From the NCBI GenBank assembly GCA_030403585.1, contig JAUEPE010000003.1, forward strand, positions 124,001 through 188,000: 64,000 nt of DNA, in the 5' to 3' direction. The stretch is from Frankia sp. RB7 (lineage in GTDB: Bacteria > Pseudomonadota > Alphaproteobacteria > Rhizobiales > Xanthobacteraceae). This document shows, in pieces, positions 1 through 64,000 of this stretch. Positions within the stretch are counted from its first letter, which is position 1, and each line of letters begins with the position of its first letter. Under the pieces are notes generated by a model that saw only the letters and a program-made list of their open reading frames with translations, made no database searches and was not told where the DNA came from. The position numbers and the translations under genes are program-made.

Positions 1-255
1 CTGCCGCGGCGGCCGCGCAGCTGGATCGTCTGCGGCGGCGGCGCCCGCAACCTCACGATGCTGCGCATGCTGCGGGAGCGGGTCGGCACGGCCGCCGTCG
101 AGGCCGCCGAGGCTCTCGGCTGGGCCTCCGACGCGATCGAGGCGCAGGCCTTCGGCTTCCTCGCCGCGCGCGGTCTGAAGGGGCTACCGCTGTCCTACCC
201 GGCCACGACAGGCGTGCCGATGCCGATGACGGGCGGGGTGATCGCCAGACCCTGA
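1..255 (+). CDS. anmK: Anhydro-N-acetylmuramic acid kinase, C-terminal part
   Basis: These are the last 84 residues of AnmK; the gene is open at the left edge, so its start lies outside the window. The enzyme phosphorylates and opens 1,6-anhydro-MurNAc released during peptidoglycan turnover, in the cytoplasm. The frame is open from base 1 to the TGA at 253-255. Visible family landmarks are [10 protein letters not shown] at residues 8-17 of the fragment (Gly-rich loop of the sugar-kinase fold), EAQAFGFLA in the middle, and the ending [15 protein letters not shown], which is the usual AnmK C-terminus. Identification rests on this tail only. Confidence 0.82.
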
Positions 256-284
256 AGTAGACTGCCTGAGGTCACGGTGGGTTG

Positions 285-345
285 ATGCAGATGCATTGAT
301 CTTGACGAGTGCATGCAAGTGCATCTATCTTGAATGCAGCTGCAT
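285..345. promoter_or_regulatory. Three copies of the palindrome ATGCA-N2-TGCAT upstream of the GST gene
   Basis: Perfect 12-base inverted repeats ATGCA-N2-TGCAT occur at 285-296 (spacer GA), 313-324 (AG) and 334-345 (GC), with start-to-start distances of 28 and 21 bases. They fill the short gap between anmK and the GST start at 367. The arrangement looks like a multi-site operator for a dimeric regulator. No regulator gene is adjacent, and I cannot name the family. Confidence 0.65.
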
Positions 346-366
346 CGAACCGCCGGGATCGTCTCC

Positions 367-1044
367 ATGACCGCTTCACTGAAACTGATCAGCCACAAAC
401 TTTGCCCCTACGTGCAGCGCGCGGTGATCGCGCTGAAAGAGAAAGGCGTTCCGTTCGAGCGGATCGATATCGACCTCGCCAACAAGCCGGACTGGTTCCT
501 GAAAATGTCGCCGCTCGGCAAGGTGCCGGTGCTCGTGGTGACGACGGAGCAGGGCGACGTCGCGCTGTTCGAGAGCAACGTCATCTGCGAGTACATCGAG
601 GAGACGCAAGCCGGCGCAAAGTTGCATCCGGTTGATGCTTTGAAGTGTGCCGAGCATCGCGCCTGGATGGAGTTCGGCTCGGCGATCCTCAGTGATCTCT
701 GGGGCCTGGAGACTACGACCGATCCCGCGACGTTCGAAAGCAAGCGCCAGGCGCTCGCGACAAAGTTCACGCGCGTCGAAGCCTCGCTCAGCGCAGGCCC
801 GTTCTTCGCCGGCGATTCGTTCAGCTTGGTCGATGCGGTGTTCGCACCGGTCTTCCGTTATTTCGACCTGTTCGATGAGCTGACCGGGCACGGTATCTTC
901 AGTGATGTGCCGAAGGTGCGTGCGTGGCGGAGCGAGCTTGCGAAACGTCCGAGCGTGCTCACAGCAGTCGGCGCGGACTATCCGCAATTGCTGCGCGCTT
1001 TCCTCGTGCGCCACGACGCGCATCTGCTCAAGCTCGCGGCCTGA
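367..1044 (+). CDS. Glutathione S-transferase family protein
   Basis: A 225-residue soluble GST-fold protein, likely cytoplasmic. The N-terminal thioredoxin-like domain has LCPYVQRAVIAL with Cys13 in the active-site position, the cis-proline segment GKVPVLVV, and the glutathione gamma-Glu site FESNVICEYIEE at about residue 70. The C-terminal half is the all-helical GST domain. The nearest classes by motif are the omega/beta-like bacterial GSTs with a catalytic Cys. The start at 367 (MTASLK) is preferred because the upstream in-frame ATG at 334 lies inside the third operator palindrome. The triple palindrome just upstream suggests inducible expression. The substrate cannot be read from sequence. 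Confidence 0.85.
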   Translation: MTASLKLISHKLCPYVQRAVIALKEKGVPFERIDIDLANKPDWFLKMSPLGKVPVLVVTTEQGDVALFESNVICEYIEETQAGAKLHPVDALKCAEHRAWMEFGSAILSDLWGLETTTDPATFESKRQALATKFTRVEASLSAGPFFAGDSFSLVDAVFAPVFRYFDLFDELTGHGIFSDVPKVRAWRSELAKRPSVLTAVGADYPQLLRAFLVRHDAHLLKLAA

Positions 1045-1062
1045 GTCGTCTGCCTTAGTTTG

Positions 1063-1098
1063 GTAGCCCGGATTTCGCTTTCGCTCCATCCGGGCTAC
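1063..1098. repeat. Palindromic intergenic repeat, possible bidirectional terminator
   Basis: GTAGCCCGGAT at 1063-1073 is matched by its exact reverse complement ATCCGGGCTAC at 1088-1098, giving an 11-bp stem with a 14-base loop. It sits between the convergent ends of the GST gene (1044) and the hydrolase gene (1111). A palindrome of this kind is, from memory, dispersed in Bradyrhizobium genomes. There is no T-run, so a terminator role is inference. Confidence 0.6.
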
Positions 1099-1110
1099 AG
1101 GACCTCAGCC

Positions 1111-1758
1111 TCAGCGCACGTTGGCGAGGCGCATGTCGAGATAGGCAGTGATGGTCTCCATCAGCGGCTCGAGCTTGGCGTCGAAGAAGTGGTTGGCGCC
1201 GGGGATGACCTGCTGGTCGATCACGATGCCCTTTTGGGTCTTCAGCTTCTCGACCAGGGTGTTGACGTCCTTCGGCGGCACCACCGCGTCCTTCTCGCCG
1301 TGCACGATCAGGCCCGAGGACGGGCAGGGCGCAAGGAACGAGAAGTCGTAGAGGTTCGCCGGCGGCGCGATCGAGATGAAGCCCTCGACCTCCGGGCGGC
1401 GCATCAGGAGCTGCATGCCGATCCAGGCGCCGAAGGAGAAGCCTGCGACCCAGCAGGCGCGCGCCTCGGGATTGATGGTCTGTGCCCAGTCGAGCGCTGC
1501 CGCCGCATCCGACAATTCACCGGTGCCGTGATCGAACGAGCCCTGGCTGCGGCCGACGCCGCGGAAGTTGAAGCGCAGCACCGAGAAGCCGCGATGCGCG
1601 AACGCGTAGTAGCACTGGTAGATGATCTGATGATTCATCGTGCCGTGAAACTGCGGATGCGGATGCAGGACCATCGCGATCGGCGCGTTCTTCTGCTTGG
1701 CCGGGTGATAGCGGCCCTCGAGGCGGCCGGCGGGGCCAGTGAAAATAACTTCAGGCAT
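1111..1758 (-). CDS. Alpha/beta hydrolase (dienelactone-hydrolase-like)
   Basis: A 215-residue alpha/beta-hydrolase protein without a signal peptide. The nucleophile elbow is GFSFGA, with Ser at about residue 108. The acid is likely the Asp in HGEKDAVVPP near residue 158, and the base is the His in PGANHFFD near residue 188. The segment LHPHPQFHGTMNH near the N-terminus, followed by LRFNFRGVGRSQG, is typical of a conserved proteobacterial hydrolase family of unknown substrate. The start at 1758 (MPEVIF) is chosen because it fits the family N-terminus; an in-frame extension to 1806 adds 16 non-conserved residues. The gene is convergent with the GST gene and monocistronic. The ester or thioester substrate is unknown. 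Confidence 0.8.
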   Translation of the reverse strand: MPEVIFTGPAGRLEGRYHPAKQKNAPIAMVLHPHPQFHGTMNHQIIYQCYYAFAHRGFSVLRFNFRGVGRSQGSFDHGTGELSDAAAALDWAQTINPEARACWVAGFSFGAWIGMQLLMRRPEVEGFISIAPPANLYDFSFLAPCPSSGLIVHGEKDAVVPPKDVNTLVEKLKTQKGIVIDQQVIPGANHFFDAKLEPLMETITAYLDMRLANVR

Positions 1759-2110
1759 GGATGATCTCTTGATTGATGTCCTGGAGAGATTTTTCTCCGC
1801 AATCAACCGATTATGGCCTCATCGGCAGCGACGCCGGCGAGAGCGCGAATGGAAGGACGAGAAGGCGTGCGCCTCGCGGTGATGCGCAAATGGCGCGCGG
1901 TGACTTGACGGCCGCGTTCTAACATAGGCTGCGGGGCTAAAAGCAAGCATCTTCGACATCTGCCAATGCGCTCAAGAACTTAGCTGGTCATCGCGGTGTC
2001 ATGCCAATGGCGGTCGGGATGGAGCGGGGCAATGGCCAGGCTCGCATCCGTGGCGGCAACTGATTGGAATCACGATCGTTTATCAAGCCTCGGGCGATCC
2101 GACGAGCGAT
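1759..2110. other. Intergenic region, no gene recognised
   Basis: This holds the promoter side of the hydrolase gene and the 3' side of the LytTR gene. I see no convincing coding sequence: the open frame at 1996-2199 overlaps the LytTR gene antisense and lacks family features. No strong hairpin with a T-run was found. Confidence 0.5.
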
Positions 2111-3064
2111 TCACGCAGGCGCGGTGCGGCCTCCGAGCGAGGCGACCGCGGGCCGGTAGCGTCGGCTGCCCCCAAGCGTTTGCCCGTTGTCGAATGTGAG
2201 CTCGAAATCCCCTGACGGCTTGAAGTCCACGCCGCTCACCCGGTCGAGATTGGCGAGCCTGGTCCGGTGCACGCGCACGATGGCGAAGCAGGCGAGCTCG
2301 CTTTCGGTCGCGGCCAACGTGCCGCGGATCAGGTGCTGGGTGCCGTTGGCGAGGATGTATTCAATGTAATTGCCGGCGGAGGCGACCCAGAGGATGTCAC
2401 GCGGTGCGACACGAATGCGGCTGGTGCCGTCCCGGAGCCAGATCAGATCGGGGGATGGTTGATCCAGCGGAGCGGCCGGCATGGACGCGGCCTGGCGCGC
2501 GACCTTCCTCAGCTCACGGCGGCTTTCGATCAGCCATAGCGTTGCTCCCAGCAGCAGAGCGGTGACGGCATCCTTGCGGAACTCGTACAGCACCACCGCC
2601 AGCGAGAAGTGGAAGTCGTAGGCGCCTCCCACGAGCCAGAGCAGGAGTTTCCGTAAGCCCACCATGCCGGCGATGTGGAGGGTCGAGAAGCCAAGTATGG
2701 CGACCGCCAAGATTCCGATCCGTCTCGCCAGCCCCTGGGCCTGACGCATGCGCCGGACGGCCAGCACCAGGATCGGCACCAGCAGCAAGATGACGATGAT
2801 GCTCGACAGCTCCCAGAACAGCCGCTGGCCTACATCGTAGCTGTCGCCCCGCCAGGCGGCGTCCTGAGCGCCGGAGAGAGCATTGACGATTCCGATCGCA
2901 AGCGCGACGGCTGCGATCGCACCGAAAATCGTCCAGTCGCCGCCGCTGATCCCGCCACGCCAACCGCTCGTCCCGGACGCCGACGCCTCATCCCCTGGCG
3001 CCCGGTCCTGATCCCAAACCGTCTCGACCCGCTCCGTTTCGGAGGCATTTTGGCTGTCAGCCAT
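2111..3064 (-). CDS. Membrane-anchored LytTR-family transcriptional regulator
   Basis: A 317-residue protein with four probable membrane segments in the N-terminal two thirds: about residues 47-65, 86-106, 116-135 and 150-180. A C-terminal LytTR DNA-binding domain spans about residues 215-312. LytTR landmarks are DILWVASAGNYIEYIL, then LACFAIVRVHRTRLANLDRV and FDNGQTLGGSRRYRPAV. There is no receiver domain, so this is not a classic response regulator. It probably senses a membrane or small-molecule signal directly. It is divergent from the membrane acyltransferase gene with only 44 bases between the start codons, so it plausibly controls that gene and itself. The target is inference. Confidence 0.83.
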   Translation of the reverse strand: MADSQNASETERVETVWDQDRAPGDEASASGTSGWRGGISGGDWTIFGAIAAVALAIGIVNALSGAQDAAWRGDSYDVGQRLFWELSSIIVILLLVPILVLAVRRMRQAQGLARRIGILAVAILGFSTLHIAGMVGLRKLLLWLVGGAYDFHFSLAVVLYEFRKDAVTALLLGATLWLIESRRELRKVARQAASMPAAPLDQPSPDLIWLRDGTSRIRVAPRDILWVASAGNYIEYILANGTQHLIRGTLAATESELACFAIVRVHRTRLANLDRVSGVDFKPSGDFELTFDNGQTLGGSRRYRPAVASLGGRTAPA

Positions 3065-3108
3065 GGCCCGAAAACCGCGTTTGCCGTCCCGTCAAGGAGC
3101 AGAGAACC

Positions 3109-4302
3109 ATGTCAACACCGCAGAAATTTTCGACTTCGGAACGACGCATTGATCTGGATTGGGTGCGGATTTTAGCCTTTGGGCTGCTGATCTTCTACCA
3201 CGTCGGCATGCTCTATGTGTCCTGGGGCTTTCATATCAAGAGCGAGCACCGGCTGACCTGGCTCGAGCCGGTGATGCTCGTGCTCAATCCCTGGCGGCTG
3301 TCGCTGCTGTTCCTGGTCTCGGGGGTCGCGAGCCGCCTCATGTTGGGAAAGGTCCGCCTTGCCGCCTTTGCCCGCGCGCGGTCGGTGCGGCTGCTGATTC
3401 CGCTGATCTTCGGCATGCTCGTGATCGTGCCGCCGCAATCCTATCTGCAGATCGTCGAAAGCCTCGGGTATCCTGCGGGTTTCGCTGACTACTACCTGCA
3501 CCACTATCTGGCGTTCAGCTCGCAATTCTGTCCGACCCCCTGCATCGCGCAGCCGACCTGGAACCATCTCTGGTTCGTGGTCTATCTCTGGGTCTACACC
3601 ATGGCCCTGGCCGGCGTGCTGTGTGTGTGGCCGACGGCTGCCGACTGGATTGGTGAGAGGCTGACGGCCGTGCTCGCCGGGCCATGGCTGCTGGTGCTGC
3701 CTTGCCTGCTCTTCGCAGCTTGGCGTCTTTTTCTGTCGCCGATCTTCCCGTCCACACATGCGCTGTTCGGCGACTGGTACAACCACGCGGACTACGCGAG
3801 CGCGTTCCTGTTCGGCTTTCTGCTCGCCCGGCGGGACAGCATCTGGTGCGAAATCGAGCGGCAACGCTGGGTGGCGCTGACGGTTGCAGCGGCTTGCTTC
3901 ACCCTCTTCGTCCTCGTTTACGCCGGCCTGTTCGCGCCATCGTCCGTGCCGAAATGGTTCGCGAGCTCGGTCTATGGTTGTTACCAATGGCTTGCGATGG
4001 TCGCCGTGCTCGGTTTTGCGCGCCGCCATTTGACGACCGACAATCGCGTGCGCCGCTATCTCACCGATGCGATCTTTCCCTATTACATCGTACATCAGAC
4101 CGCGATCATCATGATCGCGCACGCGTTGCGGGGCAGTGGGCTATCGGCCGGAAGCGAAGCCGCCATCGTGATATCGGGCACCGCGCTCACTTGCCTGGTC
4201 ACCTACGAGATCGCCCGCCGGATCGCCTGGCTGCGGCCGCTGTTCGGACTGCGGATGGAGCCCCGTTCCGTCAGCGGAATTGCGCGGCAACAGCCGGCCT
4301 GA
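3109..4302 (+). CDS. Acyltransferase 3 family membrane protein (OpgC/MdoC-like)
   Basis: A 397-residue polytopic inner-membrane protein of the acyltransferase-3 family, with about ten hydrophobic segments. Family landmarks are RRIDLDWVRILAFGLLIFYHVGM at residues 12-34 (the catalytic-type His in FYH), then the Arg-containing WRLSLLFLVSGVASRLML and the late FPYYIVHQTAIIMIAHAL. The closest described relative by pattern is OpgC/MdoC, which succinylates periplasmic glucans; O-acetylation of another glycan is equally possible. The protein starts 44 bases from the divergent LytTR regulator. An AAGGAGC ribosome-binding site lies about ten bases before ATG 3109. Substrate assignment is inference. Confidence 0.8.
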   Translation: MSTPQKFSTSERRIDLDWVRILAFGLLIFYHVGMLYVSWGFHIKSEHRLTWLEPVMLVLNPWRLSLLFLVSGVASRLMLGKVRLAAFARARSVRLLIPLIFGMLVIVPPQSYLQIVESLGYPAGFADYYLHHYLAFSSQFCPTPCIAQPTWNHLWFVVYLWVYTMALAGVLCVWPTAADWIGERLTAVLAGPWLLVLPCLLFAAWRLFLSPIFPSTHALFGDWYNHADYASAFLFGFLLARRDSIWCEIERQRWVALTVAAACFTLFVLVYAGLFAPSSVPKWFASSVYGCYQWLAMVAVLGFARRHLTTDNRVRRYLTDAIFPYYIVHQTAIIMIAHALRGSGLSAGSEAAIVISGTALTCLVTYEIARRIAWLRPLFGLRMEPRSVSGIARQQPA

Positions 4303-4353
4303 TGTGCGGCGGCTGCCGATTGGCGCCGGCGTAAAAGGTGCTAAGAGGGCGCC

Positions 4354-5493
4354 ATGCCGAGCCGCGTCTATCTCGACTGGAATGCGACCACGCCGCTGCG
4401 CGCCGAGGCGCGCGCAGCGATGCTGGTCGCTTACGAATTGATCGGCAATCCGTCCTCGGTCCATGCCGAGGGACGAGAGGCGCGGCGGCTGGTCGAGGAC
4501 GCCCGTAGTTCGCTTGCGGCGGCCGTCGGCGCGCTGCCGCGGAACGTGGTTTTCACCTCCGCCGGAACTGAGGCCAATGCGCTGGCGCTGTCGCCCGGCC
4601 TGCGTGGCCGATCGGGCGAGCCGGTGCAGCGGCTCCTGGTCTCCGCGGTCGAGCACGCCTCGGTGCTCGTGGGCGGCCGATTCCCGGCCGGCGACATCGG
4701 CCAGATCCGTGTCACCCGCTCCGGCGTCGTCGATCTCGATCATCTCCGGGCGCAGCTCGCCGATGGCCCGCCCGCGCTGGTCTCGATCATGGCGGCCAAC
4801 AACGAAACGGGAGCGCTCCAGCCGATTGCGGAGGCGGCAGGGCTCGTGCACGAGGCCGGCGGCCTCCTGCACGTCGACGCAATCCAGGCGCTTGGCAAAA
4901 TTGCGTTCAATATTAACGCGGTAGGCGCAGACCTTGCGACCTTTTCTGCGCACAAGATCGGCGGCCCCAAAGGCGTCGGCGCGCTGGTCGTGGCTGAGGG
5001 GCTGATGGGGTTGGAACCGGTGCTGCGGGGTGGCGGCCAGGAGCTCGGTCGGCGGGCGGGAACCGAGAATGTCGCCGGGATCGCCGGCTTCGGTGCGGCG
5101 GTGAAAGCCGCCCTTCAGGCTCTGCCGGAAGATGTGGAGCGGATGGCAAGCCTCAGAGATTATTCGGGAAATGGACTTCGGGGTATTGCCGGGGCGACGA
5201 TCTTCGCGGACGACGTGAAGAGGTTGCCAAATACCGTCCTGTTCACCGCGCCGGGGCTCAAGGCCGAGACCGCCGTGATCGGGTTCGACCTTGAGGGGGT
5301 CGCCGTATCCTCCGGTTCGGCCTGTTCCTCGGGCAAGGTCCAGCCGTCCCATGTGCTCGCGGCGATGGGGTACGATGCGACCGTGGCCCAGGGAGCGGTG
5401 CGCCTCAGTCTGGGCTGGTCCACGGAACTGGATGACATCAACAGGGCGTTAGAGGCTTGGCGAAAGCTCGGTAATACCCTACTTAGAGCCTAA
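4354..5493 (+). CDS. Cysteine desulfurase, IscS/NifS type, first gene of the SUF operon
   Basis: A 379-residue PLP enzyme that removes sulfur from cysteine to feed cluster assembly in the cytoplasm. Landmarks in order: YLDWNATTPL at the N-terminus, GNPSSVHAEGR, VFTSAGTEANALAL, EHASV, ANNETGALQPI, LHVDAIQALGK, the PLP lysine in SAHKIGGPKGVG (near residue 204), RRAGTENVAGI, and the mobile catalytic loop VSSGSACSSGKVQPSHVL with Cys near residue 323. It is a group I desulfurase, unlike the SufS encoded later in the same operon, so the operon carries two desulfurases of different classes. AGAGGG lies five bases before the ATG. A 113-base gap separates it from sufB. Confidence 0.9.
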   Translation: MPSRVYLDWNATTPLRAEARAAMLVAYELIGNPSSVHAEGREARRLVEDARSSLAAAVGALPRNVVFTSAGTEANALALSPGLRGRSGEPVQRLLVSAVEHASVLVGGRFPAGDIGQIRVTRSGVVDLDHLRAQLADGPPALVSIMAANNETGALQPIAEAAGLVHEAGGLLHVDAIQALGKIAFNINAVGADLATFSAHKIGGPKGVGALVVAEGLMGLEPVLRGGGQELGRRAGTENVAGIAGFGAAVKAALQALPEDVERMASLRDYSGNGLRGIAGATIFADDVKRLPNTVLFTAPGLKAETAVIGFDLEGVAVSSGSACSSGKVQPSHVLAAMGYDATVAQGAVRLSLGWSTELDDINRALEAWRKLGNTLLRA

Positions 5494-5553
5494 GCGACGA
5501 AACACGGCTTGAACGGTTCTAATCCCGTGCTTTCTGCCAAAAAACATCGTAAT

Positions 5554-5565
5554 ACTCGTCCGAGT
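5554..5565. promoter_or_regulatory. Short palindrome ACTCG-N2-CGAGT upstream of sufB
   Basis: A perfect inverted repeat with 5-base arms lies 42 bases before the sufB ATG, inside the 113-base gap after the first desulfurase. It could be an operator for an iron or Fe-S responsive regulator such as an Rrf2-family protein. The match to any published consensus is not good enough for me to name it. Confidence 0.35.
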
Positions 5566-5606
5566 TTGATCCACCGTGGTCCTTGAAACCACGAGCGGAG
5601 GATAGA

Positions 5607-7103
5607 ATGCCAGCCGTCCAAGAGACGGTCGAGCGCGTCAAGCGCATCGACGTCGACCAGTATCGTTATGGGTTTGAGACCCAGATCGAGTCCGACAAGG
5701 CCCCCAAGGGGCTGTCGGAAGACACCGTCAGGTTCATCTCCGAGAAGAAGAACGAGCCCGCCTGGATGCTCCAGTGGCGGCTTGAGGCCTATCGGCGCTG
5801 GCTGACCATGACCGAGCCGACCTGGGCCCGCGTCGACTATCCCAAGATCGACTTCCAGGACCTCTATTATTATTCGGCGCCGAAGCCGAAGAAGACGATC
5901 AACTCGCTCGACGAGATCGACCCGGAGATCCTGAAAACCTACGAGAAGCTCGGCATTCCCCTGCGCGAAGTCGCCATGCTCGAAGGCGTCGAGCCCAAGC
6001 CCGGCGAACAGGATCCGGCCCGCCGCAAGATCGCGGTCGATGCTGTGTTCGATTCGGTTTCGGTCGCGACCACCTTCCAAGCCGAGCTGAAGAGGGCCGG
6101 CGTGATCTTCATGCCGATCTCGGAAGCGATCCGCGAACATCCCGAGCTGGTGCAAAAGTATCTCGGCTCCGTGGTGCCGACGTCGGACAATTTCTACGCG
6201 ACGCTGAACTCGGCGGTGTTCTCGGACGGCTCGTTCGTCTACGTGCCGCCGGGCGTGCGCTGCCCGATGGAGTTGTCGACCTATTTCCGCATCAACGAGC
6301 GCAACACCGGTCAGTTCGAGCGCACGCTGATCATCGCGGACAAGGGTTCCTATGTCAGCTATCTCGAAGGCTGCACCGCGCCGCAGCGTGACGAGAACCA
6401 GCTGCACGCCGCCGTGGTCGAACTCGTCACGCATGACGATGCCGAGATCAAATATTCGACGGTGCAGAACTGGTATCCGGGCAACTCGGAAGGCAAGGGC
6501 GGCATCTACAATTTCGTCACCAAGCGTGGCGACTGCCGCGGCAACAATTCCAAGATCTCCTGGACCCAGGTGGAGACCGGTTCGGCGATCACCTGGAAAT
6601 ATCCGAGCTGCATCTTGCGCGGTGACAATTCCCGCGGCGAGTTCTATTCGATCGCGATCTCGAATGGCTATCAGCAGGTCGACTCTGGCACCAAGATGAT
6701 CCATCTCGGCAAGAACACGTCGAGCCGGATCATCTCGAAGGGAATCGCTGCCGGCAAGTCGCAGAACACCTATCGCGGCCTCGTCACCGCGCACCGCAAA
6801 GCGACCGGCGCGCGCAACTTCACCGCCTGCGATTCGCTCCTGATCGGCGACAAATGCGGCGCGCACACCGTGCCTTACATCGAGGCCAAGAACTCCTCGG
6901 CCACGTTCGAGCATGAGGCGACGACGTCGAAGATCTCCGAGGACGTGCTGTTCTACTGCATCCAGCGCGGGCTCAGCCAGGAAGAGGCCGTCGGCCTCGT
7001 CGTCAACGGCTTCGTCAAGGACGTGCTGCAGCAACTGCCGATGGAATTCGCGGTGGAAGCGCAGAAGCTGATCTCGATCTCGCTTGAAGGGTCGGTTGGC
7101 TAG
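5607..7103 (+). CDS. sufB: SUF scaffold protein SufB
   Basis: A 498-residue SufB, part of the SufBC2D scaffold that assembles Fe-S clusters in the cytoplasm. The N-terminus [20 protein letters not shown] and [13 protein letters not shown] is typical. The beta-helix core follows, and the C-terminal segment has [16 protein letters not shown] (conserved Cys) and [18 protein letters not shown], with a Glu and His near the cluster-assembly site. The start at 5607 is supported by GGAGGA at 5597-5602, four bases upstream. A TTG-initiated extension to 5583 adds eight non-conserved residues. Followed by sufC after 61 bases. Confidence 0.96.
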
Positions 7104-7164
7104 TCGCCGACCCTCGCGGTGCGCTTAGGCGCTCCAACATCAATTGATTAAACTGGATACCAAG

Positions 7165-7917
7165 ATGGCTTTGCTTGAAGTGAAAGACCTGCAGGTTCGT
7201 GTCGAGGAGCGTGAGATCCTCCACGGGCTGACGCTGACCGTGAACGAGGGCGAGATCCACGCGATCATGGGGCCGAACGGCTCCGGCAAATCGACGCTTT
7301 CCCACGTCATTGCCGGCAAGCCCGGCTATGAGGTTACGGGCGGCCAGATTCTGTTCAAGGGCGAAGACCTGCTGGAGATGAAACCGGAAGAGCGCGCCGC
7401 CAAGGGCGTGTTCCTGGCGTTCCAGTATCCGGTCGAGATTCCCGGCGTCGCCACCATGACCTTCCTGCGCACCGCGCTGAATGCGCAGCGCAAGGCGCGC
7501 GGCGAGAGCGAATATTCGACGCCGGACTTCCTGAAGAAGGTCCGCGAGGTCTCCAAGTCGCTGAACATCCCGCAGGACATGCTCAAACGCGGCGTCAATG
7601 TCGGCTTCTCCGGCGGCGAGAAGAAGCGCAACGAGGTGCTCCAGATGGCGCTGTTCGAGCCGAGCCTGTGCATCCTCGACGAGATGGATTCCGGCCTCGA
7701 CATCGACGCGCTGCGCATCGCGGCCGACGGCGTCAACGCGCTGCATTCGCCCAAGCGCGCGATGGTCGTCATCACCCATTATCAGCGGCTGCTGAACTAC
7801 ATCGTACCCGACGTCGTGCACGTGATGTCGAAGGGCCGTGTCGTGAAGAGCGGCGGCAAGGAATTGGCGCTGGAGCTGGAAGCGTCCGGCTACGCCCAGT
7901 TCGAGGACGCCGCGTAA
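7165..7917 (+). CDS. sufC: SUF ATPase SufC
   Basis: A 250-residue ABC-type ATPase that drives the SufB-SufD scaffold. Walker A is GPNGSGKST near residue 36, the signature is GFSGGEKKRNE, Walker B is LCILDEMDSGLD, and the H-loop is VITHYQRLL. There is no membrane partner, as expected for SufC. The start at 7165 (MALLEVKDLQVRVEERE) matches the family N-terminus; the in-frame TTG at 7144 would add seven atypical residues. The ribosome-binding site is weak. sufD begins 12 bases after the stop codon. Confidence 0.96.
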   Translation: MALLEVKDLQVRVEEREILHGLTLTVNEGEIHAIMGPNGSGKSTLSHVIAGKPGYEVTGGQILFKGEDLLEMKPEERAAKGVFLAFQYPVEIPGVATMTFLRTALNAQRKARGESEYSTPDFLKKVREVSKSLNIPQDMLKRGVNVGFSGGEKKRNEVLQMALFEPSLCILDEMDSGLDIDALRIAADGVNALHSPKRAMVVITHYQRLLNYIVPDVVHVMSKGRVVKSGGKELALELEASGYAQFEDAA

Positions 7918-7929
7918 GGAATTTTAGAA

Positions 7930-9234
7930 ATGAACGTTGCTGTGGCAAAGACCGGAAAGGGCCGCGCGGTGAGCGATCTCTTCACCAGCGCCGAAGGCCG
8001 CCTGCCGGGTTCGCCGACTGTGATCGCTACGCGCCGCGAGGCGTTCGAGACCTATGAGCGTCTCGGCTTGCCGCACCGCCGGATCGAAGAATGGAAATAC
8101 ACTGACCTCCGCGCGCTGGTCGGCGAGGTGCTGCCGCTCGCAGCCGCGCCCGACGCGGCCGCTTTGAAGCGCGCTGCCGACGCCGTGAAGGCGCAAGCGA
8201 TCGCCGGCGCCCGCAAGCTGGTGCTGGTCGACGGCGTGTTCGCGGCCGATCTGTCCGACGTCAAGGAGCTCGCCACCGAGGTCGGCTTCAGGACATTGCG
8301 GGAGACGCTGGAGAAGGACGCCGGTCTGCTGAAGACCGCGTCCACCGATGCCGTAATCGCACTCAACGCGGCGATGGCGACCGATGGCTTGGTGCTGTCG
8401 ATTGCCGACGGCGCCCAGCTGTCCGTGCCGATCCAGATCATTCACATCGCAACCGCAGCTTCCGCATCTAGCTTCACCCGATCGCAGGTCGCGATCGGGA
8501 AGGGTGCTCGCGCCACGATCGTCGAGAGTTTCGTTGCGGCCGGCGCCAAGGCCTACCAGATCAGCGACGCCGTACTCATCACCGTCGGCGACGATGCCGA
8601 TGTCGCGCATATCCGCCTGATGGACGATTCGCCTGACGCGCTGAACGTGACCTCGCATTTCGTGACGATCGGCGCCAATGTGAAGTTCAACTTCTTCAAC
8701 ATGACCACCGGTGCGGCCGTCAGCCGACTGCAAGGCTTCATCACGCTGGCGGGCGAGGGCAGTGAGCTCTCGGCCAACGGCGTCAACCTGTTGCAGAAGA
8801 CCGAACATGGCGACACCACGCTGGTGGTCGACCACGCCGTGCCGAACTGCGTCAGCCGCGAAGTGTTCCGTGCGGTGATCGACGATCGTGCGCATTCGGT
8901 GTTCCAGGGCCGCATCATCGTTCGTCCCGACGCGCAGAAGACCGACGGCAAGATGATGATCCGGGCGCTGCTGCTCTCGGACGAAGCCGAGGCCGACAAC
9001 AAGCCCGAGCTCGAGATCTTTGCCGACGACGTCTCCTGCGGCCACGGCGCCACCGCCGGTGCATTGGATGACAACCTGCTGTTCTATCTGAAGGCGCGCG
9101 GCCTGCCCGAGAAGCAGGCCCAGGCGCTGCTGATCCAGGCCTTTGTGGGCGAAGCGATCGAACAGATCGCTGATGACAATCTGCGCGAGCATGTGATCGG
9201 CATTGCCGAGCGCTGGCTGGAGCGCCGGTCATGA
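7930..9234 (+). CDS. sufD: SUF scaffold partner SufD
   Basis: A 434-residue SufD, the SufB paralog in the SufBC2D complex. The N-terminal part (GLPHRRIEEWKYTDLR) is the typical SufD entry motif. The C-terminal part carries KPELEIFADDVSCGHGAT, with the conserved Cys and His used at the SufB-SufD interface, and ARGLPEKQAQALLIQAFV. AGGAATTTTAGAA precedes the ATG. The stop overlaps the sufS start by four bases (ATGA), which implies translational coupling. Confidence 0.95.
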   Translation: MNVAVAKTGKGRAVSDLFTSAEGRLPGSPTVIATRREAFETYERLGLPHRRIEEWKYTDLRALVGEVLPLAAAPDAAALKRAADAVKAQAIAGARKLVLVDGVFAADLSDVKELATEVGFRTLRETLEKDAGLLKTASTDAVIALNAAMATDGLVLSIADGAQLSVPIQIIHIATAASASSFTRSQVAIGKGARATIVESFVAAGAKAYQISDAVLITVGDDADVAHIRLMDDSPDALNVTSHFVTIGANVKFNFFNMTTGAAVSRLQGFITLAGEGSELSANGVNLLQKTEHGDTTLVVDHAVPNCVSREVFRAVIDDRAHSVFQGRIIVRPDAQKTDGKMMIRALLLSDEAEADNKPELEIFADDVSCGHGATAGALDDNLLFYLKARGLPEKQAQALLIQAFVGEAIEQIADDNLREHVIGIAERWLERRS

Positions 9235-10478
9235 GCACACATCCCGCAGTTAAGAACGGCACCTATGACGTCGCGCGCGTGCGCCAGGATTTTCCGGCGC
9301 TCGCCATGCAGATCTACGGCAAGCCGCTGGTCTATCTCGACAACGCAGCATCGGCGCAGAAGCCGAGCGCTGTGCTCGATCGCATGACGCAGGCTTATCA
9401 GTCCGAATACGCCAACGTGCATCGCGGCCTGCATTACCTCGCCAACGCCGCGACTGAAGCCTATGAGGGCGGTCGCACCAAGGCCGCGCAGTTCATCAAC
9501 GCGTCGCGACCTGAGGAAGTGATCTTCACCCGCAATGCCACCGAAGCGATCAATCTGGTCGCCTCGTCCTGGGGCGGGCCGAACATCAAAGAGGGCGACG
9601 AGATCGTCATCTCGATCATGGAGCACCACTCCAACATCGTGCCCTGGCATTTCCTCAGGGAACGTCAGGGCGCCGTGATCAAGTGGGCGCCGGTCGACGA
9701 CGAGGGCAATTTCCTCATCGACGAGTTCGAGAAGCTGTTGACGTCGAAGACCAAGCTGGTCGCGATTACGCAGATGTCGAATGCGCTCGGCACCATCGTG
9801 CCGGTCAAGGACGTCGTGAAGATCGCCCATGCCCGCGGCATTCCCGTGCTGGTCGACGGCAGTCAGGGCGCCGTGCATATGCCCGTCGACGTTCAGGACA
9901 TCGGCTGCGACTTCTACGTCTTCACCGGCCACAAGGTGTACGGTCCCACCGGCATTGGCGTGCTCTGGGCCAAGTACGACCACCTCGTCGCGATGCGCCC
10001 GTATAACGGCGGCGGCGAGATGATCCGCGAAGTCTCGCGCGATGTCGTCACCTATGGCGACCCCCCGCACAAATTCGAGGCCGGCACGCCCGCGATCGTC
10101 GAGGCCGTCGGTCTTGGCGCCGCCATCGACTACGTCAATTCGATCGGCAAGGAGCGCATCGCTGCCCACGAGCAGGATCTCGTCACCTACGCGCAGGAGA
10201 AGTTGCGCGAGATCAACTCGCTGCGGCTGATCGGCACCGCGCGGGGCAAGGGCCCGGTGATCTCCTTCGAGCTCAAGGGCGCGCATGCCCATGACGTCGC
10301 CACCGTGATCGACCGCCAGGGCATCGCGGTCCGCGCCGGCACCCATTGCGTGATGCCGCTTTTAGAGCGGTTCAACGTCACGGCCACATGCCGGGCCTCG
10401 TTCGGCATGTATAATACACGGGAAGAAGTCGATCATCTGGCACAGGCGCTGCTGAAGGCGCGGGATTTGTTCGCATGA
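9231..10478 (+). CDS. sufS: Cysteine desulfurase SufS
   Basis: A 415-residue group II cysteine desulfurase. Landmarks: VYLDNAASAQKP at the N-terminus, NVHRGLHYLANAAT, FTRNATEAINLVA, SIMEHHSNIVPW, the PLP lysine in FTGHKVYGPTGIG (near residue 231), and the catalytic Cys in RAGTHCVMPLLERF near residue 369. SufS normally passes persulfide to SufE or SufU; neither is in this window. The gene overlaps sufD and the SufT-like gene by four bases each. It is the second desulfurase of the operon. Confidence 0.96.
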   Translation: MSTHPAVKNGTYDVARVRQDFPALAMQIYGKPLVYLDNAASAQKPSAVLDRMTQAYQSEYANVHRGLHYLANAATEAYEGGRTKAAQFINASRPEEVIFTRNATEAINLVASSWGGPNIKEGDEIVISIMEHHSNIVPWHFLRERQGAVIKWAPVDDEGNFLIDEFEKLLTSKTKLVAITQMSNALGTIVPVKDVVKIAHARGIPVLVDGSQGAVHMPVDVQDIGCDFYVFTGHKVYGPTGIGVLWAKYDHLVAMRPYNGGGEMIREVSRDVVTYGDPPHKFEAGTPAIVEAVGLGAAIDYVNSIGKERIAAHEQDLVTYAQEKLREINSLRLIGTARGKGPVISFELKGAHAHDVATVIDRQGIAVRAGTHCVMPLLERFNVTATCRASFGMYNTREEVDHLAQALLKARDLFA

Positions 10479-10846
10479 GTGACACGGCCGAAATCAAAGC
10501 CAATCCGATGGAGACCCATTCGGCGCTGCCGCCGGAGGAGACCGAGCGTCTCACCACCGAGATCATCGCCGGGCTCAAGACCGTGTTCGATCCGGAAATC
10601 CCGGCGGACATTTACGAGCTCGGCCTGATCTACAAGGTCGAGATCAAGGACGATCGCTCCGTCGACGTGCAGATGACCTTGACGACGCCGAACTGTCCGG
10701 CCGCCGGCGAGCTGCCGACCATGGTCGAGAACGCGGTCGCCAGCGTGCCCGGCGTCGGCGTGGTTGACGTCAAGGTGATCTGGGAGCCGGCCTGGACGCC
10801 CGAGCGCATGAGCGACGAGGCCCGTCTCGTCCTCAATATGTGGTGA
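10475..10846 (+). CDS. sufT: SufT-like MIP18 (DUF59) family Fe-S assembly protein
   Basis: A 123-residue protein of the MIP18/DUF59 family. Landmarks are VFDPEIPADIYELGLIY, MTLTTPNCPAAGELP (conserved Cys) and a C-terminal VKVIWEPAWTPERMSDEAR. Members of this family act as Fe-S maturation or transfer factors; the version in SUF operons is called SufT. The first 30 residues are variable. The start overlaps the sufS stop in an ATGA junction. The role as an auxiliary factor for apoprotein delivery is known for the family and inferred here. Confidence 0.9.
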   Translation: MSDTAEIKANPMETHSALPPEETERLTTEIIAGLKTVFDPEIPADIYELGLIYKVEIKDDRSVDVQMTLTTPNCPAAGELPTMVENAVASVPGVGVVDVKVIWEPAWTPERMSDEARLVLNMW

Positions 10847-10911
10847 CGCGTAACACACTGCTTTGAATCCTCGGGCATTGAATTCGCTCAGCAACGGACC
10901 ACATCGCTGAC

Positions 10912-11322
10912 ATGACACAGATTTCGTCCGGCTCAACACCAGCATCCACTCCGAAGCCCCGGCGGCCCCGCCCGCAGGTGATGCGGCTGACGGATGCCGC
11001 CGCCCAGCGCATCAGCGAACTGACGAACCGCGCGGACTCCGAGATCGTCGGCCTGCGCGTCGGCGTCAAGAACGGCGGCTGCGCCGGCCAGTCCTACACG
11101 GTCGAATACGCCCATGATGTCCGGCCGACCGACGAGGTCGTCGAGGACAAGGGCGTCAAGATCCTGGTCGACCCCAAGGCCGTGCTGTTCTTGCTCGGCA
11201 CCGAGATGGACTACAAGGCCGACAAGATGCAGGCCCAGTTCGTCTTCAACAACCCCAACCAGATCTCCGCCTGCGGCTGCGGCGAGTCGGTCGAGCTGCG
11301 CCCGGCGCAGATCGACGGGTAA
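10912..11322 (+). CDS. sufA: A-type iron-sulfur carrier SufA
   Basis: A 136-residue A-type carrier of the HesB/IscA/SufA family that receives clusters from SufBCD and transfers them to targets. The three conserved cysteines are visible as NGGCAGQSY and the C-terminal SACGCGES. The first 25 residues (SSGSTPASTPKPRRPRPQV) are a Pro/Arg-rich extension longer than in E. coli SufA. A 65-base gap separates it from the SufT-like gene. It is the last gene of the SUF operon; a dispersed repeat follows. Confidence 0.94.
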   Translation: MTQISSGSTPASTPKPRRPRPQVMRLTDAAAQRISELTNRADSEIVGLRVGVKNGGCAGQSYTVEYAHDVRPTDEVVEDKGVKILVDPKAVLFLLGTEMDYKADKMQAQFVFNNPNQISACGCGESVELRPAQIDG

Positions 11323-11352
11323 GCCCGGCTTTCGCGTCTCGCTCCGCTGTCG

Positions 11353-11508
11353 TCCCGGCGAAGGCCGGGAGCCATACCGCGTGATTTCTCTTGATACGAG
11401 ATGTCCGTACCGACGTTGGTACGACTTACAGTCTTCGCTAAACTGCTCCTTGGGGTAATCGCGACGAGCGCATAGCGCTCGCGCGGAGGTCCCGGCCTTC
11501 GCCGGGAC
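11353..11508. repeat. Composite dispersed repeat with inverted GTCCCGGC/GCCGGGAC ends
   Basis: A stem-loop TCCCGGC-N4-GCCGGGA at 11353-11370 and a second one, GTCCCGGCCTTCGCCGGGAC, at 11489-11508 bracket about 118 bases. The interior holds CCATACCGCGTGATTT near its left end and the palindrome GAGCGC-ATA/GCGCTC at 11467-11481. Two similar hairpins at the ends of a short non-coding stretch are typical of small dispersed repeats in Bradyrhizobium intergenic regions. It follows sufA and precedes the TfoX-N gene. Mobility is not shown here. Confidence 0.6.
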
Positions 11509-11531
11509 GACGTCGGGGAGGCATGTGGGCC

Positions 11532-11939
11532 ATGGACCGCGAATTCCTGATCGACCTGTTCGCCGATTTCGGACCTGTCGCCATCCGAAAGATGTTTTCC
11601 GGCTACGGCATCTCCGTCGACGGCATCAATTTCGCGCTCGCCCTGCGCGCCGGCCTGTTCTTCCGAGCCGACGAGGTGACCATCCCGGCCTTTGAAGCGG
11701 AAGGCTCAAAACCGTTCCAGTATTCCACCCGCGCCAAGATTGTATTGGTGAACTCCTACTGGGAGCTTCCGGCGCGCCTGTTCGACGATTCCGAGGAGCT
11801 GGCGCAATGGGCGAGGGTGGCGCTTGCCGCCGCCCAGCGCGCCAAGGTGAAGAAGCGGCCAAGGAAGAAGGCTACGGCGACGAAGGCAGTTGCCAAGAAG
11901 CGGCCGGCCAAGAAAGCAACCAAGAGAAAGCTGCGGTAG
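11532..11939 (+). CDS. TfoX N-terminal domain protein with Lys-rich tail
   Basis: A 135-residue protein. Residues 1-95 match the TfoX N-terminal domain (FADFGPVAIRKMFSGYGISVDG, then LFFRADE and YWELPARLFDDSEEL). The family is named after a competence regulator, but single-domain members have no settled function. The last 40 residues are a Lys/Ala/Arg-rich tail with repeats of the AKKRPAKKAT type, resembling histone-H1-like tails and likely binding nucleic acid. The ATG at 11532 lies 11 bases after GGGGAG; the ATG at 11523 is too close to it. The gene is convergent with fabA. Confidence 0.75.
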   Translation: MDREFLIDLFADFGPVAIRKMFSGYGISVDGINFALALRAGLFFRADEVTIPAFEAEGSKPFQYSTRAKIVLVNSYWELPARLFDDSEELAQWARVALAAAQRAKVKKRPRKKATATKAVAKKRPAKKATKRKLR

Positions 11940-11940
11940 G

Positions 11941-12015
11941 GGGCAAAGGCGCGGAGCGCCGTGCCCACCATTTCTAACGGCGTGAAGGTGGCGGGCACGC
12001 TTCGCTTTGCCCACC
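11941..12015. repeat. Palindromic repeats between convergent genes
   Basis: GGGCA/TGCCC arms around 11941-11967 and GGTGG/CCACC arms at 11987-11991 and 12011-12015 form two hairpins between the ends of the TfoX-N gene (11939) and fabA (12032). The words GGGCAAAG and GTGCCCACC occur in both orientations, as in common rhizobial intergenic palindromes. They may serve as a bidirectional terminator, although no T-run is present. Confidence 0.5.
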
Positions 12016-12031
12016 TTACGCGACCGTTTGC

Positions 12032-12562
12032 TCAGTCGACAGCCTTGGTCAGGCCAACCCGCATGTCCTTTGCCGTGAACACGCAGACGCCGTCGGCAAG
12101 CACGCGGCCGTCGGCTATTCCAAGCACCAGCTTGCCGCGGCGGACCATGCGCATGGCGACCTCGTAGCGCACCGATCGCATCTCCGGCGTGATGGCGCCC
12201 GTGACCTCGACCTCGCCGACGCCGATGGCGCGGCCCTTGCCCGGTGAGCTCGACCAGCCGAGCCAGTAGCCGACCATCTGCCACATCGCATCCAGACCGA
12301 GACTTCCAGGCATCATTGCGTCGCCGCGATAGTGACAATCGAAGAACCAGTGGTCCGGCACAATGTCGAGCTCGCCGACGATATGGCCCTTGCCGAACTC
12401 ACCGCCGTCCAGGCTGATCTCGGTGATGCGGTCCATCATGAGCATCGGCGGCGCCGGCAATTGTGCGTTGCCCGGACCGAAATAGCCGCCTTCGCTCGAT
12501 TTCAGCAGCTCGTCCCTGGTGTAGGACGGTTGTGGTCTGTGAAAATCATGAGGATTGGGCAC
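12032..12562 (-). CDS. fabA: 3-hydroxydecanoyl-ACP dehydratase FabA, stand-alone
   Basis: A 176-residue FabA-type dehydratase/isomerase that introduces the double bond in type II fatty acid synthesis. Landmarks: GGYFGPGNAQLPAPPMLMMDRI, the catalytic His in FFDCHYRGDAMMPGSLGLDAMWQM, the catalytic Asp in that same stretch, then GKGRAIGVGEV and a C-terminal DMRVGL. A GTG start at 12562 gives the family length (about 172). It is supported by GAGGA about ten bases upstream and by the upstream gene ending at 12666; longer frames would run into that gene. FabA is usually followed by fabB, but here it stands alone, so it may be a second copy. Confidence 0.88.
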   Translation of the reverse strand: MPNPHDFHRPQPSYTRDELLKSSEGGYFGPGNAQLPAPPMLMMDRITEISLDGGEFGKGHIVGELDIVPDHWFFDCHYRGDAMMPGSLGLDAMWQMVGYWLGWSSSPGKGRAIGVGEVEVTGAITPEMRSVRYEVAMRMVRRGKLVLGIADGRVLADGVCVFTAKDMRVGLTKAVD

Positions 12563-12665
12563 GACGACAAGTCCTCGATCAAACGCTGCAAGTGGCGAGG
12601 AAGATGTCGGTCGTCGGGTTAGAATGTCAAGCGCGGCCCGCGCGCTCGGCCCGCAGTTTCCTGCG

Positions 12666-13733
12666 TCACGCCACCCGGTTGTGCGTCTCGACCGCATATT
12701 CGGGGTCGACTTCGCAGATCACGCGGTTGCGGCCGTTGCGCTTGGCTGCGTAGAGGCAGGAGTCCGCACGATCGATCAGCGTGTCGGTGTCGTCACCCTG
12801 CTTCAGCATGGAGACGCCGACGGAGATGGTGACGCGGCCGAGGATCTCGCCGGTCGACTTCTTCTTCAATTCCTTCGCCATCACGGCACGGCGGATATGA
12901 TCGGCGACGGTGAGAGCCTGGCGCAGCGCGGTGTTGGGCAGCACGACTGCGAATTCCTCGCCGCCATAGCGCGCGGTGATGTCCTGGCCCTTGATGGTCT
13001 GCTTCAGGGACAGGCCGACGAGCCGGAGCACCTGGTCGCCGGTGAGATGGCCGTAGGAATCGTTGAAGGATTTGAAATGGTCGATGTCGAACAGCAGCAG
13101 CGACAGCGGCTCGCCGCTCGCGAGAGCGCTCTGCACGGCCATGCCGATCATGCGGTCGAAATATTTGCGGTTGCCGAGGCCGGTCAGCGGATCTGTCAGG
13201 CTCTCGGCGCGGATCGCTTCCAGGCTCTGCTGGAGATTGCTGATCTCGCTCTTCGCCAGGATGAGCCGGTCTTCAAGCGTCTTGTTGCTCTCGCGCATGT
13301 CGCTTGTCGAACGGAGCAGAGATCCGATGATCGATTGGAGCTGGTCGGCTTTCTTGGCCGATGAGAGCTCCTTTGCCGCGCCCGACAGGCTCGCGTCGAA
13401 AGAGCTGGTCATCCCGAGAGCCTCGCTCAACACATCTACGACGTCGTCGATCTCGCCGATGACGCGCGCACCGACCTTGTCGATGCGGTCGGTCGTTTTG
13501 ATGTGGGAGAGATAGGTGTCGTAGATCTGCTCGAGATCGGATTCGGTCAGCTTGCCGTTACGTGCCAGCGTCTCGTTGATGATCTTGTTGAGCGGGGCAT
13601 TGTAGCCGCTCGCGTAGACGTACCAGATCTCGTAATTGCGGGGAATTGCGGTCTGGTTCAGCGACCGGATCTGACCGAGCGCCACCTCGGCGAACGCCAT
13701 CGTGCGCTCGTGTTCATCGAGAACTTTGACCAC
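12666..13733 (-). CDS. GGDEF-domain diguanylate cyclase
   Basis: A 355-residue cytoplasmic protein with a helical N-terminal region of about 185 residues, including a probable coiled coil (RESNKTLEDRLILAKSEISN), and a C-terminal GGDEF domain. The active-site motif is RYGGEEF, preceded by LLLFDIDHFKSFND, so it should make cyclic di-GMP. The inhibitory RxxD site is replaced by KGQD, so product inhibition may be weak. No membrane segment or recognised sensor domain is present; the N-terminal domain may mediate partner or polar localisation. It lies 103 bases upstream of fabA on the same strand. Confidence 0.88.
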   Translation of the reverse strand: MVKVLDEHERTMAFAEVALGQIRSLNQTAIPRNYEIWYVYASGYNAPLNKIINETLARNGKLTESDLEQIYDTYLSHIKTTDRIDKVGARVIGEIDDVVDVLSEALGMTSSFDASLSGAAKELSSAKKADQLQSIIGSLLRSTSDMRESNKTLEDRLILAKSEISNLQQSLEAIRAESLTDPLTGLGNRKYFDRMIGMAVQSALASGEPLSLLLFDIDHFKSFNDSYGHLTGDQVLRLVGLSLKQTIKGQDITARYGGEEFAVVLPNTALRQALTVADHIRRAVMAKELKKKSTGEILGRVTISVGVSMLKQGDDTDTLIDRADSCLYAAKRNGRNRVICEVDPEYAVETHNRVA

Positions 13734-13824
13734 AGAACATACCCCACAGCGGTCGGTGCGCTAGCGACCGCAGCAATGCTTAAATTATGTTCGTAGGCTA
13801 ACGGACGATCATGAACGGTCGGTA

Positions 13825-13838
13825 AACGGTCGACCGTT
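13825..13838. promoter_or_regulatory. Perfect 14-base palindrome upstream of the GGDEF gene
   Basis: AACGGTCGACCGTT is a perfect palindrome at 13825-13838, with a half-site GAACGGTCGG at 13814-13823. It lies about 92 bases before the GGDEF start and 24 bases beyond the rhlE stop. It may be an operator for the GGDEF gene. No T-run follows, so it is not an obvious terminator. Confidence 0.4.
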
Positions 13839-13861
13839 CAACTCACGCGTGTATCGTGGTG

Positions 13862-15424
13862 TCAGGCCCCGGCGGGGGAGCGGACCGGTCGGAGCAGGAA
13901 CGCAGGGAGATGCGAGTGATCGCCGGGCTCGGTGTCGGCCTCGCGCTGGCGACGCGGCTCGGGACGGCCGATCGACGGCACATGCGACGGATTGGCCGGC
14001 TGGCGGGATCCTCCGCGCGGCTCGGACGGCTGCCTTGCCTCGCGCGGAGGCCTTGCCTCGCGGGCAGGCCTCGCTTCGCGAGCCGGCCGTGCTTCGGCAT
14101 CAGGGCGTGCATCAGCAGAAGGCCTTGCATCCGGCGAAGGCGTTGCCTCTGAGGAGTGTCGCGCCTCGCGCGGCTCCTGGCTGCGCTCACGGTCGCGACC
14201 GCGCTGCGGCTTGCCGCGTCCGCCGCGGGAACGTTCACGATCGCGTCCGCGCGATTCGCGGGGACGGTCGCTCTTCTCACCCGAACCCGCCTGCACTTCG
14301 TAATCGCCCTCCGCGCGGGGAATGCTCTGGCCGATCAGCTTCTCGATCGCGACCATCGACTTCTGGTCGAGCGGCGTGACGAGCGAGATGGCCATGCCGC
14401 TGCGGCCGGCGCGGCCGGTGCGGCCGACGCGATGGACGTAGTCGTCGGGATGGTGGGGGACGTCGAAATTGAAGACGTGGCTGACCTCGGGAATGTCGAG
14501 GCCGCGGGCCGCGACATCGGAGGCGACCAGCAGCGGCAGCTCGCCCTTGCGGAACTGTTCAAGCGCCGCCGTGCGGGCCGACTGGTCCATGTCGCCGTGC
14601 AGGGCGCCGACGCTGAAACCGTGCTTTTGCAGCGATTTGTGAACGACCGCGACCTCGCGCTTGCGATTGCAGAAGATGATCGCGTTCTGGAGATCTTTGG
14701 CCTCGCGCAGCAGGCGCCGCAGCAATTCGCGCTTCTCATGCGCCTCGCGCCCGGCCGGGACCTGACACTGCGTGACGGTGACGGCGGTGGTGGCGGGTTT
14801 GGAGACTTCGACCTTCTGCGGATTGTGCAGGAAGGTCTCGGTGATGCGGCGGATTTCCGGCGGCATGGTCGCGGTGAAGAACAGGGTCTGCCGCGTGAAC
14901 GGGACGAGCTTGCAGACGCGCTCGATGTCCGGGATGAAACCCATGTCCAGCATGCGGTCGGCTTCGTCGATGACGAGCAGCTCGACGCCGGTGAGCAGCA
15001 GTCCGCCGCGTTCGGTATGGTCGAGCAGCCGGCCTGGCGTTGCGATCAGGACGTCGACGCCGCGCGTCAGCTTGGCATCCTGGTCACCGAACGAGACGCC
15101 GCCGATCAGCAGCGCAACGTTGAGCTTCTGACCTGCGCCATAGCGATCGAAATTCTCTTTGACCTGCGCCGCGAGCTCGCGGGTCGGCTCCAGGATCAGC
15201 GTGCGCGGCATGCGTGCCCGGGCGCGACCCTTTTCGAGAATGGTGAGCATCGGCAGCACGAAGGCCGCGGTCTTGCCGGTGCCGGTCTGGGCGATGCCGA
15301 GTACGTCCTTGCGTGCGAGGACGTGGGGGATCGCCTGTTCCTGGATGGGGGTTGGGGTGGTGTAACCGGTGGCCGCCACTGCGGCGAGGACTTTTTCGGA
15401 TAGTCCGAGATTGGAAAAGGACAT
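13862..15424 (-). CDS. rhlE: DEAD-box ATP-dependent RNA helicase (RhlE-like)
   Basis: A 520-residue DEAD-box helicase. Motifs in order: Q motif TPTPIQEQAIP, motif I AQTGTGKTAAF, Ia PTRELAAQV, Ib TPGRLLDH, motif II DEAD (VIDEADRMLDMGF), motif III TAT, then SDVAARGLDIP and HRVGRTGRAGR. The core ends near residue 375. The remaining 145 residues are an Arg-rich, low-complexity tail with repeated RPxxEAR units, expected to bind RNA nonspecifically and to be disordered. Likely roles are ribosome assembly and RNA decay, as for RhlE. The start at 15424 (MSFSNLGLSEKVL) is typical. Confidence 0.92.
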   Translation of the reverse strand: MSFSNLGLSEKVLAAVAATGYTTPTPIQEQAIPHVLARKDVLGIAQTGTGKTAAFVLPMLTILEKGRARARMPRTLILEPTRELAAQVKENFDRYGAGQKLNVALLIGGVSFGDQDAKLTRGVDVLIATPGRLLDHTERGGLLLTGVELLVIDEADRMLDMGFIPDIERVCKLVPFTRQTLFFTATMPPEIRRITETFLHNPQKVEVSKPATTAVTVTQCQVPAGREAHEKRELLRRLLREAKDLQNAIIFCNRKREVAVVHKSLQKHGFSVGALHGDMDQSARTAALEQFRKGELPLLVASDVAARGLDIPEVSHVFNFDVPHHPDDYVHRVGRTGRAGRSGMAISLVTPLDQKSMVAIEKLIGQSIPRAEGDYEVQAGSGEKSDRPRESRGRDRERSRGGRGKPQRGRDRERSQEPREARHSSEATPSPDARPSADARPDAEARPAREARPAREARPPREARQPSEPRGGSRQPANPSHVPSIGRPEPRRQREADTEPGDHSHLPAFLLRPVRSPAGA

Positions 15425-15705
15425 TGAGCCTCTGGTCGAAACCGCCGTTCGGAATCGAGGGTAATAAGGCTGTCGCGTTCCACCCCGAAACGGCGCGCTC
15501 TCAAAGAAGCTGGGGGTGCTGACTCACGCGAACAAAGCGCAAGGCTCAGGAATCGCTCTTCGATACCGAGCCGCGTCGACCCGGAACATAGGGCGGAATC
15601 GGCCAAAGTCAATGGAGCAGGCGCGGGAAGGCCCTAAAAACCCTCATGTTTTTACCCAAATACCGGGCGCGGCTCGGCTTTTCGCTGCGGCGGCCAGCCC
15701 GGTGG

Positions 15706-16746
15706 TTAACGCGCCCCTGCGGCCTGGGCCCGGAAATCGCCGGGTGCCATGCCGTAGGCGGCGTTGAAGACCCGGTAATAGGTCGCCAGGCTCTCGAAGC
15801 CGCAGGCGCTGGCGATGTCGGCGATCAGCCGCTCCGGCGCTTCGCGCATCAAGCGGCGGCTCTGCTTCAGCCGCTCTTCCGTCACGGTCTGCGAGAAGCT
15901 GCGGTCGGCGACCTCGAACAGCATGTGCAAATGGCGCACGGAGACGCCGAGCAGGTCGGCCACCTGCGCCGGCGCCAGGTCGGGTTCTTGCAGATGGCGC
16001 GCGATGAGGCGCCGCGCCAGCGAGAGGCGGGCGGTGCGGAGCGCGGCCTGTCCGCGCCGGCTGCCAGGCCTGACGATGCCGCGCTCGATCAGCGCCAGAT
16101 GCCCCAACGCCTGTACAAGCAAGGCCTGCACGAGCGGGACGGCGCCGGACGAACCTTCATTCGCGGCCGCCTCGCCGAGATCGGCAAAGCAGGCATCGAG
16201 CAGAGGTGCGAGAGCGGGATCGTTGAAAACCTTGGGCGCTAGCTCGTGCGTGCGCTTGTCCTCTGTCGCGAGGCCGCTGACGGGGATCTTCAGGATCCGC
16301 AGGTGGAAACCGGAAGCACCCAGCGGCCTGGTGCGGTAGGGCAGGTCGGTATGGCTGGTGGCAAAGCCGCCATGGGCGATCGCGAAATCGCTGGAGCGCA
16401 TGCCGCCGAACCAGCCGCCACCGCCGAGCTGCTGGTAGACGCAAATGCTGTCACCTGGCGCGTAGCCGATGTCGGTCTGGCTGCGCTCGACCGCATAGGA
16501 CGAGGCCTTCAGCTCAACCAGGGCGCCATTGCCGGCCTGGCTCAGCGAGAATTCCCCGTAAAAGCCTGCGCGCTGTTCATGCTCGAGTTCCGCCGTGACC
16601 CCGAACAGCCCCTTGGCGCGCACCTCGCGCCAAAAATCGAAGCGATCGTGAGGCTCAACCTCGTCAGTGCACCAGCGATACACGGTAGCCCTCGTCTCGA
16701 ACGGAATTCCGCCCAAGAAAAAGCAGATTCCACGAGAATCTGCCAT
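15706..16746 (-). CDS. AraC-family transcriptional regulator
   Basis: A 346-residue regulator with an N-terminal AraC-binding-like domain (about residues 30-200) and a C-terminal AraC helix-turn-helix domain (about 240-342). The first helix pair is LAPAQVADLLGVSVRHLHMLFE and the second is RLIADIASACGFESLATYYRVFNAAYGMAPGDFR. The start at 16746 (MADSRG) leaves 126 bases to the divergent caspase-fold gene. A longer open frame to 17178 overlaps that gene antisense and has no regulator features. Divergent orientation suggests it could control the caspase-fold gene or itself. The ligand is unknown. Confidence 0.87.
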   Translation of the reverse strand: MADSRGICFFLGGIPFETRATVYRWCTDEVEPHDRFDFWREVRAKGLFGVTAELEHEQRAGFYGEFSLSQAGNGALVELKASSYAVERSQTDIGYAPGDSICVYQQLGGGGWFGGMRSSDFAIAHGGFATSHTDLPYRTRPLGASGFHLRILKIPVSGLATEDKRTHELAPKVFNDPALAPLLDACFADLGEAAANEGSSGAVPLVQALLVQALGHLALIERGIVRPGSRRGQAALRTARLSLARRLIARHLQEPDLAPAQVADLLGVSVRHLHMLFEVADRSFSQTVTEERLKQSRRLMREAPERLIADIASACGFESLATYYRVFNAAYGMAPGDFRAQAAGAR

Positions 16747-16872
16747 AGGCCAGATGATGGAACCGCAAGGTTGGACCGGTTGAACCGCCGTTACGGCTGG
16801 ACCGACTATCACATCAACGGCAAGGTTCCGCATGGAGCCAACGGAGAGCCGTTCCGCAACGGGAATATCACG

Positions 16873-18396
16873 ATGACGCGTCGGCTTTTCAGAATGTTGG
16901 CAGCGCTCGGCCTGGCCGCGGGCCTCAGCGGTTTCGCGAGTGCCGCCCATGCCGAAAAGCGCGTCGCGCTCGTCATCGGCAACAACGACTACAAGAACGT
17001 TCCGAAGCTCCTGAAGGCAGTCAACGACGCCCGCACCATGGGCGATACGCTGAAGCAGCTCGGCTTTGCCGTGATGGTCGCCGAAAACCAGAACCGTCAG
17101 CAATTCTCCGAGACGCTGCTCGCCTTCGACCGGGCGATCGAGCCCGGCGACACCGCGTTCTTCTTCTACGCCGGCCACGGTTTCGAAATCGCGGGCCAGA
17201 ACTATCTGCTGCCGACTGACGTGCCGGCGGCGATCGAAGGCCAGGAAGAGCTGGTGCGCGACGCCTCCATTCTCGCCGATCGTGTCGTTGAGCGCCTCCA
17301 GAACAAGAAGGCGCGCACCTCGATCCTGGTGTTCGACGCTTGCCGCAACAATCCGTTCGAACGTTCAGGCACGCGCGCAGTCGCCGGCGGTGGTGGGCTT
17401 GCGCCGATGACGCAGCTGCCCGAAGGCGTGTTCTCGGTGTTCTCGGCAGGTCCGCGGCAGACCGCGCTCGATCGCCTCTCCAACGACGATGCCAATCCCA
17501 ATTCGGTGTTCACGCGCACCTTCGCCAAGGAGCTGCTGCAGCCCGGCGAGAACCTCGTGCAGGTCGCCCAGCGCACGCGCCGCCTCGTCAGCGAGATGGC
17601 CGACACTGTCAAGCACAAGCAGGTGCCGGTCTATTTCGACCAGATGGTCGACGACGTCTTCCTCAGCGGTGCCGCAAAGGATGCGGCCGCGGCCGCCGCG
17701 CGTCCGGTCGATCCGCCGCCGCAGAAGCTCGCGGCGCTGCCGCCGGTCTCGGTGCCGCGCGTGCCGAAGGAGGAGACCACCAACGCGCCGATCGCTAGCT
17801 TCTCGCGCCACAATGGCGGCTGGAGTGTGACGTTCTCCTTCGCCGATCCCACGATCGGCGTGTCCTGGCGCATGGCCGGAAGCGGTGATTTCCGCGAGAC
17901 CGGTTTCATCGATACGCTCGATCCGCGCACGCGCAAGCGGATGCCGAATCCGTCGATCGAGCTGCCCCCGGATGCGCAGGCAGGCACCATCGAGGTCCGC
18001 TATGTCGACGCCTCCGGCGATATGCAGGGCCCGTTCCCGATCAAGTTCGATCCCGAGGCGGCGTTGGTCCGCGATCAACGCAAGATCCTCGACATGACCG
18101 CCACGAGCTGGTTGTCGTTCCGCCAGTTCAACGGCCTCTTGGTCTATTACACGCATCTCGTCTCGTACCGCTGCGCGATCCGCGAGGTGCGGATCGGCAT
18201 CGACACGGCGGTGCCGGACAAGGTGCTGAAGATGCCGCCATGCGATCTCCGCGATCCCTCGGCGATCACGGCCGGCATGCTGCTGTACGAGAAGCTGCCG
18301 CCGGCGACGCAGTTCATGTCGGTCGAATTGACCTACCGCGACGGCAGCGTGTCGGAGGTCAAGACTTTTCGGACCGCCAGCCGCAGCAACAATTGA
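16873..18396 (+). CDS. Exported caspase-fold (peptidase C14) protein
   Basis: A 507-residue protein with a Sec-type signal peptide (MTRRLFRMLAALGLAAGL, predicted cleavage after SAAHA near residue 27) and a caspase-like p20 domain at about residues 28-260. RVALVIGNNDY opens the fold, the catalytic His is in FFYAGHGFE (about residue 102) and the catalytic Cys in VFDACRNNPF (about 157). A Pro/Ala-rich linker of about 40 residues (from about 275) leads to a C-terminal domain I do not recognise. The export signal places it in the periplasm. Family members cleave after Arg/Lys or Asp; the substrate here is unknown. An AraC regulator is divergent upstream. Confidence 0.85.
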   Translation: MTRRLFRMLAALGLAAGLSGFASAAHAEKRVALVIGNNDYKNVPKLLKAVNDARTMGDTLKQLGFAVMVAENQNRQQFSETLLAFDRAIEPGDTAFFFYAGHGFEIAGQNYLLPTDVPAAIEGQEELVRDASILADRVVERLQNKKARTSILVFDACRNNPFERSGTRAVAGGGGLAPMTQLPEGVFSVFSAGPRQTALDRLSNDDANPNSVFTRTFAKELLQPGENLVQVAQRTRRLVSEMADTVKHKQVPVYFDQMVDDVFLSGAAKDAAAAAARPVDPPPQKLAALPPVSVPRVPKEETTNAPIASFSRHNGGWSVTFSFADPTIGVSWRMAGSGDFRETGFIDTLDPRTRKRMPNPSIELPPDAQAGTIEVRYVDASGDMQGPFPIKFDPEAALVRDQRKILDMTATSWLSFRQFNGLLVYYTHLVSYRCAIREVRIGIDTAVPDKVLKMPPCDLRDPSAITAGMLLYEKLPPATQFMSVELTYRDGSVSEVKTFRTASRSNN

Positions 18397-18477
18397 GCGC
18401 TTTCCCAGATTGAACATGCTCCCGACGCTCGCCGGCGCTACAATCGCCCGAGCGATTGCAACAGTGAGAGTCGGGCC

Positions 18478-19734
18478 ATGGACATAACCACATCGGATCA
18501 ACCCGTATCGCGCGTCCGGAAAGTCCGCTGTTGCATTGTCGGTGGTGGGCCGGCCGGCATGATGCTCGGCTATCTGCTGGGACGCGCCGGCATCGACGTC
18601 GTGGCGCTGGAGAAGCACGCCGATTTCTTCCGCGATTTTCGCGGCGACACCGTGCATCCCTCGACGCTCCAGGTGATGGACGAGCTCGGCCTGATCGACG
18701 GCTTCCTAAAGCTGCCGCATCAGCGCTTGCAGAAGATGGACGGTCTGTTCGGCGGCACCAAGGTGCGGATCGCCGATCTCAGCCGGCTGAATACGAAATA
18801 CCCGTTCATCGCTTTCATGCCGCAGTGGGATTTTCTCAATTTCCTGCGCGAGGCGGGCCGACGCTTCGCCTCGCTCGAGGTGCTGATGAGCACCGAGGCC
18901 GTCGACCTGATCCGCCGCGGCGATGCCATCGCCGGCGTGCGCGCCATGACGCCGGACGGCATCGTCGACATCGAGGCCGATCTCACCATCGCCTGCGACG
19001 GCCGGCATTCGACGGTGCGTGAGCGCGCAGGCCTTGGCGTCGAGGAGATCGGCGCGCCGATGGACGTGCTCTGGTTCCGCGCCGGCCGCAAGCCGGACGA
19101 GACCGAGAACCTGTTTGCGCGGATCGAGCCCGGCAAGATGATGGTCACGTTCGACCGCGGCGATTACTGGCAATGCGCCTATGTCATAGCCAAAGGACAA
19201 TATGATGCTGTGAAGGCGAGGGGACTGCAGGCGCTGCTCGACGACGTCGTGCGCATGGCGCCGGTCCTCAGGCAGGGCATCGCCGACGTGAAGAGTTTTG
19301 ACGACGTCAAATTGCTCACCGTCGCAATCAATCGCCTGAGCCGCTGGACGCGGCCGGGCCTGCTCTGCATCGGCGACGCCGCGCACGCGATGTCGCCGGT
19401 CGGCGGCGTCGGCGTCAATCTTGCCGTGCAGGACGCGGTCGCGACCGCAAACCTGCTCGCCGACAGGCTGAAGCGCGGCTGTCCATCGGAGGATGAGCTC
19501 GATGCCGTGCGGCGCCGTCGCGAGTTCCCGGTGAAGATGACGCAGGCGATGCAAGTGATCGTGCAGAACCGCATCATCAGCGGCGCGCTGCAGGGCGGCG
19601 ATCGGCCGCTCGAGGTGCCGCTGCTGCTGCGCTTGATCTCAGCATGGCCATGGCTTCAGGGCATTCCGGCGCGCTTCCTCGCGCTCGGTGTGCGGCCCGA
19701 GCATGTGCATTCGAAAGCAGCGCCAGCGTCGTAG
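18478..19734 (+). CDS. FAD-dependent aromatic-type monooxygenase
   Basis: A 418-residue flavoprotein of the p-hydroxybenzoate-hydroxylase/UbiH superfamily. The Rossmann entry is CCIVGGGPAGMMLGYLLGRAG at residues 18-38. RDFRGDTVHPST follows, then the DG motif ACDGRHSTVRERAG near residue 173 and the GD motif LCIGDAAHAMSPVGGVGVN near 296. It probably hydroxylates or epoxidises a small aromatic or polyketide substrate using NAD(P)H and O2. It starts 81 bases after the caspase-fold gene and may be separately transcribed. No pathway genes are adjacent, so the substrate is unknown. Confidence 0.85.
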   Translation: MDITTSDQPVSRVRKVRCCIVGGGPAGMMLGYLLGRAGIDVVALEKHADFFRDFRGDTVHPSTLQVMDELGLIDGFLKLPHQRLQKMDGLFGGTKVRIADLSRLNTKYPFIAFMPQWDFLNFLREAGRRFASLEVLMSTEAVDLIRRGDAIAGVRAMTPDGIVDIEADLTIACDGRHSTVRERAGLGVEEIGAPMDVLWFRAGRKPDETENLFARIEPGKMMVTFDRGDYWQCAYVIAKGQYDAVKARGLQALLDDVVRMAPVLRQGIADVKSFDDVKLLTVAINRLSRWTRPGLLCIGDAAHAMSPVGGVGVNLAVQDAVATANLLADRLKRGCPSEDELDAVRRRREFPVKMTQAMQVIVQNRIISGALQGGDRPLEVPLLLRLISAWPWLQGIPARFLALGVRPEHVHSKAAPAS

Positions 19735-19854
19735 CGCAGGGATTCGGTAGGGATAACGCCGCGTTAAATCGCGCGTTTTGCGTTGCGTTCGTGCCACAGC
19801 GCACGCGGATTCAAGGTCCGCGATGTGCCAATCCGGCGCCTTAACTTTCTTGAT

Positions 19855-19864
19855 TCAAATTTGA
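19855..19864. promoter_or_regulatory. AT-rich palindrome upstream of the porin gene
   Basis: TCAAATTTGA is a perfect 10-base palindrome at 19855-19864, 50 bases before the porin ATG, in the only AT-rich stretch of this gap. It could be an operator or part of the promoter. Support is weak. Confidence 0.25.
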
Positions 19865-19913
19865 GTAAGAACTGCGTGTGAGCGTGCGCCCATCAAAGGA
19901 CACGGGGTGTACC

Positions 19914-20684
19914 ATGCGTAACAAATTGATTGCCGCCTTCGCCTGCACGACCGCTCTGGTTTCGGCTGGCGCCGCTTCCGCCGCCGATCTCGGCGCGCGG
20001 CCCTATACGAAGGCGCCGGCTTATATGGAGCCGCTGTTCAACTGGACCGGCTTCTATGTCGGCGGTCACATCGGCGGTGCATGGACCAACGAGCAGTTCA
20101 TCAACAATGGCGTCGGCGCGCCGTTTGGCGATCTGACGCCGGGCCAGGGCTATCGTCAGCGCGGTACCGGCATCATGGGCGGCGCCCAGATCGGCTACAA
20201 CTGGCAGGCCAACAACTACGTGTTCGGCATGGAAGGCACGATCTCCGGCCTCAACAACAAGGGCACCGTCGTGAACACCGCGTTCGGCGCCGGCGACGAC
20301 GTGTTCACCTGGCGTGCGAACGTGCTTGCGACCGTCGTCGGTCGCGCTGGCTTCGCGGTTCAGAACAACCTGTTCTACATCAAGGGCGGCTATGCCGGCG
20401 TCAACAACCGCCTGTCGGTGACCGACACGGTCGGCCCGGCGACGGGCAACGGCGGTCAGACCCACTGGGCCAACGGCTGGACCGTGGGCGCCGGCTGGGA
20501 ATACGGCATCACCCGCAACTGGATCGTCGGCCTCGAGTACAATTACGCGGCCTTCGGCAGCCAGACCTATCAGCTCGGCGGCACCTCCGGCAACTACACG
20601 TTCGATGCCAAGCCGCGTGACATCCAGTGGGCGGTCGTCCGTGCGAGCTACAAGTTCGACGGGCCGGTTATCGCCCGCTACTGA
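19914..20684 (+). CDS. Omp25/31-family outer-membrane porin-like protein
   Basis: A 256-residue outer-membrane beta-barrel protein of the rhizobial/Brucella Omp25-Omp31 family. The signal peptide is MRNKLIAAFACTTALVSAG with cleavage after GAASA. The mature N-terminus ADLGARPYTKAP and FNWTGFYVGGHIGGAW are the family signature, and the protein ends FDGPVIARY, with a C-terminal aromatic residue as in outer-membrane proteins. The start at 19914 puts the signal peptide at the N-terminus; a GTG extension to 19878 does not. A strong terminator follows at 20736. It is one of four family copies within 10 kb. Confidence 0.92.
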   Translation: MRNKLIAAFACTTALVSAGAASAADLGARPYTKAPAYMEPLFNWTGFYVGGHIGGAWTNEQFINNGVGAPFGDLTPGQGYRQRGTGIMGGAQIGYNWQANNYVFGMEGTISGLNNKGTVVNTAFGAGDDVFTWRANVLATVVGRAGFAVQNNLFYIKGGYAGVNNRLSVTDTVGPATGNGGQTHWANGWTVGAGWEYGITRNWIVGLEYNYAAFGSQTYQLGGTSGNYTFDAKPRDIQWAVVRASYKFDGPVIARY

Positions 20685-20735
20685 GTACGACAACGAACAA
20701 CCGGTTACCTTAAAAAAAGCACTGCCAACAATTCA

Positions 20736-20766
20736 AAGCCCCGGCTTCGCCCGGGGCTTCTTTTTT
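20736..20766 (+). terminator. Rho-independent terminator of the porin gene
   Basis: AAGCCCCGG at 20736-20744 pairs with CCGGGGCTT at 20751-20759 around CTTCGC, followed by CTTTTTTG. It is almost identical to the terminator at 21426 behind the truncated porin copy. Confidence 0.9.
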
Positions 20767-21400
20767 GCGTCGACTTGAATGTAAGCCGCGTCCATCGGCA
20801 GGTCGGGCAGGTGGCGCCGCCGCCGCGGAATATGGCCATTGCTGTGCGCATGGTTTTGGCGGCGGGCAGGTCGGCTACAACTGGCAGATGGCCAACTGGC
20901 TGCTCGGTGTGGAAGCCGACATCCAGGGAGCGGATATCGGTCGCACCTCGACGGTGGCTTTCCCGGGCGGCGGAGGCATCGTTCCGAGTGTTTCAACCGG
21001 CCGCGACCATATCGGCTGGTTCGGAACTCTCCGTGGTCGCGCTGGTGTCACGGCCGGTCCAGCTCTGTTCTACGCAACCGGCGGCCTTGCCTATGGTGGG
21101 GTCAGGACCAGCGTCACCAATGTCTTCACGCCGGTCGCTTCGGGCAATTTCGTCGGCAGCGACAGCAGCACCCGGGTCGGATGGGCCGCTGGCGCCGGTG
21201 TCGAGTGGGGCTTCGCGCCCAATTGGACGGTAAGGGGAGAATACCTGCACGTGGATCTGGGCCGATCGAACGTAACCATGTTCGATCCAGTCAATTTCCC
21301 CACCGACTCAGCGACCTATCGTTTCAACCATGTCGTTGATGCGGTGCGCGTCGGCGTGAACTACCGCTTCGGTCCCACGGCTGTCGTCGCGAAATACTGA
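20765..21400 (+). pseudogene. 5'-truncated Omp25/31-family porin remnant
   Basis: An open frame ends in a typical porin C-terminus (VRVGVNYRFGPTAVVAKY) and matches the family from FGGGQVGYNWQ (about 20855) onward. The signal peptide and the first beta strands (the ADLAARPYTKAP and NWTGFYVGG segments present in the other copies) are missing. The only in-frame start is a TTG inside the tail of the preceding terminator. About 180 residues of barrel remain, against about 235 mature residues in intact copies. With no signal and no promoter it is probably not expressed as an outer-membrane protein. It carries its own terminator at 21426, nearly identical to the one of the gene before it. Confidence 0.8.
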
Positions 21401-21425
21401 TTTCTTCTGACGTGCGTGGCGTTCA

Positions 21426-21456
21426 AAGCCCCGGCATTCGCCGGGGCTTCTTTTTT
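21426..21456 (+). terminator. Rho-independent terminator behind the porin remnant
   Basis: AAGCCCCGG at 21426-21434 and CCGGGGCTT at 21441-21449 form a stem around CATTCG, followed by CTTTTTTGG. It differs from the 20736 terminator mainly in the loop. Confidence 0.88.
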
Positions 21457-21502
21457 GGAAGACGGCGCAAGCCGGGGCTCTTTTCGTGAAGCGCAAGGCG
21501 TC

Positions 21503-22273
21503 TCAGGCCATCACCGAGAAGCCGCCGTCGACGGGGATCGCGGTCCCCGTGACGAAGTTCGAGGCGGACGAGGCGAGGAATACGGCGATGCCGGCGAAGT
21601 CGTCGATGTCGCCCCAGCGCCCCGCAGGCGTACGCGCCAGCACGCGCTCGTGCAGGCCCGACACCTGCTTGCGCGCGCCGCGGGTGAGGTCGGTGTCGAT
21701 CCAGCCCGGCAGGATGGCGTTGACCTGGATGTTGTCGGGCGCCCAGGCGTTGGCGCAGGCGCGCGTATACTGCACGATGCCGCCCTTGCTCGCCGCGTAT
21801 GCGGTGGCGAAGCTCGCGCCGAAGATCGACATCATCGAGCCGATGTTGATCACCTTGCCGTTGCCGGATGCCTTCAGCGCCGGATAGGCCAGCTTCGAGC
21901 ACAGAAAGGCGCTGGTGAGGTTGGTATTGATCACCGTATTCCACTCGTCGAGCTCGAGCTCGTGCGGCGGTTTGCGGATGCTCATCCCGGCATTGTTGAT
22001 GAGGATGTCGATGCGGCCGAGATCCTTGACGACACGCTCGACCATCGCGGCGATCGCCGCCTTGTCGGTCACGTCGGTGGTGACGGCAATCGCCTTCACG
22101 CCGCGCGCTTTGAGATCGGCAACGGCTGCGGCCGATTTGGTTTCGTTGCGTCCGACCACGGCGATATCGGCGCCGGCGTCCGCAAGCCCGTGGGCGAGAC
22201 CGAGACCGATGCCGCCGTTGCCTCCTGTAACGATCGCGACCTTGCCGCGGAGATCGAACCGGTTGGATGTCAT
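21503..22273 (-). CDS. Short-chain dehydrogenase/reductase
   Basis: A 256-residue classical SDR. The cofactor loop is VTGGNGGIGLGLA at residues 15-27, the structural motif is NNAG, the catalytic Ser is in IGSMMSIFGA, and Tyr/Lys lie in AYAASKGG. The C-terminus GTAIPVDGGFSVMA is typical of the glucose/gluconate dehydrogenase-like branch (KduD/2-deoxygluconate dehydrogenase type), but the substrate cannot be fixed. The NAD(P) preference is unclear: VVGRNE after beta2 favours NADP. It lies 21 bases downstream of the small membrane protein gene, likely in one transcript. Confidence 0.87.
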   Translation of the reverse strand: MTSNRFDLRGKVAIVTGGNGGIGLGLAHGLADAGADIAVVGRNETKSAAAVADLKARGVKAIAVTTDVTDKAAIAAMVERVVKDLGRIDILINNAGMSIRKPPHELELDEWNTVINTNLTSAFLCSKLAYPALKASGNGKVINIGSMMSIFGASFATAYAASKGGIVQYTRACANAWAPDNIQVNAILPGWIDTDLTRGARKQVSGLHERVLARTPAGRWGDIDDFAGIAVFLASSASNFVTGTAIPVDGGFSVMA

Positions 22274-22294
22274 GCTTTCACTTCCTGGTTTCTT

Positions 22295-22480
22295 CTATTG
22301 GTTGCTTTGCCAGATCAGCACCAGCCCGAAGCCTGCCATGGCGGCGCCATAGCCTGCCCATTGCAGCTGGTTGACCATGAAGCTCGATCGGGGCCAGGCG
22401 ACGGTGCCCGTGCCCTGTCCGATCCAGAGCAGCCCGACGGCGAGGGCAAACAGGCCTGCTACAAGCAGAAATCTGCGCAT
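22295..22480 (-). CDS. Small membrane protein, two predicted helices
   Basis: A 61-residue protein with hydrophobic segments at about 3-20 and 41-58 linked by a short polar turn (GTVAWPRSSFMVNQLQW). The ribosome-binding site GGGAGGA lies five bases before the ATG at 22480, the best one in this area, which supports translation. It sits just upstream of the SDR gene on the same strand. The pattern resembles a small conserved rhizobial membrane protein of unknown role. I cannot assign a function. Confidence 0.7.
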   Translation of the reverse strand: MRRFLLVAGLFALAVGLLWIGQGTGTVAWPRSSFMVNQLQWAGYGAAMAGFGLVLIWQSNQ

Positions 22481-22650
22481 GCATTCCTCCCCATTGGACC
22501 GCTTCTGTCGCAGCCTGCGGCATCAACGGCCGCCGCGGGCCACGAGAACTTCCCGCGAGAGTAGCCGTAGCTTCGGTTCAGATACAATGGCTGCGGACGC
22601 AAGGCCGCGGGGAGGACGCATGTCCGATCGAAGGATCGCTCGTCCGCTCA

Positions 22651-22690
22651 AGCCCCACAACGAAAAAGCCCCACAACGAAAAAGCCCCGG
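22651..22690. repeat. 16-base tandem repeat at a terminator tail
   Basis: AGCCCCACAACGAAAA occurs twice in tandem (22651-22666 and 22667-22682), followed by AGCCCCGG of the terminator stem. On the minus strand this repeats the T-run and half of the stem of the porin terminator. It looks like replication slippage. Confidence 0.75.
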
Positions 22691-22705
22691 CGATGCCGGG
22701 GCTTT
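22676..22705 (-). terminator. Rho-independent terminator of the minus-strand porin gene
   Basis: An 11-bp stem AAAGCCCCGGC (22681-22691) / GCCGGGGCTTT (22695-22705) with a three-base loop, followed on the minus strand by TTTTTCG. It lies 23 bases beyond the porin stop codon at 22728. Confidence 0.88.
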
Positions 22706-22727
22706 GACGTCTGAAGTGAAGTTCAGC

Positions 22728-23513
22728 TCAGTACTTGGCGACGACCGGGCCGGTCCAGTTGAAGCGATAGACCAGCGAGGTCGAGATCGTCTGGTTCCAG
22801 CTGTTGGCGCGGACGCTGTTGACGCCGGTCGGCAGATTGGTGACGTCGGAGATTTCGTCCCGGGTCTTCGCATCATAGAAGGCCGAGCGATATTCGGTCT
22901 TCATGAACCAGCCGGGCGAGGAGATGCCGAAGATGTTCAGGCTGTTCTCGACACCGCCGCCAACGAACCAGCCGTTACGGTTGTAGCCGTTGAGATGCAG
23001 GCCGGTCGGACCGCCAGCCAGGGTCGTGAAGCCGGTGCTGCCGAAGTGGGCGCCGGAGTAACCGCCGTTGACGTAAGAGAGAACGTTCGGAGCGACCAGC
23101 CAGCCGAGGCGCACACCTGCGGCCCAGGAGTCTTCCAGCTTCTGGTTGCCGGTGATGCCGAGGAGCGGATCCTGCACGGTGGCGCGGATGCTGCCGAACT
23201 GACCATCGGCGAACACGCCGGCGACCCAGGTGCCGCTGAACTGCCAGTCGTAGCCGAGGCCGACGGTGCCGAACCAGCCCGAACCACCCTGACGCTGGGT
23301 GATGGTCAGCGGCGTACCAGTCGCGGTGTCGCGGATCTGCTGGTCGGAGGCCGAGAGACCGCCGCCAGCACCGCCGAAGATGTAGAAGCCGGTCCAGTTG
23401 GCAACCGGCGCAACCATCGGGGCCTTGACGTAGGGACGGGCCGCAAGATCAGCCGCCGAAGCCGAACCGGTCATCGCCGCAATCGCGGTCAGTGCGAGAG
23501 CAATCTTCTTCAT
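22728..23513 (-). CDS. Omp25/31-family outer-membrane porin-like protein
   Basis: A 261-residue beta-barrel protein with the signal peptide MKKIALALTAIAAMTG and cleavage after GSASA. The mature N-terminus ADLAARPYVKAP and NWTGFYIFGGAGGG are the family signature; it ends NWTGPVVAKY. The middle is more divergent from the other copies in this window, with a longer loop near DPLLGITGNQKLEDSW. The start at 23513 is chosen by signal peptide position. A clear terminator follows at 22676. Expected location: outer membrane, possibly abundant. Confidence 0.9.
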   Translation of the reverse strand: MKKIALALTAIAAMTGSASAADLAARPYVKAPMVAPVANWTGFYIFGGAGGGLSASDQQIRDTATGTPLTITQRQGGSGWFGTVGLGYDWQFSGTWVAGVFADGQFGSIRATVQDPLLGITGNQKLEDSWAAGVRLGWLVAPNVLSYVNGGYSGAHFGSTGFTTLAGGPTGLHLNGYNRNGWFVGGGVENSLNIFGISSPGWFMKTEYRSAFYDAKTRDEISDVTNLPTGVNSVRANSWNQTISTSLVYRFNWTGPVVAKY

Positions 23514-23892
23514 GATAAAATCCCCAACCTTCGTTCGTAGCAGGCGCGAGCGCACTGAAGTCCGTTTGATCTGATGCCTGGACTATAGACGGTTCTCGCC
23601 GAAATGCTGTTGCAGGGCAGGCACAGTCGCTGGGAAACGTCTGCCTGCCAAGTTCCGCGGCGCGATTGCGCGCATTTCAAAAAGCGAAGTTTTTTCAATA
23701 TTTTGTCTGAATCTCGGGACTCTCTGTTTGGGGCAGGTTTTCGTTAAGAATCCGCCTTTGTGCGAAACGGAGGCAATCCTGCCTCAGCCTTTGGCGTTTG
23801 CCTCGCGCTGTGAGTCGTTGGCCGAGTCGCGTTCGAGGCTGCGGATTCCCGCGTTTCAGCCATCGGGAAAGGGCTGCCCGTCTCCGCAAATG
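23514..23892. other. Long intergenic region between a porin gene and parE
   Basis: About 380 bases without a recognisable gene. It contains the promoter side of the minus-strand porin gene, with an AT-rich stretch around 23680-23705 (AAAAAGCGAAG then TTTTTTCAATATTTTG). The open frames seen here lack family features and poorly match neighbouring codon use. I cannot exclude a small RNA. Confidence 0.45.
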
Positions 23893-23924
23893 AAAAAGCC
23901 CCGGCCTCGGGCCGGGGCTTTTTC
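23893..23924 (-). terminator. Rho-independent terminator of parE
   Basis: AAAAAGCCCCGGCC at 23893-23906 pairs perfectly with GGCCGGGGCTTTTT at 23910-23923 (loop TCG). The T-run follows on either strand, so it can act bidirectionally. It lies 17 bases past the parE stop. Confidence 0.9.
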
Positions 23925-23940
23925 AAGGGGAATCGCCGAA

Positions 23941-25989
23941 TTAGACGTCGAGCAGCTCTTCGCTCGCGAATTCGGCCTTGTCGGAAATGAAGGCGAAGCG
24001 CGCTTCGGCCTTGGTGCCCATCAGGCGCTCGACCGAATCCGCCGTGGTGTCGCGGTCGTCGGCGAGCAGGACCACCTTCAGCATGGTCCGCCTGGCCGGA
24101 TCCATGGTGGTCTCCTTGAGCTGCGCGGGCATCATCTCGCCGAGGCCTTTGAAGCGGTTCACCTCGACCTTGGCGTTGGCGTTGAACTCGCTTTTGATCA
24201 GCGCTTCCTTGTGCGCGTCGTCGCGCGCGTAGACCGACTTCGATCCGTGCGTCAGCTTGTAGAGCGGCGGCACGGCGAGGAAGAGATGCCCCTCGTCGAT
24301 CAGCCGCGGCATCTGCCGGTAGAAGAACGTGATCAGCAGTGATGCGATGTGGGCGCCATCGACGTCGGCGTCCGTCATGATGATGATGCGCTGATAGCGC
24401 AGATCCTCTTCACGATACTGCGCGAGCATGCCGCAGCCGATCGCCTGCACCAGGTCGGCGAGCTGCGTGTTCGCCGTCAGCTTGTCCTTGCCGGCGGAGG
24501 CGACGTTGAGGATCTTGCCGCGCAGCGGCAGCACGGCCTGGGTCTTGCGGTCGCGCGCCTGCTTGGCGCTGCCGCCGGCCGAGTCACCCTCGACGATGAA
24601 GAGTTCTGAGCCGTCCAGGCCCGCATCGCTGCAATCGGCGAGCTTGCCGGGCAGGCGCAGCTTCTTGCCCGCGGTTTTCCGCGCGGTTTCTTTCTCTTGC
24701 CGCCGGCGCAGCCGCTCCTCGGCGCGGTCGACCACGAAGTCGAGCAGCCGGTTGGCCATGTTCGGATTGCCCGACAGCCAATGGTCGAACGGATCCTTCA
24801 TCGCCTGTTCGACGATGCGCTGCGCCTCTGCGGTGGCGAGACGATCCTTGGTCTGGCCCTGGAATTCAGGCTCGCGCACGAACACCGACAACATCACGGC
24901 GGCGCCCACCATCACGTCTTCCGAGGTGATGGACGAGGCACGCTTGCCCTGGCCGACGCGCTCGGCGTGATCCTTCAGGCCGCGCAACAGCGCGCTGCGC
25001 AGGCCGGATTCGTGCGTGCCGCCATCGGGCGTCGGCACGGTGTTGGTGTAGGAGGAGAGGAAGCCGTCGGCATCCGCCGTCCAGGCCACCGCCCATTCGC
25101 AGGCGCCATGCGCGCCGTTGCGGCCCGATTTGCCGGAGAAGATGTCGGGATGCACCAGCGTATCGGCGTGGATCGCCGCTGCCAGATAATCCTTCAGGCC
25201 GCCGGGGAAGTGGAAGGTCGCTTCCGGCGGAACGTCCTCGACGCCCTTGAGCAGCTCGGGCGCGCAGCTCCAGCGGATCTCGACGCCGCCGAACAGATAG
25301 GCCTTCGAGCGCGTCATCTTGAACAGGCGCTGCGGCTTGAACGCGGCCTTGGCACCGAAGATGTCGGTGTCCGGCTTGAACCGCACGCGGGTGCCGCGGC
25401 GGTTGTTGATCTTGCCGAGATCCTCGAGCTTGCCCTTCGGGTGCCCGCGCTCGAATGTCATGCGGTAGAGTTTCTGGCTGCGCGCGACCTCGACCTCGAG
25501 CAGTGAGGAGAGGGCGTTCACCACGGAGATGCCGACGCCGTGGAGACCGCCCGAGGTCTCGTAGACCTTGCTGTCGAACTTGCCGCCCGAATGCAGCGTG
25601 CACATGATGACTTCGAGTGCCGACTTCTTCGGGAACTTCGGATGCGGATCGATCGGGATGCCGCGGCCGTTGTCGGTGACGGTGAGGAAGCCGTCTGCGG
25701 AGAGCTCGACGCCGATGAAGGTCGCGTGCCCTGCCAGCGCCTCGTCCATCGAGTTGTCGATGACCTCGGCGAAGAGGTGATGCAGTGCCTTTTCGTCGGT
25801 GCCGCCGATATACATGCCGGGCCGGCGCCGCACCGGTTCAAGGCCTTCGAGCACCTCGATGTCGGCTGCCGTGTAGTCGGCTTCCCCGCCGGTTCCGCGC
25901 GGGGCTGCCTTCGCGGCGGCAGTGCGTCCTTTCGGCTCATTGCCGTCGAACAAATCGTCTTTGCTTTTTGTTTTCAACTGCTTGGACAT
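23941..25989 (-). CDS. parE: DNA topoisomerase IV subunit B
   Basis: A 682-residue type IIA topoisomerase B subunit that, with ParC, decatenates chromosomes. The GHKL ATPase motifs are EVIDNSMDEAL, VTDNGRGIPID and GGLHGVGISVVNALS. The TOPRIM motifs are FIVEGDSAGGSAKQARDR and TDADVDGAHI, and the protein ends AEFASEELLDV. Its length, the lack of the long GyrB C-terminal insert, and RRRPGMYIGGTDEKALHHLF point to ParE rather than GyrB. The start at 25989 (MSKQLKTKSK) follows the usual short basic N-terminus. A strong terminator lies downstream. Confidence 0.94.
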   Translation of the reverse strand: MSKQLKTKSKDDLFDGNEPKGRTAAAKAAPRGTGGEADYTAADIEVLEGLEPVRRRPGMYIGGTDEKALHHLFAEVIDNSMDEALAGHATFIGVELSADGFLTVTDNGRGIPIDPHPKFPKKSALEVIMCTLHSGGKFDSKVYETSGGLHGVGISVVNALSSLLEVEVARSQKLYRMTFERGHPKGKLEDLGKINNRRGTRVRFKPDTDIFGAKAAFKPQRLFKMTRSKAYLFGGVEIRWSCAPELLKGVEDVPPEATFHFPGGLKDYLAAAIHADTLVHPDIFSGKSGRNGAHGACEWAVAWTADADGFLSSYTNTVPTPDGGTHESGLRSALLRGLKDHAERVGQGKRASSITSEDVMVGAAVMLSVFVREPEFQGQTKDRLATAEAQRIVEQAMKDPFDHWLSGNPNMANRLLDFVVDRAEERLRRRQEKETARKTAGKKLRLPGKLADCSDAGLDGSELFIVEGDSAGGSAKQARDRKTQAVLPLRGKILNVASAGKDKLTANTQLADLVQAIGCGMLAQYREEDLRYQRIIIMTDADVDGAHIASLLITFFYRQMPRLIDEGHLFLAVPPLYKLTHGSKSVYARDDAHKEALIKSEFNANAKVEVNRFKGLGEMMPAQLKETTMDPARRTMLKVVLLADDRDTTADSVERLMGTKAEARFAFISDKAEFASEELLDV

Positions 25990-26263
25990 ATATCTTGATG
26001 CGTTTTGAGGGCCGCGCAAGCGGCGAATCGGTTGAGCCTACTATGCCACTTCTGGCCTCGGAAGGTTACCGTAGCGCCGGCCGGGTGCTGTGGGTGGGAG
26101 CTAATGCCGGCGAATTTACGCCGCAAGCTAACCAAGTCCCGGCAATTTGACGGTGCTGTTCAGCCACAGCCGGGCTTTGTGACTTGATGTCACACAACTC
26201 CTTGGCTTACCAGTCTTTTCCATCTGACAGGGCCTCGAGGCGGGGCGGGAAGGCTATTCTGGA

Positions 26264-26794
26264 ATGGAGCAGTACGCGCACGCACTGGCCGATTTCGTGC
26301 GCCTTCACCAGGCCTGGGCTGCTCCGATCGTGTTCCTGCTGGCGTTCGGGGAATCGCTGGCCTTCATCTCGCTGTTGATTCCGGCCTGGGGCGCGCTGGT
26401 CGCCATCGGCGCGCTGATCGGGGCGAGCGGCATCAGCTTCTATCCGATCTGGATTGCCGGCGCGATCGGCGCTGCCCTCGGCGACTGGGTCTCCTACTGG
26501 TTCGGCTATCGTTACAAGGAGCGGGTCGCGCAGATGTGGCCGCTCTCGCGCTATCCGGAAATCCTGCCCAGGGGCGAGGCCTTCGTGCGGAGCTGGGGCG
26601 TGCCCAGCATCTTCATCGGCCGCTTCTTCGGCCCCTTGCGCGCCTCCGTGCCGCTCGCGGCCGGCATTTTCGAGATGCCTTACTGGAGCTTTCAGGCCGC
26701 CAATTTCGTCTCCGCGCTGGTCTGGTCGGCGGCGCTCCTGCTGTTCGGCGACGTGATCGCGAAGATCATGGAATGGCTCTGGCGGGTGATCTGA
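26264..26794 (+). CDS. DedA/SNARE-associated family membrane protein
   Basis: A 176-residue inner-membrane protein of the DedA (VTT-domain) family, whose members act in lipid carrier recycling and membrane homeostasis. Landmarks: PIVFLLAFGESLAFISLLIPAWG (conserved Glu and Pro), GAALGDWVSYWFGYRYKERV, and the FIGRFFGPLRASVPLAAG signature with two Arg. At 176 residues it is at the short end for the family. The gene precedes the putative leader of the paiB-argC transcript and is probably separate from it. Confidence 0.87.
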   Translation: MEQYAHALADFVRLHQAWAAPIVFLLAFGESLAFISLLIPAWGALVAIGALIGASGISFYPIWIAGAIGAALGDWVSYWFGYRYKERVAQMWPLSRYPEILPRGEAFVRSWGVPSIFIGRFFGPLRASVPLAAGIFEMPYWSFQAANFVSALVWSAALLLFGDVIAKIMEWLWRVI

Positions 26795-26805
26795 CGCCGC
26801 AAACC

Positions 26806-26834
26806 TTGACGGGAACCGCATATCACTCTATAGC
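26806..26834 (+). promoter_or_regulatory. Candidate sigma-70-type promoter of the paiB-argC transcript
   Basis: TTGACG at 26806-26811 and TATAGC at 26829-26834 are separated by 17 bases. The predicted transcription start is near 26841, two bases before the ATG of a 25-codon ORF. It begins 11 bases after the DedA stop. Confidence 0.55.
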
Positions 26835-26842
26835 CGCGCGCC

Positions 26843-26920
26843 ATGATCAACGCCGCGACCATCCTGTTCGCCCGTCGCCGCCGCCGCTCTTTAGCGGTTT
26901 GGGCGGTCGATCGCGTTTGA
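26843..26920 (+). CDS. Candidate leader peptide with five consecutive Arg codons
   Basis: A 25-codon ORF reading MINAATILFARRRRRSLAVW followed by AVDRV. It contains CGT CGC CGC CGC CGC in a row, plus one later Arg codon. No ribosome-binding site precedes the ATG, but the predicted transcription start of the TTGACG-N17-TATAGC promoter is about two bases upstream, which would make the message leaderless, as is known for trpL of Sinorhizobium. The next genes are paiB and argC, the latter an arginine-biosynthesis enzyme. The arrangement fits an attenuator-type arginine sensor. It is short, and chance Arg runs do occur in GC-rich DNA. Confidence 0.45.
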   Translation: MINAATILFARRRRRSLAVWAVDRV

Positions 26921-26933
26921 GATCATCGTCTTT

Positions 26934-27013
26934 GCCGCTGGATCCGATCCGCGGCATTCTCTCTCCTGTCAGTGCGATCTGATCCGGCGGCCCCAAGGAG
27001 GCCTAGCAGGAGA
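26934..27013 (+). promoter_or_regulatory. Possible RNA switch covering the paiB ribosome-binding site
   Basis: GCCGCTGGATC at 26934-26944 can pair with GATCCGGCGGC at 26981-26991 (11 pairs, one wobble). TCTCCTG at 26962-26968 is the exact complement of CAGGAGA at 27007-27013, which contains the paiB Shine-Dalgarno five bases before ATG 27019. Another AAGGAGG is at 26995-27001. No T-run follows, so control of translation or Rho access is more likely than intrinsic termination. Confidence 0.4.
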
Positions 27014-27018
27014 CCACG

Positions 27019-27684
27019 ATGTACACGCCACCCTTTTTCAAGCCGGACCGCGCCGCGAGCCTGAAATTCGCAGGCGACCGAGGTTTCGGCACGATGTGCG
27101 CCTTCGACGGCCACAAGCCGGTCGCGTCGCCGCTGCCGTTCTATTTGACCTACGCCGCTGACGGCACGCCGCAGGCCGCCTTTCATGCCGCCCGTCACAA
27201 TCCGCTGCTAAAGCTTGCGGACGGCGCGACGTCCTGGCTGCTCGCGATCAACGGCCCCGATGCCTATGTGTCGCCCGACTGGTATGTCTCGCCGGATCAG
27301 GTGCCGACCTGGCTCTACCAGTCGGTGCATCTGAGCGGCCCGGTGCGGCTGTTGTCGGATGACGAGCTGGCGGTGCAGATCGACGCGCTCAGCGACAAGT
27401 TCGAGGGCTGGCTGTTGCCGAAGACGCCGTGGAAGTCGGCGAAGATGACGGCAGGCCGGTTCGAGACGTTGAAGAAGGCGATCGTGGGTCTGGTCATGAC
27501 GGTTGAAGAGGTCGAAGGCAGCTTCAAGCTCAACCAGCACAAATCGGACGCCGACTATGCGGCTATCGCGATTGCGCTCGGCGCGGGCGACGCCGACGCG
27601 AAGCAGATTTCACAGTTGATGCGGCAGGCCAGGCCGCAGGTTTTCGAACACGACACCAACAAGCTCGAAAGGACCGTGCCATGA
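27019..27684 (+). CDS. PaiB-type FMN-binding negative regulator family protein
   Basis: A 221-residue protein of the PaiB family, which has a split-barrel flavin-binding fold. Landmarks: [11 protein letters not shown], the Pro/Phe-rich SPLPFYLTY, the segment [23 protein letters not shown], and the C-terminal [15 protein letters not shown]. The Bacillus PaiB was described as a repressor of sporulation and protease genes, but the biochemical role of rhizobial members is unknown. The stop codon overlaps the argC start (ATGA), so the two are translationally coupled. Coupling to argC may mean a role in arginine or polyamine metabolism; this is inference. Confidence 0.83.
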
Positions 27685-28679
27685 GTCTTTCTGAAACCAG
27701 CCTCGTCGATACCCAGAAAGCTCCGACCACCGGTGCGGCCAGCAAGCCCGCCACCGTCTTCGTCGATGGCGGCTCCGGCACCACCGGGCTCGGCATCAAC
27801 GAGCGGCTCAAGCTCCAGAGCGACGTCGTGGTGAAGACCATCGCCGACGACAAGCGCAAGGATCCCGCGGCCAAGAAGGCGCTGATGGAGGAGGTGGATC
27901 TCGTCATCCTGTGCCTGCCTGATGATGCCGCCAGGGAGACGGTGGCGCTGATCGACAGCATGGGCACTTCGGGCCCGAAGGTGCTGGACGCCTCGACCGC
28001 CTACCGGGTCGCGCCGGACTGGGCCTACGGTTTTCCGGAGCTGGCGCCGGACCAGGCCAGCAAGATCAAGGCCGCGAAGAAGGTCTCCAATCCCGGCTGC
28101 TATCCGACCGGCGGCATTGCGCTGCTGCGGCCGATCGTCGATGCCGGCCTGTTGCCGCCCGACTATCCCATCAGCGTCAACGCGGTGAGCGGCTATTCCG
28201 GCGGCGGCAAGTCGATGATAGCGAGCTTCGAAGACGGCAGCGCGCCGTCGTTCGAGCTCTATGGCCTCGGCTTCGAGCACAAGCATCTGCCGGAGCTGCA
28301 GCTCTATTCGAACCTGACGCGGCGGCCGATCTTCATTCCCTCGGTCGGCAATTACCGGCAGGGCATGCTGGTCTCGATCCCGCTCCAGCTCGACACGCTG
28401 CCGGGCAAGCCCAGCGGCGCCGACCTTCAGGCCGCGCTCGCCAAGCGCTACGGGGGCTCGAAGTACGTCTCGGCGATGCCGCTTCAGAGCGAGGCGGCGA
28501 AGGTCGGCAAGCTCGAACCGGAAGCGCTCAACGAGACCAACATGCTCGAGCTCTACGTCTTCGCCAGCGACAAGTACCATCAGGCGGTGCTGATCGCGCG
28601 GCTGGACAATCTGGGCAAGGGCGCCTCGGGCGCAGCCGTGCAGAACATGCGGCTGATGCTGGGCTTGCCGGAGGAGTAG
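27681..28679 (+). CDS. argC: N-acetyl-gamma-glutamyl-phosphate reductase, type 2
   Basis: A 332-residue enzyme reducing N-acetylglutamyl phosphate with NADPH in arginine biosynthesis. The cofactor loop is [18 protein letters not shown] near residues 26-43. The active-site Cys is in [14 protein letters not shown] near residue 139, and [15 protein letters not shown] carries the conserved His. It belongs to the shorter type 2 ArgC. The first 22 residues are a variable extension. It overlaps paiB by four bases, so expression depends on the paiB leader region, where a candidate Arg-rich leader peptide lies. Confidence 0.93.
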
Positions 28680-28807
28680 GGCACACTCGTGCCCCGGACG
28701 CAGCGCAGCACCTCTTCGGTGATGCGCTGCAGCGCCGGGCCCACGTTTGCATTGCCCGTATAGCTCTGTGTCCCGGCTCGCGCTGCGCGCGTCCGGGACA
28801 CGAGATC
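28680..28807. repeat. Palindromic repeat region between argC and a porin gene
   Basis: GTGTCCCGG at 28768-28776 pairs with CCGGGACAC at 28793-28801, and GCAGCGCAGCAC / GATGCGCTGC arms occur around 28699-28732. The two genes converge here, so the structure can serve as a shared terminator. The words resemble dispersed CCCGGA-type palindromes of Bradyrhizobium. Confidence 0.5.
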
Positions 28808-29575
28808 TCAGTACTTCGCGACGACCGGGCCACCGAACTTGTAGTTGATGCGGGCGGTGATCAGATCGACGTCCTGACCGATGCGGTCGGTGCGCGAGAA
28901 TGTGCCGACCGCAGCAAGCGCGCCGTTGGCCGTGAGCGTGACATCGTGGTGACCCATGAACAGGTGGTCGTATTCGAGGCCGACCGACCAGTTCGGGGTA
29001 AAGCCGTATTCGAAGCCGACGCCGACCGCGCCGCCCCAGCGGGTGTCGTTAGCGCCGTCGAACTCGGCCCCGGCCAGACCACCCGTACCGATGCCGCGGT
29101 ATTGATTGCTGGTGACCGCGGCGCCGCCCTTCACATAGAGCAGCGCATTATTCCAGGCGTAACCGACCTGGCCGGTGAACAATCCGAAGGCGTCGATGTG
29201 GGTGCGGTTCGCGACGCCGAACACCGTGCTGGCATTCCGGCCCGAGAGGTCGGCCCAGTCGCCCTGAGCCTCGAGGCCGAACACGAAGGCGCTGCTCTGC
29301 CAGCGATAGCCGATCTGGCCGCCGGCAACGGCGCCGGTCGCATCGTGGCAGCCTTCGGCGATGCCGGCCGGGAAACCGGCAGTCCCGTCCCAGCAATTCC
29401 GCGACGTGCCATAGCCGCCGTTGGCGCCGACGTAGAAGCCGCTCCAATCATAGACCGCGGCGATCATCGGCGGCGCCTTGGTGTAGGGGCGGGCGGCGAG
29501 ATCGGCGGCGTTGGCCTGGGTCGCGACGGTTGCGAGCGAAACCGCGCCGAGCGCGAAAATCATCTTCCAATTCAT
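28808..29575 (-). CDS. Omp25/31-family outer-membrane porin-like protein
   Basis: A 255-residue beta-barrel protein. The signal peptide is MNWKMIFALGAVSLATVATQ with cleavage after ANA; the mature start ADLAARPYTKAPPM and YDWSGFYVGANGGYG are the family signature, and the C-terminus is FGGPVVAKY. Two extra cysteines (RNCWDG and EGCHDA) in the first extracellular loop could form a disulfide and are absent from the other copies here. The start at 29575 is set by the signal peptide; a much longer frame upstream crosses the methyltransferase gene antisense and is spurious. Confidence 0.9.
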   Translation of the reverse strand: MNWKMIFALGAVSLATVATQANAADLAARPYTKAPPMIAAVYDWSGFYVGANGGYGTSRNCWDGTAGFPAGIAEGCHDATGAVAGGQIGYRWQSSAFVFGLEAQGDWADLSGRNASTVFGVANRTHIDAFGLFTGQVGYAWNNALLYVKGGAAVTSNQYRGIGTGGLAGAEFDGANDTRWGGAVGVGFEYGFTPNWSVGLEYDHLFMGHHDVTLTANGALAAVGTFSRTDRIGQDVDLITARINYKFGGPVVAKY

Positions 29576-29731
29576 GTCTGTTCCGAATCGATCGATTGCG
29601 ATGAGCAAATATGCCTGTGGATCGGTGCCAACCTGTACTGGCAAACTGTCGTGCCCGGTCGTTTTTTGCCGGACTGTTATCTTTCGGCAACAGCTGCGGT
29701 TGATGGTGGGCCGCCGGCAGAGTAGGGAGGC

Positions 29732-30352
29732 GTGCTGGAGCCTTCCGGAGCGAGTGACGCCGTGGATGAGACCACCCTGCAATTCTATCGGCAGAACGCC
29801 CGGTCCTACGCGGATTGGGCCAAGGCACCGTCGACACGGCTCAAGAGCTTTCTCGCTTTGCTGCCGCCCGGCGGCGCGATCCTCGAGCTCGGTTGCGGCG
29901 CCGGCAATCATGCAGCCGTGATGCTGGCCGAAGGTTTTTCGCTGCGCGCGACCGACGGCTCGCCCGAAATGGCCGGGATCGCCTCGCAGCGCCTCGGTCA
30001 TCCCGTCGAGGCGATGCGGTTCGACGAACTCGATGCGCAACAGGCCTATGACGGTGTCTGGGCCAGCGCCTGTCTGCTGCATGTCCCGCGCGAGGAGCTC
30101 GCCGGCATCCTCGGACGGATCCACCGTGCGCTCAAGCCGTCGGGCGTGTTCTACGCCAGCTACAAGATGGGCGAGGGCGACGGCCGGGACAGTCTCGGGC
30201 GCTACTACAACTATCCGCCGCGCCAGTGGCTTGAGGCGACCTACATCAGCGCCGGTCCGTGGATCACGCTGTTGGCGGATACCAACGAGATCCAGAGCTT
30301 CGACCAGACGCCGGCCAGCATGTTGAATCTCGTGGTTCGAAAGCCGGTCTGA
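29732..30352 (+). CDS. Class I SAM-dependent methyltransferase
   Basis: A 206-residue methyltransferase with the SAM-binding motif ILELGCGAGNHAAVML near residues 50-65, the acidic motif ATDGSPEMAGIA, and the post-motif WASACLLHVPREEL. The protein is of the Ubie/tellurite-resistance-like size class, and the substrate is unknown. The start is uncertain: GTG at 29732 lies one base after AGGGAGG, which is too close, whereas GTG at 29762 lies about 12 bases after CGGAG and gives a 196-residue protein. It is followed by the MAPEG gene in the opposite orientation. Confidence 0.82.
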   Translation: MLEPSGASDAVDETTLQFYRQNARSYADWAKAPSTRLKSFLALLPPGGAILELGCGAGNHAAVMLAEGFSLRATDGSPEMAGIASQRLGHPVEAMRFDELDAQQAYDGVWASACLLHVPREELAGILGRIHRALKPSGVFYASYKMGEGDGRDSLGRYYNYPPRQWLEATYISAGPWITLLADTNEIQSFDQTPASMLNLVVRKPV

Positions 30353-30371
30353 TATCGATTCCGGCTGCTCT

Positions 30372-30770
30372 CTAGAAGATCTTGAAGATCGCCAGCGCCA
30401 GCACCGCTTGCGCCAGGAAGCCGACGGTGAAGGCCAGCGTCCGGAACACCGGAACGCCGAGCGCATAGACGATCAGATGCGCGACGCGCGACCAGAAATA
30501 GACCGCACAGGCGAGCACCGTCCATTTCGAGGAATAGTCGATCGCGTTCAGGATCAGCACCAGCGGGGCGAACAGCACGAGGTTCTCGACCGCATTGTCG
30601 TGCGCGAACATCAGGCGGTTCGCCCACTCCGACTGCGGCTTGTCACCACGAGAGGGATTGGCCATCGCGCCACCGAGCCCTCTGATCTGGCAGCGGTTGA
30701 TGGTGTAGGGAATCCAGAGGATCCCGGTCAGGATCACCGTGCACGTCAGCCAGAACAATTCACGCGTCAT
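30372..30770 (-). CDS. MAPEG family membrane protein
   Basis: A 132-residue protein with four predicted membrane helices (about 5-22, 62-80, 84-104, 112-130) of the MAPEG family, related to microsomal GST and leukotriene C4 synthase-like enzymes. Landmarks: a basic loop with NRCQIRGL, then WANRLMFAHDNAVENLVLFAPLVL, where the Asn/Glu pair is conserved, and FWSRVAHLIVYALGVPVFRTL. In bacteria the function is mostly unknown; glutathione-linked detoxification in the inner membrane is a family-based guess. The gene is convergent with the methyltransferase gene and follows phaC on its strand after 56 bases. Confidence 0.83.
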   Translation of the reverse strand: MTRELFWLTCTVILTGILWIPYTINRCQIRGLGGAMANPSRGDKPQSEWANRLMFAHDNAVENLVLFAPLVLILNAIDYSSKWTVLACAVYFWSRVAHLIVYALGVPVFRTLAFTVGFLAQAVLALAIFKIF

Positions 30771-30826
30771 AACCCGGTCCCCTCCAAAATCGATGTCGTG
30801 AGCTTATACAAGCGCAGCAGATTCCG

Positions 30827-32647
30827 CTATGCGCGAACCCTGACATAGCTGCCGGGAGCGTCCTCGATCGGCGGCAGCGCTTCGCTTCCGACGGTGCGCG
30901 CAGGCACTTGCTCAGGATCGAGCCCGCCCAGCCATTCGCGCCAGTCCGGCCACCACGAGCCCTTGTGCTCCACCGCGCCCTTCATCCACTGGGCAACGTT
31001 GACGTTCTTGATGTTGTCGTTGGTCCAGTATTGATACTTGTTCGAGGCCGGCGGATTGACCACGCCGGCGATGTGGCCGGAGCCGGATAGCACGTATTTC
31101 ACGGGACCGCCAAAGAACTGCGAGCCGTACAGCACCGATTCCGCCGGCGCGATGTGGTCCTCGCGGGTGGCGAGGTTGTAGACGGGCACCATCACCTTGG
31201 AGAGGTCGAGCAACGTGTTGTCGAGCACCATCGTGCCCGTGGACAGCCGGTTCTCCAGGTAGCAGTTGCGCAAGTAATAGGAATGGTTCGCCTGGGTCAT
31301 CCGCGTCGCGTCGGAATTCCAGTGCAGCAGGTCGAACGCGCTCGGCTGCTGGCCCTTGAGATAGTTGCTGACCACGTAGGACCAGATCAGGTCGTTGGAA
31401 CGCAGCATGTTGAAGGCCATCGCCATCTTGGAGCCTTCGAGCACGCCGGACGCTTTCATGTCCTTCTCGAGCGATGCGATCTGCTCCTCGTCGACGAACA
31501 CCAGCAGATCGCCGGCATGCGTGAAGTCGACCTGGGCGGCAAAGAACGTCGCCGAGGTGACGCGTTGGCGCCGCTTCTCGGCGAGCCAGGACAGCGTCGT
31601 CGCGAGCATGGTGCCGCCGACGCAATAACCGGCGGTGTGGACCTTCATCTCGCCGGTGACCCGCTCGATCACGTCCATCGCCGCGAGCGGGCCTTCCTTC
31701 ATGTAGTCTTCCCAGCTCTTGGCACCGAGCCTCTTGTCGGGATTGACCCATGAGATCACGAACACGGTGATGCCCTGATCGACGCACCACTTGATGTAGG
31801 ATTTCTCCGGCTTGAGATCGAGAATGTAGAATTTATTGATCCAGGGCGGGATGATCAGCAGCGGCGTGCGCAGCACATTCTCCGTGGTCGGAGAATACTG
31901 GATCAGCTGCATCATCTCGTTCTGGTAGATCACCTTGCCCGGTGTCGTCGCCATGTTGACGCCGACGACGAGGTTGTCCGGGTTGGACTGGCGGATCTTC
32001 AGCATGCCCTTGCCGGCGGCGATGTCCTCCGCCAGCATCGTCAGGCCGCGCGCGAGGTTCTCGCCGCTGCTGGCGACCGTTTCGCGCAGCACCTCCGGAT
32101 TGGTCAGCACGAAGTTCGACGGAGAGATCGCGTTGGTGACCTGCTGCATGTAGAACTCGGCCTTGCGGCGGGTCGGCAGATCGAGCCCCTCGGCGTCATG
32201 CACCAGCTCCTGCGCCCATTTGGCGGTGAGCAGATAGAGCTGCATCATGAAATCGAAGAACTGGTTCGACTTCCATTCCGGATCGGCAAAGCGCTTGTCG
32301 CGCGGCGAGGGCGAGATCGCGGGCTCGGCCTCCTGGCCGGCCATCCGCCGGGCCGCCGAGCCCCAGAGATCGAGATAGTCCTTGGCGAGCTTGGTCTGGA
32401 GATCGGACGCACGCGACTGGTCCGACAGCCAATACTCGGCGACCGACGTGAAGGTCTTGACCACTTCGGTGAGCTCGGCCGGCGGACGGTCCTGCACCTC
32501 GCCCGTTTCGCGCGGCTTCAGATACGCGGCGAGCGCCTTGCCGCCGCTCTCCATCGCCCGCGCGACATTCATCGCGAAAGCTTCCGCATCGAACTTCGTT
32601 TCAGATTTTGTCCCGGATTTGGGCGTGTCGGTCGTGGCGGTACTCAT
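30827..32647 (-). CDS. phaC: Class I poly(3-hydroxyalkanoate) synthase
   Basis: A 606-residue synthase that polymerises (R)-3-hydroxyacyl-CoA into storage polyester on granules. The N-terminal domain with GFxPR-like and LTNPEVLRETVASSGENLARGL segments is followed by the alpha/beta-hydrolase catalytic domain. The lipase-like box is AGYCVGGTML with nucleophile Cys near residue 342, the Asp is in ATREDHIAP near 495, and the His is in GSGHIAGVV near 524. The length fits class I. phaA and phaB are not in the window. A 10-bp inverted repeat with PhaR-like words lies upstream at 32728-32771. Confidence 0.94.
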   Translation of the reverse strand: MSTATTDTPKSGTKSETKFDAEAFAMNVARAMESGGKALAAYLKPRETGEVQDRPPAELTEVVKTFTSVAEYWLSDQSRASDLQTKLAKDYLDLWGSAARRMAGQEAEPAISPSPRDKRFADPEWKSNQFFDFMMQLYLLTAKWAQELVHDAEGLDLPTRRKAEFYMQQVTNAISPSNFVLTNPEVLRETVASSGENLARGLTMLAEDIAAGKGMLKIRQSNPDNLVVGVNMATTPGKVIYQNEMMQLIQYSPTTENVLRTPLLIIPPWINKFYILDLKPEKSYIKWCVDQGITVFVISWVNPDKRLGAKSWEDYMKEGPLAAMDVIERVTGEMKVHTAGYCVGGTMLATTLSWLAEKRRQRVTSATFFAAQVDFTHAGDLLVFVDEEQIASLEKDMKASGVLEGSKMAMAFNMLRSNDLIWSYVVSNYLKGQQPSAFDLLHWNSDATRMTQANHSYYLRNCYLENRLSTGTMVLDNTLLDLSKVMVPVYNLATREDHIAPAESVLYGSQFFGGPVKYVLSGSGHIAGVVNPPASNKYQYWTNDNIKNVNVAQWMKGAVEHKGSWWPDWREWLGGLDPEQVPARTVGSEALPPIEDAPGSYVRVRA

Positions 32648-32727
32648 GAAGACGACAGTAACGATTCATTCCGTATTCGTCACCGCGAAGCTCGCTGGTT
32701 TCGCATTAATCACGCGCGAAGATGTGC

Positions 32728-32771
32728 TGCACTGCGACAAGGCTTCTTGCTTTTGTCACAATCGCAGTGCA
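32728..32771. promoter_or_regulatory. Inverted repeat upstream of phaC, possible PhaR-type operator
   Basis: TGCACTGCGA at 32728-32737 and its exact complement TCGCAGTGCA at 32762-32771 are 24 bases apart, in the divergent gap between phaC (start 32647) and the lipoprotein gene (32901). Each arm is close to the TGC-N3-GCA words described for PHB regulator sites in rhizobia. Assignment to PhaR is inference. Confidence 0.45.
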
Positions 32772-32900
32772 CCTCTCCCGGTGTGGGCCTTGGAAGATTT
32801 CTCGCTCGTACCATTTGTGGGCAGCAATGGTTTGAGCTTGGGCAGGTTGTTGGGTTAAGCTCCCGAGAGCCTCGCATGGGACGAGTAGGGGAATTCCCAG

Positions 32901-33176
32901 GTGTTTGCGTTGTGGGACCTGCAAAAGTCGCGGCTTGCCGGCTGCGCGCTGCTGATGGCGGCGCTCGCGCTGGGCGGCTGTTCTAGCCAGCTCGCGGACA
33001 TGTCGGCCGCCGACACGCCGGCGCATCCGAGAGAGCCCGGTGCCTATCTGCCGGTGCACGATTTGCCGCCGGATCGTGATCAGGCGGTCATCCCGCCCGA
33101 CCAGCGCGCCAAGATCGAGGCCGAGCTTGCGGCCGCCCGCGACCGCCAGGCCGTCGCCGCCAAGGACGCCAAATAA
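32901..33176 (+). CDS. Small lipoprotein of unknown function
   Basis: A 91-residue protein with a type II signal peptide: basic start, hydrophobic LLMAALALGG and lipobox LGGC, with Cys at about residue 27. The mature part is Pro/Asp-rich and ends in a short Lys/Ala-rich helix (AKIEAELAAARDRQ). GTG at 32901 is the start, with AGGGGA eight bases upstream. It is divergent from phaC, and no partner follows within 250 bases. I do not recognise the family beyond lipoprotein. Confidence 0.72.
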   Translation: MFALWDLQKSRLAGCALLMAALALGGCSSQLADMSAADTPAHPREPGAYLPVHDLPPDRDQAVIPPDQRAKIEAELAAARDRQAVAAKDAK

Positions 33177-33435
33177 GAACTCCAAGTAATGACCGCCAAT
33201 TGGTCACGGGACGGCCATCGCGGGGCGCAAGGTAATCGCTGGCGCCCCCGCCACTCCGTGCTAAAAAGACTTCAATTCAGCCGAGAGTCAGGGCGAAGGA
33301 GTTCAGTCCTCGTCGCCGAAATTCGCTTCAACTATCTGATTTTGAGCGATTTTTGTGCGCAAGGCGAGATTTCCTCGAAGGGTGGTCATAGCCCATCGAT
33401 TCTGTCCTGACCGGTTGCCCGGAGCCCAGAGAGCC

Positions 33436-34656
33436 ATGGACGATTTTTACCGCATCCGCCGCCTTCCGCCTTACGTGTTCGAGCAGGTCAACCGGGCCAA
33501 GGCGGCCGCGCGGAATGCCGGCGCCGACATCATCGATCTCGGCATGGGCAACCCGGACCTCCCGGCGCCGCCGCATGTGCTGGAGAAGCTCAAGGAGACC
33601 CTGGGCAAGCCGCGCACCGATCGCTACTCGGCCTCCCGCGGCATCCCCGGCCTGCGCCGCGCCCAGGCCGCCTATTACGAGCGCCGCTTCGGCGTGAAGC
33701 TCAACCCTGACACCCAGGTGGTGGCGACGCTGGGCTCGAAGGAGGGCTTTGCCAACGTGGCCCAGGCGATCACCGCGCCGGGCGACGTCATCCTCTGTCC
33801 CAACCCGAGCTACCCGATTCACGCCTTCGGCTTCTTGATGGCGGGCGGCGTGATCCGCTCGGTGCCGTCGGAGCCGACGCCGGAATTCTTCGAGGCGGTG
33901 GAGCGGGCGATCGTGCATTCGATCCCGAAGCCGCTCGCAATCGTGGTCTGCTATCCCTCGAACCCGACCGCCTATGTCGCGAGCCTCGATTTCTACAAGG
34001 ACCTCGTGGCGTTTGCGAAGAAGCACGAGATCCTGATCCTGTCCGATCTCGCTTATGCCGAGGTCTATTTCGACGAGAACAACCCGCCGCCCTCGGTACT
34101 CCAGGTGCCCGGCGCCATCGACGTCACCGTCGAGTTCACCTCGATGTCGAAGACCTATTCGATGGCCGGCTGGCGCATGGGCTTTGCGGTCGGCAATGAC
34201 CGCGTGATCGCAGCGCTCGCCCGCGTCAAATCCTATCTCGACTACGGCGCCTTCACGCCGGTGCAGGTCGCTGCGACCGCGGCGCTGAACGGTCCTGACG
34301 ACTGCATCAAGGAGATGCGCGACACCTATCGCAAGCGCCGCGACGCGCTGGTGGAATCGTTCGGCCGCGCCGGCTGGGAGATTCCGCCGCCGGAAGCCTC
34401 GATGTTCGCCTGGGTGCCGCTGCCCGAAGCCTTCCGCAGTGTCGGCAGCATGCAGTTTGCGACCCTGATGGTGGAGAAATCCGGCGTCGCGGTCTCGCCC
34501 GGCGTCGGCTTCGGCGAACACGGTGAAGGATATGTCCGCATCGCCATGGTGGAAAACGAGCAACGGATCAGGCAGGCCGCGCGCGGCGTGCGCCGCTTCC
34601 TTGAAAGCGGCATCGAAACGTTGCACAACGTCGTACCGCTCGCCAATCGGCGCTAA
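33436..34656 (+). CDS. Class I/II aminotransferase (AlaC/LL-DAP-aminotransferase-like)
   Basis: A 406-residue PLP aminotransferase. Landmarks: IIDLGMGNPDLPAP, YSASRGIPGLRRAQ, TLGSKEGFANVAQA, CYPSNPTAYVA, the Asp in LSDLAYAEVYF, the PLP lysine in FTSMSKTYSMAGWRMGF near residue 240, and VRIAMVENEQRIRQA near the C-terminus. Its relatives are annotated as alanine transaminase or LL-diaminopimelate aminotransferase. Being 28 bases upstream of hom suggests a role in aspartate-family amino acid metabolism. ATG 33436 is favoured over the in-frame extension to 33355. Substrate specificity is not resolved. Confidence 0.86.
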   Translation: MDDFYRIRRLPPYVFEQVNRAKAAARNAGADIIDLGMGNPDLPAPPHVLEKLKETLGKPRTDRYSASRGIPGLRRAQAAYYERRFGVKLNPDTQVVATLGSKEGFANVAQAITAPGDVILCPNPSYPIHAFGFLMAGGVIRSVPSEPTPEFFEAVERAIVHSIPKPLAIVVCYPSNPTAYVASLDFYKDLVAFAKKHEILILSDLAYAEVYFDENNPPPSVLQVPGAIDVTVEFTSMSKTYSMAGWRMGFAVGNDRVIAALARVKSYLDYGAFTPVQVAATAALNGPDDCIKEMRDTYRKRRDALVESFGRAGWEIPPPEASMFAWVPLPEAFRSVGSMQFATLMVEKSGVAVSPGVGFGEHGEGYVRIAMVENEQRIRQAARGVRRFLESGIETLHNVVPLANRR

Positions 34657-34684
34657 TTCTCTTCTGCAGGTTCACTAAAGCATC

Positions 34685-36001
34685 ATGGTTGCACCCCTGA
34701 AAGTGGGCATAGCGGGGCTTGGCACCGTGGGCGCCGAAGTTGTCCGTTTGATTGAAACGCAGGCGCGCGTGCTCGCGGGCCGTAGCGGCCGCGGCATCCG
34801 CGTCGTCGCCGTCACCGCACGCTCCAAGGCCAAGAAGCGCAACATCGATCTGCGCGGCGTCGAATGGGTCAAGGATCCGATGGCGCTCGCTACGCATCCC
34901 GGCATTGACTGCTTTGTCGAGCTGATGGGCGGCGCCGGCGATCCCGCGCTGTCGGCGGTTGAAGCCGCCTTGAATGCCGGCAAGTCGGTCGTCACCGCCA
35001 ACAAGGCGCTGCTCGCCAAGCACGGCCTGAAGCTGGCAAAAGCCGCCGAAAAGCATGGCGGCGCGCTGAATTTCGAGGCAGCGGTCGGCGCTGCGATCCC
35101 TGTCATCAAGACGTTGCGTGAAGGTCTTGCGGGAACCGGCATCAACCGCGTCTACGGCATCCTCAACGGCACCTGCAATTACATCCTGACCCGGATGGAG
35201 CAGGAGGGCCTGTCGTTTGCCGAGTGTCTGAAGGATGCGCAGCGGCTCGGCTATGCCGAGGCTAACCCGTCCTTCGACGTCGATGGCCACGACACCGCGC
35301 AAAAGCTCGCCATTCTCGCCAGCCTCGCTTTCGGCACGAAAGTTGCTCAAAGCGCGGTGTATGTCGAAGGTATCTCCTCCATCGCGCCGGAAGATCTGCG
35401 CGCCGCTGACGATCTCGGTTACCGGCTCAAGCTGCTTGGCGTTGCCGTTCGCACCGCAAAGGGCATTGAGCAGCGCGTGCATCCGACCATGGTTCCAAAA
35501 ACCTCTTCGATCGCGCAGGTGATGGGTGTCACCAACGCTGTCACGATCGATGGCGAGGGCATTCCGCCGATCACTCTGGTCGGCCCCGGTGCCGGCGGTG
35601 CCGCGACCGCGTCCGCCGTCGTCGCCGATATCGCCGACGTCGCGCGCGGCATCCGCGCCAATCCGTTCGGCCGTCCGATCGCGCAGTTGCGCGACACCAG
35701 GAAGGCGCCGATGGAGCGGCACGAGGGCGGCTATTACATCCGCCTCCTGGCGCGCGATTTCCCGGGCACCGCGGCTGCGATCGCAACCCGTCTCGCGGAG
35801 CAGAAGATTTCGATCGAGTCGATCGTGCAGCGTCATCCCAATGGCGGCGCTGCGCCAGCCGACGGCAAGGCGGTCCCCGTGCCCGTCATCCTGATCACCT
35901 ATGCCACGCATGAGGACGCGGTGCGCCGCGCGCTTGCCGCCGTGCAGAAGGACAAGGTGATCAGCGGGCGGCCGCAGGTCATCCGGATCGAGAAGAACTG
36001 A
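34685..36001 (+). CDS. hom: Homoserine dehydrogenase
   Basis: A 438-residue enzyme reducing aspartate semialdehyde to homoserine on the way to threonine and methionine. The cofactor loop is VGIAGLGTVGAEVVRLIE at residues 6-23. TANKALLAKHG and FEAAVGAAIPVIKTL follow, with the catalytic region NGTCNYILTRME and the conserved segment YAEANPSFDVDGHDTAQKL. A C-terminal ACT domain (from about residue 350, YYIRLLARDFPGTAAAI) suggests feedback control by threonine. It is part of the aminotransferase-hom-glpX run. Confidence 0.95.
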   Translation: MVAPLKVGIAGLGTVGAEVVRLIETQARVLAGRSGRGIRVVAVTARSKAKKRNIDLRGVEWVKDPMALATHPGIDCFVELMGGAGDPALSAVEAALNAGKSVVTANKALLAKHGLKLAKAAEKHGGALNFEAAVGAAIPVIKTLREGLAGTGINRVYGILNGTCNYILTRMEQEGLSFAECLKDAQRLGYAEANPSFDVDGHDTAQKLAILASLAFGTKVAQSAVYVEGISSIAPEDLRAADDLGYRLKLLGVAVRTAKGIEQRVHPTMVPKTSSIAQVMGVTNAVTIDGEGIPPITLVGPGAGGAATASAVVADIADVARGIRANPFGRPIAQLRDTRKAPMERHEGGYYIRLLARDFPGTAAAIATRLAEQKISIESIVQRHPNGGAAPADGKAVPVPVILITYATHEDAVRRALAAVQKDKVISGRPQVIRIEKN

Positions 36002-36017
36002 GCGCGAAACATAGAGC

Positions 36018-36035
36018 GCGGTTCGAACGAACCGC
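36018..36035 (+). terminator. Stem-loop between hom and glpX
   Basis: GCGGTTC at 36018-36024 pairs with GAACCGC at 36029-36035 around GAAC, 17 bases after the hom stop. No T-run follows, so it may be a partial terminator or a processing/stability element. Confidence 0.4.
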
Positions 36036-36095
36036 TAACGTTGAGAGTTGATGCGGGCGGAGATTTCCGTTCAAAACTGTTTAAGGAGTGAGCCG

Positions 36096-37097
36096 ATGTC
36101 GACCCATATTTCAGTGCCGCCGCAAGCATTGCTCGAGCGTATTCTCACGCTGGAGATCGTGCGTGTGACGGAGCGGGCGGCGGTGTCGTCGGCGCGGCTG
36201 CGCGGGCACGGGCAGGAGAAGGCCGCCGACCAGGCCGCCGTCGATGCCATGCGCCGCGAGCTCAACAAGCTGCCGATCCAGGGCACCATCGTGATCGGCG
36301 AGGGCGAGCGCGACGAGGCGCCGATGCTCTTCATCGGCGAGAAGGTCGGCATGAACGCCGGTCCGGAAGTCGATATCGCGGTCGACCCGCTCGAAGGCAC
36401 CACGCTGTGCGCCAAGAACATGCCGGGCTCGATCGCCACGATGGCGATGGCCGACGGCGGCACGCTGCTGCACGCGCCCGACGTCTACATGCAGAAGCTC
36501 GCGGTCGGCCCCGGCTATGCCAAGGGCGTCGTCGAGCTCGATGCGACGCCGGCTGAAAACGTCCACCGTCTCGCCAAGGCCAAGGGCGTCAAGGCTGACG
36601 GCATCACCGTCCTCGTGCTCGACCGTCCGCGCCATGCCAGCATCATTGAGAGCGTGCGCTCGACGGGTGCCGCCGTGCGCCTCATCACCGACGGCGACGT
36701 CGCCGGCGTGATCCACTGCGCCGACCCTGATAACACCGGCGTCGACATGTATCTTGGCACCGGCGGCGCGCCGGAAGGCGTGCTCGCGGCCGTGGCGTTG
36801 CGCTGCATCGGCGGCCAGATGCAGTGCCGCCTGATCCTGGACTCCGACGAGAAGCGCGAGCGCGCGGCCAAGATGGGCGTCAACGATCCCAAGATGATCT
36901 ACGGCATCGAGGACCTGGCGCGCGGCGACTGCCTGTTCGCGGCCACTGGCGTCACCACGGGCTCGCTGCTCTCGGGTGTCAAGTTCCGCAAGGACGGCGT
37001 GATCGAGACCGAGACGGTCGTGATGCGCTCCGTCACCGGCACCGTGCGCTATATCAAGGCCGAGCACCGCGAGCTCGCCAAGTTCCACCTCGACTAG
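36096..37097 (+). CDS. glpX: Class II fructose-1,6-bisphosphatase
   Basis: A 333-residue GlpX-type FBPase that dephosphorylates fructose 1,6-bisphosphate in gluconeogenesis and the Calvin-type cycle. Landmarks: ERAAVSSARLRGHGQEKAADQAAVDAMR, the metal-binding IVIGEGERDEAPML, the VDPLEGTTLCAKN motif, TDGDVAGVI, YLGTGGAPEGVLAA and CLFAATGVTTGSLLSGV. The ATG at 36096 has AAGGAG seven bases upstream; the in-frame ATG at 36048 has none. It follows hom after 94 bases. Confidence 0.94.
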   Translation: MSTHISVPPQALLERILTLEIVRVTERAAVSSARLRGHGQEKAADQAAVDAMRRELNKLPIQGTIVIGEGERDEAPMLFIGEKVGMNAGPEVDIAVDPLEGTTLCAKNMPGSIATMAMADGGTLLHAPDVYMQKLAVGPGYAKGVVELDATPAENVHRLAKAKGVKADGITVLVLDRPRHASIIESVRSTGAAVRLITDGDVAGVIHCADPDNTGVDMYLGTGGAPEGVLAAVALRCIGGQMQCRLILDSDEKRERAAKMGVNDPKMIYGIEDLARGDCLFAATGVTTGSLLSGVKFRKDGVIETETVVMRSVTGTVRYIKAEHRELAKFHLD

Positions 37098-37116
37098 GCC
37101 AGCGACACGCGACCCT

Positions 37117-37153
37117 CATTCCGGGTCTGCGCCTCGCGGCGAATCCCGGAATG
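37117..37153. repeat. Palindromic intergenic repeat
   Basis: CATTCCGGG at 37117-37125 is the exact complement of CCCGGAATG at 37145-37153. The repeat sits between glpX and the HAD gene. It belongs to the class of palindromes that I recall as dispersed in Bradyrhizobium. A partial terminator function is possible. Confidence 0.6.
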
Positions 37154-37185
37154 ACCAAGAACAAGCAACATAAAGGGAAGCGCAC

Positions 37186-37905
37186 ATGTCCGATCTCACC
37201 GCCGTCAAAGCTCTCGTCTTCGACGTGTTCGGCACTGTCGTCGACTGGCGCACCAGCCTGATCACCGACTTCATGTGGTGGGGGAAGGGCCGCGGCATCA
37301 GCACCGACTGGACTGCGCTGGTCGACGGCTGGCGCGCCGTGTACTCGGCTTCGATGGACGACGTGCGCAAGAACCCTGCGCGCGGCTATGTCATGCTCGA
37401 CGATCTGCATCGCCGCTCGCTGGAGAAGCTGGTCGAACAGTTCGCCATCAAGGGCCTCACCGAGGCCGATCTCGATTATCTCACCAGGGGCTGGCATCGC
37501 CTGCATCCCTGGCCCGACAGCGTCGGCGGCCTGACGCGGCTGAAGACGAAATTCGTGATCTCGCCGCTCTCGAACGGCAATGTCGCGCTGCTGACCAACA
37601 TGGCGAAGTTTGCTGGTCTGCCGTGGGACCTCATCATGTCGGCCGAGCTGTTCGAGCACTACAAGCCCGATCCCGAGACCTATCTCGGCGCGGCAAAGTT
37701 GCTGTGCCTCAAGCCTGAACAGGTGATGATGGTCGCGGCCCACAATTACGACCTCAAGGCGGCGCAGGGCTACGGCTTGAAGACCGCCTTCGTTGTGCGG
37801 CCGACCGAGTACGGCCCGCTGCAGAAGATCGATTTCGAAGCCACCGGCCAATGGGACATCGTGGCGAAGGATTTTGGAGGGGTTGCTGACGAGCTGGGGT
37901 GCTAG
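37186..37905 (+). CDS. Haloacid dehalogenase type II family hydrolase
   Basis: A 239-residue HAD-superfamily protein. The nucleophile Asp is in ALVFDVFGTVVDWRTS at about residue 14; FVISPLSNGNVALL carries the Ser/Asn of motif II, HYKPDPETY the motif III Lys, and MVAAHNYDLKAAQGYG the motif IV Asp. This set is typical of type II (S)-2-haloacid dehalogenases, where the Asn and the Asp of motif IV are diagnostic, but many members have other substrates. AAAGGGAAG precedes the ATG. It follows glpX after a palindromic repeat and may be co-transcribed. Confidence 0.85.
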   Translation: MSDLTAVKALVFDVFGTVVDWRTSLITDFMWWGKGRGISTDWTALVDGWRAVYSASMDDVRKNPARGYVMLDDLHRRSLEKLVEQFAIKGLTEADLDYLTRGWHRLHPWPDSVGGLTRLKTKFVISPLSNGNVALLTNMAKFAGLPWDLIMSAELFEHYKPDPETYLGAAKLLCLKPEQVMMVAAHNYDLKAAQGYGLKTAFVVRPTEYGPLQKIDFEATGQWDIVAKDFGGVADELGC

Positions 37906-37958
37906 GACCTCCTCACAAGTCTGCTATTCGATTCAGAGTCGTTCATGCCGGGCTGGCT

Positions 37959-38198
37959 CTAGATTTCCAGAATCTCTTGAACGCTCTCGAATATGTCTTC
38001 TGCGGTCCCCTCTACTTTGCCCTCTGCCCAGGCCTGAAACGCTTTGGCGTAAACGGCCTTTTCCGCATTTTCATCGTTCGTGGGGATGGTTTCCTCGTTG
38101 TCTTCGCTGCGAGCGACAGCCTTCGCGTCGATCGCGATCGCTCTTATGACGGAAATGCGACCTTCATGCTCGTCGTGAAGAGTCTTTGCAGCACTCAT
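37959..38198 (-). CDS. Small acidic hypothetical protein
   Basis: A 79-residue protein, rich in Asp/Glu (EDNEETIPTNDENAEKAV and GTAEDIFESVQEILEI) with no membrane segment. GGAGG lies nine bases upstream of ATG 38198, which supports expression. Codon use (ATA, GTA, AGA) departs from the GC-rich neighbours, a hint of recent acquisition. The C-terminal third looks helical. I do not recognise a family. It is convergent with the HAD gene. Confidence 0.55.
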   Translation of the reverse strand: MSAAKTLHDEHEGRISVIRAIAIDAKAVARSEDNEETIPTNDENAEKAVYAKAFQAWAEGKVEGTAEDIFESVQEILEI

Positions 38199-38399
38199 GA
38201 GAGCCGCCTCCGTTGGTCTGCTTGCGGGCGCCGTGAATACCTACCCAACGATGCGGAGGCGTGAAAGCGCGGCCATTTCCCGGATCACAAGATCGTCAAA
38301 CGCGTCCAAACGCCGCTCGATGACCTAGTATCACGATGTTCGCAACGCCATCGGGGATTTCGTTTCCAGGCATTGCGGCGACATGGTCATCATTGCGGA

Positions 38400-39326
38400 A
38401 TGAGAAGAATGCAGCCCGGCCGAAAAAATGCAACCGTCGTCATACCCTGTCTCATCGGCCTTGCCGTGATGACCGGCTTGGTCGCCTATTCTCCGGTGCT
38501 CTACCGCGTATTTTGCGGTGCAACCGGATATGGCGGAACGACGCAAAGGGCTTACACCGATCCGGGCACCAGCTCCGAACGGAGCGTGACGGTTGCCTTC
38601 GACGCCAATGTCGCGCCGGGGTTGCGCTGGCGGTTTGAACCCGAGCAACGCTCCGTGCAGGTTCATCTTGGCGAACAGAAGCTGGTGTTCTTCAGTGCCG
38701 AGAATCTCAGTGATGAAGCCACGATCGGGCACGCGACGTTCAACGTCACGCCCGAAACGAGCGGCATCTACTTCAACAAGATTCAATGCTTCTGTTTCAA
38801 TGAGGAGCGGCTCGATCCGCATCAGAAGGTAGACATGCCCGTCGTATTCTATGTCGATCCGGCCTTCGGGAAGGACAGCGATAACGAGCACGTCGACACG
38901 ATTACGCTCAGCTACACGATGGGCCGTTCGGTTAGTCCTTCCGAGGCGAAGAATTTGTCGCGATTTCTGGCTGACGCGGCTCCTGATGCCGTCCACGGCC
39001 AAGAGCTCTTCAGCCAACGGTGTAGCGCGTGCCATGCCCTCGATAAAAACATGACCGGACCCATGCTGGGCGGGGTGGTCGGTCGCGCAGCGGGATCCGT
39101 TGCCGGCTACAATTATTCGCCGGCGCTCAAGAGCGCCCACGTCAGCTGGAGCAGAGACACGTTGAGCGACTGGCTGGCTGGCCCTCAGAAATTTGTGCCG
39201 GGATCGAGAATGCCGGTTCGCGTGCTCGATGCTCCATCCCGCCACGATATCATCGCCTATCTGGAGAAGCTTGGCGAGCAGCACGGTGTCAGCGCGCATG
39301 CACGCGCATCGGCGCCGGAATATTAG
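38400..39326 (+). CDS. Fusion of a Cox11-type copper chaperone with a class I cytochrome c domain
   Basis: A 308-residue protein. Residues about 8-30 form a membrane anchor. Residues 30-185 match Cox11/CtaG, which delivers Cu to CuB of heme-copper oxidase subunit I: VLYRVFCGATGYGGTTQRA, the Cu-binding CxC in KIQCFCFNEERL near residue 129, and the DMPVVFYVDPA segment. Residues about 190-295 form a class I cytochrome c: QELFSQRCSACHALDKN with the CxxCH heme site near residue 207 and a likely Met ligand in PGSRMPVRV near 270. Both domains would be periplasmic. No oxidase subunits are adjacent. The ATG at 38409 is an alternative start. Confidence 0.84.
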   Translation: MRRMQPGRKNATVVIPCLIGLAVMTGLVAYSPVLYRVFCGATGYGGTTQRAYTDPGTSSERSVTVAFDANVAPGLRWRFEPEQRSVQVHLGEQKLVFFSAENLSDEATIGHATFNVTPETSGIYFNKIQCFCFNEERLDPHQKVDMPVVFYVDPAFGKDSDNEHVDTITLSYTMGRSVSPSEAKNLSRFLADAAPDAVHGQELFSQRCSACHALDKNMTGPMLGGVVGRAAGSVAGYNYSPALKSAHVSWSRDTLSDWLAGPQKFVPGSRMPVRVLDAPSRHDIIAYLEKLGEQHGVSAHARASAPEY

Positions 39327-39391
39327 GCGATCCTCCGGTGATGCGCGGGCATTCCAGGGATCGAGCGCCAGGTGATCGCGAGCCGGATGGA

Positions 39392-41209
39392 TCAGTCCTC
39401 GTAGCTGTCGATGACGGCCTCGGCGATCACACGCTTGGTAACAATGCCGACGATGTCGCTCACGCGAGGACGTGAGACGCCGCGAAAAACGACGGCCGCA
39501 CCCGCGCGATGGCGCCTCAACCTTGCAAAAACCAGGCTCAACAGGTCTTGATCCCGGCAGATGACGAGCCGCTTCTCGGCGAAGCGTTCGATGAGGACGT
39601 CGGGATTGGTATGGGATTCGGCCCACAGGCCTGAACGCGGCGGGATAAGTCCCACTATCCGGCCATCCCGTTCAACCACGATCGCGCGGGCATCGTCGGT
39701 GTCTTCCGTCGTCATCGCCTGCTTCAGCGTTGTGCCGACGCTGGCGACGATGAAGCGGTGCTCCATGATGTCCTGCGCCTGCTTGACGAGATAGAGATTG
39801 ATGTGCCGTTCCTTCGGAATGCGATGTCCGCGATGGCGCAGCTTGACGGTGTAGATTGTCTCGTTGATCAGCGAGCGCCGCACGCCTGCAGCAAGCGCGA
39901 CCACGACAATCACCGGAACGATGATCGCATAGTCGCGTGTCATTTCGAACACCATGACGATCGCCGTCATCACGCCGCCGGTCCCTGCGCCGACAATGGC
40001 CGCCATTCCGACGATGGCCGCGGAGGATGGCGTCAGCCCGGAGTGTGGAAGGATCGAACTGGTTGCGGCCGCAAAAGCACCGCCCAGGGTCGCGCCTAGG
40101 AAGAGCGACGGCGAGAAGATGCCACCTGAGGCGCCGCAACCAAGGCTGATGGTCGTTGCAATGAGCTTGAGTGCAAACAGCAGGGAAAGCAGGCTCGCTG
40201 CCGTGATCTTGTGGTCGAGGATGTCCTGAATGACCGAATAACCGACGCCGTCGATGTAGGAGTGTCCGAAGGTGCGGGTAAGTCCCACCATCATCAAGCC
40301 GATGACCGTCATGCCGAGAACGTTCTGGACATATTCGTTCCGGGCCAGCTTGGGAAACCCGTCCTCCATGAAGACAAGCACCCGGATGAATGCCCAGGCC
40401 GCGACGCCGCAGGACAACCCCAGAACGACAAAGGCGGCGGTCTCCTGAAGGTTGAACGACGCGACCATCGGGAATTGCACGTCAGGCAGCGAAAAGGCGG
40501 GATCAGGGCCAATGAGTATGCGTCCGATCGTGGTCGCAGCCCCCGTCGCCACGACGACGGGAAGAAAAGTGCGGTTCGACACTTCCGGCAGGAGAATCTC
40601 GAGAGCAAACAACACGCCGCCGAGTGGCGTGTTGAAGGTTGCTGCGATGCCGGCGCCGGCACCTGCGGATAGCAGTGTGATCTTCTGTCGGGTCGAGAGT
40701 CCGAGGAACTGCGAGAAGGCTGAGCCAAGCGCCGACCCGATCTGGATGATCGGCCCTTCGCGTCCGACGGCCGCGCCGGTCCCGATCGATATCGCTGAAG
40801 CCAGCGCTTTGACCACCGCCACGGTGCCGCGGATGTTACCGCGCTTGTAGAAGATCGCGTCCATGACTTCAGGTACGCCATGGCCCTTGGCTTCCGGGGC
40901 AAACCGCCTGACGAGAAAGACGACGATCAGGCCGCCGATAATCGGCGAGAACAGAACGAGGTCGCCGTACCGGCTGGCGCCTTCGCTGACATTCGCGTCG
41001 TATGTGAAGCTTAATCTGCCGCTGTAGGACAGGTTGTGCACCAGGGCGATCAAGGCGCGGAACACCACCGCGCCCAGGCCGGTCATCACGCCGATCACCA
41101 ACGCAAGACTGCAAAGCACCAGCAGGCTTACGCGTCGCTCCTCGGACAGAGTCTTGCGGCTGGCGGTTGCGATCGGCTCGCCCGTTTTGGAAGGTGTTGC
41201 TGCGGTCAT
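39392..41209 (-). CDS. ClC-family chloride channel/antiporter with CBS domains
   Basis: A 605-residue ClC protein with about ten or more membrane helices and a C-terminal pair of CBS domains (about 455-600). Selectivity motifs: GKGHGVPEVMDA (Ser replaced by His in the GSGIP position), GREGPIIQIGSALGS with the gating Glu near residue 150, and GASGGIFSPSLFLGA. It probably moves chloride in exchange for protons or acts as a channel. The ATG at 41209 is preferred; a GTG at 41218 would add MIR. The promoter region at 41289-41321 carries two copies of the ATTGNAYCGA word. Confidence 0.88.
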   Translation of the reverse strand: MTAATPSKTGEPIATASRKTLSEERRVSLLVLCSLALVIGVMTGLGAVVFRALIALVHNLSYSGRLSFTYDANVSEGASRYGDLVLFSPIIGGLIVVFLVRRFAPEAKGHGVPEVMDAIFYKRGNIRGTVAVVKALASAISIGTGAAVGREGPIIQIGSALGSAFSQFLGLSTRQKITLLSAGAGAGIAATFNTPLGGVLFALEILLPEVSNRTFLPVVVATGAATTIGRILIGPDPAFSLPDVQFPMVASFNLQETAAFVVLGLSCGVAAWAFIRVLVFMEDGFPKLARNEYVQNVLGMTVIGLMMVGLTRTFGHSYIDGVGYSVIQDILDHKITAASLLSLLFALKLIATTISLGCGASGGIFSPSLFLGATLGGAFAAATSSILPHSGLTPSSAAIVGMAAIVGAGTGGVMTAIVMVFEMTRDYAIIVPVIVVVALAAGVRRSLINETIYTVKLRHRGHRIPKERHINLYLVKQAQDIMEHRFIVASVGTTLKQAMTTEDTDDARAIVVERDGRIVGLIPPRSGLWAESHTNPDVLIERFAEKRLVICRDQDLLSLVFARLRRHRAGAAVVFRGVSRPRVSDIVGIVTKRVIAEAVIDSYED

Positions 41210-41288
41210 TCGAATCACAAAGAGGAAGGTTGAATGGAAATGGGCGGGATGCCGTGATGGTTCCCGCTCAGGGATGAGTGGGAACTCT

Positions 41289-41320
41289 ATTGAACCGAGT
41301 TCAATGTTTTATTGAATCGA
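41289..41320. promoter_or_regulatory. Operator-like repeats upstream of the ClC gene
   Basis: ATTGAACCGAGTTCAAT at 41289-41305 is a perfect inverted repeat (ATTGAAC / GTTCAAT) about two helical turns (22 bases) before a second word ATTGAATCGA at 41311-41320. They lie 80 to 111 bases before the ClC start. The same word recurs at 41941, 41964 and 42009. A TetR-like dimer site is a plausible reading. Confidence 0.5.
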
Positions 41321-41529
41321 GATGGTTGTCGGAAGCATTATCTGGGGGGCTTGCGCAGCATTCCGTGCAGCCGCCAACCGAGCCAGACGCGGATGGGAAT
41401 AGGCAGGATCAATTCACGCGAGTCTCAGTGTGAGTTCGCTTCCCTCCGTCTCGGCGGTGTTTCGGCCTCATGTGCCGTCAACACACAGGCGGCACACACG
41501 ACCGTTGCAATCGGGATTCAGCGCATGGG

Positions 41530-41925
41530 GTTGAAGGGAGACTTCTCGGGACCAGCGAGGTCGGTCGAGCCGTTCAGCGGTCGCCCTGTGGCGACTTCCG
41601 CGAGGCAATCGACCACCTCGCCGAATGCAATCGGCTGAAACAGTGCCGATGGGACGACGATCTTGCCGTCAGTCGCAGCGGCTTCGCCGATGGCGCCAAG
41701 AAATTCGAAGAACCGGGTGGCACGCACGATCGAGTAGGGAACAGAGGAGGCCTTGACGACCGTCTGCGCGAGCTTGGCACGGAAATAGGCGATGTCGGGC
41801 GAGCGGTCGGTCCCCACGATCGACAGCGCCACATGATGCTTGACGCCTGCCTTGGCCTCGGCAGCGAGGAGGTTCTTGCTCAACCCTCGAAGAATTCGAG
41901 CACGGCGGCCGGCTCCCGCGCATAC
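41530..41925 (-). pseudogene. Frameshifted, doubly truncated NmrA-like SDR remnant
   Basis: About 130 residues match the intact NmrA-like protein at 44928-45671. The match runs from EPAAVLEFFE (41919-41890 region) through AAEAKAGVKHHVALSIVGTD to GPEKSPFN, with about 20 substitutions and one missing codon. The N-terminal Rossmann entry and the C-terminal 45 residues are gone. Just after EFFE a single base is missing relative to the intact copy (GAGGGTTGAGCAAG against GAGCGTTCCAGCAAG), which creates a stop. It is therefore a pseudogene, not a functional oxidoreductase. Confidence 0.85.
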
Positions 41926-41940
41926 GGAACGAGGGTCAAT

Positions 41941-42030
41941 ATTGCACCGAGATCAATGTTCCTATTGTACCGATAAGTAAGTCGGATCATATTCCGGGTA
42001 AAGCGCAAATTGCACCGATCGTACTCGGTG
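41941..42030. promoter_or_regulatory. Further ATTGNACCGA operator-like repeats
   Basis: ATTGCACCGA at 41941-41950 (within ATTGCACCGAGATCAAT), ATTGTACCGA at 41964-41973 and ATTGCACCGA at 42009-42018, the last followed by TCGGTG at 42025-42030 to form CACCGA-N6-TCGGTG. The 23-base spacing of the first two mirrors the 22-base spacing at 41289. They lie just 5' of the pseudogene remnant and of a 37-residue ORF. Confidence 0.5.
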
Positions 42031-42047
42031 ACAACGGAGCGACGACA

Positions 42048-42161
42048 ATGCCCATGAGTTATCTCGACCTGTTTCTCGCGTTCCTCGGATTGACCTTTGG
42101 AGTGCCCTCAGCGCTGCCCGGCCTGTTTTTCCAGAACAAGGACGATCGGCGCCCGCAGTAG
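42048..42161 (+). CDS. Possible 37-residue membrane peptide
   Basis: An ORF reading MPMSYLDLFLAFLGLTFGVP and ending GLFFQNKDDRRPQ, with GGAG about eight bases before ATG 42048 and a TAG at 42159-42161. It has one hydrophobic segment and a charged C-terminus. It could be a genuine small membrane protein under the control of the upstream ATTGCACCGA palindrome, or the N-terminal remnant of a larger gene. Support is modest. Confidence 0.35.
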   Translation: MPMSYLDLFLAFLGLTFGVPSALPGLFFQNKDDRRPQ

Positions 42162-42215
42162 CAGGCGGAGTGATGGCGCCATCCGGGTGAGCCGGACGGA
42201 CTTTGAGAAGCGCAC

Positions 42216-42974
42216 ATGGACCTGACAGCCACCACGATCATCATCGCCTTCGCCGGCGTGTTCCTGATCTGCTTCATGAAGGGCGCGTTCGGCGGCGGGT
42301 TCTCGATTGTCGGGATTCCGCTGCTGTCATTCGTGATGGATCCGGTGACGGCGGGCGGACTGCTCGCGCCGCTGTTCATCGCGATGGACCTGTTCGCGCT
42401 GCGCTACTGGAAGCCCTCGACCTGGTCGAAGCCCGACCTCGTGCTGCTGCTGCCCGGGCTCGTGGTCGGCATCGGCCTCGGCTATCTCCTGTTCCGCGTG
42501 CTCGACCACCGTGCGGTTGCGATCGTGATGGCGGTCGTCACCCTGATCTTCGTTGGCCTGTGGTTCGTGAGCGATCCGAAGGTCACCATTCGTCCGCGTT
42601 CGACGCCGAAGGCGGTCGCGGCCGGGCTCGCATCGGGTGTCACCACCATGGTCGCGCATTCCGGCGGACCGCCGTTGGCGATGTATCTGCTGCCGCTTGG
42701 CCTCAGCAAGGAAGTCTACGCAGGGACGACAAGCCTGTTCTTCACCGTCGGCAATGCGACCAAGGCGGTGCCGTGGCTGCTGCTGGTGCGGCCGGCCGGC
42801 AACGTCTGGATCGTGATGGCGGTGTGCCTGCTCGCAATCCCCTCGGGCGTCTGGCTGGGTTGGCGGCTGCACGGAAGGCTCGACCAGCAGCAGATCTATC
42901 GGGCCTGCTACGGCTTGTTGGTCGTGACGGCGTTGAAGCTGCTGTGGGACGGGGTGTCCGGCTATCTCGTCTGA
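42216..42974 (+). CDS. TSUP (TauE/SafE) family membrane permease
   Basis: A 252-residue protein with about eight predicted helices, typical of the sulfite/organosulfonate exporter (TauE/SafE) family. Landmarks: FLICFMKGAFGGGFSIVGIPLLSFVMDP in the first repeat and GVTTMVAHSGGPPLAMYLLPLGLSKEVYAGTTSLFF in the second, an internal duplication characteristic of TSUP. The substrate is unknown; small anionic sulfur compounds are the usual guess. It is convergent with the SBP-fold gene, 16 bases away. There is a weak GAAGCGC before the ATG. Confidence 0.83.
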   Translation: MDLTATTIIIAFAGVFLICFMKGAFGGGFSIVGIPLLSFVMDPVTAGGLLAPLFIAMDLFALRYWKPSTWSKPDLVLLLPGLVVGIGLGYLLFRVLDHRAVAIVMAVVTLIFVGLWFVSDPKVTIRPRSTPKAVAAGLASGVTTMVAHSGGPPLAMYLLPLGLSKEVYAGTTSLFFTVGNATKAVPWLLLVRPAGNVWIVMAVCLLAIPSGVWLGWRLHGRLDQQQIYRACYGLLVVTALKLLWDGVSGYLV

Positions 42975-42990
42975 GACGGAGGACGCGGCT

Positions 42991-43866
42991 TTAGATCCTG
43001 CCGAACGCGACCGTTGCCTTGTCGTAGGCGCCGTCGCCCATCGTGCCGGCTTCGAAGATGTCGTGCTTCTCGATCCAGTCGAACGATTGCTCGTAGATCT
43101 CGCGCGAATAGGGTTCGAACACGATCCGCTCGCCGGGTCCCCAACGCTTGGTGTCCATCGCTGCGTGGAAACGATCCGGAAATTCATTGCTGTAGTAGCG
43201 CGTGTAAAGCTCAGGACGCAGGTCGATGTCGCGCTGCGCTTTCTTCAGCGCCCGGAAGTAGCGCTTGATGTCCTCGGGCGCCGGATCGCCATTGATCATC
43301 GACGCGATCATGAACGTGGTGTCGATGATCTTGCGGTAGCCGAGCTGCTCGGCGAAATAATAGGGGCCGTTGAACAGCGAGGCTGCCTCGCTCTTGCCTT
43401 CGAACAGCAGCTCCATCCGGCGGAACAGCATGCCGTCCTCGAAGGTCAGGTTGATCTCGCCGGGCGCCAGGTACGGCTCCAGCGCCTGGATCGTCGAATA
43501 ATGACTGCCTGACTGGAAGCCGACCGAGATCGGCACGCCGGCGAGATCGGCCGGTGTGCGGATCTTCGAATCCGCCGGAACGAAGATCCCCGAAGGCGCA
43601 ATCGAGTAGACGTCGGCGTAGAGCTTGGCGTGGCCGTTGGAGGCGGCGACGTTGACGGTCCAGTGGCAGGCGCAGCTGACGTCGGCCTTGCGGCCGTTCT
43701 CGATGCTTTGGAAAGCGCCTTCGTTGACCTTGTTGTGGTGCTGGCCTTCGGTCGAGCGGATCAGCTCGCGAAATTCGTAGTCGAGCCCTTCGTCGCGGAA
43801 GTAGCTCTTCTCCTCGGCCACCCATTCCTGCAGGCGAAAGTGAGACTCGATCACGAATTTGGTCAT
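42991..43866 (-). CDS. SBP-fold (NMT1/SsuA-like) protein without signal peptide
   Basis: A 291-residue protein of the type II periplasmic-binding-protein fold. Landmarks: WVAEEKSYFRDEGLDYEF, a central DVYSIAPSGIFVPADS and IRTPADLAGVPISVGFQSGSHYST. It begins MTKFVIESHFRLQEW with no signal peptide or lipobox, so it is likely cytoplasmic. Signal-less SBP-fold proteins include enzymes such as 4,5-dihydroxyphthalate decarboxylase and MqnA/MqnD, or ligand sensors. A Cys/His cluster DVSCACHWTV lies near residue 70. There are no permease or ATPase genes adjacent. It is divergent from a LysR regulator. Confidence 0.7.
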   Translation of the reverse strand: MTKFVIESHFRLQEWVAEEKSYFRDEGLDYEFRELIRSTEGQHHNKVNEGAFQSIENGRKADVSCACHWTVNVAASNGHAKLYADVYSIAPSGIFVPADSKIRTPADLAGVPISVGFQSGSHYSTIQALEPYLAPGEINLTFEDGMLFRRMELLFEGKSEAASLFNGPYYFAEQLGYRKIIDTTFMIASMINGDPAPEDIKRYFRALKKAQRDIDLRPELYTRYYSNEFPDRFHAAMDTKRWGPGERIVFEPYSREIYEQSFDWIEKHDIFEAGTMGDGAYDKATVAFGRI

Positions 43867-43888
43867 GGCGTCCTCCGTCTCCGCTCGT

Positions 43889-43930
43889 GGCCGTTCGGCC
43901 GTTCGATTGACTGCAGCATAGCAAACGGCC
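43889..43930. promoter_or_regulatory. Repeated GGCCGTT/AACGGCC words in the SBP-LysR divergent gap
   Basis: GGCCGTT occurs at 43889-43895 and 43897-43903, and its complement AACGGCC at 43924-43930. The arms lie between the divergent starts at 43866 and 43965, the usual place for a LysR-type operator. LysR sites normally contain T-N11-A; I see no perfect match. Confidence 0.4.
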
Positions 43931-43964
43931 AAGCTCGATCCATAGCCACAAGGGAATGTTTCAT

Positions 43965-44891
43965 ATGTCGAAAATGGAATCTTCCGGGATCGATTTTCGC
44001 GATCTGCGCGTGCTCGATGCGCTGATCCGCGAGGGCAGCATCACGCGCGCGGCCGTGAGCCTCGAGACCACGCAGCCGGCGATCAGCAAGCTGCTGGCGC
44101 GCTTGCGGCTGCGCTTCGACGATCCTCTGTTCGTGCGGCGTGGCAGCGGCGTGCAGCCGACAGCGCGCGCCGTCGAGATGGCGGCCCAGATCCGCGCCTT
44201 GCTCGAGATGGCCGACCGGCTGTGGCAGGAGCGGCTGCCGTTCGATCCCCGGAAATCCGAGAAGACCTTCAGCCTGCTGTTGACCGACGTCGGCATGGTG
44301 CGGTTCCTGCCGCCTCTGGTCGCGCGTCTGTCCGAACTCGCTCCGCGCGTTCAATTGCGCGCAATCCCGCTCGACTCCCGGCACTTCGCCCTCAAGCTCG
44401 AATCGGGCGAGGCGGACCTTGCGCTCGGCGCCTTGCCGCGGGCGGCGGGGCATCTTCGCTCCCAGCGGCTCTATTCCGACGGCTACGCCAGCGTCGTGAG
44501 GCGAGGCCATCCAAGGCCGGCCGCGGCGCGCACGCGTCGGGGATTTCTCGACGAGAGGCATATTCTGATCACGGCGTCCGAGACCGGCCATGCGGCCCAT
44601 CTCGAGACGCAGCGCGTGCTGACGGGAGCGATCGCCCGCGCCAACATCCTGTTGCAGGTGCCGAGCTTCATCGCAGGCGCGATCGTGGCCTCGCAGACCG
44701 ATGGGGTCGCGACCTTGCCCGCCAATCTGGCCGCGATCGTCGCCGAGCCGCTCGGAATGACCGTGTTCAAGACGCCGGTGGCATTGCCTCGGATCGAGAT
44801 CGCGCAATACTGGCATGAGCGCTACCATCGCGATCCCGCTCACCGCTGGCTGCGGTCGATCACGCTCGATCTGTTCGGCAATCGTGCCTAG
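43965..44891 (+). CDS. LysR-family transcriptional regulator
   Basis: A 308-residue LysR regulator. The winged helix-turn-helix is at about residues 10-65 (FRDLRVLDALIREGSITRA, then TTQPAISKLLARLRLRFDDPLFVRRG), followed by an effector domain of the type II PBP fold. ATG 43965 (MSKMESS) is favoured because AGGGA lies nine bases upstream; the ATG at 43956 overlaps that site. It is divergent from the SBP-fold gene with a 98-base gap and probably controls it. The effector is unknown. Confidence 0.88.
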   Translation: MSKMESSGIDFRDLRVLDALIREGSITRAAVSLETTQPAISKLLARLRLRFDDPLFVRRGSGVQPTARAVEMAAQIRALLEMADRLWQERLPFDPRKSEKTFSLLLTDVGMVRFLPPLVARLSELAPRVQLRAIPLDSRHFALKLESGEADLALGALPRAAGHLRSQRLYSDGYASVVRRGHPRPAAARTRRGFLDERHILITASETGHAAHLETQRVLTGAIARANILLQVPSFIAGAIVASQTDGVATLPANLAAIVAEPLGMTVFKTPVALPRIEIAQYWHERYHRDPAHRWLRSITLDLFGNRA

Positions 44892-44927
44892 CGCGAGGGG
44901 GCAGCCGCCTCACGCAATCGCGGATTC

Positions 44928-45671
44928 TCACATCGTCCTGAGCCATGTCGCGAGCGGCGTTTTCCCGAGCCGCGCCTCGTCGAGCGGCACCAGCGAGGTG
45001 TCGTCAATGGCGACGCCGTAATACTGCGCCTTTGGATCTCCCACCACCGGACGGCCGTCGCCGGACGCTTTCAGCCGCCCCGCGACGAATTCATTGAACG
45101 GCGCCTTCTCCGGACCCGCGATGTCGATCGTGCCGTTCAGCGGTCGCCCGGTTGCGACCTCCGCGAGGCAATCGGCGACGTCGCGGGATGCGATCGGCTG
45201 AAACAGTGCCGACGGAAGGACGACCTTGCCTTCGGACGCGCCCGCTTCGCCGATGGCTCCGAGGAATTCAAAGAACTGCGTGGCGCGAACGATCGAGTAG
45301 GGGATCGAAGACGCCTTGATGATGGTCTCCTGTGCGAGCTTGGCACGAAAATAGGCGATGTCGGGCGAGCGGTCGGTCCCGACGATCGACAGCGCCACAT
45401 GATGCTTGACGCCAGCTTTGGCCTCGGCTGCGACGAGGTTCTTGCTGGAACGCTCGAAGAATTCGAGCACGGCGGCAGGCTCCCAGGATGGTGAATTGGC
45501 GACGTCGACGACGACATCCGCGCCGGCCAGCACTGTGGTGAGGCCTTCCCCTGTCACGGCGTTCACGCCGGACTTCGGCGAGGCCGCGATGGCCTCATGC
45601 CCCTGCTGCTTGAGTTTCGCTACGAGCTTGGATCCGATCAGGCCGCTTCCGCCGATCACGACGATCTTCAT
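44928..45671 (-). CDS. NmrA-like NAD(P)-binding SDR-fold protein
   Basis: A 247-residue atypical SDR. The cofactor loop is KIVVIGGSGLIGSKLVAKL at residues 2-20; DVVVDVANSPSW and HHVALSIVGTDR follow. The family YxxxK is replaced by AYFRAKLAQE, typical of NmrA-like/NAD(P)H-sensing members that may be redox sensors or quinone reductases. The pseudogene at 41530-41925 is a recent paralog. A TCACGTT-N4-AACGTGA palindrome lies 60 bases upstream of ATG 45671. It is convergent with the LysR gene. Confidence 0.84.
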   Translation of the reverse strand: MKIVVIGGSGLIGSKLVAKLKQQGHEAIAASPKSGVNAVTGEGLTTVLAGADVVVDVANSPSWEPAAVLEFFERSSKNLVAAEAKAGVKHHVALSIVGTDRSPDIAYFRAKLAQETIIKASSIPYSIVRATQFFEFLGAIGEAGASEGKVVLPSALFQPIASRDVADCLAEVATGRPLNGTIDIAGPEKAPFNEFVAGRLKASGDGRPVVGDPKAQYYGVAIDDTSLVPLDEARLGKTPLATWLRTM

Positions 45672-45730
45672 GACGTGTCTCCTCAGAATTTCGGAACGTG
45701 AGTTGACCAATCCAGCGGATGCTCACGCTC

Positions 45731-45748
45731 TCACGTTGGTGAACGTGA
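45731..45748. promoter_or_regulatory. Perfect inverted repeat upstream of the NmrA-like gene
   Basis: TCACGTT at 45731-45737 and AACGTGA at 45742-45748 are perfect complements four bases apart, and a further AACGTGA lies at 45694-45700. They sit 23-77 bases upstream of the NmrA-like start at 45671. This is the form of a dimeric repressor operator; the regulator is unknown. Confidence 0.5.
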
Positions 45749-45959
45749 TGCGGGATGCATTTTAGCAGAATTGCTGGGCACGCTCTTGCCTGTAACGGCT
45801 AGACTTGGCGGAAAATGCTCAGGAGACGTGCGTTCCGAGAAAAACTGGGAAGGAACCGTTCCCTTTGGCTCGAACGAATGATCGTACGCCGGGCGCAGCG
45901 AGAAAGTAGAATAGATCGGGAAGTAAACGCGAAAATAGCTCTGAGTCGCGGAATGACCT
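45749..45959. other. Intergenic region before the long minus-strand operon end
   Basis: About 210 bases with no recognised gene. The small palindrome GGAAC-C-GTTCC is near 45853. The downstream end of the operon (SBP stop at 45960) lies on its right. No clear T-run hairpin was found for the operon. Confidence 0.4.
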
Positions 45960-46964
45960 TTATCCGACCGCTGCCATGTAGAGCTGCGCATCGAAATAGT
46001 CCGACGCGTGCATCGCGCCGGTGACGCCGGCATCCATCATGAAGAAGTCGCTGACCTGCTGCAACCATTTCACTACGGTGCCATCGGCATAGAGCCGCCG
46101 CCATTCGCGCGCGGAGTAGAGTTTTTGCGCCTTGAAGGCTTCAGTGATGTCGGCGGGGCGCGACGGCCTGTAGTGAGCCTGCAGCGCCTCCGCGGCAGCT
46201 GCGGGATTGCGCACCATGTGGTCGTTCGCGTCGATCCAGCCGCGAATGATCCGGCTCAGTACGTCCCTGTTCCCCGCATAATAGTCCGTCCGCGCGGCCC
46301 AGCCGCCAAGCACGGCGGATTGCGGATAGAAGGCAGATGCATCCACCAGCTTCACGGCGTCGGGCAGCGCCTCGCGCACGGCGACATTGAATGGCACCCA
46401 GAGCGCGACGGCCGGCACCTCGCCGGCGATGAACGACTTGACGGCATCAGGCATGCTGGCGTTGACGATCTCCACCTCGGACGTGGCGATGTTGTTGGCC
46501 CGCAGCGCCCGGTCGAGGAAGATATGCGCCGTCGTCTTCATGGTCGTCGCGATCCGCTTGCCCCTGAGGTCGGCGAGCTTGTTGACCCCGAGCGAGGGCC
46601 GGACCCAGAGCTGCGCGGTCGCGACCTCGATGTCGTTGATGAGAAAGCCGCGGCCGCGGCCGAGCGCCAGATAGTTGGAGATGACGCCGCCCGCCGAGGC
46701 GACGTCGAGCTCGCCCCGCATCATCGCCTCGAACACTTCGGGGCCGGTGTTGAACGCGTGCAGCTCGAAATCGATGCCCTCGCGGTCGAATGAGCCGCGG
46801 TCGAGCCCGGTCCAGATGTGTCCGTCGACCGCAACCACGTGGAGATAGCCGAGCCGGACTTTTCTGCGGGCCTGTGCGACGGCAGGGGCCCCGAACGCCG
46901 AGGCGGCCGCCAGCGCCGCGCCGCTACGCAGCAATCGCCGGCGGCTGACGAGGCGGGCGCTCAT
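45960..46964 (-). CDS. ABC-type substrate-binding protein (SsuA/NMT1-like)
   Basis: A 334-residue periplasmic binding protein with a twin-arginine-like signal (VSRRRLLRSGAALAAASAFG, cleavage after AQA). Mature landmarks: KVRLGYLHVVAVDGHIWTGL, the DIEVATAQLWVRPS segment and KLADLRGKRIATTMKTTAHIFLD. No permease or ATPase follows, so the partner is elsewhere or the protein acts as a sensor. ATG 46964 overlaps the cyclase stop by four bases, so both are translated together. It is the last gene of the 18-kb minus-strand block. Confidence 0.83.
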   Translation of the reverse strand: MSARLVSRRRLLRSGAALAAASAFGAPAVAQARRKVRLGYLHVVAVDGHIWTGLDRGSFDREGIDFELHAFNTGPEVFEAMMRGELDVASAGGVISNYLALGRGRGFLINDIEVATAQLWVRPSLGVNKLADLRGKRIATTMKTTAHIFLDRALRANNIATSEVEIVNASMPDAVKSFIAGEVPAVALWVPFNVAVREALPDAVKLVDASAFYPQSAVLGGWAARTDYYAGNRDVLSRIIRGWIDANDHMVRNPAAAAEALQAHYRPSRPADITEAFKAQKLYSAREWRRLYADGTVVKWLQQVSDFFMMDAGVTGAMHASDYFDAQLYMAAVG

Positions 46965-49063
46965 GCCGCTGCTCCCGCATTCGGGCCTGCGCCGCGGAAA
47001 CGCTGGGCGTGAATCTGCGCGACGCCGTCCTTGGGATAGTCGTGCAGGAAGCCGGAGAGCCGGACCAGCGTCGTGTCGGCCCCGCCATCCTGCGCGATCG
47101 CCGCAAAAACCTCGTCCCAGCGTTGGCACATGATGATCTCGGCCTCGCCGGCCTGCGCCAGTTCGCCGCGCAGCTCGCTGACGTCGATCGGCTCGGCAAA
47201 TCCCTTCGGCGTGATGCTGTCGACGCTGCGGAACAGGAACGCATGGTTCACGCGCGCACGCACTGTGGCACTGACCAGCACGCGCGTGCCGTAGTTCTTG
47301 TTGAGGCCCTCCAGCCGCGAGGCCAGGTTCACGGTGGCGCCGAGCGCGGTGTAGTTCATCCGGTCGCTGGAGCCGACATTGCCGACCACGGCGTCGCCGA
47401 CATGCAGGCCGTACCGCGTGTCGTAAGGCGGCCAGCCCTCGCGCCGAAACTCCTTGTTGAGAGCCTCGTTCGCCGCAAGGCAGGCGAGAACCGCGCGGCA
47501 GGCGTTGACGGTATGATCGGGGTCGTCCGCGGGCGCATTCCAGAGCGCCATCACGGCATCGCCGATATATTTGTCGACCGTGCCCTGGTGCCGCATGATC
47601 TCGTCCGAGAGCGCCGCGAAATAGCGTGAGGTGAAAATCATCACCTGCGACGGGTCGGCCCGCTCGGTCTTGGCGGTGAAGTCGGCGACATCCGTAAACA
47701 GCACCGTGACCTCGCGCCTTGAGCCGCCGAGGCGGAGCGCCGAGCCGGTCTCGATCAGCTGCCGCACGATCGGGCGCGGAATGAAGCTGGCAAAGCTGCT
47801 GACCACGCTGCGCATGGTGAAAACCGAGCGGCCAAGCTCCTCGATCTCGGCAATGGCAGAGTGGATGCGCGGCCGTTCCGCGATGTCGAAGCGCTGGATC
47901 GCGTCGGTCTCCTCGACCAGCTTGCGCAGCGGCTCTGCCATCCGCGAGCCCAGCCAGAACGCGAACGGCAGCGTGGCGCCGACGAAGGCCAGCGCCAGCG
48001 CGAACAGCGTGCGGCGCTCGTTGATGATCCGGGCGTAGAATTCGTCGAGTGGGGCGACCAGAGCGAGCCGGACATTGGCCGAGCCGGTCGTATCGAGCCG
48101 GTGGACCGCCGCGACATAGGTCCGGCCCGCGGCATCGTCGAAGAATTGCTGTGCCGGACCGCCCTCGCGCCATGAGCGGATGATCGGGACCAGCGCGGGC
48201 AGCTTGAGCGCACCAATTTGCGGCAGGTCGTCCTGCCGCTCCGGGATATCAGCCATCAGGCGGGTCATCTCGGGATGATCGACGATGTGCTCGGCATCGT
48301 TGAACAGGAAGGCGAGCCCCGATTGGCCTAGCTTCTGCTCCGCCAGCATGGCCTCGAACCGGTTCAGCAGCAAGTCGCCGGCGACGACGCCGCGGCGGCC
48401 TTCCTTCAGCGGCGTCCGCAGCGTGTAGCCGGGCTCGCCCGTGGCGTAGAAGACGTAAGGCCCGGTCAGCAGCGTCTTGTCGTTCTTGAACGCCTCGACA
48501 TACCAGGGCCGCTGCCGCGGGTCGTAGCCGGTGGGGCCCGGGACTTCGGCGACCTGGATCAGGTTCTCCGACAGATATTGCGTGACCGGCGCGGCTCCTG
48601 CCGTGCGCGAAATCACGACCAGCCGGAATGCCGCATCCTGATCGACCTTCAGGTCCGCGCGAAACGCCGGCTTGGCGCGGTCGATCACGTCCATCTCGAT
48701 GAACGAGCCGTCCTCGTAACCGACATAGAGATTGAACAGCTGCGGGTTGTTGCGCAGCATCGCCGCCATCAGGCTGTACAGCCGCGCATTGTCGGCGATG
48801 TCGGCTTCCTGGATCGGCGGCAGGGCGGACAGGATGTCGAGATTGTCGCGCACATTCTTGAACTGCTCGTCGACGTGGTCGGCACCTAACTGCGCCACCT
48901 TCTCGATGAAGCCGCTCGCCGCCGTCCGCGTGATCGAGGTCACGCGCTCGAAGCTGAGATAGACCAGGGTCAGGCCCACGAGCAGCACGACGCCCATGAA
49001 CACCGTGATGATCGATGTCTGGAAGCCGATGCGAAAGTGGCGCTTGGTCCGGTCTCCGTCCAT
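46961..49063 (-). CDS. Cache-sensor class III adenylate/guanylate cyclase
   Basis: A 700-residue membrane protein. TM1 at about residues 15-37, an extracytoplasmic Cache-type sensor (about 50-340, including PWYVEAFKNDKTLLTGPYVFY), TM2 at about 347-370, a HAMP-like linker and a class III cyclase domain at about 440-620. Catalytic landmarks: VTVLFTDVADFTAKTE and VDKYIGDAVMALWNAP (metal Asp residues), then MNYTALGATVNLASRLEGL with the transition-state Asn and Arg. It should make cAMP in response to a small molecule in the periplasm. It overlaps the SBP gene and is 22 bases after the SphA-like gene. Confidence 0.9.
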   Translation of the reverse strand: MDGDRTKRHFRIGFQTSIITVFMGVVLLVGLTLVYLSFERVTSITRTAASGFIEKVAQLGADHVDEQFKNVRDNLDILSALPPIQEADIADNARLYSLMAAMLRNNPQLFNLYVGYEDGSFIEMDVIDRAKPAFRADLKVDQDAAFRLVVISRTAGAAPVTQYLSENLIQVAEVPGPTGYDPRQRPWYVEAFKNDKTLLTGPYVFYATGEPGYTLRTPLKEGRRGVVAGDLLLNRFEAMLAEQKLGQSGLAFLFNDAEHIVDHPEMTRLMADIPERQDDLPQIGALKLPALVPIIRSWREGGPAQQFFDDAAGRTYVAAVHRLDTTGSANVRLALVAPLDEFYARIINERRTLFALALAFVGATLPFAFWLGSRMAEPLRKLVEETDAIQRFDIAERPRIHSAIAEIEELGRSVFTMRSVVSSFASFIPRPIVRQLIETGSALRLGGSRREVTVLFTDVADFTAKTERADPSQVMIFTSRYFAALSDEIMRHQGTVDKYIGDAVMALWNAPADDPDHTVNACRAVLACLAANEALNKEFRREGWPPYDTRYGLHVGDAVVGNVGSSDRMNYTALGATVNLASRLEGLNKNYGTRVLVSATVRARVNHAFLFRSVDSITPKGFAEPIDVSELRGELAQAGEAEIIMCQRWDEVFAAIAQDGGADTTLVRLSGFLHDYPKDGVAQIHAQRFRGAGPNAGAAA

Positions 49064-49085
49064 TGGAGTGTCCTGAATGCCTCCT

Positions 49086-50114
49086 CTAATATTTGCGCAC
49101 GATCGGCTTAGCGGACGCCGGCTCCGGCGCCGCGGGCGAGATCGCGAATGTGACCCAGGTGTTCCAGCCAGATGGGCGGTTCTCTGCTGCGAACTCCCAA
49201 TAGCCCTTCAGGTTGAGATAGCCCTGCATGTCACCGACCGGAAACAGGAAGCCGGCCTGCGGCCCGACGCCGGCAACACGCGAACGGAAGCCGCCAAGCG
49301 CCGGCGGTGCCCCAAAATCGTCAGTCACCTGCTGGAAGTAGTAGCCGACCAGCCCGAGCTGAACCTGCTTGGTGACGAAATGCGAGGCGCCCCAGTCGAG
49401 ATGGAAGTCCATTCCGTTCTGGTACTGCGTGTCGGTGTTCTTGAAATTGTAGGTGAGGCCCGCGACCCAGGAGAATTCGTTGCCGGTCTGCGGATTGAAG
49501 TAGGTGTAGCCGCCGCCGAAATCGATCGCGCCGTGTCCGATGCCGAGATTGGCAAGCCGCACCGGATCATAAGCGCCGATGGGAATGTCGCCCATGCCGT
49601 AGACCATGAGATTGTTGACGCCCATGTTCCACTTCAGCGCGACCTGCGGGATGATATCGCCGAACGCGACGAGGTCCTGCGTGCGATTGACCCCGATGGT
49701 GTTGCCGAGCGGTCCGGTCAGCGACAGCGCCGCTGTGGCTTCATTCCTGCCGGCGACACCCAGCACGCTGACGGAGAGTTGCGCGCCCAGCACCGGTGTG
49801 GCGAACACGTAGCTCGGCCCGAAGAAGGCGAGGTCGCCCTTGCCGCTGATGCCGACATCGACGCGTCCACCGCGCGGAAACTGCTGGCCCGCGCCAGAGC
49901 TGACGGTGGTGTGATAGTACACCGTTGCCCATGACCACCCCGGCGTGCCGGGCGCTGCGGCGAGGCTGCCGAAATTACCCGGCAGCCAGAAGCTGATGCC
50001 GCCTTCGTCGGCGCTCGCGGGCTGCGCCGCGAACGCCGTTACCGCCAGCACTGCCGTAAGCGCGCCTTTTCCAAACTGTCCCATCATGTCGTATGTCCCC
50101 ATCGTCTTCTTCAT
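49086..50114 (-). CDS. SphA/phenol-degradation MetA-like outer-membrane protein
   Basis: A 342-residue protein with a signal peptide (cleavage after AAQPASA) and a beta-barrel-like mature part with many aromatic-ended strands, e.g. DFGGGYTYFNPQTGNEFSW, ending PIVRKY. Members of the PF13557 family occur next to degradation clusters and are thought to be uptake channels for hydrophobic or aromatic compounds. The start at 50114 (MKKTMGTYDMM) fits the signal peptide; a longer frame runs into the HlyD gene. It is 8 bases downstream of the HlyD-type gene. The solute is unknown. Confidence 0.78.
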   Translation of the reverse strand: MKKTMGTYDMMGQFGKGALTAVLAVTAFAAQPASADEGGISFWLPGNFGSLAAAPGTPGWSWATVYYHTTVSSGAGQQFPRGGRVDVGISGKGDLAFFGPSYVFATPVLGAQLSVSVLGVAGRNEATAALSLTGPLGNTIGVNRTQDLVAFGDIIPQVALKWNMGVNNLMVYGMGDIPIGAYDPVRLANLGIGHGAIDFGGGYTYFNPQTGNEFSWVAGLTYNFKNTDTQYQNGMDFHLDWGASHFVTKQVQLGLVGYYFQQVTDDFGAPPALGGFRSRVAGVGPQAGFLFPVGDMQGYLNLKGYWEFAAENRPSGWNTWVTFAISPAAPEPASAKPIVRKY

Positions 50115-50122
50115 CGTGCTCT

Positions 50123-51064
50123 TCAGAATGGATTGACGTAATTCAGGATCGCGACCTGCCGCAGGATCACGCGGCGGACGATATGTGTCGGCTTGACCCG
50201 ATCGGTGTAGATCGCAGCGGTGCCGGCACTGCCGGCCGGCAGGCGCCTGGCGAATTCGGCGTCGTCGAGCCTGACGCGGACGATGAAGGGCGCCGCCTCG
50301 ATCGCGCTCGGCATCACGGCCGTGCCCGACGTCTGGGTCTGCCCCGGCGCGATCGCCTGCAGCACGCTCTCGACCTTGCCGGCAAGAATCTGCCCGGGCG
50401 CGAATTTGAAGGTGGCCTCGACCTCCTGGCCGGGCGCGACGTAGCGCGCGTCGATCTGGTTGATCTCGACGCCGATGATGGTCGAGGAGGTGTCGATGAA
50501 GGCCATCACCGGCGACAGCGGCAAATTGGCGACGCGGGCGCCCTTGCGCAGCGAGAGGTTGGTGACATAGCCGTCGGCCGGTGCTCGCACGATGGTCTTG
50601 TCGAGATTCCACTGCGCGGCCTCGAGCTGACCGGAGAGCTGGTCGGCCTCCGATTGCCGTTGCTCGACGTCGAAGCCGCGGCCGGCGTCACGCTCGTAGA
50701 GCTGCGTCATCTGGCCGAGGCGCGTCTTGGCGAGCTTGAACTGGGCGTCGATCGCCTTCACCTGCGCCGCGTAGGGTGTCGGGTCGATCTTGAACAACAC
50801 GTCGCCGGACTTCAGCGGCGCGTTGGCGACAACAGGAACATCCACCACTTCGCCGGCGACATCGGGCACGATCGAGACCGCGTTGCGCACGACCAGCGCA
50901 TTGCCCTGCGGCGCGCCCCATCCCATCGGAACCAGCAGCCCGAACAGCACCAGCACCATGACGATCGCAGGCGAGGCTTTCCAGAACAGGTTGAAGCGCA
51001 CGATGTTGAAGTGCACCAGCAGGAAAAGCAGCACCAGATAGATGTTGATGATGGCGACACCCAT
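50123..51064 (-). CDS. HlyD/EmrA-type membrane fusion protein (YiaV/YibH-like)
   Basis: A 313-residue periplasmic adaptor anchored by a TM near the N-terminus (NLFWKASPAIVMVLVLFGLL), with biotinyl-lipoyl-like halves (VPDVAGEVVDVPVV and TIVRAPADGYVTNLSLRKGARV) around a helical hairpin (AAQVKAIDAQFKLAKTRLGQM). Pairing with a DUF3302 protein is the E. coli YiaV-YiaW/YibH-YibI arrangement, function unknown. The start overlaps the DUF3302 stop (TGATG); a GTG at 51067 is an alternative. No dedicated efflux pump gene is beside it. Confidence 0.86.
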   Translation of the reverse strand: MGVAIINIYLVLLFLLVHFNIVRFNLFWKASPAIVMVLVLFGLLVPMGWGAPQGNALVVRNAVSIVPDVAGEVVDVPVVANAPLKSGDVLFKIDPTPYAAQVKAIDAQFKLAKTRLGQMTQLYERDAGRGFDVEQRQSEADQLSGQLEAAQWNLDKTIVRAPADGYVTNLSLRKGARVANLPLSPVMAFIDTSSTIIGVEINQIDARYVAPGQEVEATFKFAPGQILAGKVESVLQAIAPGQTQTSGTAVMPSAIEAAPFIVRVRLDDAEFARRLPAGSAGTAAIYTDRVKPTHIVRRVILRQVAILNYVNPF

Positions 51065-51303
51065 CACGCATCTCCGGCTTTACGCGAGGGGACGTCGAGA
51101 TAGGCCCAGATGAAGGCGAGGGGCCACAGCGCGAAGCCGAAGAACAGCGTGATCCAGCCGGCGACCGTCACGGCCTGCGCATGAGGATGGCCGCGCGATT
51201 TCGCGATATGCCCGGGCAGCCAGCCGGCGATGCAGACCACGCCGATCGCGCTGGCAAGCAGGATCATCAGCACGATCCAGGCGAAGATGTCATAGCCGCT
51301 CAT
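51064..51303 (-). CDS. DUF3302 inner-membrane protein (YiaW-like)
   Basis: A 79-residue protein with two helices (about residues 8-30 and 46-67), matching DUF3302: DIFAWIVLMILLASAIGVV, then LPGHIAKSRGHPHAQAVTVAGWITLFFG and WPLAFIWAYLD. Such proteins always pair with a YiaV-type fusion protein and may anchor it. The gene overlaps the HlyD-type start and lies ten bases after the DUF1254 gene, so it is part of the same transcript. Confidence 0.86.
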   Translation of the reverse strand: MSGYDIFAWIVLMILLASAIGVVCIAGWLPGHIAKSRGHPHAQAVTVAGWITLFFGFALWPLAFIWAYLDVPSRKAGDA

Positions 51304-51313
51304 GGTCGATCCT

Positions 51314-52348
51314 TTAGCTGGCCGGCTGCGGCTCCGGGAACTTCCATTTTCCGCTCTGAATTTCAGCGCGTGGGCGATAGAGTCGGACGGTGTAATTCCA
51401 GCCCTTCATGATCGGCAGACAGTTCGGAATCTTGCCGTCGCAGCCGCCAAACTGGACGGCGATCGAACCGTCGACGTTTTTCTTGCCGGTGATGCTGTTG
51501 ATGGAGTAGGCGTCGGATGGATTTTTCTCGTAATACCCCTCGGCATTGTAGAGGCTGACGGACCAGAACCCGTCGACCGGAACATGCTTCACATCGAGCT
51601 TGTAGACCGTCGTGCCGTCGTTCTTCGCCGGCGTGACGTTGAGATAGATCGCATCCCTGTCGGGATTGCCGCCCCACGCCGACGCTGATCCGATCAGATG
51701 ACGAATGGGATCGACTTCGGCCCTGGTGCCGAACGCCTTCTTGAAGTCAGGAATGGTCGAGCCGAGCACCAGGAGTGCGTCGCGTACTTTCTTCTGGCTG
51801 GCCTGGTCCCAATCCGGCGCCTCGAACGCACCGGCCGCCTTCTGGCTGACCTTGATGGCATCCTGGAGTCCGTGAACCTCCTCCACGTCCTTCGGGTTGG
51901 CCGGGTCGACCAGCGTCCGGATCGCGACGGCGACATAGCGCGTGCCGACCTTATCTTTCGAGAGCGTGTGGCTGCCCTTGCCGTAGACAACCTCCGGGAC
52001 GTAGTGATCCTCATTGATGATCTGCATCGACATGAAGCGCTTGCCGGTGTCAGGCAGCGTAATCGTCACAGGTCCGGCATCGAGATCGAACACGGCGGAC
52101 GAATACAGTGTGTCGCGGTTGAGCCGGATCACGGTCTGGTTGTCGATCCGGGCCGGCTCGCGGCGGTGCAGAAACTTTCCGATTGCGCCGCTGTCTTTTA
52201 ATATCCCGCGGAAATACAAATCGCTTTCCGCGCGGACGAAATTGTCGACGGTGACTGGAATTGTGCTGGCGGATGGCGACTGCGCCAAAGCGCCATTTGC
52301 GCAAAGCGTTCCCAGCAACACCCAAACGGAAGATCTGAAACTCGTCAT
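51314..52348 (-). CDS. DUF1254/DUF1214 exported protein
   Basis: A 344-residue exported protein with a signal peptide (MTSFRSSVWVLLGTLCANG, cleavage after ALAQ). The N-terminal half matches DUF1254 (PARIDNQTVIRLNRDTLYSSAV, then ITLPDTGKRFMSMQIINEDHY) and the C-terminal half DUF1214 (FWSVSLYNAEGYYEKNPSDAY). A pair of cysteines lies in FGGCDGKIPNCLP. The function of the family is unknown. Its start overlaps the stop of the next gene (ATGA). It is a shorter paralog of the protein at 52345-53709. Confidence 0.85.
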   Translation of the reverse strand: MTSFRSSVWVLLGTLCANGALAQSPSASTIPVTVDNFVRAESDLYFRGILKDSGAIGKFLHRREPARIDNQTVIRLNRDTLYSSAVFDLDAGPVTITLPDTGKRFMSMQIINEDHYVPEVVYGKGSHTLSKDKVGTRYVAVAIRTLVDPANPKDVEEVHGLQDAIKVSQKAAGAFEAPDWDQASQKKVRDALLVLGSTIPDFKKAFGTRAEVDPIRHLIGSASAWGGNPDRDAIYLNVTPAKNDGTTVYKLDVKHVPVDGFWSVSLYNAEGYYEKNPSDAYSINSITGKKNVDGSIAVQFGGCDGKIPNCLPIMKGWNYTVRLYRPRAEIQSGKWKFPEPQPAS

Positions 52349-53709
52349 TTCTCGGCCTCCAGCGGCGGCAATTTCCACGCTCCGGTCATCGCGGCCTTGC
52401 TTGGTCCGTACACTCGCGCGACAAGGCTGCATTTTGCGGCCGGGGCAGGCAGCCAATTGCTTTCCTTGTCTTTCCCCGGCGAGGCGTTGCTCACATAAAT
52501 CGTCAGCGAGCCGTCCTTGCCGTATTGGAGACCCTTGGTCCGGTCGCCGATCGAATAGCGATTGATCGGGTTGGCGTAGAGAAACCGGTCCGGGATCGTG
52601 TACATGGTCATGGACCAGAAGAATTTCGCCGGCGGCAGATTGGCCTTGGTGAAATGGACGATCGACGGCTTGCTCCCATCGCAGACGTAGCCGCCATACC
52701 AGGCTTCCTCGAGCGAGTTGCCGTACAGGCCTTTCATGGCCCCGACGTCGCGTTGCAGGTAGTTGGTCTTCAGTTGCGCGCGCGAACCGAACAGGCCGTT
52801 GGTGCTGAAGGTCTTGGCCGCCAGCGCATCGATCTCTGCCTGTCCCTCTTTCACGCCGGCATCGATTGCAGCCAGTGTCGCGGGATCGACCTTCGATGCA
52901 TCCCAAGGCTTGCCGGGTCCGATGCCGATTGTCTCGAAGCGCTTGCGGATCGCGGCCTCGCTGGGGACCGGCGGCTCGGCGAACTGCAGCAGGAAATTCA
53001 GGTAGCCGATGAAATCATGCGTGCGGGCCTTGGCCTTGTCATAGGGCGGAAATTCGATGGCCGGCGCGGCCGGCGGGGGCGGCTGCTTGAGGAATGAACT
53101 GAGCGGCTGAAGCTTGTATTGCGCCTGGATCGCCTTGACGTTCGGGACGTCCTCCGGTCCTTGCAGCGCGGTCCGGGTCAGTGTTCCCACGATCTCGGTT
53201 TCAGCCTTGAACACGTCCCTGATGCCGTCGGGCTTTTGTCCCCGCCATTTCGGTCCGGCGATCATGTAGCTGCCGGCGCCGAATCCCGTCGACCGCACGC
53301 CGATGTAGGCGAAGTTCTGCGTGAACAGGTCGATCCATTGCATCACGTAATAGCGATCCTTCGGGACCGTCGGAACGCTGACCACCATCGGTTCAGCGCG
53401 CAAGTCGAGCCACGCCCACGAGTAGGGCGTGTCGTTGTTCGGCGTCACGATGTCCTTGTTGTCAGGCGTGAACGGTTCCGAATAATGCCGGAACACGTTG
53501 AAGCCGCCGACATATCCATTGGCGCTCTTGTCGACCACCTGGGTACGCCAGGTCTGGTAACTCTCCATCATAGCGTAGGAATAGACATAGGCGTCCTTGG
53601 CGATCGCCTGTATCTCGCTCGGCGAGGTCGTCTGGGCTTGAGCCGCCGCGCCGGGCGTCAGCAGCAACGCTGAGCCAATGACTGCGGTAGCGATATGCCT
53701 CGACACCAT
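52345..53709 (-). CDS. DUF1254/DUF1214 exported protein, larger paralog
   Basis: A 454-residue exported protein with a signal peptide (IATAVIGSALLLTPGAAAQA). DUF1254 spans about residues 60-190 (DIVTPNNDTPYSWAWLDLRAE, YYVMQWIDLFTQNFAYIG) and DUF1214 about 335-440 (FFWSMTMYTIPDRFLYAN, YSIGDRTKGLQYGKDGSLTI). The middle is a longer helical insertion. ATG 53709 has AGGA about six bases upstream; ATG 53727 is an alternative. It overlaps the smaller paralog by four bases. No enzyme function is known for the family. Confidence 0.86.
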   Translation of the reverse strand: MVSRHIATAVIGSALLLTPGAAAQAQTTSPSEIQAIAKDAYVYSYAMMESYQTWRTQVVDKSANGYVGGFNVFRHYSEPFTPDNKDIVTPNNDTPYSWAWLDLRAEPMVVSVPTVPKDRYYVMQWIDLFTQNFAYIGVRSTGFGAGSYMIAGPKWRGQKPDGIRDVFKAETEIVGTLTRTALQGPEDVPNVKAIQAQYKLQPLSSFLKQPPPPAAPAIEFPPYDKAKARTHDFIGYLNFLLQFAEPPVPSEAAIRKRFETIGIGPGKPWDASKVDPATLAAIDAGVKEGQAEIDALAAKTFSTNGLFGSRAQLKTNYLQRDVGAMKGLYGNSLEEAWYGGYVCDGSKPSIVHFTKANLPPAKFFWSMTMYTIPDRFLYANPINRYSIGDRTKGLQYGKDGSLTIYVSNASPGKDKESNWLPAPAAKCSLVARVYGPSKAAMTGAWKLPPLEAEK

Positions 53710-53726
53710 CACTGTCCTGCTCCCCA

Positions 53727-54236
53727 TCACTGGCAGTAGTCCCAGAATCCCTGGGTCCGGGACGGATCGGTGTAGTACCAGCACATCCCCGGCGCGGGCG
53801 CCGCGCCCGCCCAGGCTGCGGCCGTAGCGGCCGTCACGAAACCGATCGCCGCGCCGGCGGCAATGGCACCGCCTCGCGGCCAGTAATAGCGGCCGGGCCG
53901 CGCCCATGCCCCGCGGCCGGCCACGGCCGTGGTGCGACGAACCGCGACATTGCCGCGTGGTCCACGCACGACGGTGCCGCCGCGATAGGCCGCGCCGCGC
54001 GGGCCGACCGCTGCGCCGCCGCGATGGACCACGGCACCACCACGCGGCCCCACGGCCGCCCCGCCGCGGTGGCCGGCTGCGCGCACCTCGACGAGGTCGG
54101 ATGGCCCGGTTGCGCCCTGCTGGATTGCTGCCGGTTGAAGCGGCGCCGCTGATACCGTTCCGATCGGGAGAGAAACGCCGGTTGCCAGTGCCAGCAAGCA
54201 GGCCGTCAGCCTAAAAGTGCGGATGTGTTTGGACAT
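53727..54236 (-). CDS. Exported Gly/Arg/Ala-rich repeat protein
   Basis: A 169-residue protein with a signal peptide (MSKHIRTFRLTACLLALATG, cleavage near TVSAA). Residues about 54-105 are a repeat of units such as HRGGAAVGPRGG and HRGGAAVGPRGA, then a hydrophobic Ala/Gly-rich segment at about 123-145 and a C-terminal CWYYTDPSRTQGFWDYCQ with two Cys. It resembles small exported rhizobial proteins of unknown function. The start at 54236 has GGGAG about eight bases upstream. It lies in the sulfatase-DUF1254 operon, so an envelope role is likely. Confidence 0.7.
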   Translation of the reverse strand: MSKHIRTFRLTACLLALATGVSLPIGTVSAAPLQPAAIQQGATGPSDLVEVRAAGHRGGAAVGPRGGAVVHRGGAAVGPRGAAYRGGTVVRGPRGNVAVRRTTAVAGRGAWARPGRYYWPRGGAIAAGAAIGFVTAATAAAWAGAAPAPGMCWYYTDPSRTQGFWDYCQ

Positions 54237-54295
54237 GTTTCTGTCTCCCATTGCTCTTGCTTCGTTGATGAAGTGTGCTGCCGCGATTGTCCCGG

Positions 54296-55309
54296 TCATT
54301 GCGATGCCCCTGAGCCGCTGCGTTCGAACGCGAACACCGTCTTCCAGTCCTTTGCCATGTCGACCACGGTCCAGCCGCGCCGCACCGCCTCGTCCCAGGC
54401 CTTGTCGAGCTTTCCGATCTTCGACTGCCGGTCGTAGGCGTATTCGCGCGAAGCGTCGGTGTGATGGACGATCCCGAGGAAGCGGGCGCCGGGTCCGGCC
54501 GCGGTCCATTGCAGCATCTGTTGGTCGCCGTCCGAATTGCCAAACGCGAGGATCGGGCGGCGGCCGATGAAGCGGTCGATGCCGGACGGCTTGCCGGGCC
54601 CATCATCGATGAACTCGACCTTCGGCAGCTTCATCAGGACGGGCTTGCCGTCGGCACCCATCTTGAATTGCGTGACGCCGGAGGAGCCGACTACCTGCTC
54701 GGGCGGAATGCCGTAGGCCTTTTCGGCCCACACCCGCATGAACTCGACGCCGCCGCCTGAGACGATGAAGGTCTTGAAGCCGTTCGCCCTGAGATAGCCG
54801 AGCAGTTCGACCATCGGCTGGTAGACGAGCTCGTCGTAGGGGCGGTTGAACCGGGGGTGCCGCGCCTGGGCCAGCCAATCGGCGACCGAAGCCGCGTAGG
54901 CGTCCGTCGTCATGCCGCTATGGGCAGCGGCGACCAGCGTCAGCAGGCCTTTCTCGCCTTGAGCCGCCAGCGCCTCCTTGTCGTGCGACAGGAAGGCCTT
55001 GAACGGCTGTTGCTGCTTCCATTCGGGATGCTGCGGCGCCATCGCCTTGACCCGGTCGAGGGCAAAGGCCGCCTGGAAATAGATCGGCTGCTCGCACCAC
55101 AGCGTGCCGTCATTGTCGAACACCGCGATGCGCTCGGCGGGCGGCACGAAGTCCGTGCCGCCCTGCGATGTGACGCGTGCGACGAAATCGACGATCGCCG
55201 TCTTCGTCGCTCCGCCATTCCATGACGGCAAGGGATCGGCCGGCTGCGCCACCGCAATCGAGACGGTGTCGAGACACGCAAGCAGCACGGCGTAGAACCG
55301 AACCATCAT
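54296..55309 (-). CDS. Exported HAD-superfamily phosphatase
   Basis: A 337-residue protein with a signal peptide (MMVRFYAVLLACLDTVSIAV). The HAD motif I is AVFDNDGTLWCEQPI (DxDGT), motif II FIVSGGGVEFM, and the late motif ILAFGNSDGDQQML. A helical cap lies between about residues 85 and 165. It is related to phosphoserine phosphatase-like acid phosphatases and would act in the periplasm. ATG 55309 has GGGAGGA about eight bases upstream. It follows the sulfatase gene after 24 bases. Confidence 0.86.
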   Translation of the reverse strand: MMVRFYAVLLACLDTVSIAVAQPADPLPSWNGGATKTAIVDFVARVTSQGGTDFVPPAERIAVFDNDGTLWCEQPIYFQAAFALDRVKAMAPQHPEWKQQQPFKAFLSHDKEALAAQGEKGLLTLVAAAHSGMTTDAYAASVADWLAQARHPRFNRPYDELVYQPMVELLGYLRANGFKTFIVSGGGVEFMRVWAEKAYGIPPEQVVGSSGVTQFKMGADGKPVLMKLPKVEFIDDGPGKPSGIDRFIGRRPILAFGNSDGDQQMLQWTAAGPGARFLGIVHHTDASREYAYDRQSKIGKLDKAWDEAVRRGWTVVDMAKDWKTVFAFERSGSGASQ

Positions 55310-55333
55310 GGCACTTGTCCTCCCTGTCCCCAA

Positions 55334-57013
55334 CTATTGCGGTTTGAGCGTCTCGAGCTCGTTGAGCCGCTTCAGCGCCGCTTGCTGCCGGAGCATTCCG
55401 TAGTTGATGCTGCCCGCGTTCAGCGAACTGCCTTCCTGATAGGGGAACTGGTCGAAATCGGAGAAGAACTCCTTGATCTTGCCCTGCACCGGCACGATCA
55501 GCCACATGTTCTGGGCGAGGAATTTCATCGCCTCGCCACCTTCCTCCAGACCGCGCTCATAAGGATCCATGCGCAGATTGGTGATCAGCGACCACGCGGT
55601 GACCTCGCGCGTGCCGGTTGCGATGTTTCCCTTCGACGATGCGAAGCTCAGCTTCCAGTCGTTCCAGCGGATCGCATTGAGGTTGCCGCCCTGATCGAAG
55701 TAGTAGATCGCGTCACGCGGCGGCTGCGCGGCGTCGCCCTTGAAGAACGGCATGAAGTTGTAGCCGTCGAGATGAACCTTGAAATTCTTCCCGCCGGCAC
55801 CGGCAAAGCCGGTCTTCATCTTCTCCTTGACGTCGGGCATTCCCGCTGCCGCGGACAGCGTCGGGAACCAGTCGATCAGCGAGATGATCTCGTTGTATTC
55901 AGTGCCGGGCTTCACCACGCCCGGCCAGCGCACCATCATCGGAATGCGCATGCCGCCTTCCCAGGTCGTACCTTTTTCGCCGTGGAAGGGCGTCATGGCT
56001 CCGTCGGGCCACAACGCGATCTCGGCACCGTTGTCCGTGGTGTAGAGGACGATCGTATTGTCGGCGATGCCGAGATCGTCGAGCTGCTTGAGCAGTTCGC
56101 CGACCATGCCGTCGTGCTCCACCATGCCGTCGGCGTGGATGCCCTTGCCGGTCTTGCCGAGCGACGACGACTTCAAATGTGTGAAGACGTGCATGCGCGT
56201 CGAGTTGAACCAGACGAAAAATGGCTTGTCCGCCTTGGCTTGCCGCCCGATGAAATCCTTGGCGGCCCCCAGAAATTCCTCGTCGACCGTCGGCATCCGC
56301 GCCGTGTTCAGCGGTCCGGTGTCCTCGATCTTTCCATCGGCCGATGCCTTGATGACGCCGCGCGGGCCGTACTGCTTCCGGAAATTGGGATCCTTCGGAT
56401 AGAAATAGCCTTCCGGCTCCTCCTCCGCATTGAGGTGGTAGAGGTTGCCGAAGAACTCGTCGAAGCCGTGCTTGGTCGGCAGATGCTCGTCGCGGTCGCC
56501 GAGATGGTTCTTGCCGAACTGTCCGGTCGCGTAGCCCTGGGTCTTCATGGCGTCGGCAATCGTCGGCATCCAGTCCTGGATGCCATGGGGGTCGCCGGGC
56601 ATGCCGATGGTGAGAAGGCCGGTCCGGAACGGCTCCTGGCCGAGAATGAAGGAGGCGCGGCCGGCGGTGCAGCTTTGCTGACCGTAGACATCGGTAAAGA
56701 TGGCGCCTTCGCGCGCGATGCGGTCGATGTTGGGGGTGCGATATCCCATCAGGCCCATCGTGTAGGCGCTGATCTGCGGGATGCCGATGTCGTCGCCGAA
56801 GATGACGAGGATATTCGGCTTGCGGCCCGAGGCAGGCGAGGCGCCCGGGCTCGCAGCGGGCGCGGCCTTCTGAGCTTGCGCAAACGCCTGCGAAGTCAAC
56901 GTCGCTGCCGCGACAATTGATGACGAGCCGAGCAGTATGGCCCGACGATTCATGGCTGAATTATTGGTGCACGGGGATCCGGCGACGCCGTCTTTGTTCG
57001 TCTCGTTGCTCAT
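55334..57013 (-). CDS. Exported arylsulfatase-family sulfatase
   Basis: A 559-residue sulfatase with a Tat-like signal (MNRRAILLGSSSIVAAATLT, cleavage near AFAQ). The metal site begins NILVIFGDDIG; the formylglycine site is QQSCTAGRASFILGQ with Cys as the residue to be oxidised. GKNHLGDRDEHLPTKHGFDE, the YTTDNGAEIALWPDG metal site and HGEKGTTWEGGMRIPM follow. The C-terminal NLRMDPYERG and WLIVPVQ match the partial sulfatase at the right end of the window, so the two are paralogs. No formylglycine-generating enzyme lies in the window. AAGGAA precedes ATG 57013. Confidence 0.92.
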   Translation of the reverse strand: MSNETNKDGVAGSPCTNNSAMNRRAILLGSSSIVAAATLTSQAFAQAQKAAPAASPGASPASGRKPNILVIFGDDIGIPQISAYTMGLMGYRTPNIDRIAREGAIFTDVYGQQSCTAGRASFILGQEPFRTGLLTIGMPGDPHGIQDWMPTIADAMKTQGYATGQFGKNHLGDRDEHLPTKHGFDEFFGNLYHLNAEEEPEGYFYPKDPNFRKQYGPRGVIKASADGKIEDTGPLNTARMPTVDEEFLGAAKDFIGRQAKADKPFFVWFNSTRMHVFTHLKSSSLGKTGKGIHADGMVEHDGMVGELLKQLDDLGIADNTIVLYTTDNGAEIALWPDGAMTPFHGEKGTTWEGGMRIPMMVRWPGVVKPGTEYNEIISLIDWFPTLSAAAGMPDVKEKMKTGFAGAGGKNFKVHLDGYNFMPFFKGDAAQPPRDAIYYFDQGGNLNAIRWNDWKLSFASSKGNIATGTREVTAWSLITNLRMDPYERGLEEGGEAMKFLAQNMWLIVPVQGKIKEFFSDFDQFPYQEGSSLNAGSINYGMLRQQAALKRLNELETLKPQ

Positions 57014-57095
57014 TCGACGTTCCTTTTTTTGCAAGGGTTGTTCGCGCTGGCTTCCGAGTCTTGCGTTCTGCTTGATCAGTCTCCGTAGGCTTCCT

Positions 57096-58496
57096 TCATC
57101 TGGCAGGCCTTCTGCCTCCATGGGCCGGAGCCTTCGAAGCCCCGACTGGGTTGAGGGTTTGAGGTAGACGCGCGCTGTCGCGGCGGTGGGTTCGCAGTCG
57201 CAACCTGCGGCGCGCGACGGTGATGTGGCGCAGCAGCTGGTGTGGTGACCAGCGCTGCGAACCGTGCTGTGTTGCGAACAATTCGTGCTCGATGGCGCCG
57301 ATCTGTCCTTCCAGGGCAGGATCGCACGCGACGCTCTTGAAGGCGCTGATCGTAGTCCGCGAGGACGTGGCCTCGAGATGCGGCAGCCAGTCCAGCAATG
57401 CGAAATACGCGGTGCTTGCGTCTCGATGGCGAACCGCACGGCGAAGCCGGTCGAACGCAAAGGCCTCGGATTGCAGATAGACCTCCCGCCGGCGGCGATA
57501 ATAATCCGCGGTTCGCCGCGTCATGCCGGGTGCGAACCAGCCAAGTGCGACGGCAACGATGGTCACGACCAGTACGGATAGCCAGTGATCCGCAACGAGG
57601 TCGACGAGGCCGTTCCACGTCCAACTCACGTCGGGGCCGTCGATAGGCGCCGCGCCTCGTGACGCCGGATCGGCCATCACCTTCAGCGGCACGGCATCGA
57701 GATGAACCCGCTCGACCTTGCCGTTGCCGACGTTCCACCAGCCGATATCGATTGCGGGCAGGGAATAGTCGCCCGGGCGTTCCAGCATATAGGTCGCGGA
57801 ATCGACGCGGGTCGAGGTCGCGACACCGGTGCGGCCTTCCGTCTTGTCCGCGAGGTCGGGTTGCGCGGGATAGAGTTTGAGACCGTCGATATCGGCGAAC
57901 GGCTGCGGGGGCAGCAGCATCGCCGGCGTCCCCTGGGCCGCGATCGTCACGATTCGCGTGACGGCATCGCCCGGCTTGAGCTGATCCGAGGAGCGCCTGA
58001 TCGTTTGCTCGACGTTCAGCCGGGTTGCCGACAGAAATGGCTGAAGCTCGGCCGCGGCATCCGGAATGAAGGCTTCAAACGAAACACGCGGCAGCACGAT
58101 ATCGAGTTCGCGCGTCGACGGAGGCTCGGCGGCATATTTGACGTGGACCTTCTGGTCCGAAACGGCGTAGGAGCCGGGCTCCTGCGGATAGATGGCATAT
58201 TCGAAGCGTACCCCCGCGTAGAACACGCCGTCCCGCTGCTCGTTGGTGTTGACGCTCTGCAATTGCCGGGTCACGGCATTACGCAGCTGGAAGTCGGGCA
58301 ATTCGGGCGGCGACGTCATGTAGTTCGGCGCCAGCACGACGATGTGGAGTGTCGCCTGCTGCCCGACGACCACGCGTGGCGGATCGATGGTCACCTGCAC
58401 AGTCGGCTCGGACGTGACAGGCAGTTGCGCCCGCCCATCTTGCGATGGCAGCGCGACCGCGGGCAGCAAGGCGATGGCAGCGAGCCAATGTCTCAT
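57096..58496 (-). CDS. BatD-like membrane protein
   Basis: A 466-residue protein with a signal peptide (cleavage near GRAQ) and extracytoplasmic Ig-like domains containing PTVQVTIDPPRVVVGQQATL and the repeat-like TRELDIVLPRVSFEAF. A TM at about residues 305-325 (WLSVLVVTIVAVALGWFAP) leads to a cytoplasmic tail of about 140 residues (YYRRRREVYLQSEAFAFDRLRRAVRH). It corresponds to BatD of Bat/aerotolerance operons, which form a MoxR-VWA membrane complex. It overlaps the upstream VWA/TPR gene by four bases and is followed, after 82 bases, by the sulfatase. Confidence 0.78.
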   Translation of the reverse strand: MRHWLAAIALLPAVALPSQDGRAQLPVTSEPTVQVTIDPPRVVVGQQATLHIVVLAPNYMTSPPELPDFQLRNAVTRQLQSVNTNEQRDGVFYAGVRFEYAIYPQEPGSYAVSDQKVHVKYAAEPPSTRELDIVLPRVSFEAFIPDAAAELQPFLSATRLNVEQTIRRSSDQLKPGDAVTRIVTIAAQGTPAMLLPPQPFADIDGLKLYPAQPDLADKTEGRTGVATSTRVDSATYMLERPGDYSLPAIDIGWWNVGNGKVERVHLDAVPLKVMADPASRGAAPIDGPDVSWTWNGLVDLVADHWLSVLVVTIVAVALGWFAPGMTRRTADYYRRRREVYLQSEAFAFDRLRRAVRHRDASTAYFALLDWLPHLEATSSRTTISAFKSVACDPALEGQIGAIEHELFATQHGSQRWSPHQLLRHITVARRRLRLRTHRRDSARLPQTLNPVGASKAPAHGGRRPAR

Positions 58497-60016
58497 GGCG
58501 ATGCTCCCGCTTGCGCCGGCGCGGCCGCCTGGATTGCGAATTTCAGCTTGAGGAAGTCTGCGGGCGAGGTCTGGACCTGGCGCATCCAGGCTTCGGCCGC
58601 GCCTGCGGTGGTGACGTCCTGCGGCGTGACCTTGATCGTCTTGCCGCCTTTCTGCTTGGGGTCGACGCGCATCTCGTCGGCCTTTTGGTCCGGCGGCGCG
58701 CCATCGTTCTGCTCCTGCTTGCGACGCATCGCTTCCTTGGCGTCCAGCGCGGCCTGCACGATGGCGCGATTGGTCTTGGCGGCAAGATTGCCCGGCTGAA
58801 CCTTCAGCAAATCGTCATAGGCCTTGATCGCCTTTTCGAAGGCGTGGTTCTGGGCCTGGGCGTTGCCGAGTGCGAACGTTCCCTCAGGTGTCTCGACCTT
58901 CGCGAATTCCTGCGCAGCCACGATGAAATCGTACGCGCGGTATGCGGAGATGCCCCGCCACATCGGATCGGCGAACAGATTTGCCGCGGCACGATAGTCA
59001 CCGCGGTCGAACGCGAGCCGGCCCTGCTGGTCCGGCGTCAACCAAAGGCTGACGAAGCGCGATGTATGTTCCGCCCTCGATGGTTCCGGATGCGCCACGA
59101 TGAGGAGGGCAACGACCCACGCGACCGTGGTGCCGCGCCGAAACCAGAGCAGGCTCAGCAGCGCCAGCGGCGGCAGCAGCCAGAAACCTTCGTCTTGCCA
59201 CCGCGTACCGAACGCATCGCCCTCGGCGGACTGGAACCGCGTGTCGATCCGCCGCTCCAGCCGCAGAATGTCGCTGCCGTCGATGCTGACCCGGACGGCG
59301 TCGCTCCCGAGCGGCACGGACGCGGAGCCGGCGTTCATGGCGAGCATCACGACATTGTTCCGCCCGGCCGCCTGCCGGATCGCCGCGGCGTCGGCAGCGC
59401 CGAGCTCGTCCGCGACCAGCAGGATCGTCCCGGCGACCGGCTCGGTCGCGAGGGATTGTGCAGCCAGGGCAACCGCACCCGCCACGTTCCTGCCGTCTGA
59501 GGGCATCAATCCCGGCGTCAGCGCGGCGAGAAACGGCGCGATCACGGCGCGGTCGTCGGTCAGGGGCATGACCAGATGCGCCGTGCCGGCATAGGCGATC
59601 AGCCCGGTCCTGGCGCCGGCGCGCGCCGCAAGAAGATCGCCGATCTTCTGCTTGGCGCGTTCGAGGCGCGAGGGCGCGACGTCGCTCTCGCTCATCGACG
59701 ACCCGACCGCGAGCGCGATCATCAGAGGCGCCTTGTCCTCGACGAAGGGCGGCAGCTCGCGCCGCCAGGTTGGGCCGGACAGCGCGATGATGCCGAGCGT
59801 CATGGCGGTTGCAACGAGATACAACGGATTGATGCTGCGCCCCCCGCCGGGCTGCACGATCAGATGGTCGAGAAGATGCGGCGCAATGACGCCGCCCCAT
59901 TGCGCGCGCACGCTGTGTCGCCACCGCAGAAGCACGACCGCGGCGGCAAGCGGGATCAATGCAACGAGCCACAGCGGACGCAGCAGGTGAAAGGATATGG
60001 TGGCGGCGTCATGCAT
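58493..60016 (-). CDS. BatB/C-like VWA membrane protein with TPR, degenerate MIDAS
   Basis: A 507-residue protein. TM helices at about 10-28 and 64-80 and near 290-315 surround a VWA domain (about 93-270). The metal site reads AVGSSMSESD, lacking the first Asp of DxSxS, and no clear MIDAS Thr is seen, so metal binding may be lost. C-terminal TPR repeats (from about 355, YRAAANLFADPMWRGISAYRAYDF, then AIKAYDDLLKVQPGNLAAKTN) and a Lys-rich linker follow. It thus looks like BatB fused to BatC. It overlaps BatA-like by eight bases and BatD-like by four. Confidence 0.8.
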   Translation of the reverse strand: MHDAATISFHLLRPLWLVALIPLAAAVVLLRWRHSVRAQWGGVIAPHLLDHLIVQPGGGRSINPLYLVATAMTLGIIALSGPTWRRELPPFVEDKAPLMIALAVGSSMSESDVAPSRLERAKQKIGDLLAARAGARTGLIAYAGTAHLVMPLTDDRAVIAPFLAALTPGLMPSDGRNVAGAVALAAQSLATEPVAGTILLVADELGAADAAAIRQAAGRNNVVMLAMNAGSASVPLGSDAVRVSIDGSDILRLERRIDTRFQSAEGDAFGTRWQDEGFWLLPPLALLSLLWFRRGTTVAWVVALLIVAHPEPSRAEHTSRFVSLWLTPDQQGRLAFDRGDYRAAANLFADPMWRGISAYRAYDFIVAAQEFAKVETPEGTFALGNAQAQNHAFEKAIKAYDDLLKVQPGNLAAKTNRAIVQAALDAKEAMRRKQEQNDGAPPDQKADEMRVDPKQKGGKTIKVTPQDVTTAGAAEAWMRQVQTSPADFLKLKFAIQAAAPAQAGASP

Positions 60017-61007
60017 GGCTGACAGCCTTCACCCGGCGCCATTCGCTTCCGAGCAGCAGCGCAAGCCACAGCAGCAGCGCGAGGATGACGGCTGCGCCCA
60101 ACGGCCATTGAAACAGTGGCAGCTTCGGCCGCCATGACAGCGTCTCCAGTTTCGCTGGCGCCAGCCGGTCGATATCGGCATAGATCGCCTGCAACTGCGC
60201 GCCGTCCTCGGCGCGAAAGAAATGACCGCCGGTCGTGCCTGCAACGGATTGCAGGACGCTGAGATCGACACGGTTCTCGCCGGTCGCCGCGGGATCGCCG
60301 ACGCCGATCGTGTAGACGGCGACATCGTTCTGCTGCGCGATATCGGCGGCATGTTCGGGCGGCACCCGGCTTGCCGTATCATTGCCGTCGGTCAGCAAGA
60401 TCAGGAGCTTCTGTTTCGCCGTGCTGGTCGCAAAGGTCTTGATGGCCAGCCCGATGGTGTCGCCGATCGCGGTCTGCTGGCCGGCCATCCCGACTGCGGT
60501 CTGGTCGAGCAATTGCTGCGCCGTCTGGAGATCCTGGGTGAATGGCACCTGGACATAGGCCCTGGTGCCGAACAGGATCAGCGCGACGCGGTCGCCCTTG
60601 CGGCGCGCGATGAAATCCTTGATGACGCGCTTGACCCCGTCGAGCCGCGTCAGGGTCGCCCCATCGGGCGTCTTGAAGTCGTGCTGATCCATCGATCCCG
60701 ATATGTCGATCGCCAGGATCAGATCACGCGCGGACACCTCTCGCGTCACGGGATCGCCGACCCATTGCGGCCTTGCGAGCGCCATGACCAGCAGGATCCA
60801 GATCGCGACCGCCACGATCATCTGCAAGGCGCGGCGCTCCAGCACCACGGCGCCCCGCTGCGGGGTCTGTCCAGTCGCGGCCGCCAGCCGCTCGAAGAAC
60901 GGCACCTGGACCGAAGCCTGCCGCGCGCGATAGGGCGGCAGCCACCACCACACCAAGATCGGCAGCGGCAGCAACAGGAACATCCATGGCCAGGCGAACT
61001 CAAGCAT
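60009..61007 (-). CDS. BatA-like VWA membrane protein
   Basis: A 332-residue protein with N-terminal helices (about 3-25 and 63-80) and a C-terminal helix (about 300-322), around a VWA domain with the intact MIDAS DISGSMDQHDF near residue 95, a conserved Thr in GQQTAIGDTIG and Asp in LLTDGND. VWA proteins of this type are clients or partners of MoxR ATPases. ATG 61007 is preferred (MLEFAWPWMF). It overlaps the DUF4381 gene by eight bases. Confidence 0.87.
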   Translation of the reverse strand: MLEFAWPWMFLLLPLPILVWWWLPPYRARQASVQVPFFERLAAATGQTPQRGAVVLERRALQMIVAVAIWILLVMALARPQWVGDPVTREVSARDLILAIDISGSMDQHDFKTPDGATLTRLDGVKRVIKDFIARRKGDRVALILFGTRAYVQVPFTQDLQTAQQLLDQTAVGMAGQQTAIGDTIGLAIKTFATSTAKQKLLILLTDGNDTASRVPPEHAADIAQQNDVAVYTIGVGDPAATGENRVDLSVLQSVAGTTGGHFFRAEDGAQLQAIYADIDRLAPAKLETLSWRPKLPLFQWPLGAAVILALLLWLALLLGSEWRRVKAVSHA

Positions 61008-61503
61008 GGTGCCCCCTGATCCAGCGACGGACGAGGCGGGAGAGTGATTGAATCTCGGCTTCGTTCGGCTCAATGGGCTGATAGGAGCCGCTGACCAGCA
61101 AGCGGCCTACTCCTCGCGAGAACTCCTGTCCGTCATAGGTACGATCGAGAAACGAAAGCCATGCCGGACCGGCGAGGGAGGCCACTTGCTCGCGGGAAAA
61201 GGCTGTAAGCGCAGTTCGTCGGACAAGCAGGGTCAGCCCCGTCAATAGCTGTTCGCGGCCAGACGAGTTTGTCTGTTCCATCGAACTCAACTCGGCAAGC
61301 GCCTCGCGCCGATAGCGGTTGACGCGCCGATAGCGCACCAGCCGCCATGCGGATGCGATCACGATCGTCAGAAGCAGCACAATCGCGATCCGCGATTCCC
61401 AAGTCTGGGGCCACAGACCCACCTCGTGCGGCAGCGAGATGTCGACCAGGCCGGCCACCGGATCGGTATCGACGGGGGGTGCTTGAGCCAAGAGTTCAGC
61501 CAA
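61000..61503 (-). CDS. DUF4381 membrane protein
   Basis: A 167-residue protein matching DUF4381, found in Bat/MoxR operons. TTG 61503 is the likely start: GGAGG lies seven bases upstream, and the resulting PLAELLAQAPPV N-terminus agrees with the family. It overlaps the DUF58 stop by eight bases. A TM lies at about residues 39-56 (SRIAIVLLLTIVIASAWRLV), and a cytoplasmic helical tail follows (REALAELSSMEQTN...LLVRRTALTAFSREQV). The ATG at 61542 would add 13 residues. Its role in the complex is unknown. Confidence 0.8.
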   Translation of the reverse strand: MAELLAQAPPVDTDPVAGLVDISLPHEVGLWPQTWESRIAIVLLLTIVIASAWRLVRYRRVNRYRREALAELSSMEQTNSSGREQLLTGLTLLVRRTALTAFSREQVASLAGPAWLSFLDRTYDGQEFSRGVGRLLVSGSYQPIEPNEAEIQSLSRLVRRWIRGHHA

Positions 61504-62476
61504 GGGTTGCCTCCGCTCCTCGGTGGCCGCCGCCGCGACCATGCCTGGCTGGCATCGCGCCAAGCAGGCGACGAAGTTGCGCTGCGGTCTCCTCGGCTGC
61601 GCTGAGCGGCAGCACGGGAACACCGAGTTCCTGCGTCAAGGCAAAGACGCCCTTCAACCGCTCCTCTGTCGCCTGTGAAATGTTCTTGCGCACGCTGTCG
61701 CGCCCGACTTCGAGCCTGATCTGTAGCTCGCCGTCAGTCACGGTCATGCTGGCAGAGGGGGGCAGGTCGCTTTGCAGGGGATCGTGGACCAGCAGGGCAA
61801 CGACGTCATTATGCTGTGCCATTGCGCCGATCATCTTGCGCGTCGCGTCGTCGGCGCCGTCGAAATCGCTGATGATGACCACGACCGCATCGTGCAGCGC
61901 GCGGCGCAGGGCATGCTCCAGCGCCGTGTTGAGCATGGCCGGTGCAGAGACGAGACCGCGGCCGACGCCCAACGCCTGGTTTTGCGCAACGATGGCCGAG
62001 AGCATCTGGAGCACAGTGGCGCGGCTGCGCCGCGCGCTGACCTCGACGAGATCGCGGTCACCGAAGATGATTGCCCCGACCCGGTCGCCGACACCAAGCA
62101 CCCGCCACGCGCCGATCGACGCAGCCTGTGCCGCGGTCACCGATTTCATCGCGAGCCGGCTGCCGAAGAACATTGACAGGCGCTGGTCGACCACGAGGAT
62201 CGTCTGCCGATCGCGCTCCTCGTTGAAAACCCGAATATGTGGTTTCTGGAGCCGCGCCGTCACTTTCCAGTCGATCGAACGGACGTCGTCGCCGGCGCGA
62301 TAGTCCCGGATTTCCTCGAAGTTGAGCCCGCGTCCGCGCATGCGCGAGGCGAAGCGACCGGACAACAGGCTGTGCACCGGCTGGCGCGGCAGGAACGACA
62401 CCTTACGTCCGCGATATTCGAGCGCGATCAGGTCGTCGAGACTGACATAGACACCGGGCGAGCTGGCTGATGTCAT
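61496..62476 (-). CDS. DUF58 VWA-like protein
   Basis: A 326-residue soluble protein. The N-terminal part carries the DUF58 signature GRGLNFEEIRDYRAGDDVRSIDWKVTARL, and the rest is a VWA-like fold with ILVVDQRLSMFFGS in the MIDAS position, where the first Asp is present but the Ser pattern is altered. DUF58 proteins always accompany MoxR ATPases. It starts seven bases after the moxR stop and overlaps the DUF4381 gene. A longer frame to 62500 adds eight residues. Confidence 0.89.
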   Translation of the reverse strand: MTSASSPGVYVSLDDLIALEYRGRKVSFLPRQPVHSLLSGRFASRMRGRGLNFEEIRDYRAGDDVRSIDWKVTARLQKPHIRVFNEERDRQTILVVDQRLSMFFGSRLAMKSVTAAQAASIGAWRVLGVGDRVGAIIFGDRDLVEVSARRSRATVLQMLSAIVAQNQALGVGRGLVSAPAMLNTALEHALRRALHDAVVVIISDFDGADDATRKMIGAMAQHNDVVALLVHDPLQSDLPPSASMTVTDGELQIRLEVGRDSVRKNISQATEERLKGVFALTQELGVPVLPLSAAEETAAQLRRLLGAMPARHGRGGGHRGAEATLG

Positions 62477-62483
62477 GACGGCC

Positions 62484-63518
62484 TCACGCTGCAGCGACAA
62501 GTTCAGTGATCTTGTCGATCACCTGGTCGGGCGTCACGCCCTGCGACACGGCCTCGTAGCTGAGGATCAAGCGATGCCGCAGGCAGTCGTGGATCACCGC
62601 GCGGATATGGTCGGGGGTCACGAACTCATATTCGTCAAGCCAGGCCCGTGCACGCGCGCAACGGTCGAGCGCGAGGCTGCCGCGCGGGCTGGCGCCGACC
62701 TGGATCCATTTGCCGAGCGGATCGCCGTAACGGCTCGGAAAGCGCGTCGCGTAGACGACGTCCACCATATATTTCTGGGCGAGGTCGGAGACGAAGATCC
62801 CGTCGATCTCGCTGCGCGCGTCCAGGACTGCTTGTTGCGGGATCGGCGGCAGCTCCGCGGCGTGATCCTTCGGCGTCTGCGCGTTCTCTGCGCGATTGAG
62901 CTTGATGATCTCGCCTTCGACGGCCTCGTCCGGGTAGGTGATGACGACATGCATCAGGAAGCGGTCGAGCTGGGCCTCCGGCAGCGCATAGGTGCCTTCC
63001 TGTTCGATCGGGTTCTCGGTCGCAAGCACCATGAACAGGTCCGGCATCTTGTAGGTTTTGCCGGCGACGGTGACCTGGCGCTCCTCCATCGCTTCGAGCA
63101 GTGCGGACTGCACCTTTGCCGGCGCGCGATTGATCTCGTCGGCGAGCACGAGGTTGGCGAAGATCGGTCCCTTCTGGAACTGAAACTGGCCGCCCTTGTC
63201 GGTCTGGACGTAGATCTCGGCGCCGGTCACGTCCGACGGCAGGAGATCAGGCGTGAATTGCACGCGCGACAGATCTGCTGCGAGATGCTTCGCCAGCGTC
63301 TTGACCGCGCGGGTCTTGGCAAGGCCCGGCAGGCTCTCGATCAGAAGATTGCCGTTGGCGAGCAGCCCGATCAGCATGCTCTCGACCAGATGATCCTGAC
63401 CGAGCACTGACCTTCCGATCCGTGTCTTGAGATCCAGCAGGACTTCGCGTGCGGACGACGTCCCGGCACCCTGAGACGCTGGAGCCGCCGTGAGTTTGCT
63501 TGGGCCTCCGTCTGGCAT
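62484..63518 (-). CDS. MoxR-family AAA+ ATPase
   Basis: A 344-residue MoxR ATPase. Walker A is ESLPGLAKTRAV near residue 62, Walker B LVLADEINRAPAKVQSALLEAMEE, and sensor ATENPIEQEGTYALPEAQLDRF. The C-terminal lid (from about 240) has VVYATRFPS and ASPRGSLALDRCARARAWL. MoxR proteins act as chaperones that remodel VWA-domain clients. The ATG at 63518 is chosen; an ATG at 63551 would extend it by 11 residues. It is separated by 99 bases from the upstream sulfatase gene. Confidence 0.92.
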   Translation of the reverse strand: MPDGGPSKLTAAPASQGAGTSSAREVLLDLKTRIGRSVLGQDHLVESMLIGLLANGNLLIESLPGLAKTRAVKTLAKHLAADLSRVQFTPDLLPSDVTGAEIYVQTDKGGQFQFQKGPIFANLVLADEINRAPAKVQSALLEAMEERQVTVAGKTYKMPDLFMVLATENPIEQEGTYALPEAQLDRFLMHVVITYPDEAVEGEIIKLNRAENAQTPKDHAAELPPIPQQAVLDARSEIDGIFVSDLAQKYMVDVVYATRFPSRYGDPLGKWIQVGASPRGSLALDRCARARAWLDEYEFVTPDHIRAVIHDCLRHRLILSYEAVSQGVTPDQVIDKITELVAAA

Positions 63519-63617
63519 GGAATTCTCACTCACATTCCGAGACGTTCGCATCCCGCGAACGTCGACTTGTTCACGACCACGCATGGCGGCGTGGCATTCA
63601 CGCAGGATCTCAGTGCC

Positions 63618-64000
63618 TCATTTGTTGGGATTGGCCTGGTAGATTTTCTCCATGGCGTCACCGATGGTGAAGCTCGCCGCCTTGGCACGCGGCGGGAAGT
63701 CCTTGAAGCTTTCCAGGTATTTCCCGACGACGGCCTGCGCCGGCACGATGAGGAACATGCGGTGTGCCGTCCAGTCGCCATAGTACGTGCTGGATGGGCC
63801 CCGTTCGAAAGGGTCCGAGCGCAGATTGTAGAGCATGGGGGCACGCAGCTTCGTGAACTGGCCTTGCCAGGGTCCCAGCGGGGTCTTCGGATCGACTTCG
63901 GCGTGCTGCTCCAGGAAGGTCACCTTCCAGTCGCGGAGGCGAATGGCCATCAGGTCGCCGTCGTCACTCCAGTACAGAAACTCCTGGCGTGGCGACTCCT
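63618..64000 (-). CDS. Sulfatase, C-terminal part, cut at the window edge
   Basis: An open frame entering from the right edge encodes the last 126 residues of a sulfatase. Landmarks shared with the sulfatase at 55334-57013: EFLYWSDDGDLMAIRLRDWK near the top, LYNLRSDPFERG, and the segment MFLIVPAQAVVGKYLESF. The catalytic Cys and the metal site are outside the window. The protein ends DAMEKIYQANPNK and stops at 63618. It is the likely first visible gene of the block. Confidence 0.82.
   Translation of the reverse strand, partial: ESPRQEFLYWSDDGDLMAIRLRDWKVTFLEQHAEVDPKTPLGPWQGQFTKLRAPMLYNLRSDPFERGPSSTYYGDWTAHRMFLIVPAQAVVGKYLESFKDFPPRAKAASFTIGDAMEKIYQANPNK

Follow-up and report, generated by a model that had tools for sequence, protein, structure and literature searches.

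One deep group of MoxR-Bat modules adjoins formylglycine sulfatases in four phyla and may act in their maturation

We find that one deep group of MoxR-Bat modules is linked to a subfamily of sulfatases in Pseudomonadota, Planctomycetota, Verrucomicrobiota and Desulfobacterota, and that a module with the signatures of this group is present in the window (the whole stretch of 64,000 nucleotides analysed here). It is probable that the module acts on the sulfatases in some way, and we lean towards a role in their maturation. We are evenly divided on the fuller reading, in which the series FGE, sulfatase, MoxR, DUF58, DUF4381, BatA, BatB, BatD, sulfatase and HAD forms a dedicated maturation line for sulfatases of predicted export.

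The original prediction described a run of 17 genes on the minus strand between positions 45960 and 64000 with gaps below about 100 bp, and all 17 are present. The families it named were confirmed by Pfam, including a full MoxR-Bat set between two sulfatases. The DUF3302 domain had been taken for part of a fusion protein; it is instead encoded by a gene of its own (51064-51303), which overlaps that for HlyD. It is correct that no FGE lies inside the window, but the run passes the window edge and an FGE gene about 1.3 kb outside belongs to it, which brings the run to 18 genes. A divergent gene for an AraC-type regulator follows beyond the FGE gene. The genes, with starts picked among in-frame start codons, are as follows.

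45960..46964, minus strand: NMT1-type binding protein (PF09084, 47.7 bits)
46961..49063, minus strand: dCache-domain nucleotide cyclase (PF00211, 61.7 bits; PF02743, 49 bits)
49086..50114, minus strand: SphA-like channel (PF13557, 149.7 bits)
50123..51067, minus strand: HlyD-type membrane-fusion protein (PF16576, 44.2 bits)
51064..51303, minus strand: DUF3302 protein (PF11742, 92.9 bits)
51314..52348, minus strand: DUF1254/DUF1214 protein, second copy (PF06863, 60.3 bits)
52345..53709, minus strand: DUF1254/DUF1214 protein, first copy (PF06863, 153.4 bits)
53727..54299, minus strand: 190-aa gene without Pfam family
54296..55333, minus strand: HAD hydrolase with a signal-like N-terminus (PF12710, 48.1 bits; PDB 4ovy, 3.5e-121)
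55334..57013, minus strand: sulfatase A (PF00884, 159.9 bits; CTAGR motif; Tat-like signal)
57096..58496, minus strand: BatD-like protein (PF13584, 40.3 bits; PF25607, 33 bits)
58493..60016, minus strand: BatB-like VWA protein with TPR part (PF13519, 54.8 bits)
60009..61073, minus strand: BatA-like VWA protein (PF00092, 90.8 bits; three membrane segments; DxSxS intact)
61000..61623, minus strand: DUF4381 protein (PF14316, 123.6 bits; one membrane segment)
61496..62500, minus strand: DUF58 protein (PF01882, 139.3 bits)
62484..63584, minus strand: MoxR AAA+ ATPase (PF07726 (AAA_3), 208.9 bits; Walker A and B motifs)
63618..64000, minus strand: 3' part of sulfatase B in the window (Sulfatase_C in Pfam); the gene continues to 65267
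L013:3618-5267, to position 65267, minus strand: whole sulfatase B gene
L013:5278-6312 (65278-66312), minus strand: FGE gene, 10 bp upstream of sulfatase B

Overlaps of a few bases join NMT1 to the cyclase, HlyD to DUF3302, the two DUF1254 genes, the 190-aa gene to HAD, BatD to BatB and BatB to BatA. The largest fixed gap, between BatD and sulfatase A, measures 82 bp, and the gap between MoxR and sulfatase B varies from 33 to 99 bp with the MoxR start chosen.

In the module of the window, MoxR, DUF58, DUF4381, BatA, the BatB VWA domain and BatD all score above their Pfam cut-offs. The TPR hit of BatB is weak and below the cut-off, and this part matches MxaK in profile comparison. The metal motif of BatB is degenerate in the window protein, and the DxSxS metal motif of BatA is intact in 55 of 55 group members. 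The VWA domain of BatA is predicted to lie outside the cytosol, based on the charge balance in 28 members. A search for a membrane segment in the DUF58 protein found none. The sulfatases, which have signal-like N-termini and are predicted to be exported, are formylglycine sulfatases of the S1 family, with PF00884, the C-x-P/A-x-R motif (CTAGR in both A and B) and the metal-site residues; in sulfatase B, the metal-site and formylglycine residues align with those of arylsulfatase A. Some of these metal-site positions are residues that we take to bind calcium. The FGE (PF03781, 297.6 bits) has the active-site cysteine pair, which is aligned in the comparison with the solved FGE 8aru (282 bits), and no signal peptide was found in it. 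A passage in PMC10154612 describes calcium as essential in S1 sulfatases.

The linkage was assessed in a tree of 100 MoxR-DUF58-BatA modules, where a module was counted as linked if it adjoins a sulfatase of the subfamily found in the window or the corresponding FGE. All 46 linked modules fall within one fully supported group of 55, and neither a sulfatase of this subfamily nor an FGE was found near the 45 modules outside it. Support for the group was 100/100, with its presence in all 200 bootstrap trees (80-row careful tree), and single-protein trees required the same 7 changes. At the group loci, a sulfatase occurs in 43 of 54 and a formylglycine maturase in 25 of 54 (19 FGE and 6 anaerobic sulfatase maturases); at the thresholds used, 0/45 loci outside the group have a maturase. 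We therefore rejected two simpler descriptions: that the linkage is local to one genome, as it recurs at other loci, and that a sulfatase stands beside every Bat set, given 0/45 outside the group.

The rows of the tree comprise the module of the window, 12 from a sulfatase search, 6 same-genus DUF4381 hits, 52 from a survey, and two further sets of 10 and 19 picks. Sulfatases guided the choice of the 12 search rows and of most of the 10-pick set, and the 19-pick set comes from genomes holding a subfamily sulfatase. The survey sampled roughly one region per genus, together with additional copies, and 52 of its 54 regions are in the tree. The tree omits L145, L169 and L215, where no MoxR frame was found, as well as L235 (the same locus as L085) and L208, which overlaps L209 and contains its sulfatase; L238-L257 were collected after the tree and lie outside it. 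Only the survey and 14 later loci are thus free of sulfatase-based choice; in the survey, a sulfatase is found in 12 of 14 group modules and in 0 of 38 outside (Fisher 4e-10).

The later loci were sorted by three signatures of the group, [ST]DGxD in BatA, DQR in DUF58 and E(G/S)LPG in MoxR, all of which are carried by the window proteins. Scored as simple patterns, which is a crude check, the BatA signature is present in 55/55 group members versus 2/42 others, the MoxR signature in 53/55 versus 0/45, and DQR in 49 or more of the 55 members. Among the 14 later loci, linkage was found in 5/5 with all three signatures and in 0/7 without them. Five Planctomycetota loci score weakly for DUF4381, and none of them is sulfatase-linked; isolated signature residues appear in three (L241, L242 and L243), but no locus has the full set; the signature-negative locus L247 nevertheless shows DQR.

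Gene positions within genomes point in the same direction. Of 299 surveyed Pseudomonadota genomes, 140 have DUF4381 and 22 hold both DUF4381 and a subfamily sulfatase; among the 37 DUF4381 copies listed from these 22, at least 19 have a subfamily sulfatase no more than 10 kb away, whereas gene counts and genome sizes would predict 0.34. With at most 12 and 4 candidates scored per genome in the two underlying scans, these observed counts are minimum values. On the sulfatase tree (FastTree), Bat linkage switches at least 16 times, which suggests that the pairing has been renewed in different sulfatase lineages. The link between MoxR and the sulfatases that had been proposed for this locus thus stands as an association of one group in four phyla, from which we infer maturation.

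The reverse dependence is looser. The original prediction had proposed checking the gene order in other genomes and named unrelated contexts as evidence against the link: group modules do occur beside sulfatases, but non-group modules occur without them, and 68 of 80 sulfatase loci have no Bat set within the stretch covered. Furthermore, DUF4381 above the cut-off is missing in 20 of 46 searched genomes with a subfamily sulfatase. Based on these loci and genomes, many sulfatases of the subfamily appear to mature without a Bat set. In the own genus, DUF4381 occurs in 7 of 36 genomes. Fewer than half of the group loci carry a formylglycine maturase, which also counts against the proposed role. 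No sulfatase or FGE was seen near nine group modules, and in one group genome (G296) the sole sulfatase-family protein is weak (62 bits). Among the neighbours of stand-alone group modules, inspection by eye revealed no shared alternative client.

A signal-like N-terminus was assigned by rule to 50 of 52 classifiable Bat-linked sulfatases, and the other two (L071 and L178) were judged by eye to be exported. By the same rule, 46 of 68 sulfatases that are not Bat-linked are exported (14 of 134 were left unclassified), and those of L015, L070 and L093, also not Bat-linked, were judged by eye to be exported too. When kinship was allowed for, no significant association between export and Bat linkage was found. 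Tat-like and Sec-like sulfatases go with the same module, which suggests a shared step after export.

What this step could be is suggested by the mxa genes, whose client, methanol dehydrogenase, is an exported calcium enzyme. Profile comparison shows homology to mxaRSACKL (R 100, S 98.4, C 99.6, L 94.3, K 92.1 and A 85.8%), where the match of BatD to MxaA is the weakest, BatB is closer to MxaC (98%) than to MxaL (94%), and no Mxa counterpart was found for DUF4381. Both systems, compared over eight mxa loci, combine an ATPase with proteins of the DUF58, VWA (two) and TPR types and with a membrane protein. They differ in the client, in DUF4381, which is only in the Bat module here, and in the scores against the MoxR profile (163-201 bits in mxa versus 415-542 in Bat modules). 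As a search for MxaI gave no match in the own genome, we regard the module as working like mxa rather than being mxa; a misnamed mxa cluster was rejected on this ground and because the sequences are distant. Calcium insertion into methanol dehydrogenase is credited to mxaACKLD in a passage of PMC11845868, and calcium insertion is credited to MoxR-MoxC/L in a passage of PMC12657314.

Across four phyla, the nearest kin of the module adjoin sulfatases of this one subfamily, and we thus consider it likely that the module finishes the sulfatases after export. In such a pathway, FGE would make formylglycine in the cytosol, and the sulfatase would then be exported by Tat or Sec. MoxR with DUF58 would power a membrane-bound assembly made of DUF4381, BatA, BatB and BatD, and the VWA domain of BatA, predicted to be periplasmic, might open or refold the enzyme and insert its catalytic calcium, a role with which mxaRSACKL is credited for methanol dehydrogenase. 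That the module loads the sulfatase calcium is our leading guess by analogy and the least certain step, which we put forward with some doubt. Equally tentative is the general model, in which ATP-driven transenvelope calcium loading by MoxR-Bat would be a third step of sulfatase maturation and Bat modules would be client-specific envelope metal loaders.

The module might instead be a chaperone dedicated to sulfatases that helps the exported enzyme to fold or assemble, remodelling or tethering it with no insertion of metal. We consider this rather unlikely, even if all the linkage evidence fits it equally well and the MoxR-VWA pair CbbQ-CbbO, according to a passage in PMC12657314, acts through structural remodelling and not by inserting metal; by analogy, calcium loading is favoured because the closest part-by-part match is a calcium-insertion module and the client needs calcium. 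It is improbable that module and sulfatases are mere neighbours, an envelope-stress Bat set travelling in islands for sulfate-ester utilisation. This would be consistent with a sulfatase subfamily that is often without Bat and with group modules that stand alone, but the link is carried by one deep group in four phyla, and in genomes with two Bat sets the group copy is near a sulfatase whereas the second is not (for instance L157/L156, L178/L177, L183/L184 and L141/L142). Very unlikely is that the true clients are the HAD hydrolase or the DUF1254 proteins, with the sulfatases as passengers: HAD occurs in 30 of 54 group loci versus 0 of 45 outside, is embedded among the Bat genes of L071, L077 and L084, and is found without a sulfatase in L224, as is a DUF1254 gene in L161, yet sulfatases are commoner at the group loci, and HAD appears to follow the sulfatase rather than Bat, as 17 of 26 HAD-bearing sulfatase loci have no Bat set.

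The earlier suggestion that the uptake and sensing half of the run forms a unit with the module is not supported by conservation. Within about 10 kb on each side of the module, SphA-like channels occur in 4, HlyD in 9, DUF1254 in 9, the cyclase in 2, the NMT1 protein in 1 and profile matches to the 190-aa gene in 4 of the 54 group loci. The transport, cyclase and binding-protein genes were rejected as core components on this rarity.

Bat (Bacteroides aerotolerance) modules in general have MoxR, DUF58, BatA, BatB and BatD in identical order; the sulfatase-linked group differs at the marker residues and in adjoining sulfatases. Loci of this group include both FGE and the anaerobic sulfatase maturase, enzymes that produce the catalytic aldehyde residue; MoxR-Bat would be a further component without homology to either. 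By description alone, the module also resembles other pairs of an ATPase and a VWA protein that act on a particular enzyme, such as NorQ-NorD, CbbQ-CbbO and RavA-ViaA (in part of PMC12657314) as well as CoxD (in part of PMC2997495) and the carbon monoxide dehydrogenase pair. MoxR gives a 53.1-bit match to the bpMoxR model, but Pfam detected no beta-propeller in the scanned genes of the run, and the module was not assigned to the MoxR-VWA-beta-propeller ternary (conflict) systems.

In the open-licence literature, we found no paper linking MoxR or BatA to sulfatases, and two papers naming both BatA and sulfatase do so in unrelated places of the text. A passage in a Leptospira paper calls the function of Bat elusive (PMC3557215). 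The sulfatase-linked group thus offers an assayable client for common modules of elusive function. If the proposed role is true, this would be the first client for the MoxR-Bat machinery, and FGE or the anaerobic maturase would not be enough for some exported sulfatases, a point relevant to the expression of sulfatases in other hosts and to the bacterial use of sulfate esters and sulfated glycans.

The original observation of a gene run on a single strand holds: we found 17 genes with neighbours that overlap or are separated by short gaps, and their families were confirmed by Pfam, with the exception of one 190-aa gene that matched no family.

45960-64000, minus strand: run of 17 genes
50123-51303, minus strand: DUF3302 and HlyD genes, overlapping by 4 bp, an arrangement also present in yiaW–yiaV of E. 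coli
54296-55333, minus strand: HAD hydrolase gene

The window edge falls within the second sulfatase (sulfatase B). In the stretch beyond the edge (L013), the remainder of sulfatase B is followed by a gene for a formylglycine-generating enzyme (FGE) 10 bp upstream and, divergent to it, an AraC-type regulator. The earlier statement that the window holds no FGE is true, but the run does include one. The alignment of this FGE with solved FGEs extends across the active-site cysteines. Both sulfatases A and B carry a CTAGR motif and a Tat-like signal, and the formylglycine and metal-site residues all lie within the alignment of sulfatase B to human arylsulfatase A. There are ten sulfatase-family places in this genome; our sulfatase profiles recovered the four other true sulfatases that have a fetched locus (90 to 447 bits) but not L007 or L008, both weak members of the sulfatase family.

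DUF4381, a component of the MoxR–Bat module, is present in 140 of 299 surveyed Pseudomonadota genomes. We fetched 54 regions from this survey, six from the own genus and later more loci, and mapped them with profiles made from the window's proteins. In a tree of MoxR, DUF58 and BatA, 55 of the 100 rows form a single branch (SH-aLRT 100), hereafter the group. In 46 rows, a sulfatase of sulfatase B's subfamily or an FGE lies within about 10 kb on each side of the module, where the contig allows; every one of these rows falls in the branch, together with nine that have neither in view; none of the 45 rows outside the group has such a link. The linkage label changes 7 times on this tree compared to 33.4 times in shuffles, and 7 times on each single-protein tree. 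When the rows were thinned to 80 and analysed more carefully, the group branch received 100/100 and was recovered in 200/200 bootstrap trees. In the survey sample alone, a sulfatase is found at 12 of 14 group modules compared to 0 of 38 others. Furthermore, in several genomes with two copies, the group copy lies near a sulfatase whereas the other copy does not (e.g. L157/L156, L178/L177, L183/L184, L141/L142). The association between MoxR–Bat modules and sulfatases is strong; we did not find it in print in the open-licence papers searched. Three genomes (loci L142, L143 and L193) have a divergent, deep-branching Bat set with weak DUF4381, and an MxaI gene elsewhere.

Partner genes were counted at 54 group loci (own locus excluded) and 45 loci outside the group. 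With the thresholds used, sulfatase (43/54), HAD hydrolase (30/54), FGE (19/54) and anaerobic sulfatase maturase (6/54) all occur at group loci and at 0/45 loci outside, where two weaker FGE-fold matches (169 and 79 bits) stayed under threshold. The maturase, a radical SAM protein, is found at L077, L162, L179, L192, L206 and L211, and none of these six loci has an FGE over threshold; the one example tested scored 492 bits (TIGR03942 cut-off 349). Other genes of the run are found at fewer group loci: DUF1254 and HlyD at 9/54 each, SphA at 4/54, the cyclase at 2/54 and the NMT1 protein at 1/54. A TPR-repeat multihaem cytochrome lies near 11/54 group loci (e.g. L207:2181-4478) and near three Bat-free sulfatase loci (L075, L081, L092), and a fused MFS/spermidine-synthase-like protein near 9/54 group loci (e.g. 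L157:523-3144) and none outside.

In the own genus and Nitrobacter, the Bat set is flanked by sulfatases on both sides in eight of nine loci, of which L016 and L138 appear to be one locus; the ninth (L139) stops at a contig edge. In L016 (B. jicamae), the run is kept almost whole, from FGE to NMT1. The two sulfatases exchange sides of the Bat set between L016, L136 and L138 and their near relatives L135, L137 and L021.

The group also has signature residues: [ST]DGxD in BatA (55/55 group compared to 2/42 other modules), E(G/S)LPG in MoxR (53/55 compared to 0/45) and DQR in DUF58 (at least 49/55). A later sample of 119 Planctomycetota, 148 Desulfobacterota and 145 Verrucomicrobiota genomes yielded 14 new loci with a DUF4381 score of at least 60 bits. 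Five of these (L238, L254–L257) have all three signatures, and subfamily sulfatases adjoin all five. No sulfatase link was found at the seven loci without the BatA signature (L239, L246, L247, L248, L250, L252, L253; the contigs of L247, L250 and L252 are below 15 kb). L249 and L251, short stretches without a MoxR frame or sulfatase, have the BatA signature. A sulfatase link was likewise absent at L240–L244, five loci from Planctomycetota where DUF4381 scored weakly.

A search from the sulfatase side yielded at least 592 relatives of sulfatase B, of which we used the best 80, representing several phyla. The Bat set is found at 12 of these 80 loci, some of them on short contigs, and is not in view at most. 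The HAD hydrolase, kin of PDB 4ovy, is found at 26 of the 80, and 17 of those 26 lack a Bat set; it accompanies the sulfatase subfamily with or without the Bat set. Among 46 genomes that have a sulfatase of this subfamily and were searched for DUF4381, 20 gave no hit over cut-off; in the 299-genome survey, 8 of 30 sulfatase genomes gave no match. The genome (G296) of one sulfatase-free group module (L185) has a single, weak sulfatase-family protein. Bat-linked sulfatases have either Tat-like or Sec-like signals, judged by eye and hydropathy, and the association between export and Bat linkage is not significant after allowing for kinship. Bat-free sulfatases, sulfatase-free group modules and the non-significant export association count against the proposal that the Bat set loads calcium into sulfatases.

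The proposal draws on what Tat and Sec signals do, on what a DxSxS motif means and on the positive-inside rule. No membrane segment was found in the MoxR or DUF58 protein; BatA has three, and charge balance places its VWA domain outside the cytosol (28 of 41 members scorable). Together with the sulfatase signals, this prediction suggests that the FGE would act inside the cell and the Bat set on the outside. Methanol dehydrogenase, the client of the mxaRSACKL maturation genes, is exported. Profile comparison pairs MoxR, DUF58, BatA, BatB, the TPR part of BatB and BatD with MxaR, S, C, L, K and A, respectively; BatB is closer to MxaC than to MxaL, and BatD–MxaA is the weakest pairing. Calcium insertion is attributed to mxaACKLD and MoxR–MoxC/L (PMC11845868; PMC12657314), and the calcium of sulfatases is described as essential in a review (PMC10154612). 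From these matches and the two roles of calcium we derive, by analogy, a testable proposal: the Bat set may load calcium into the exported sulfatase.
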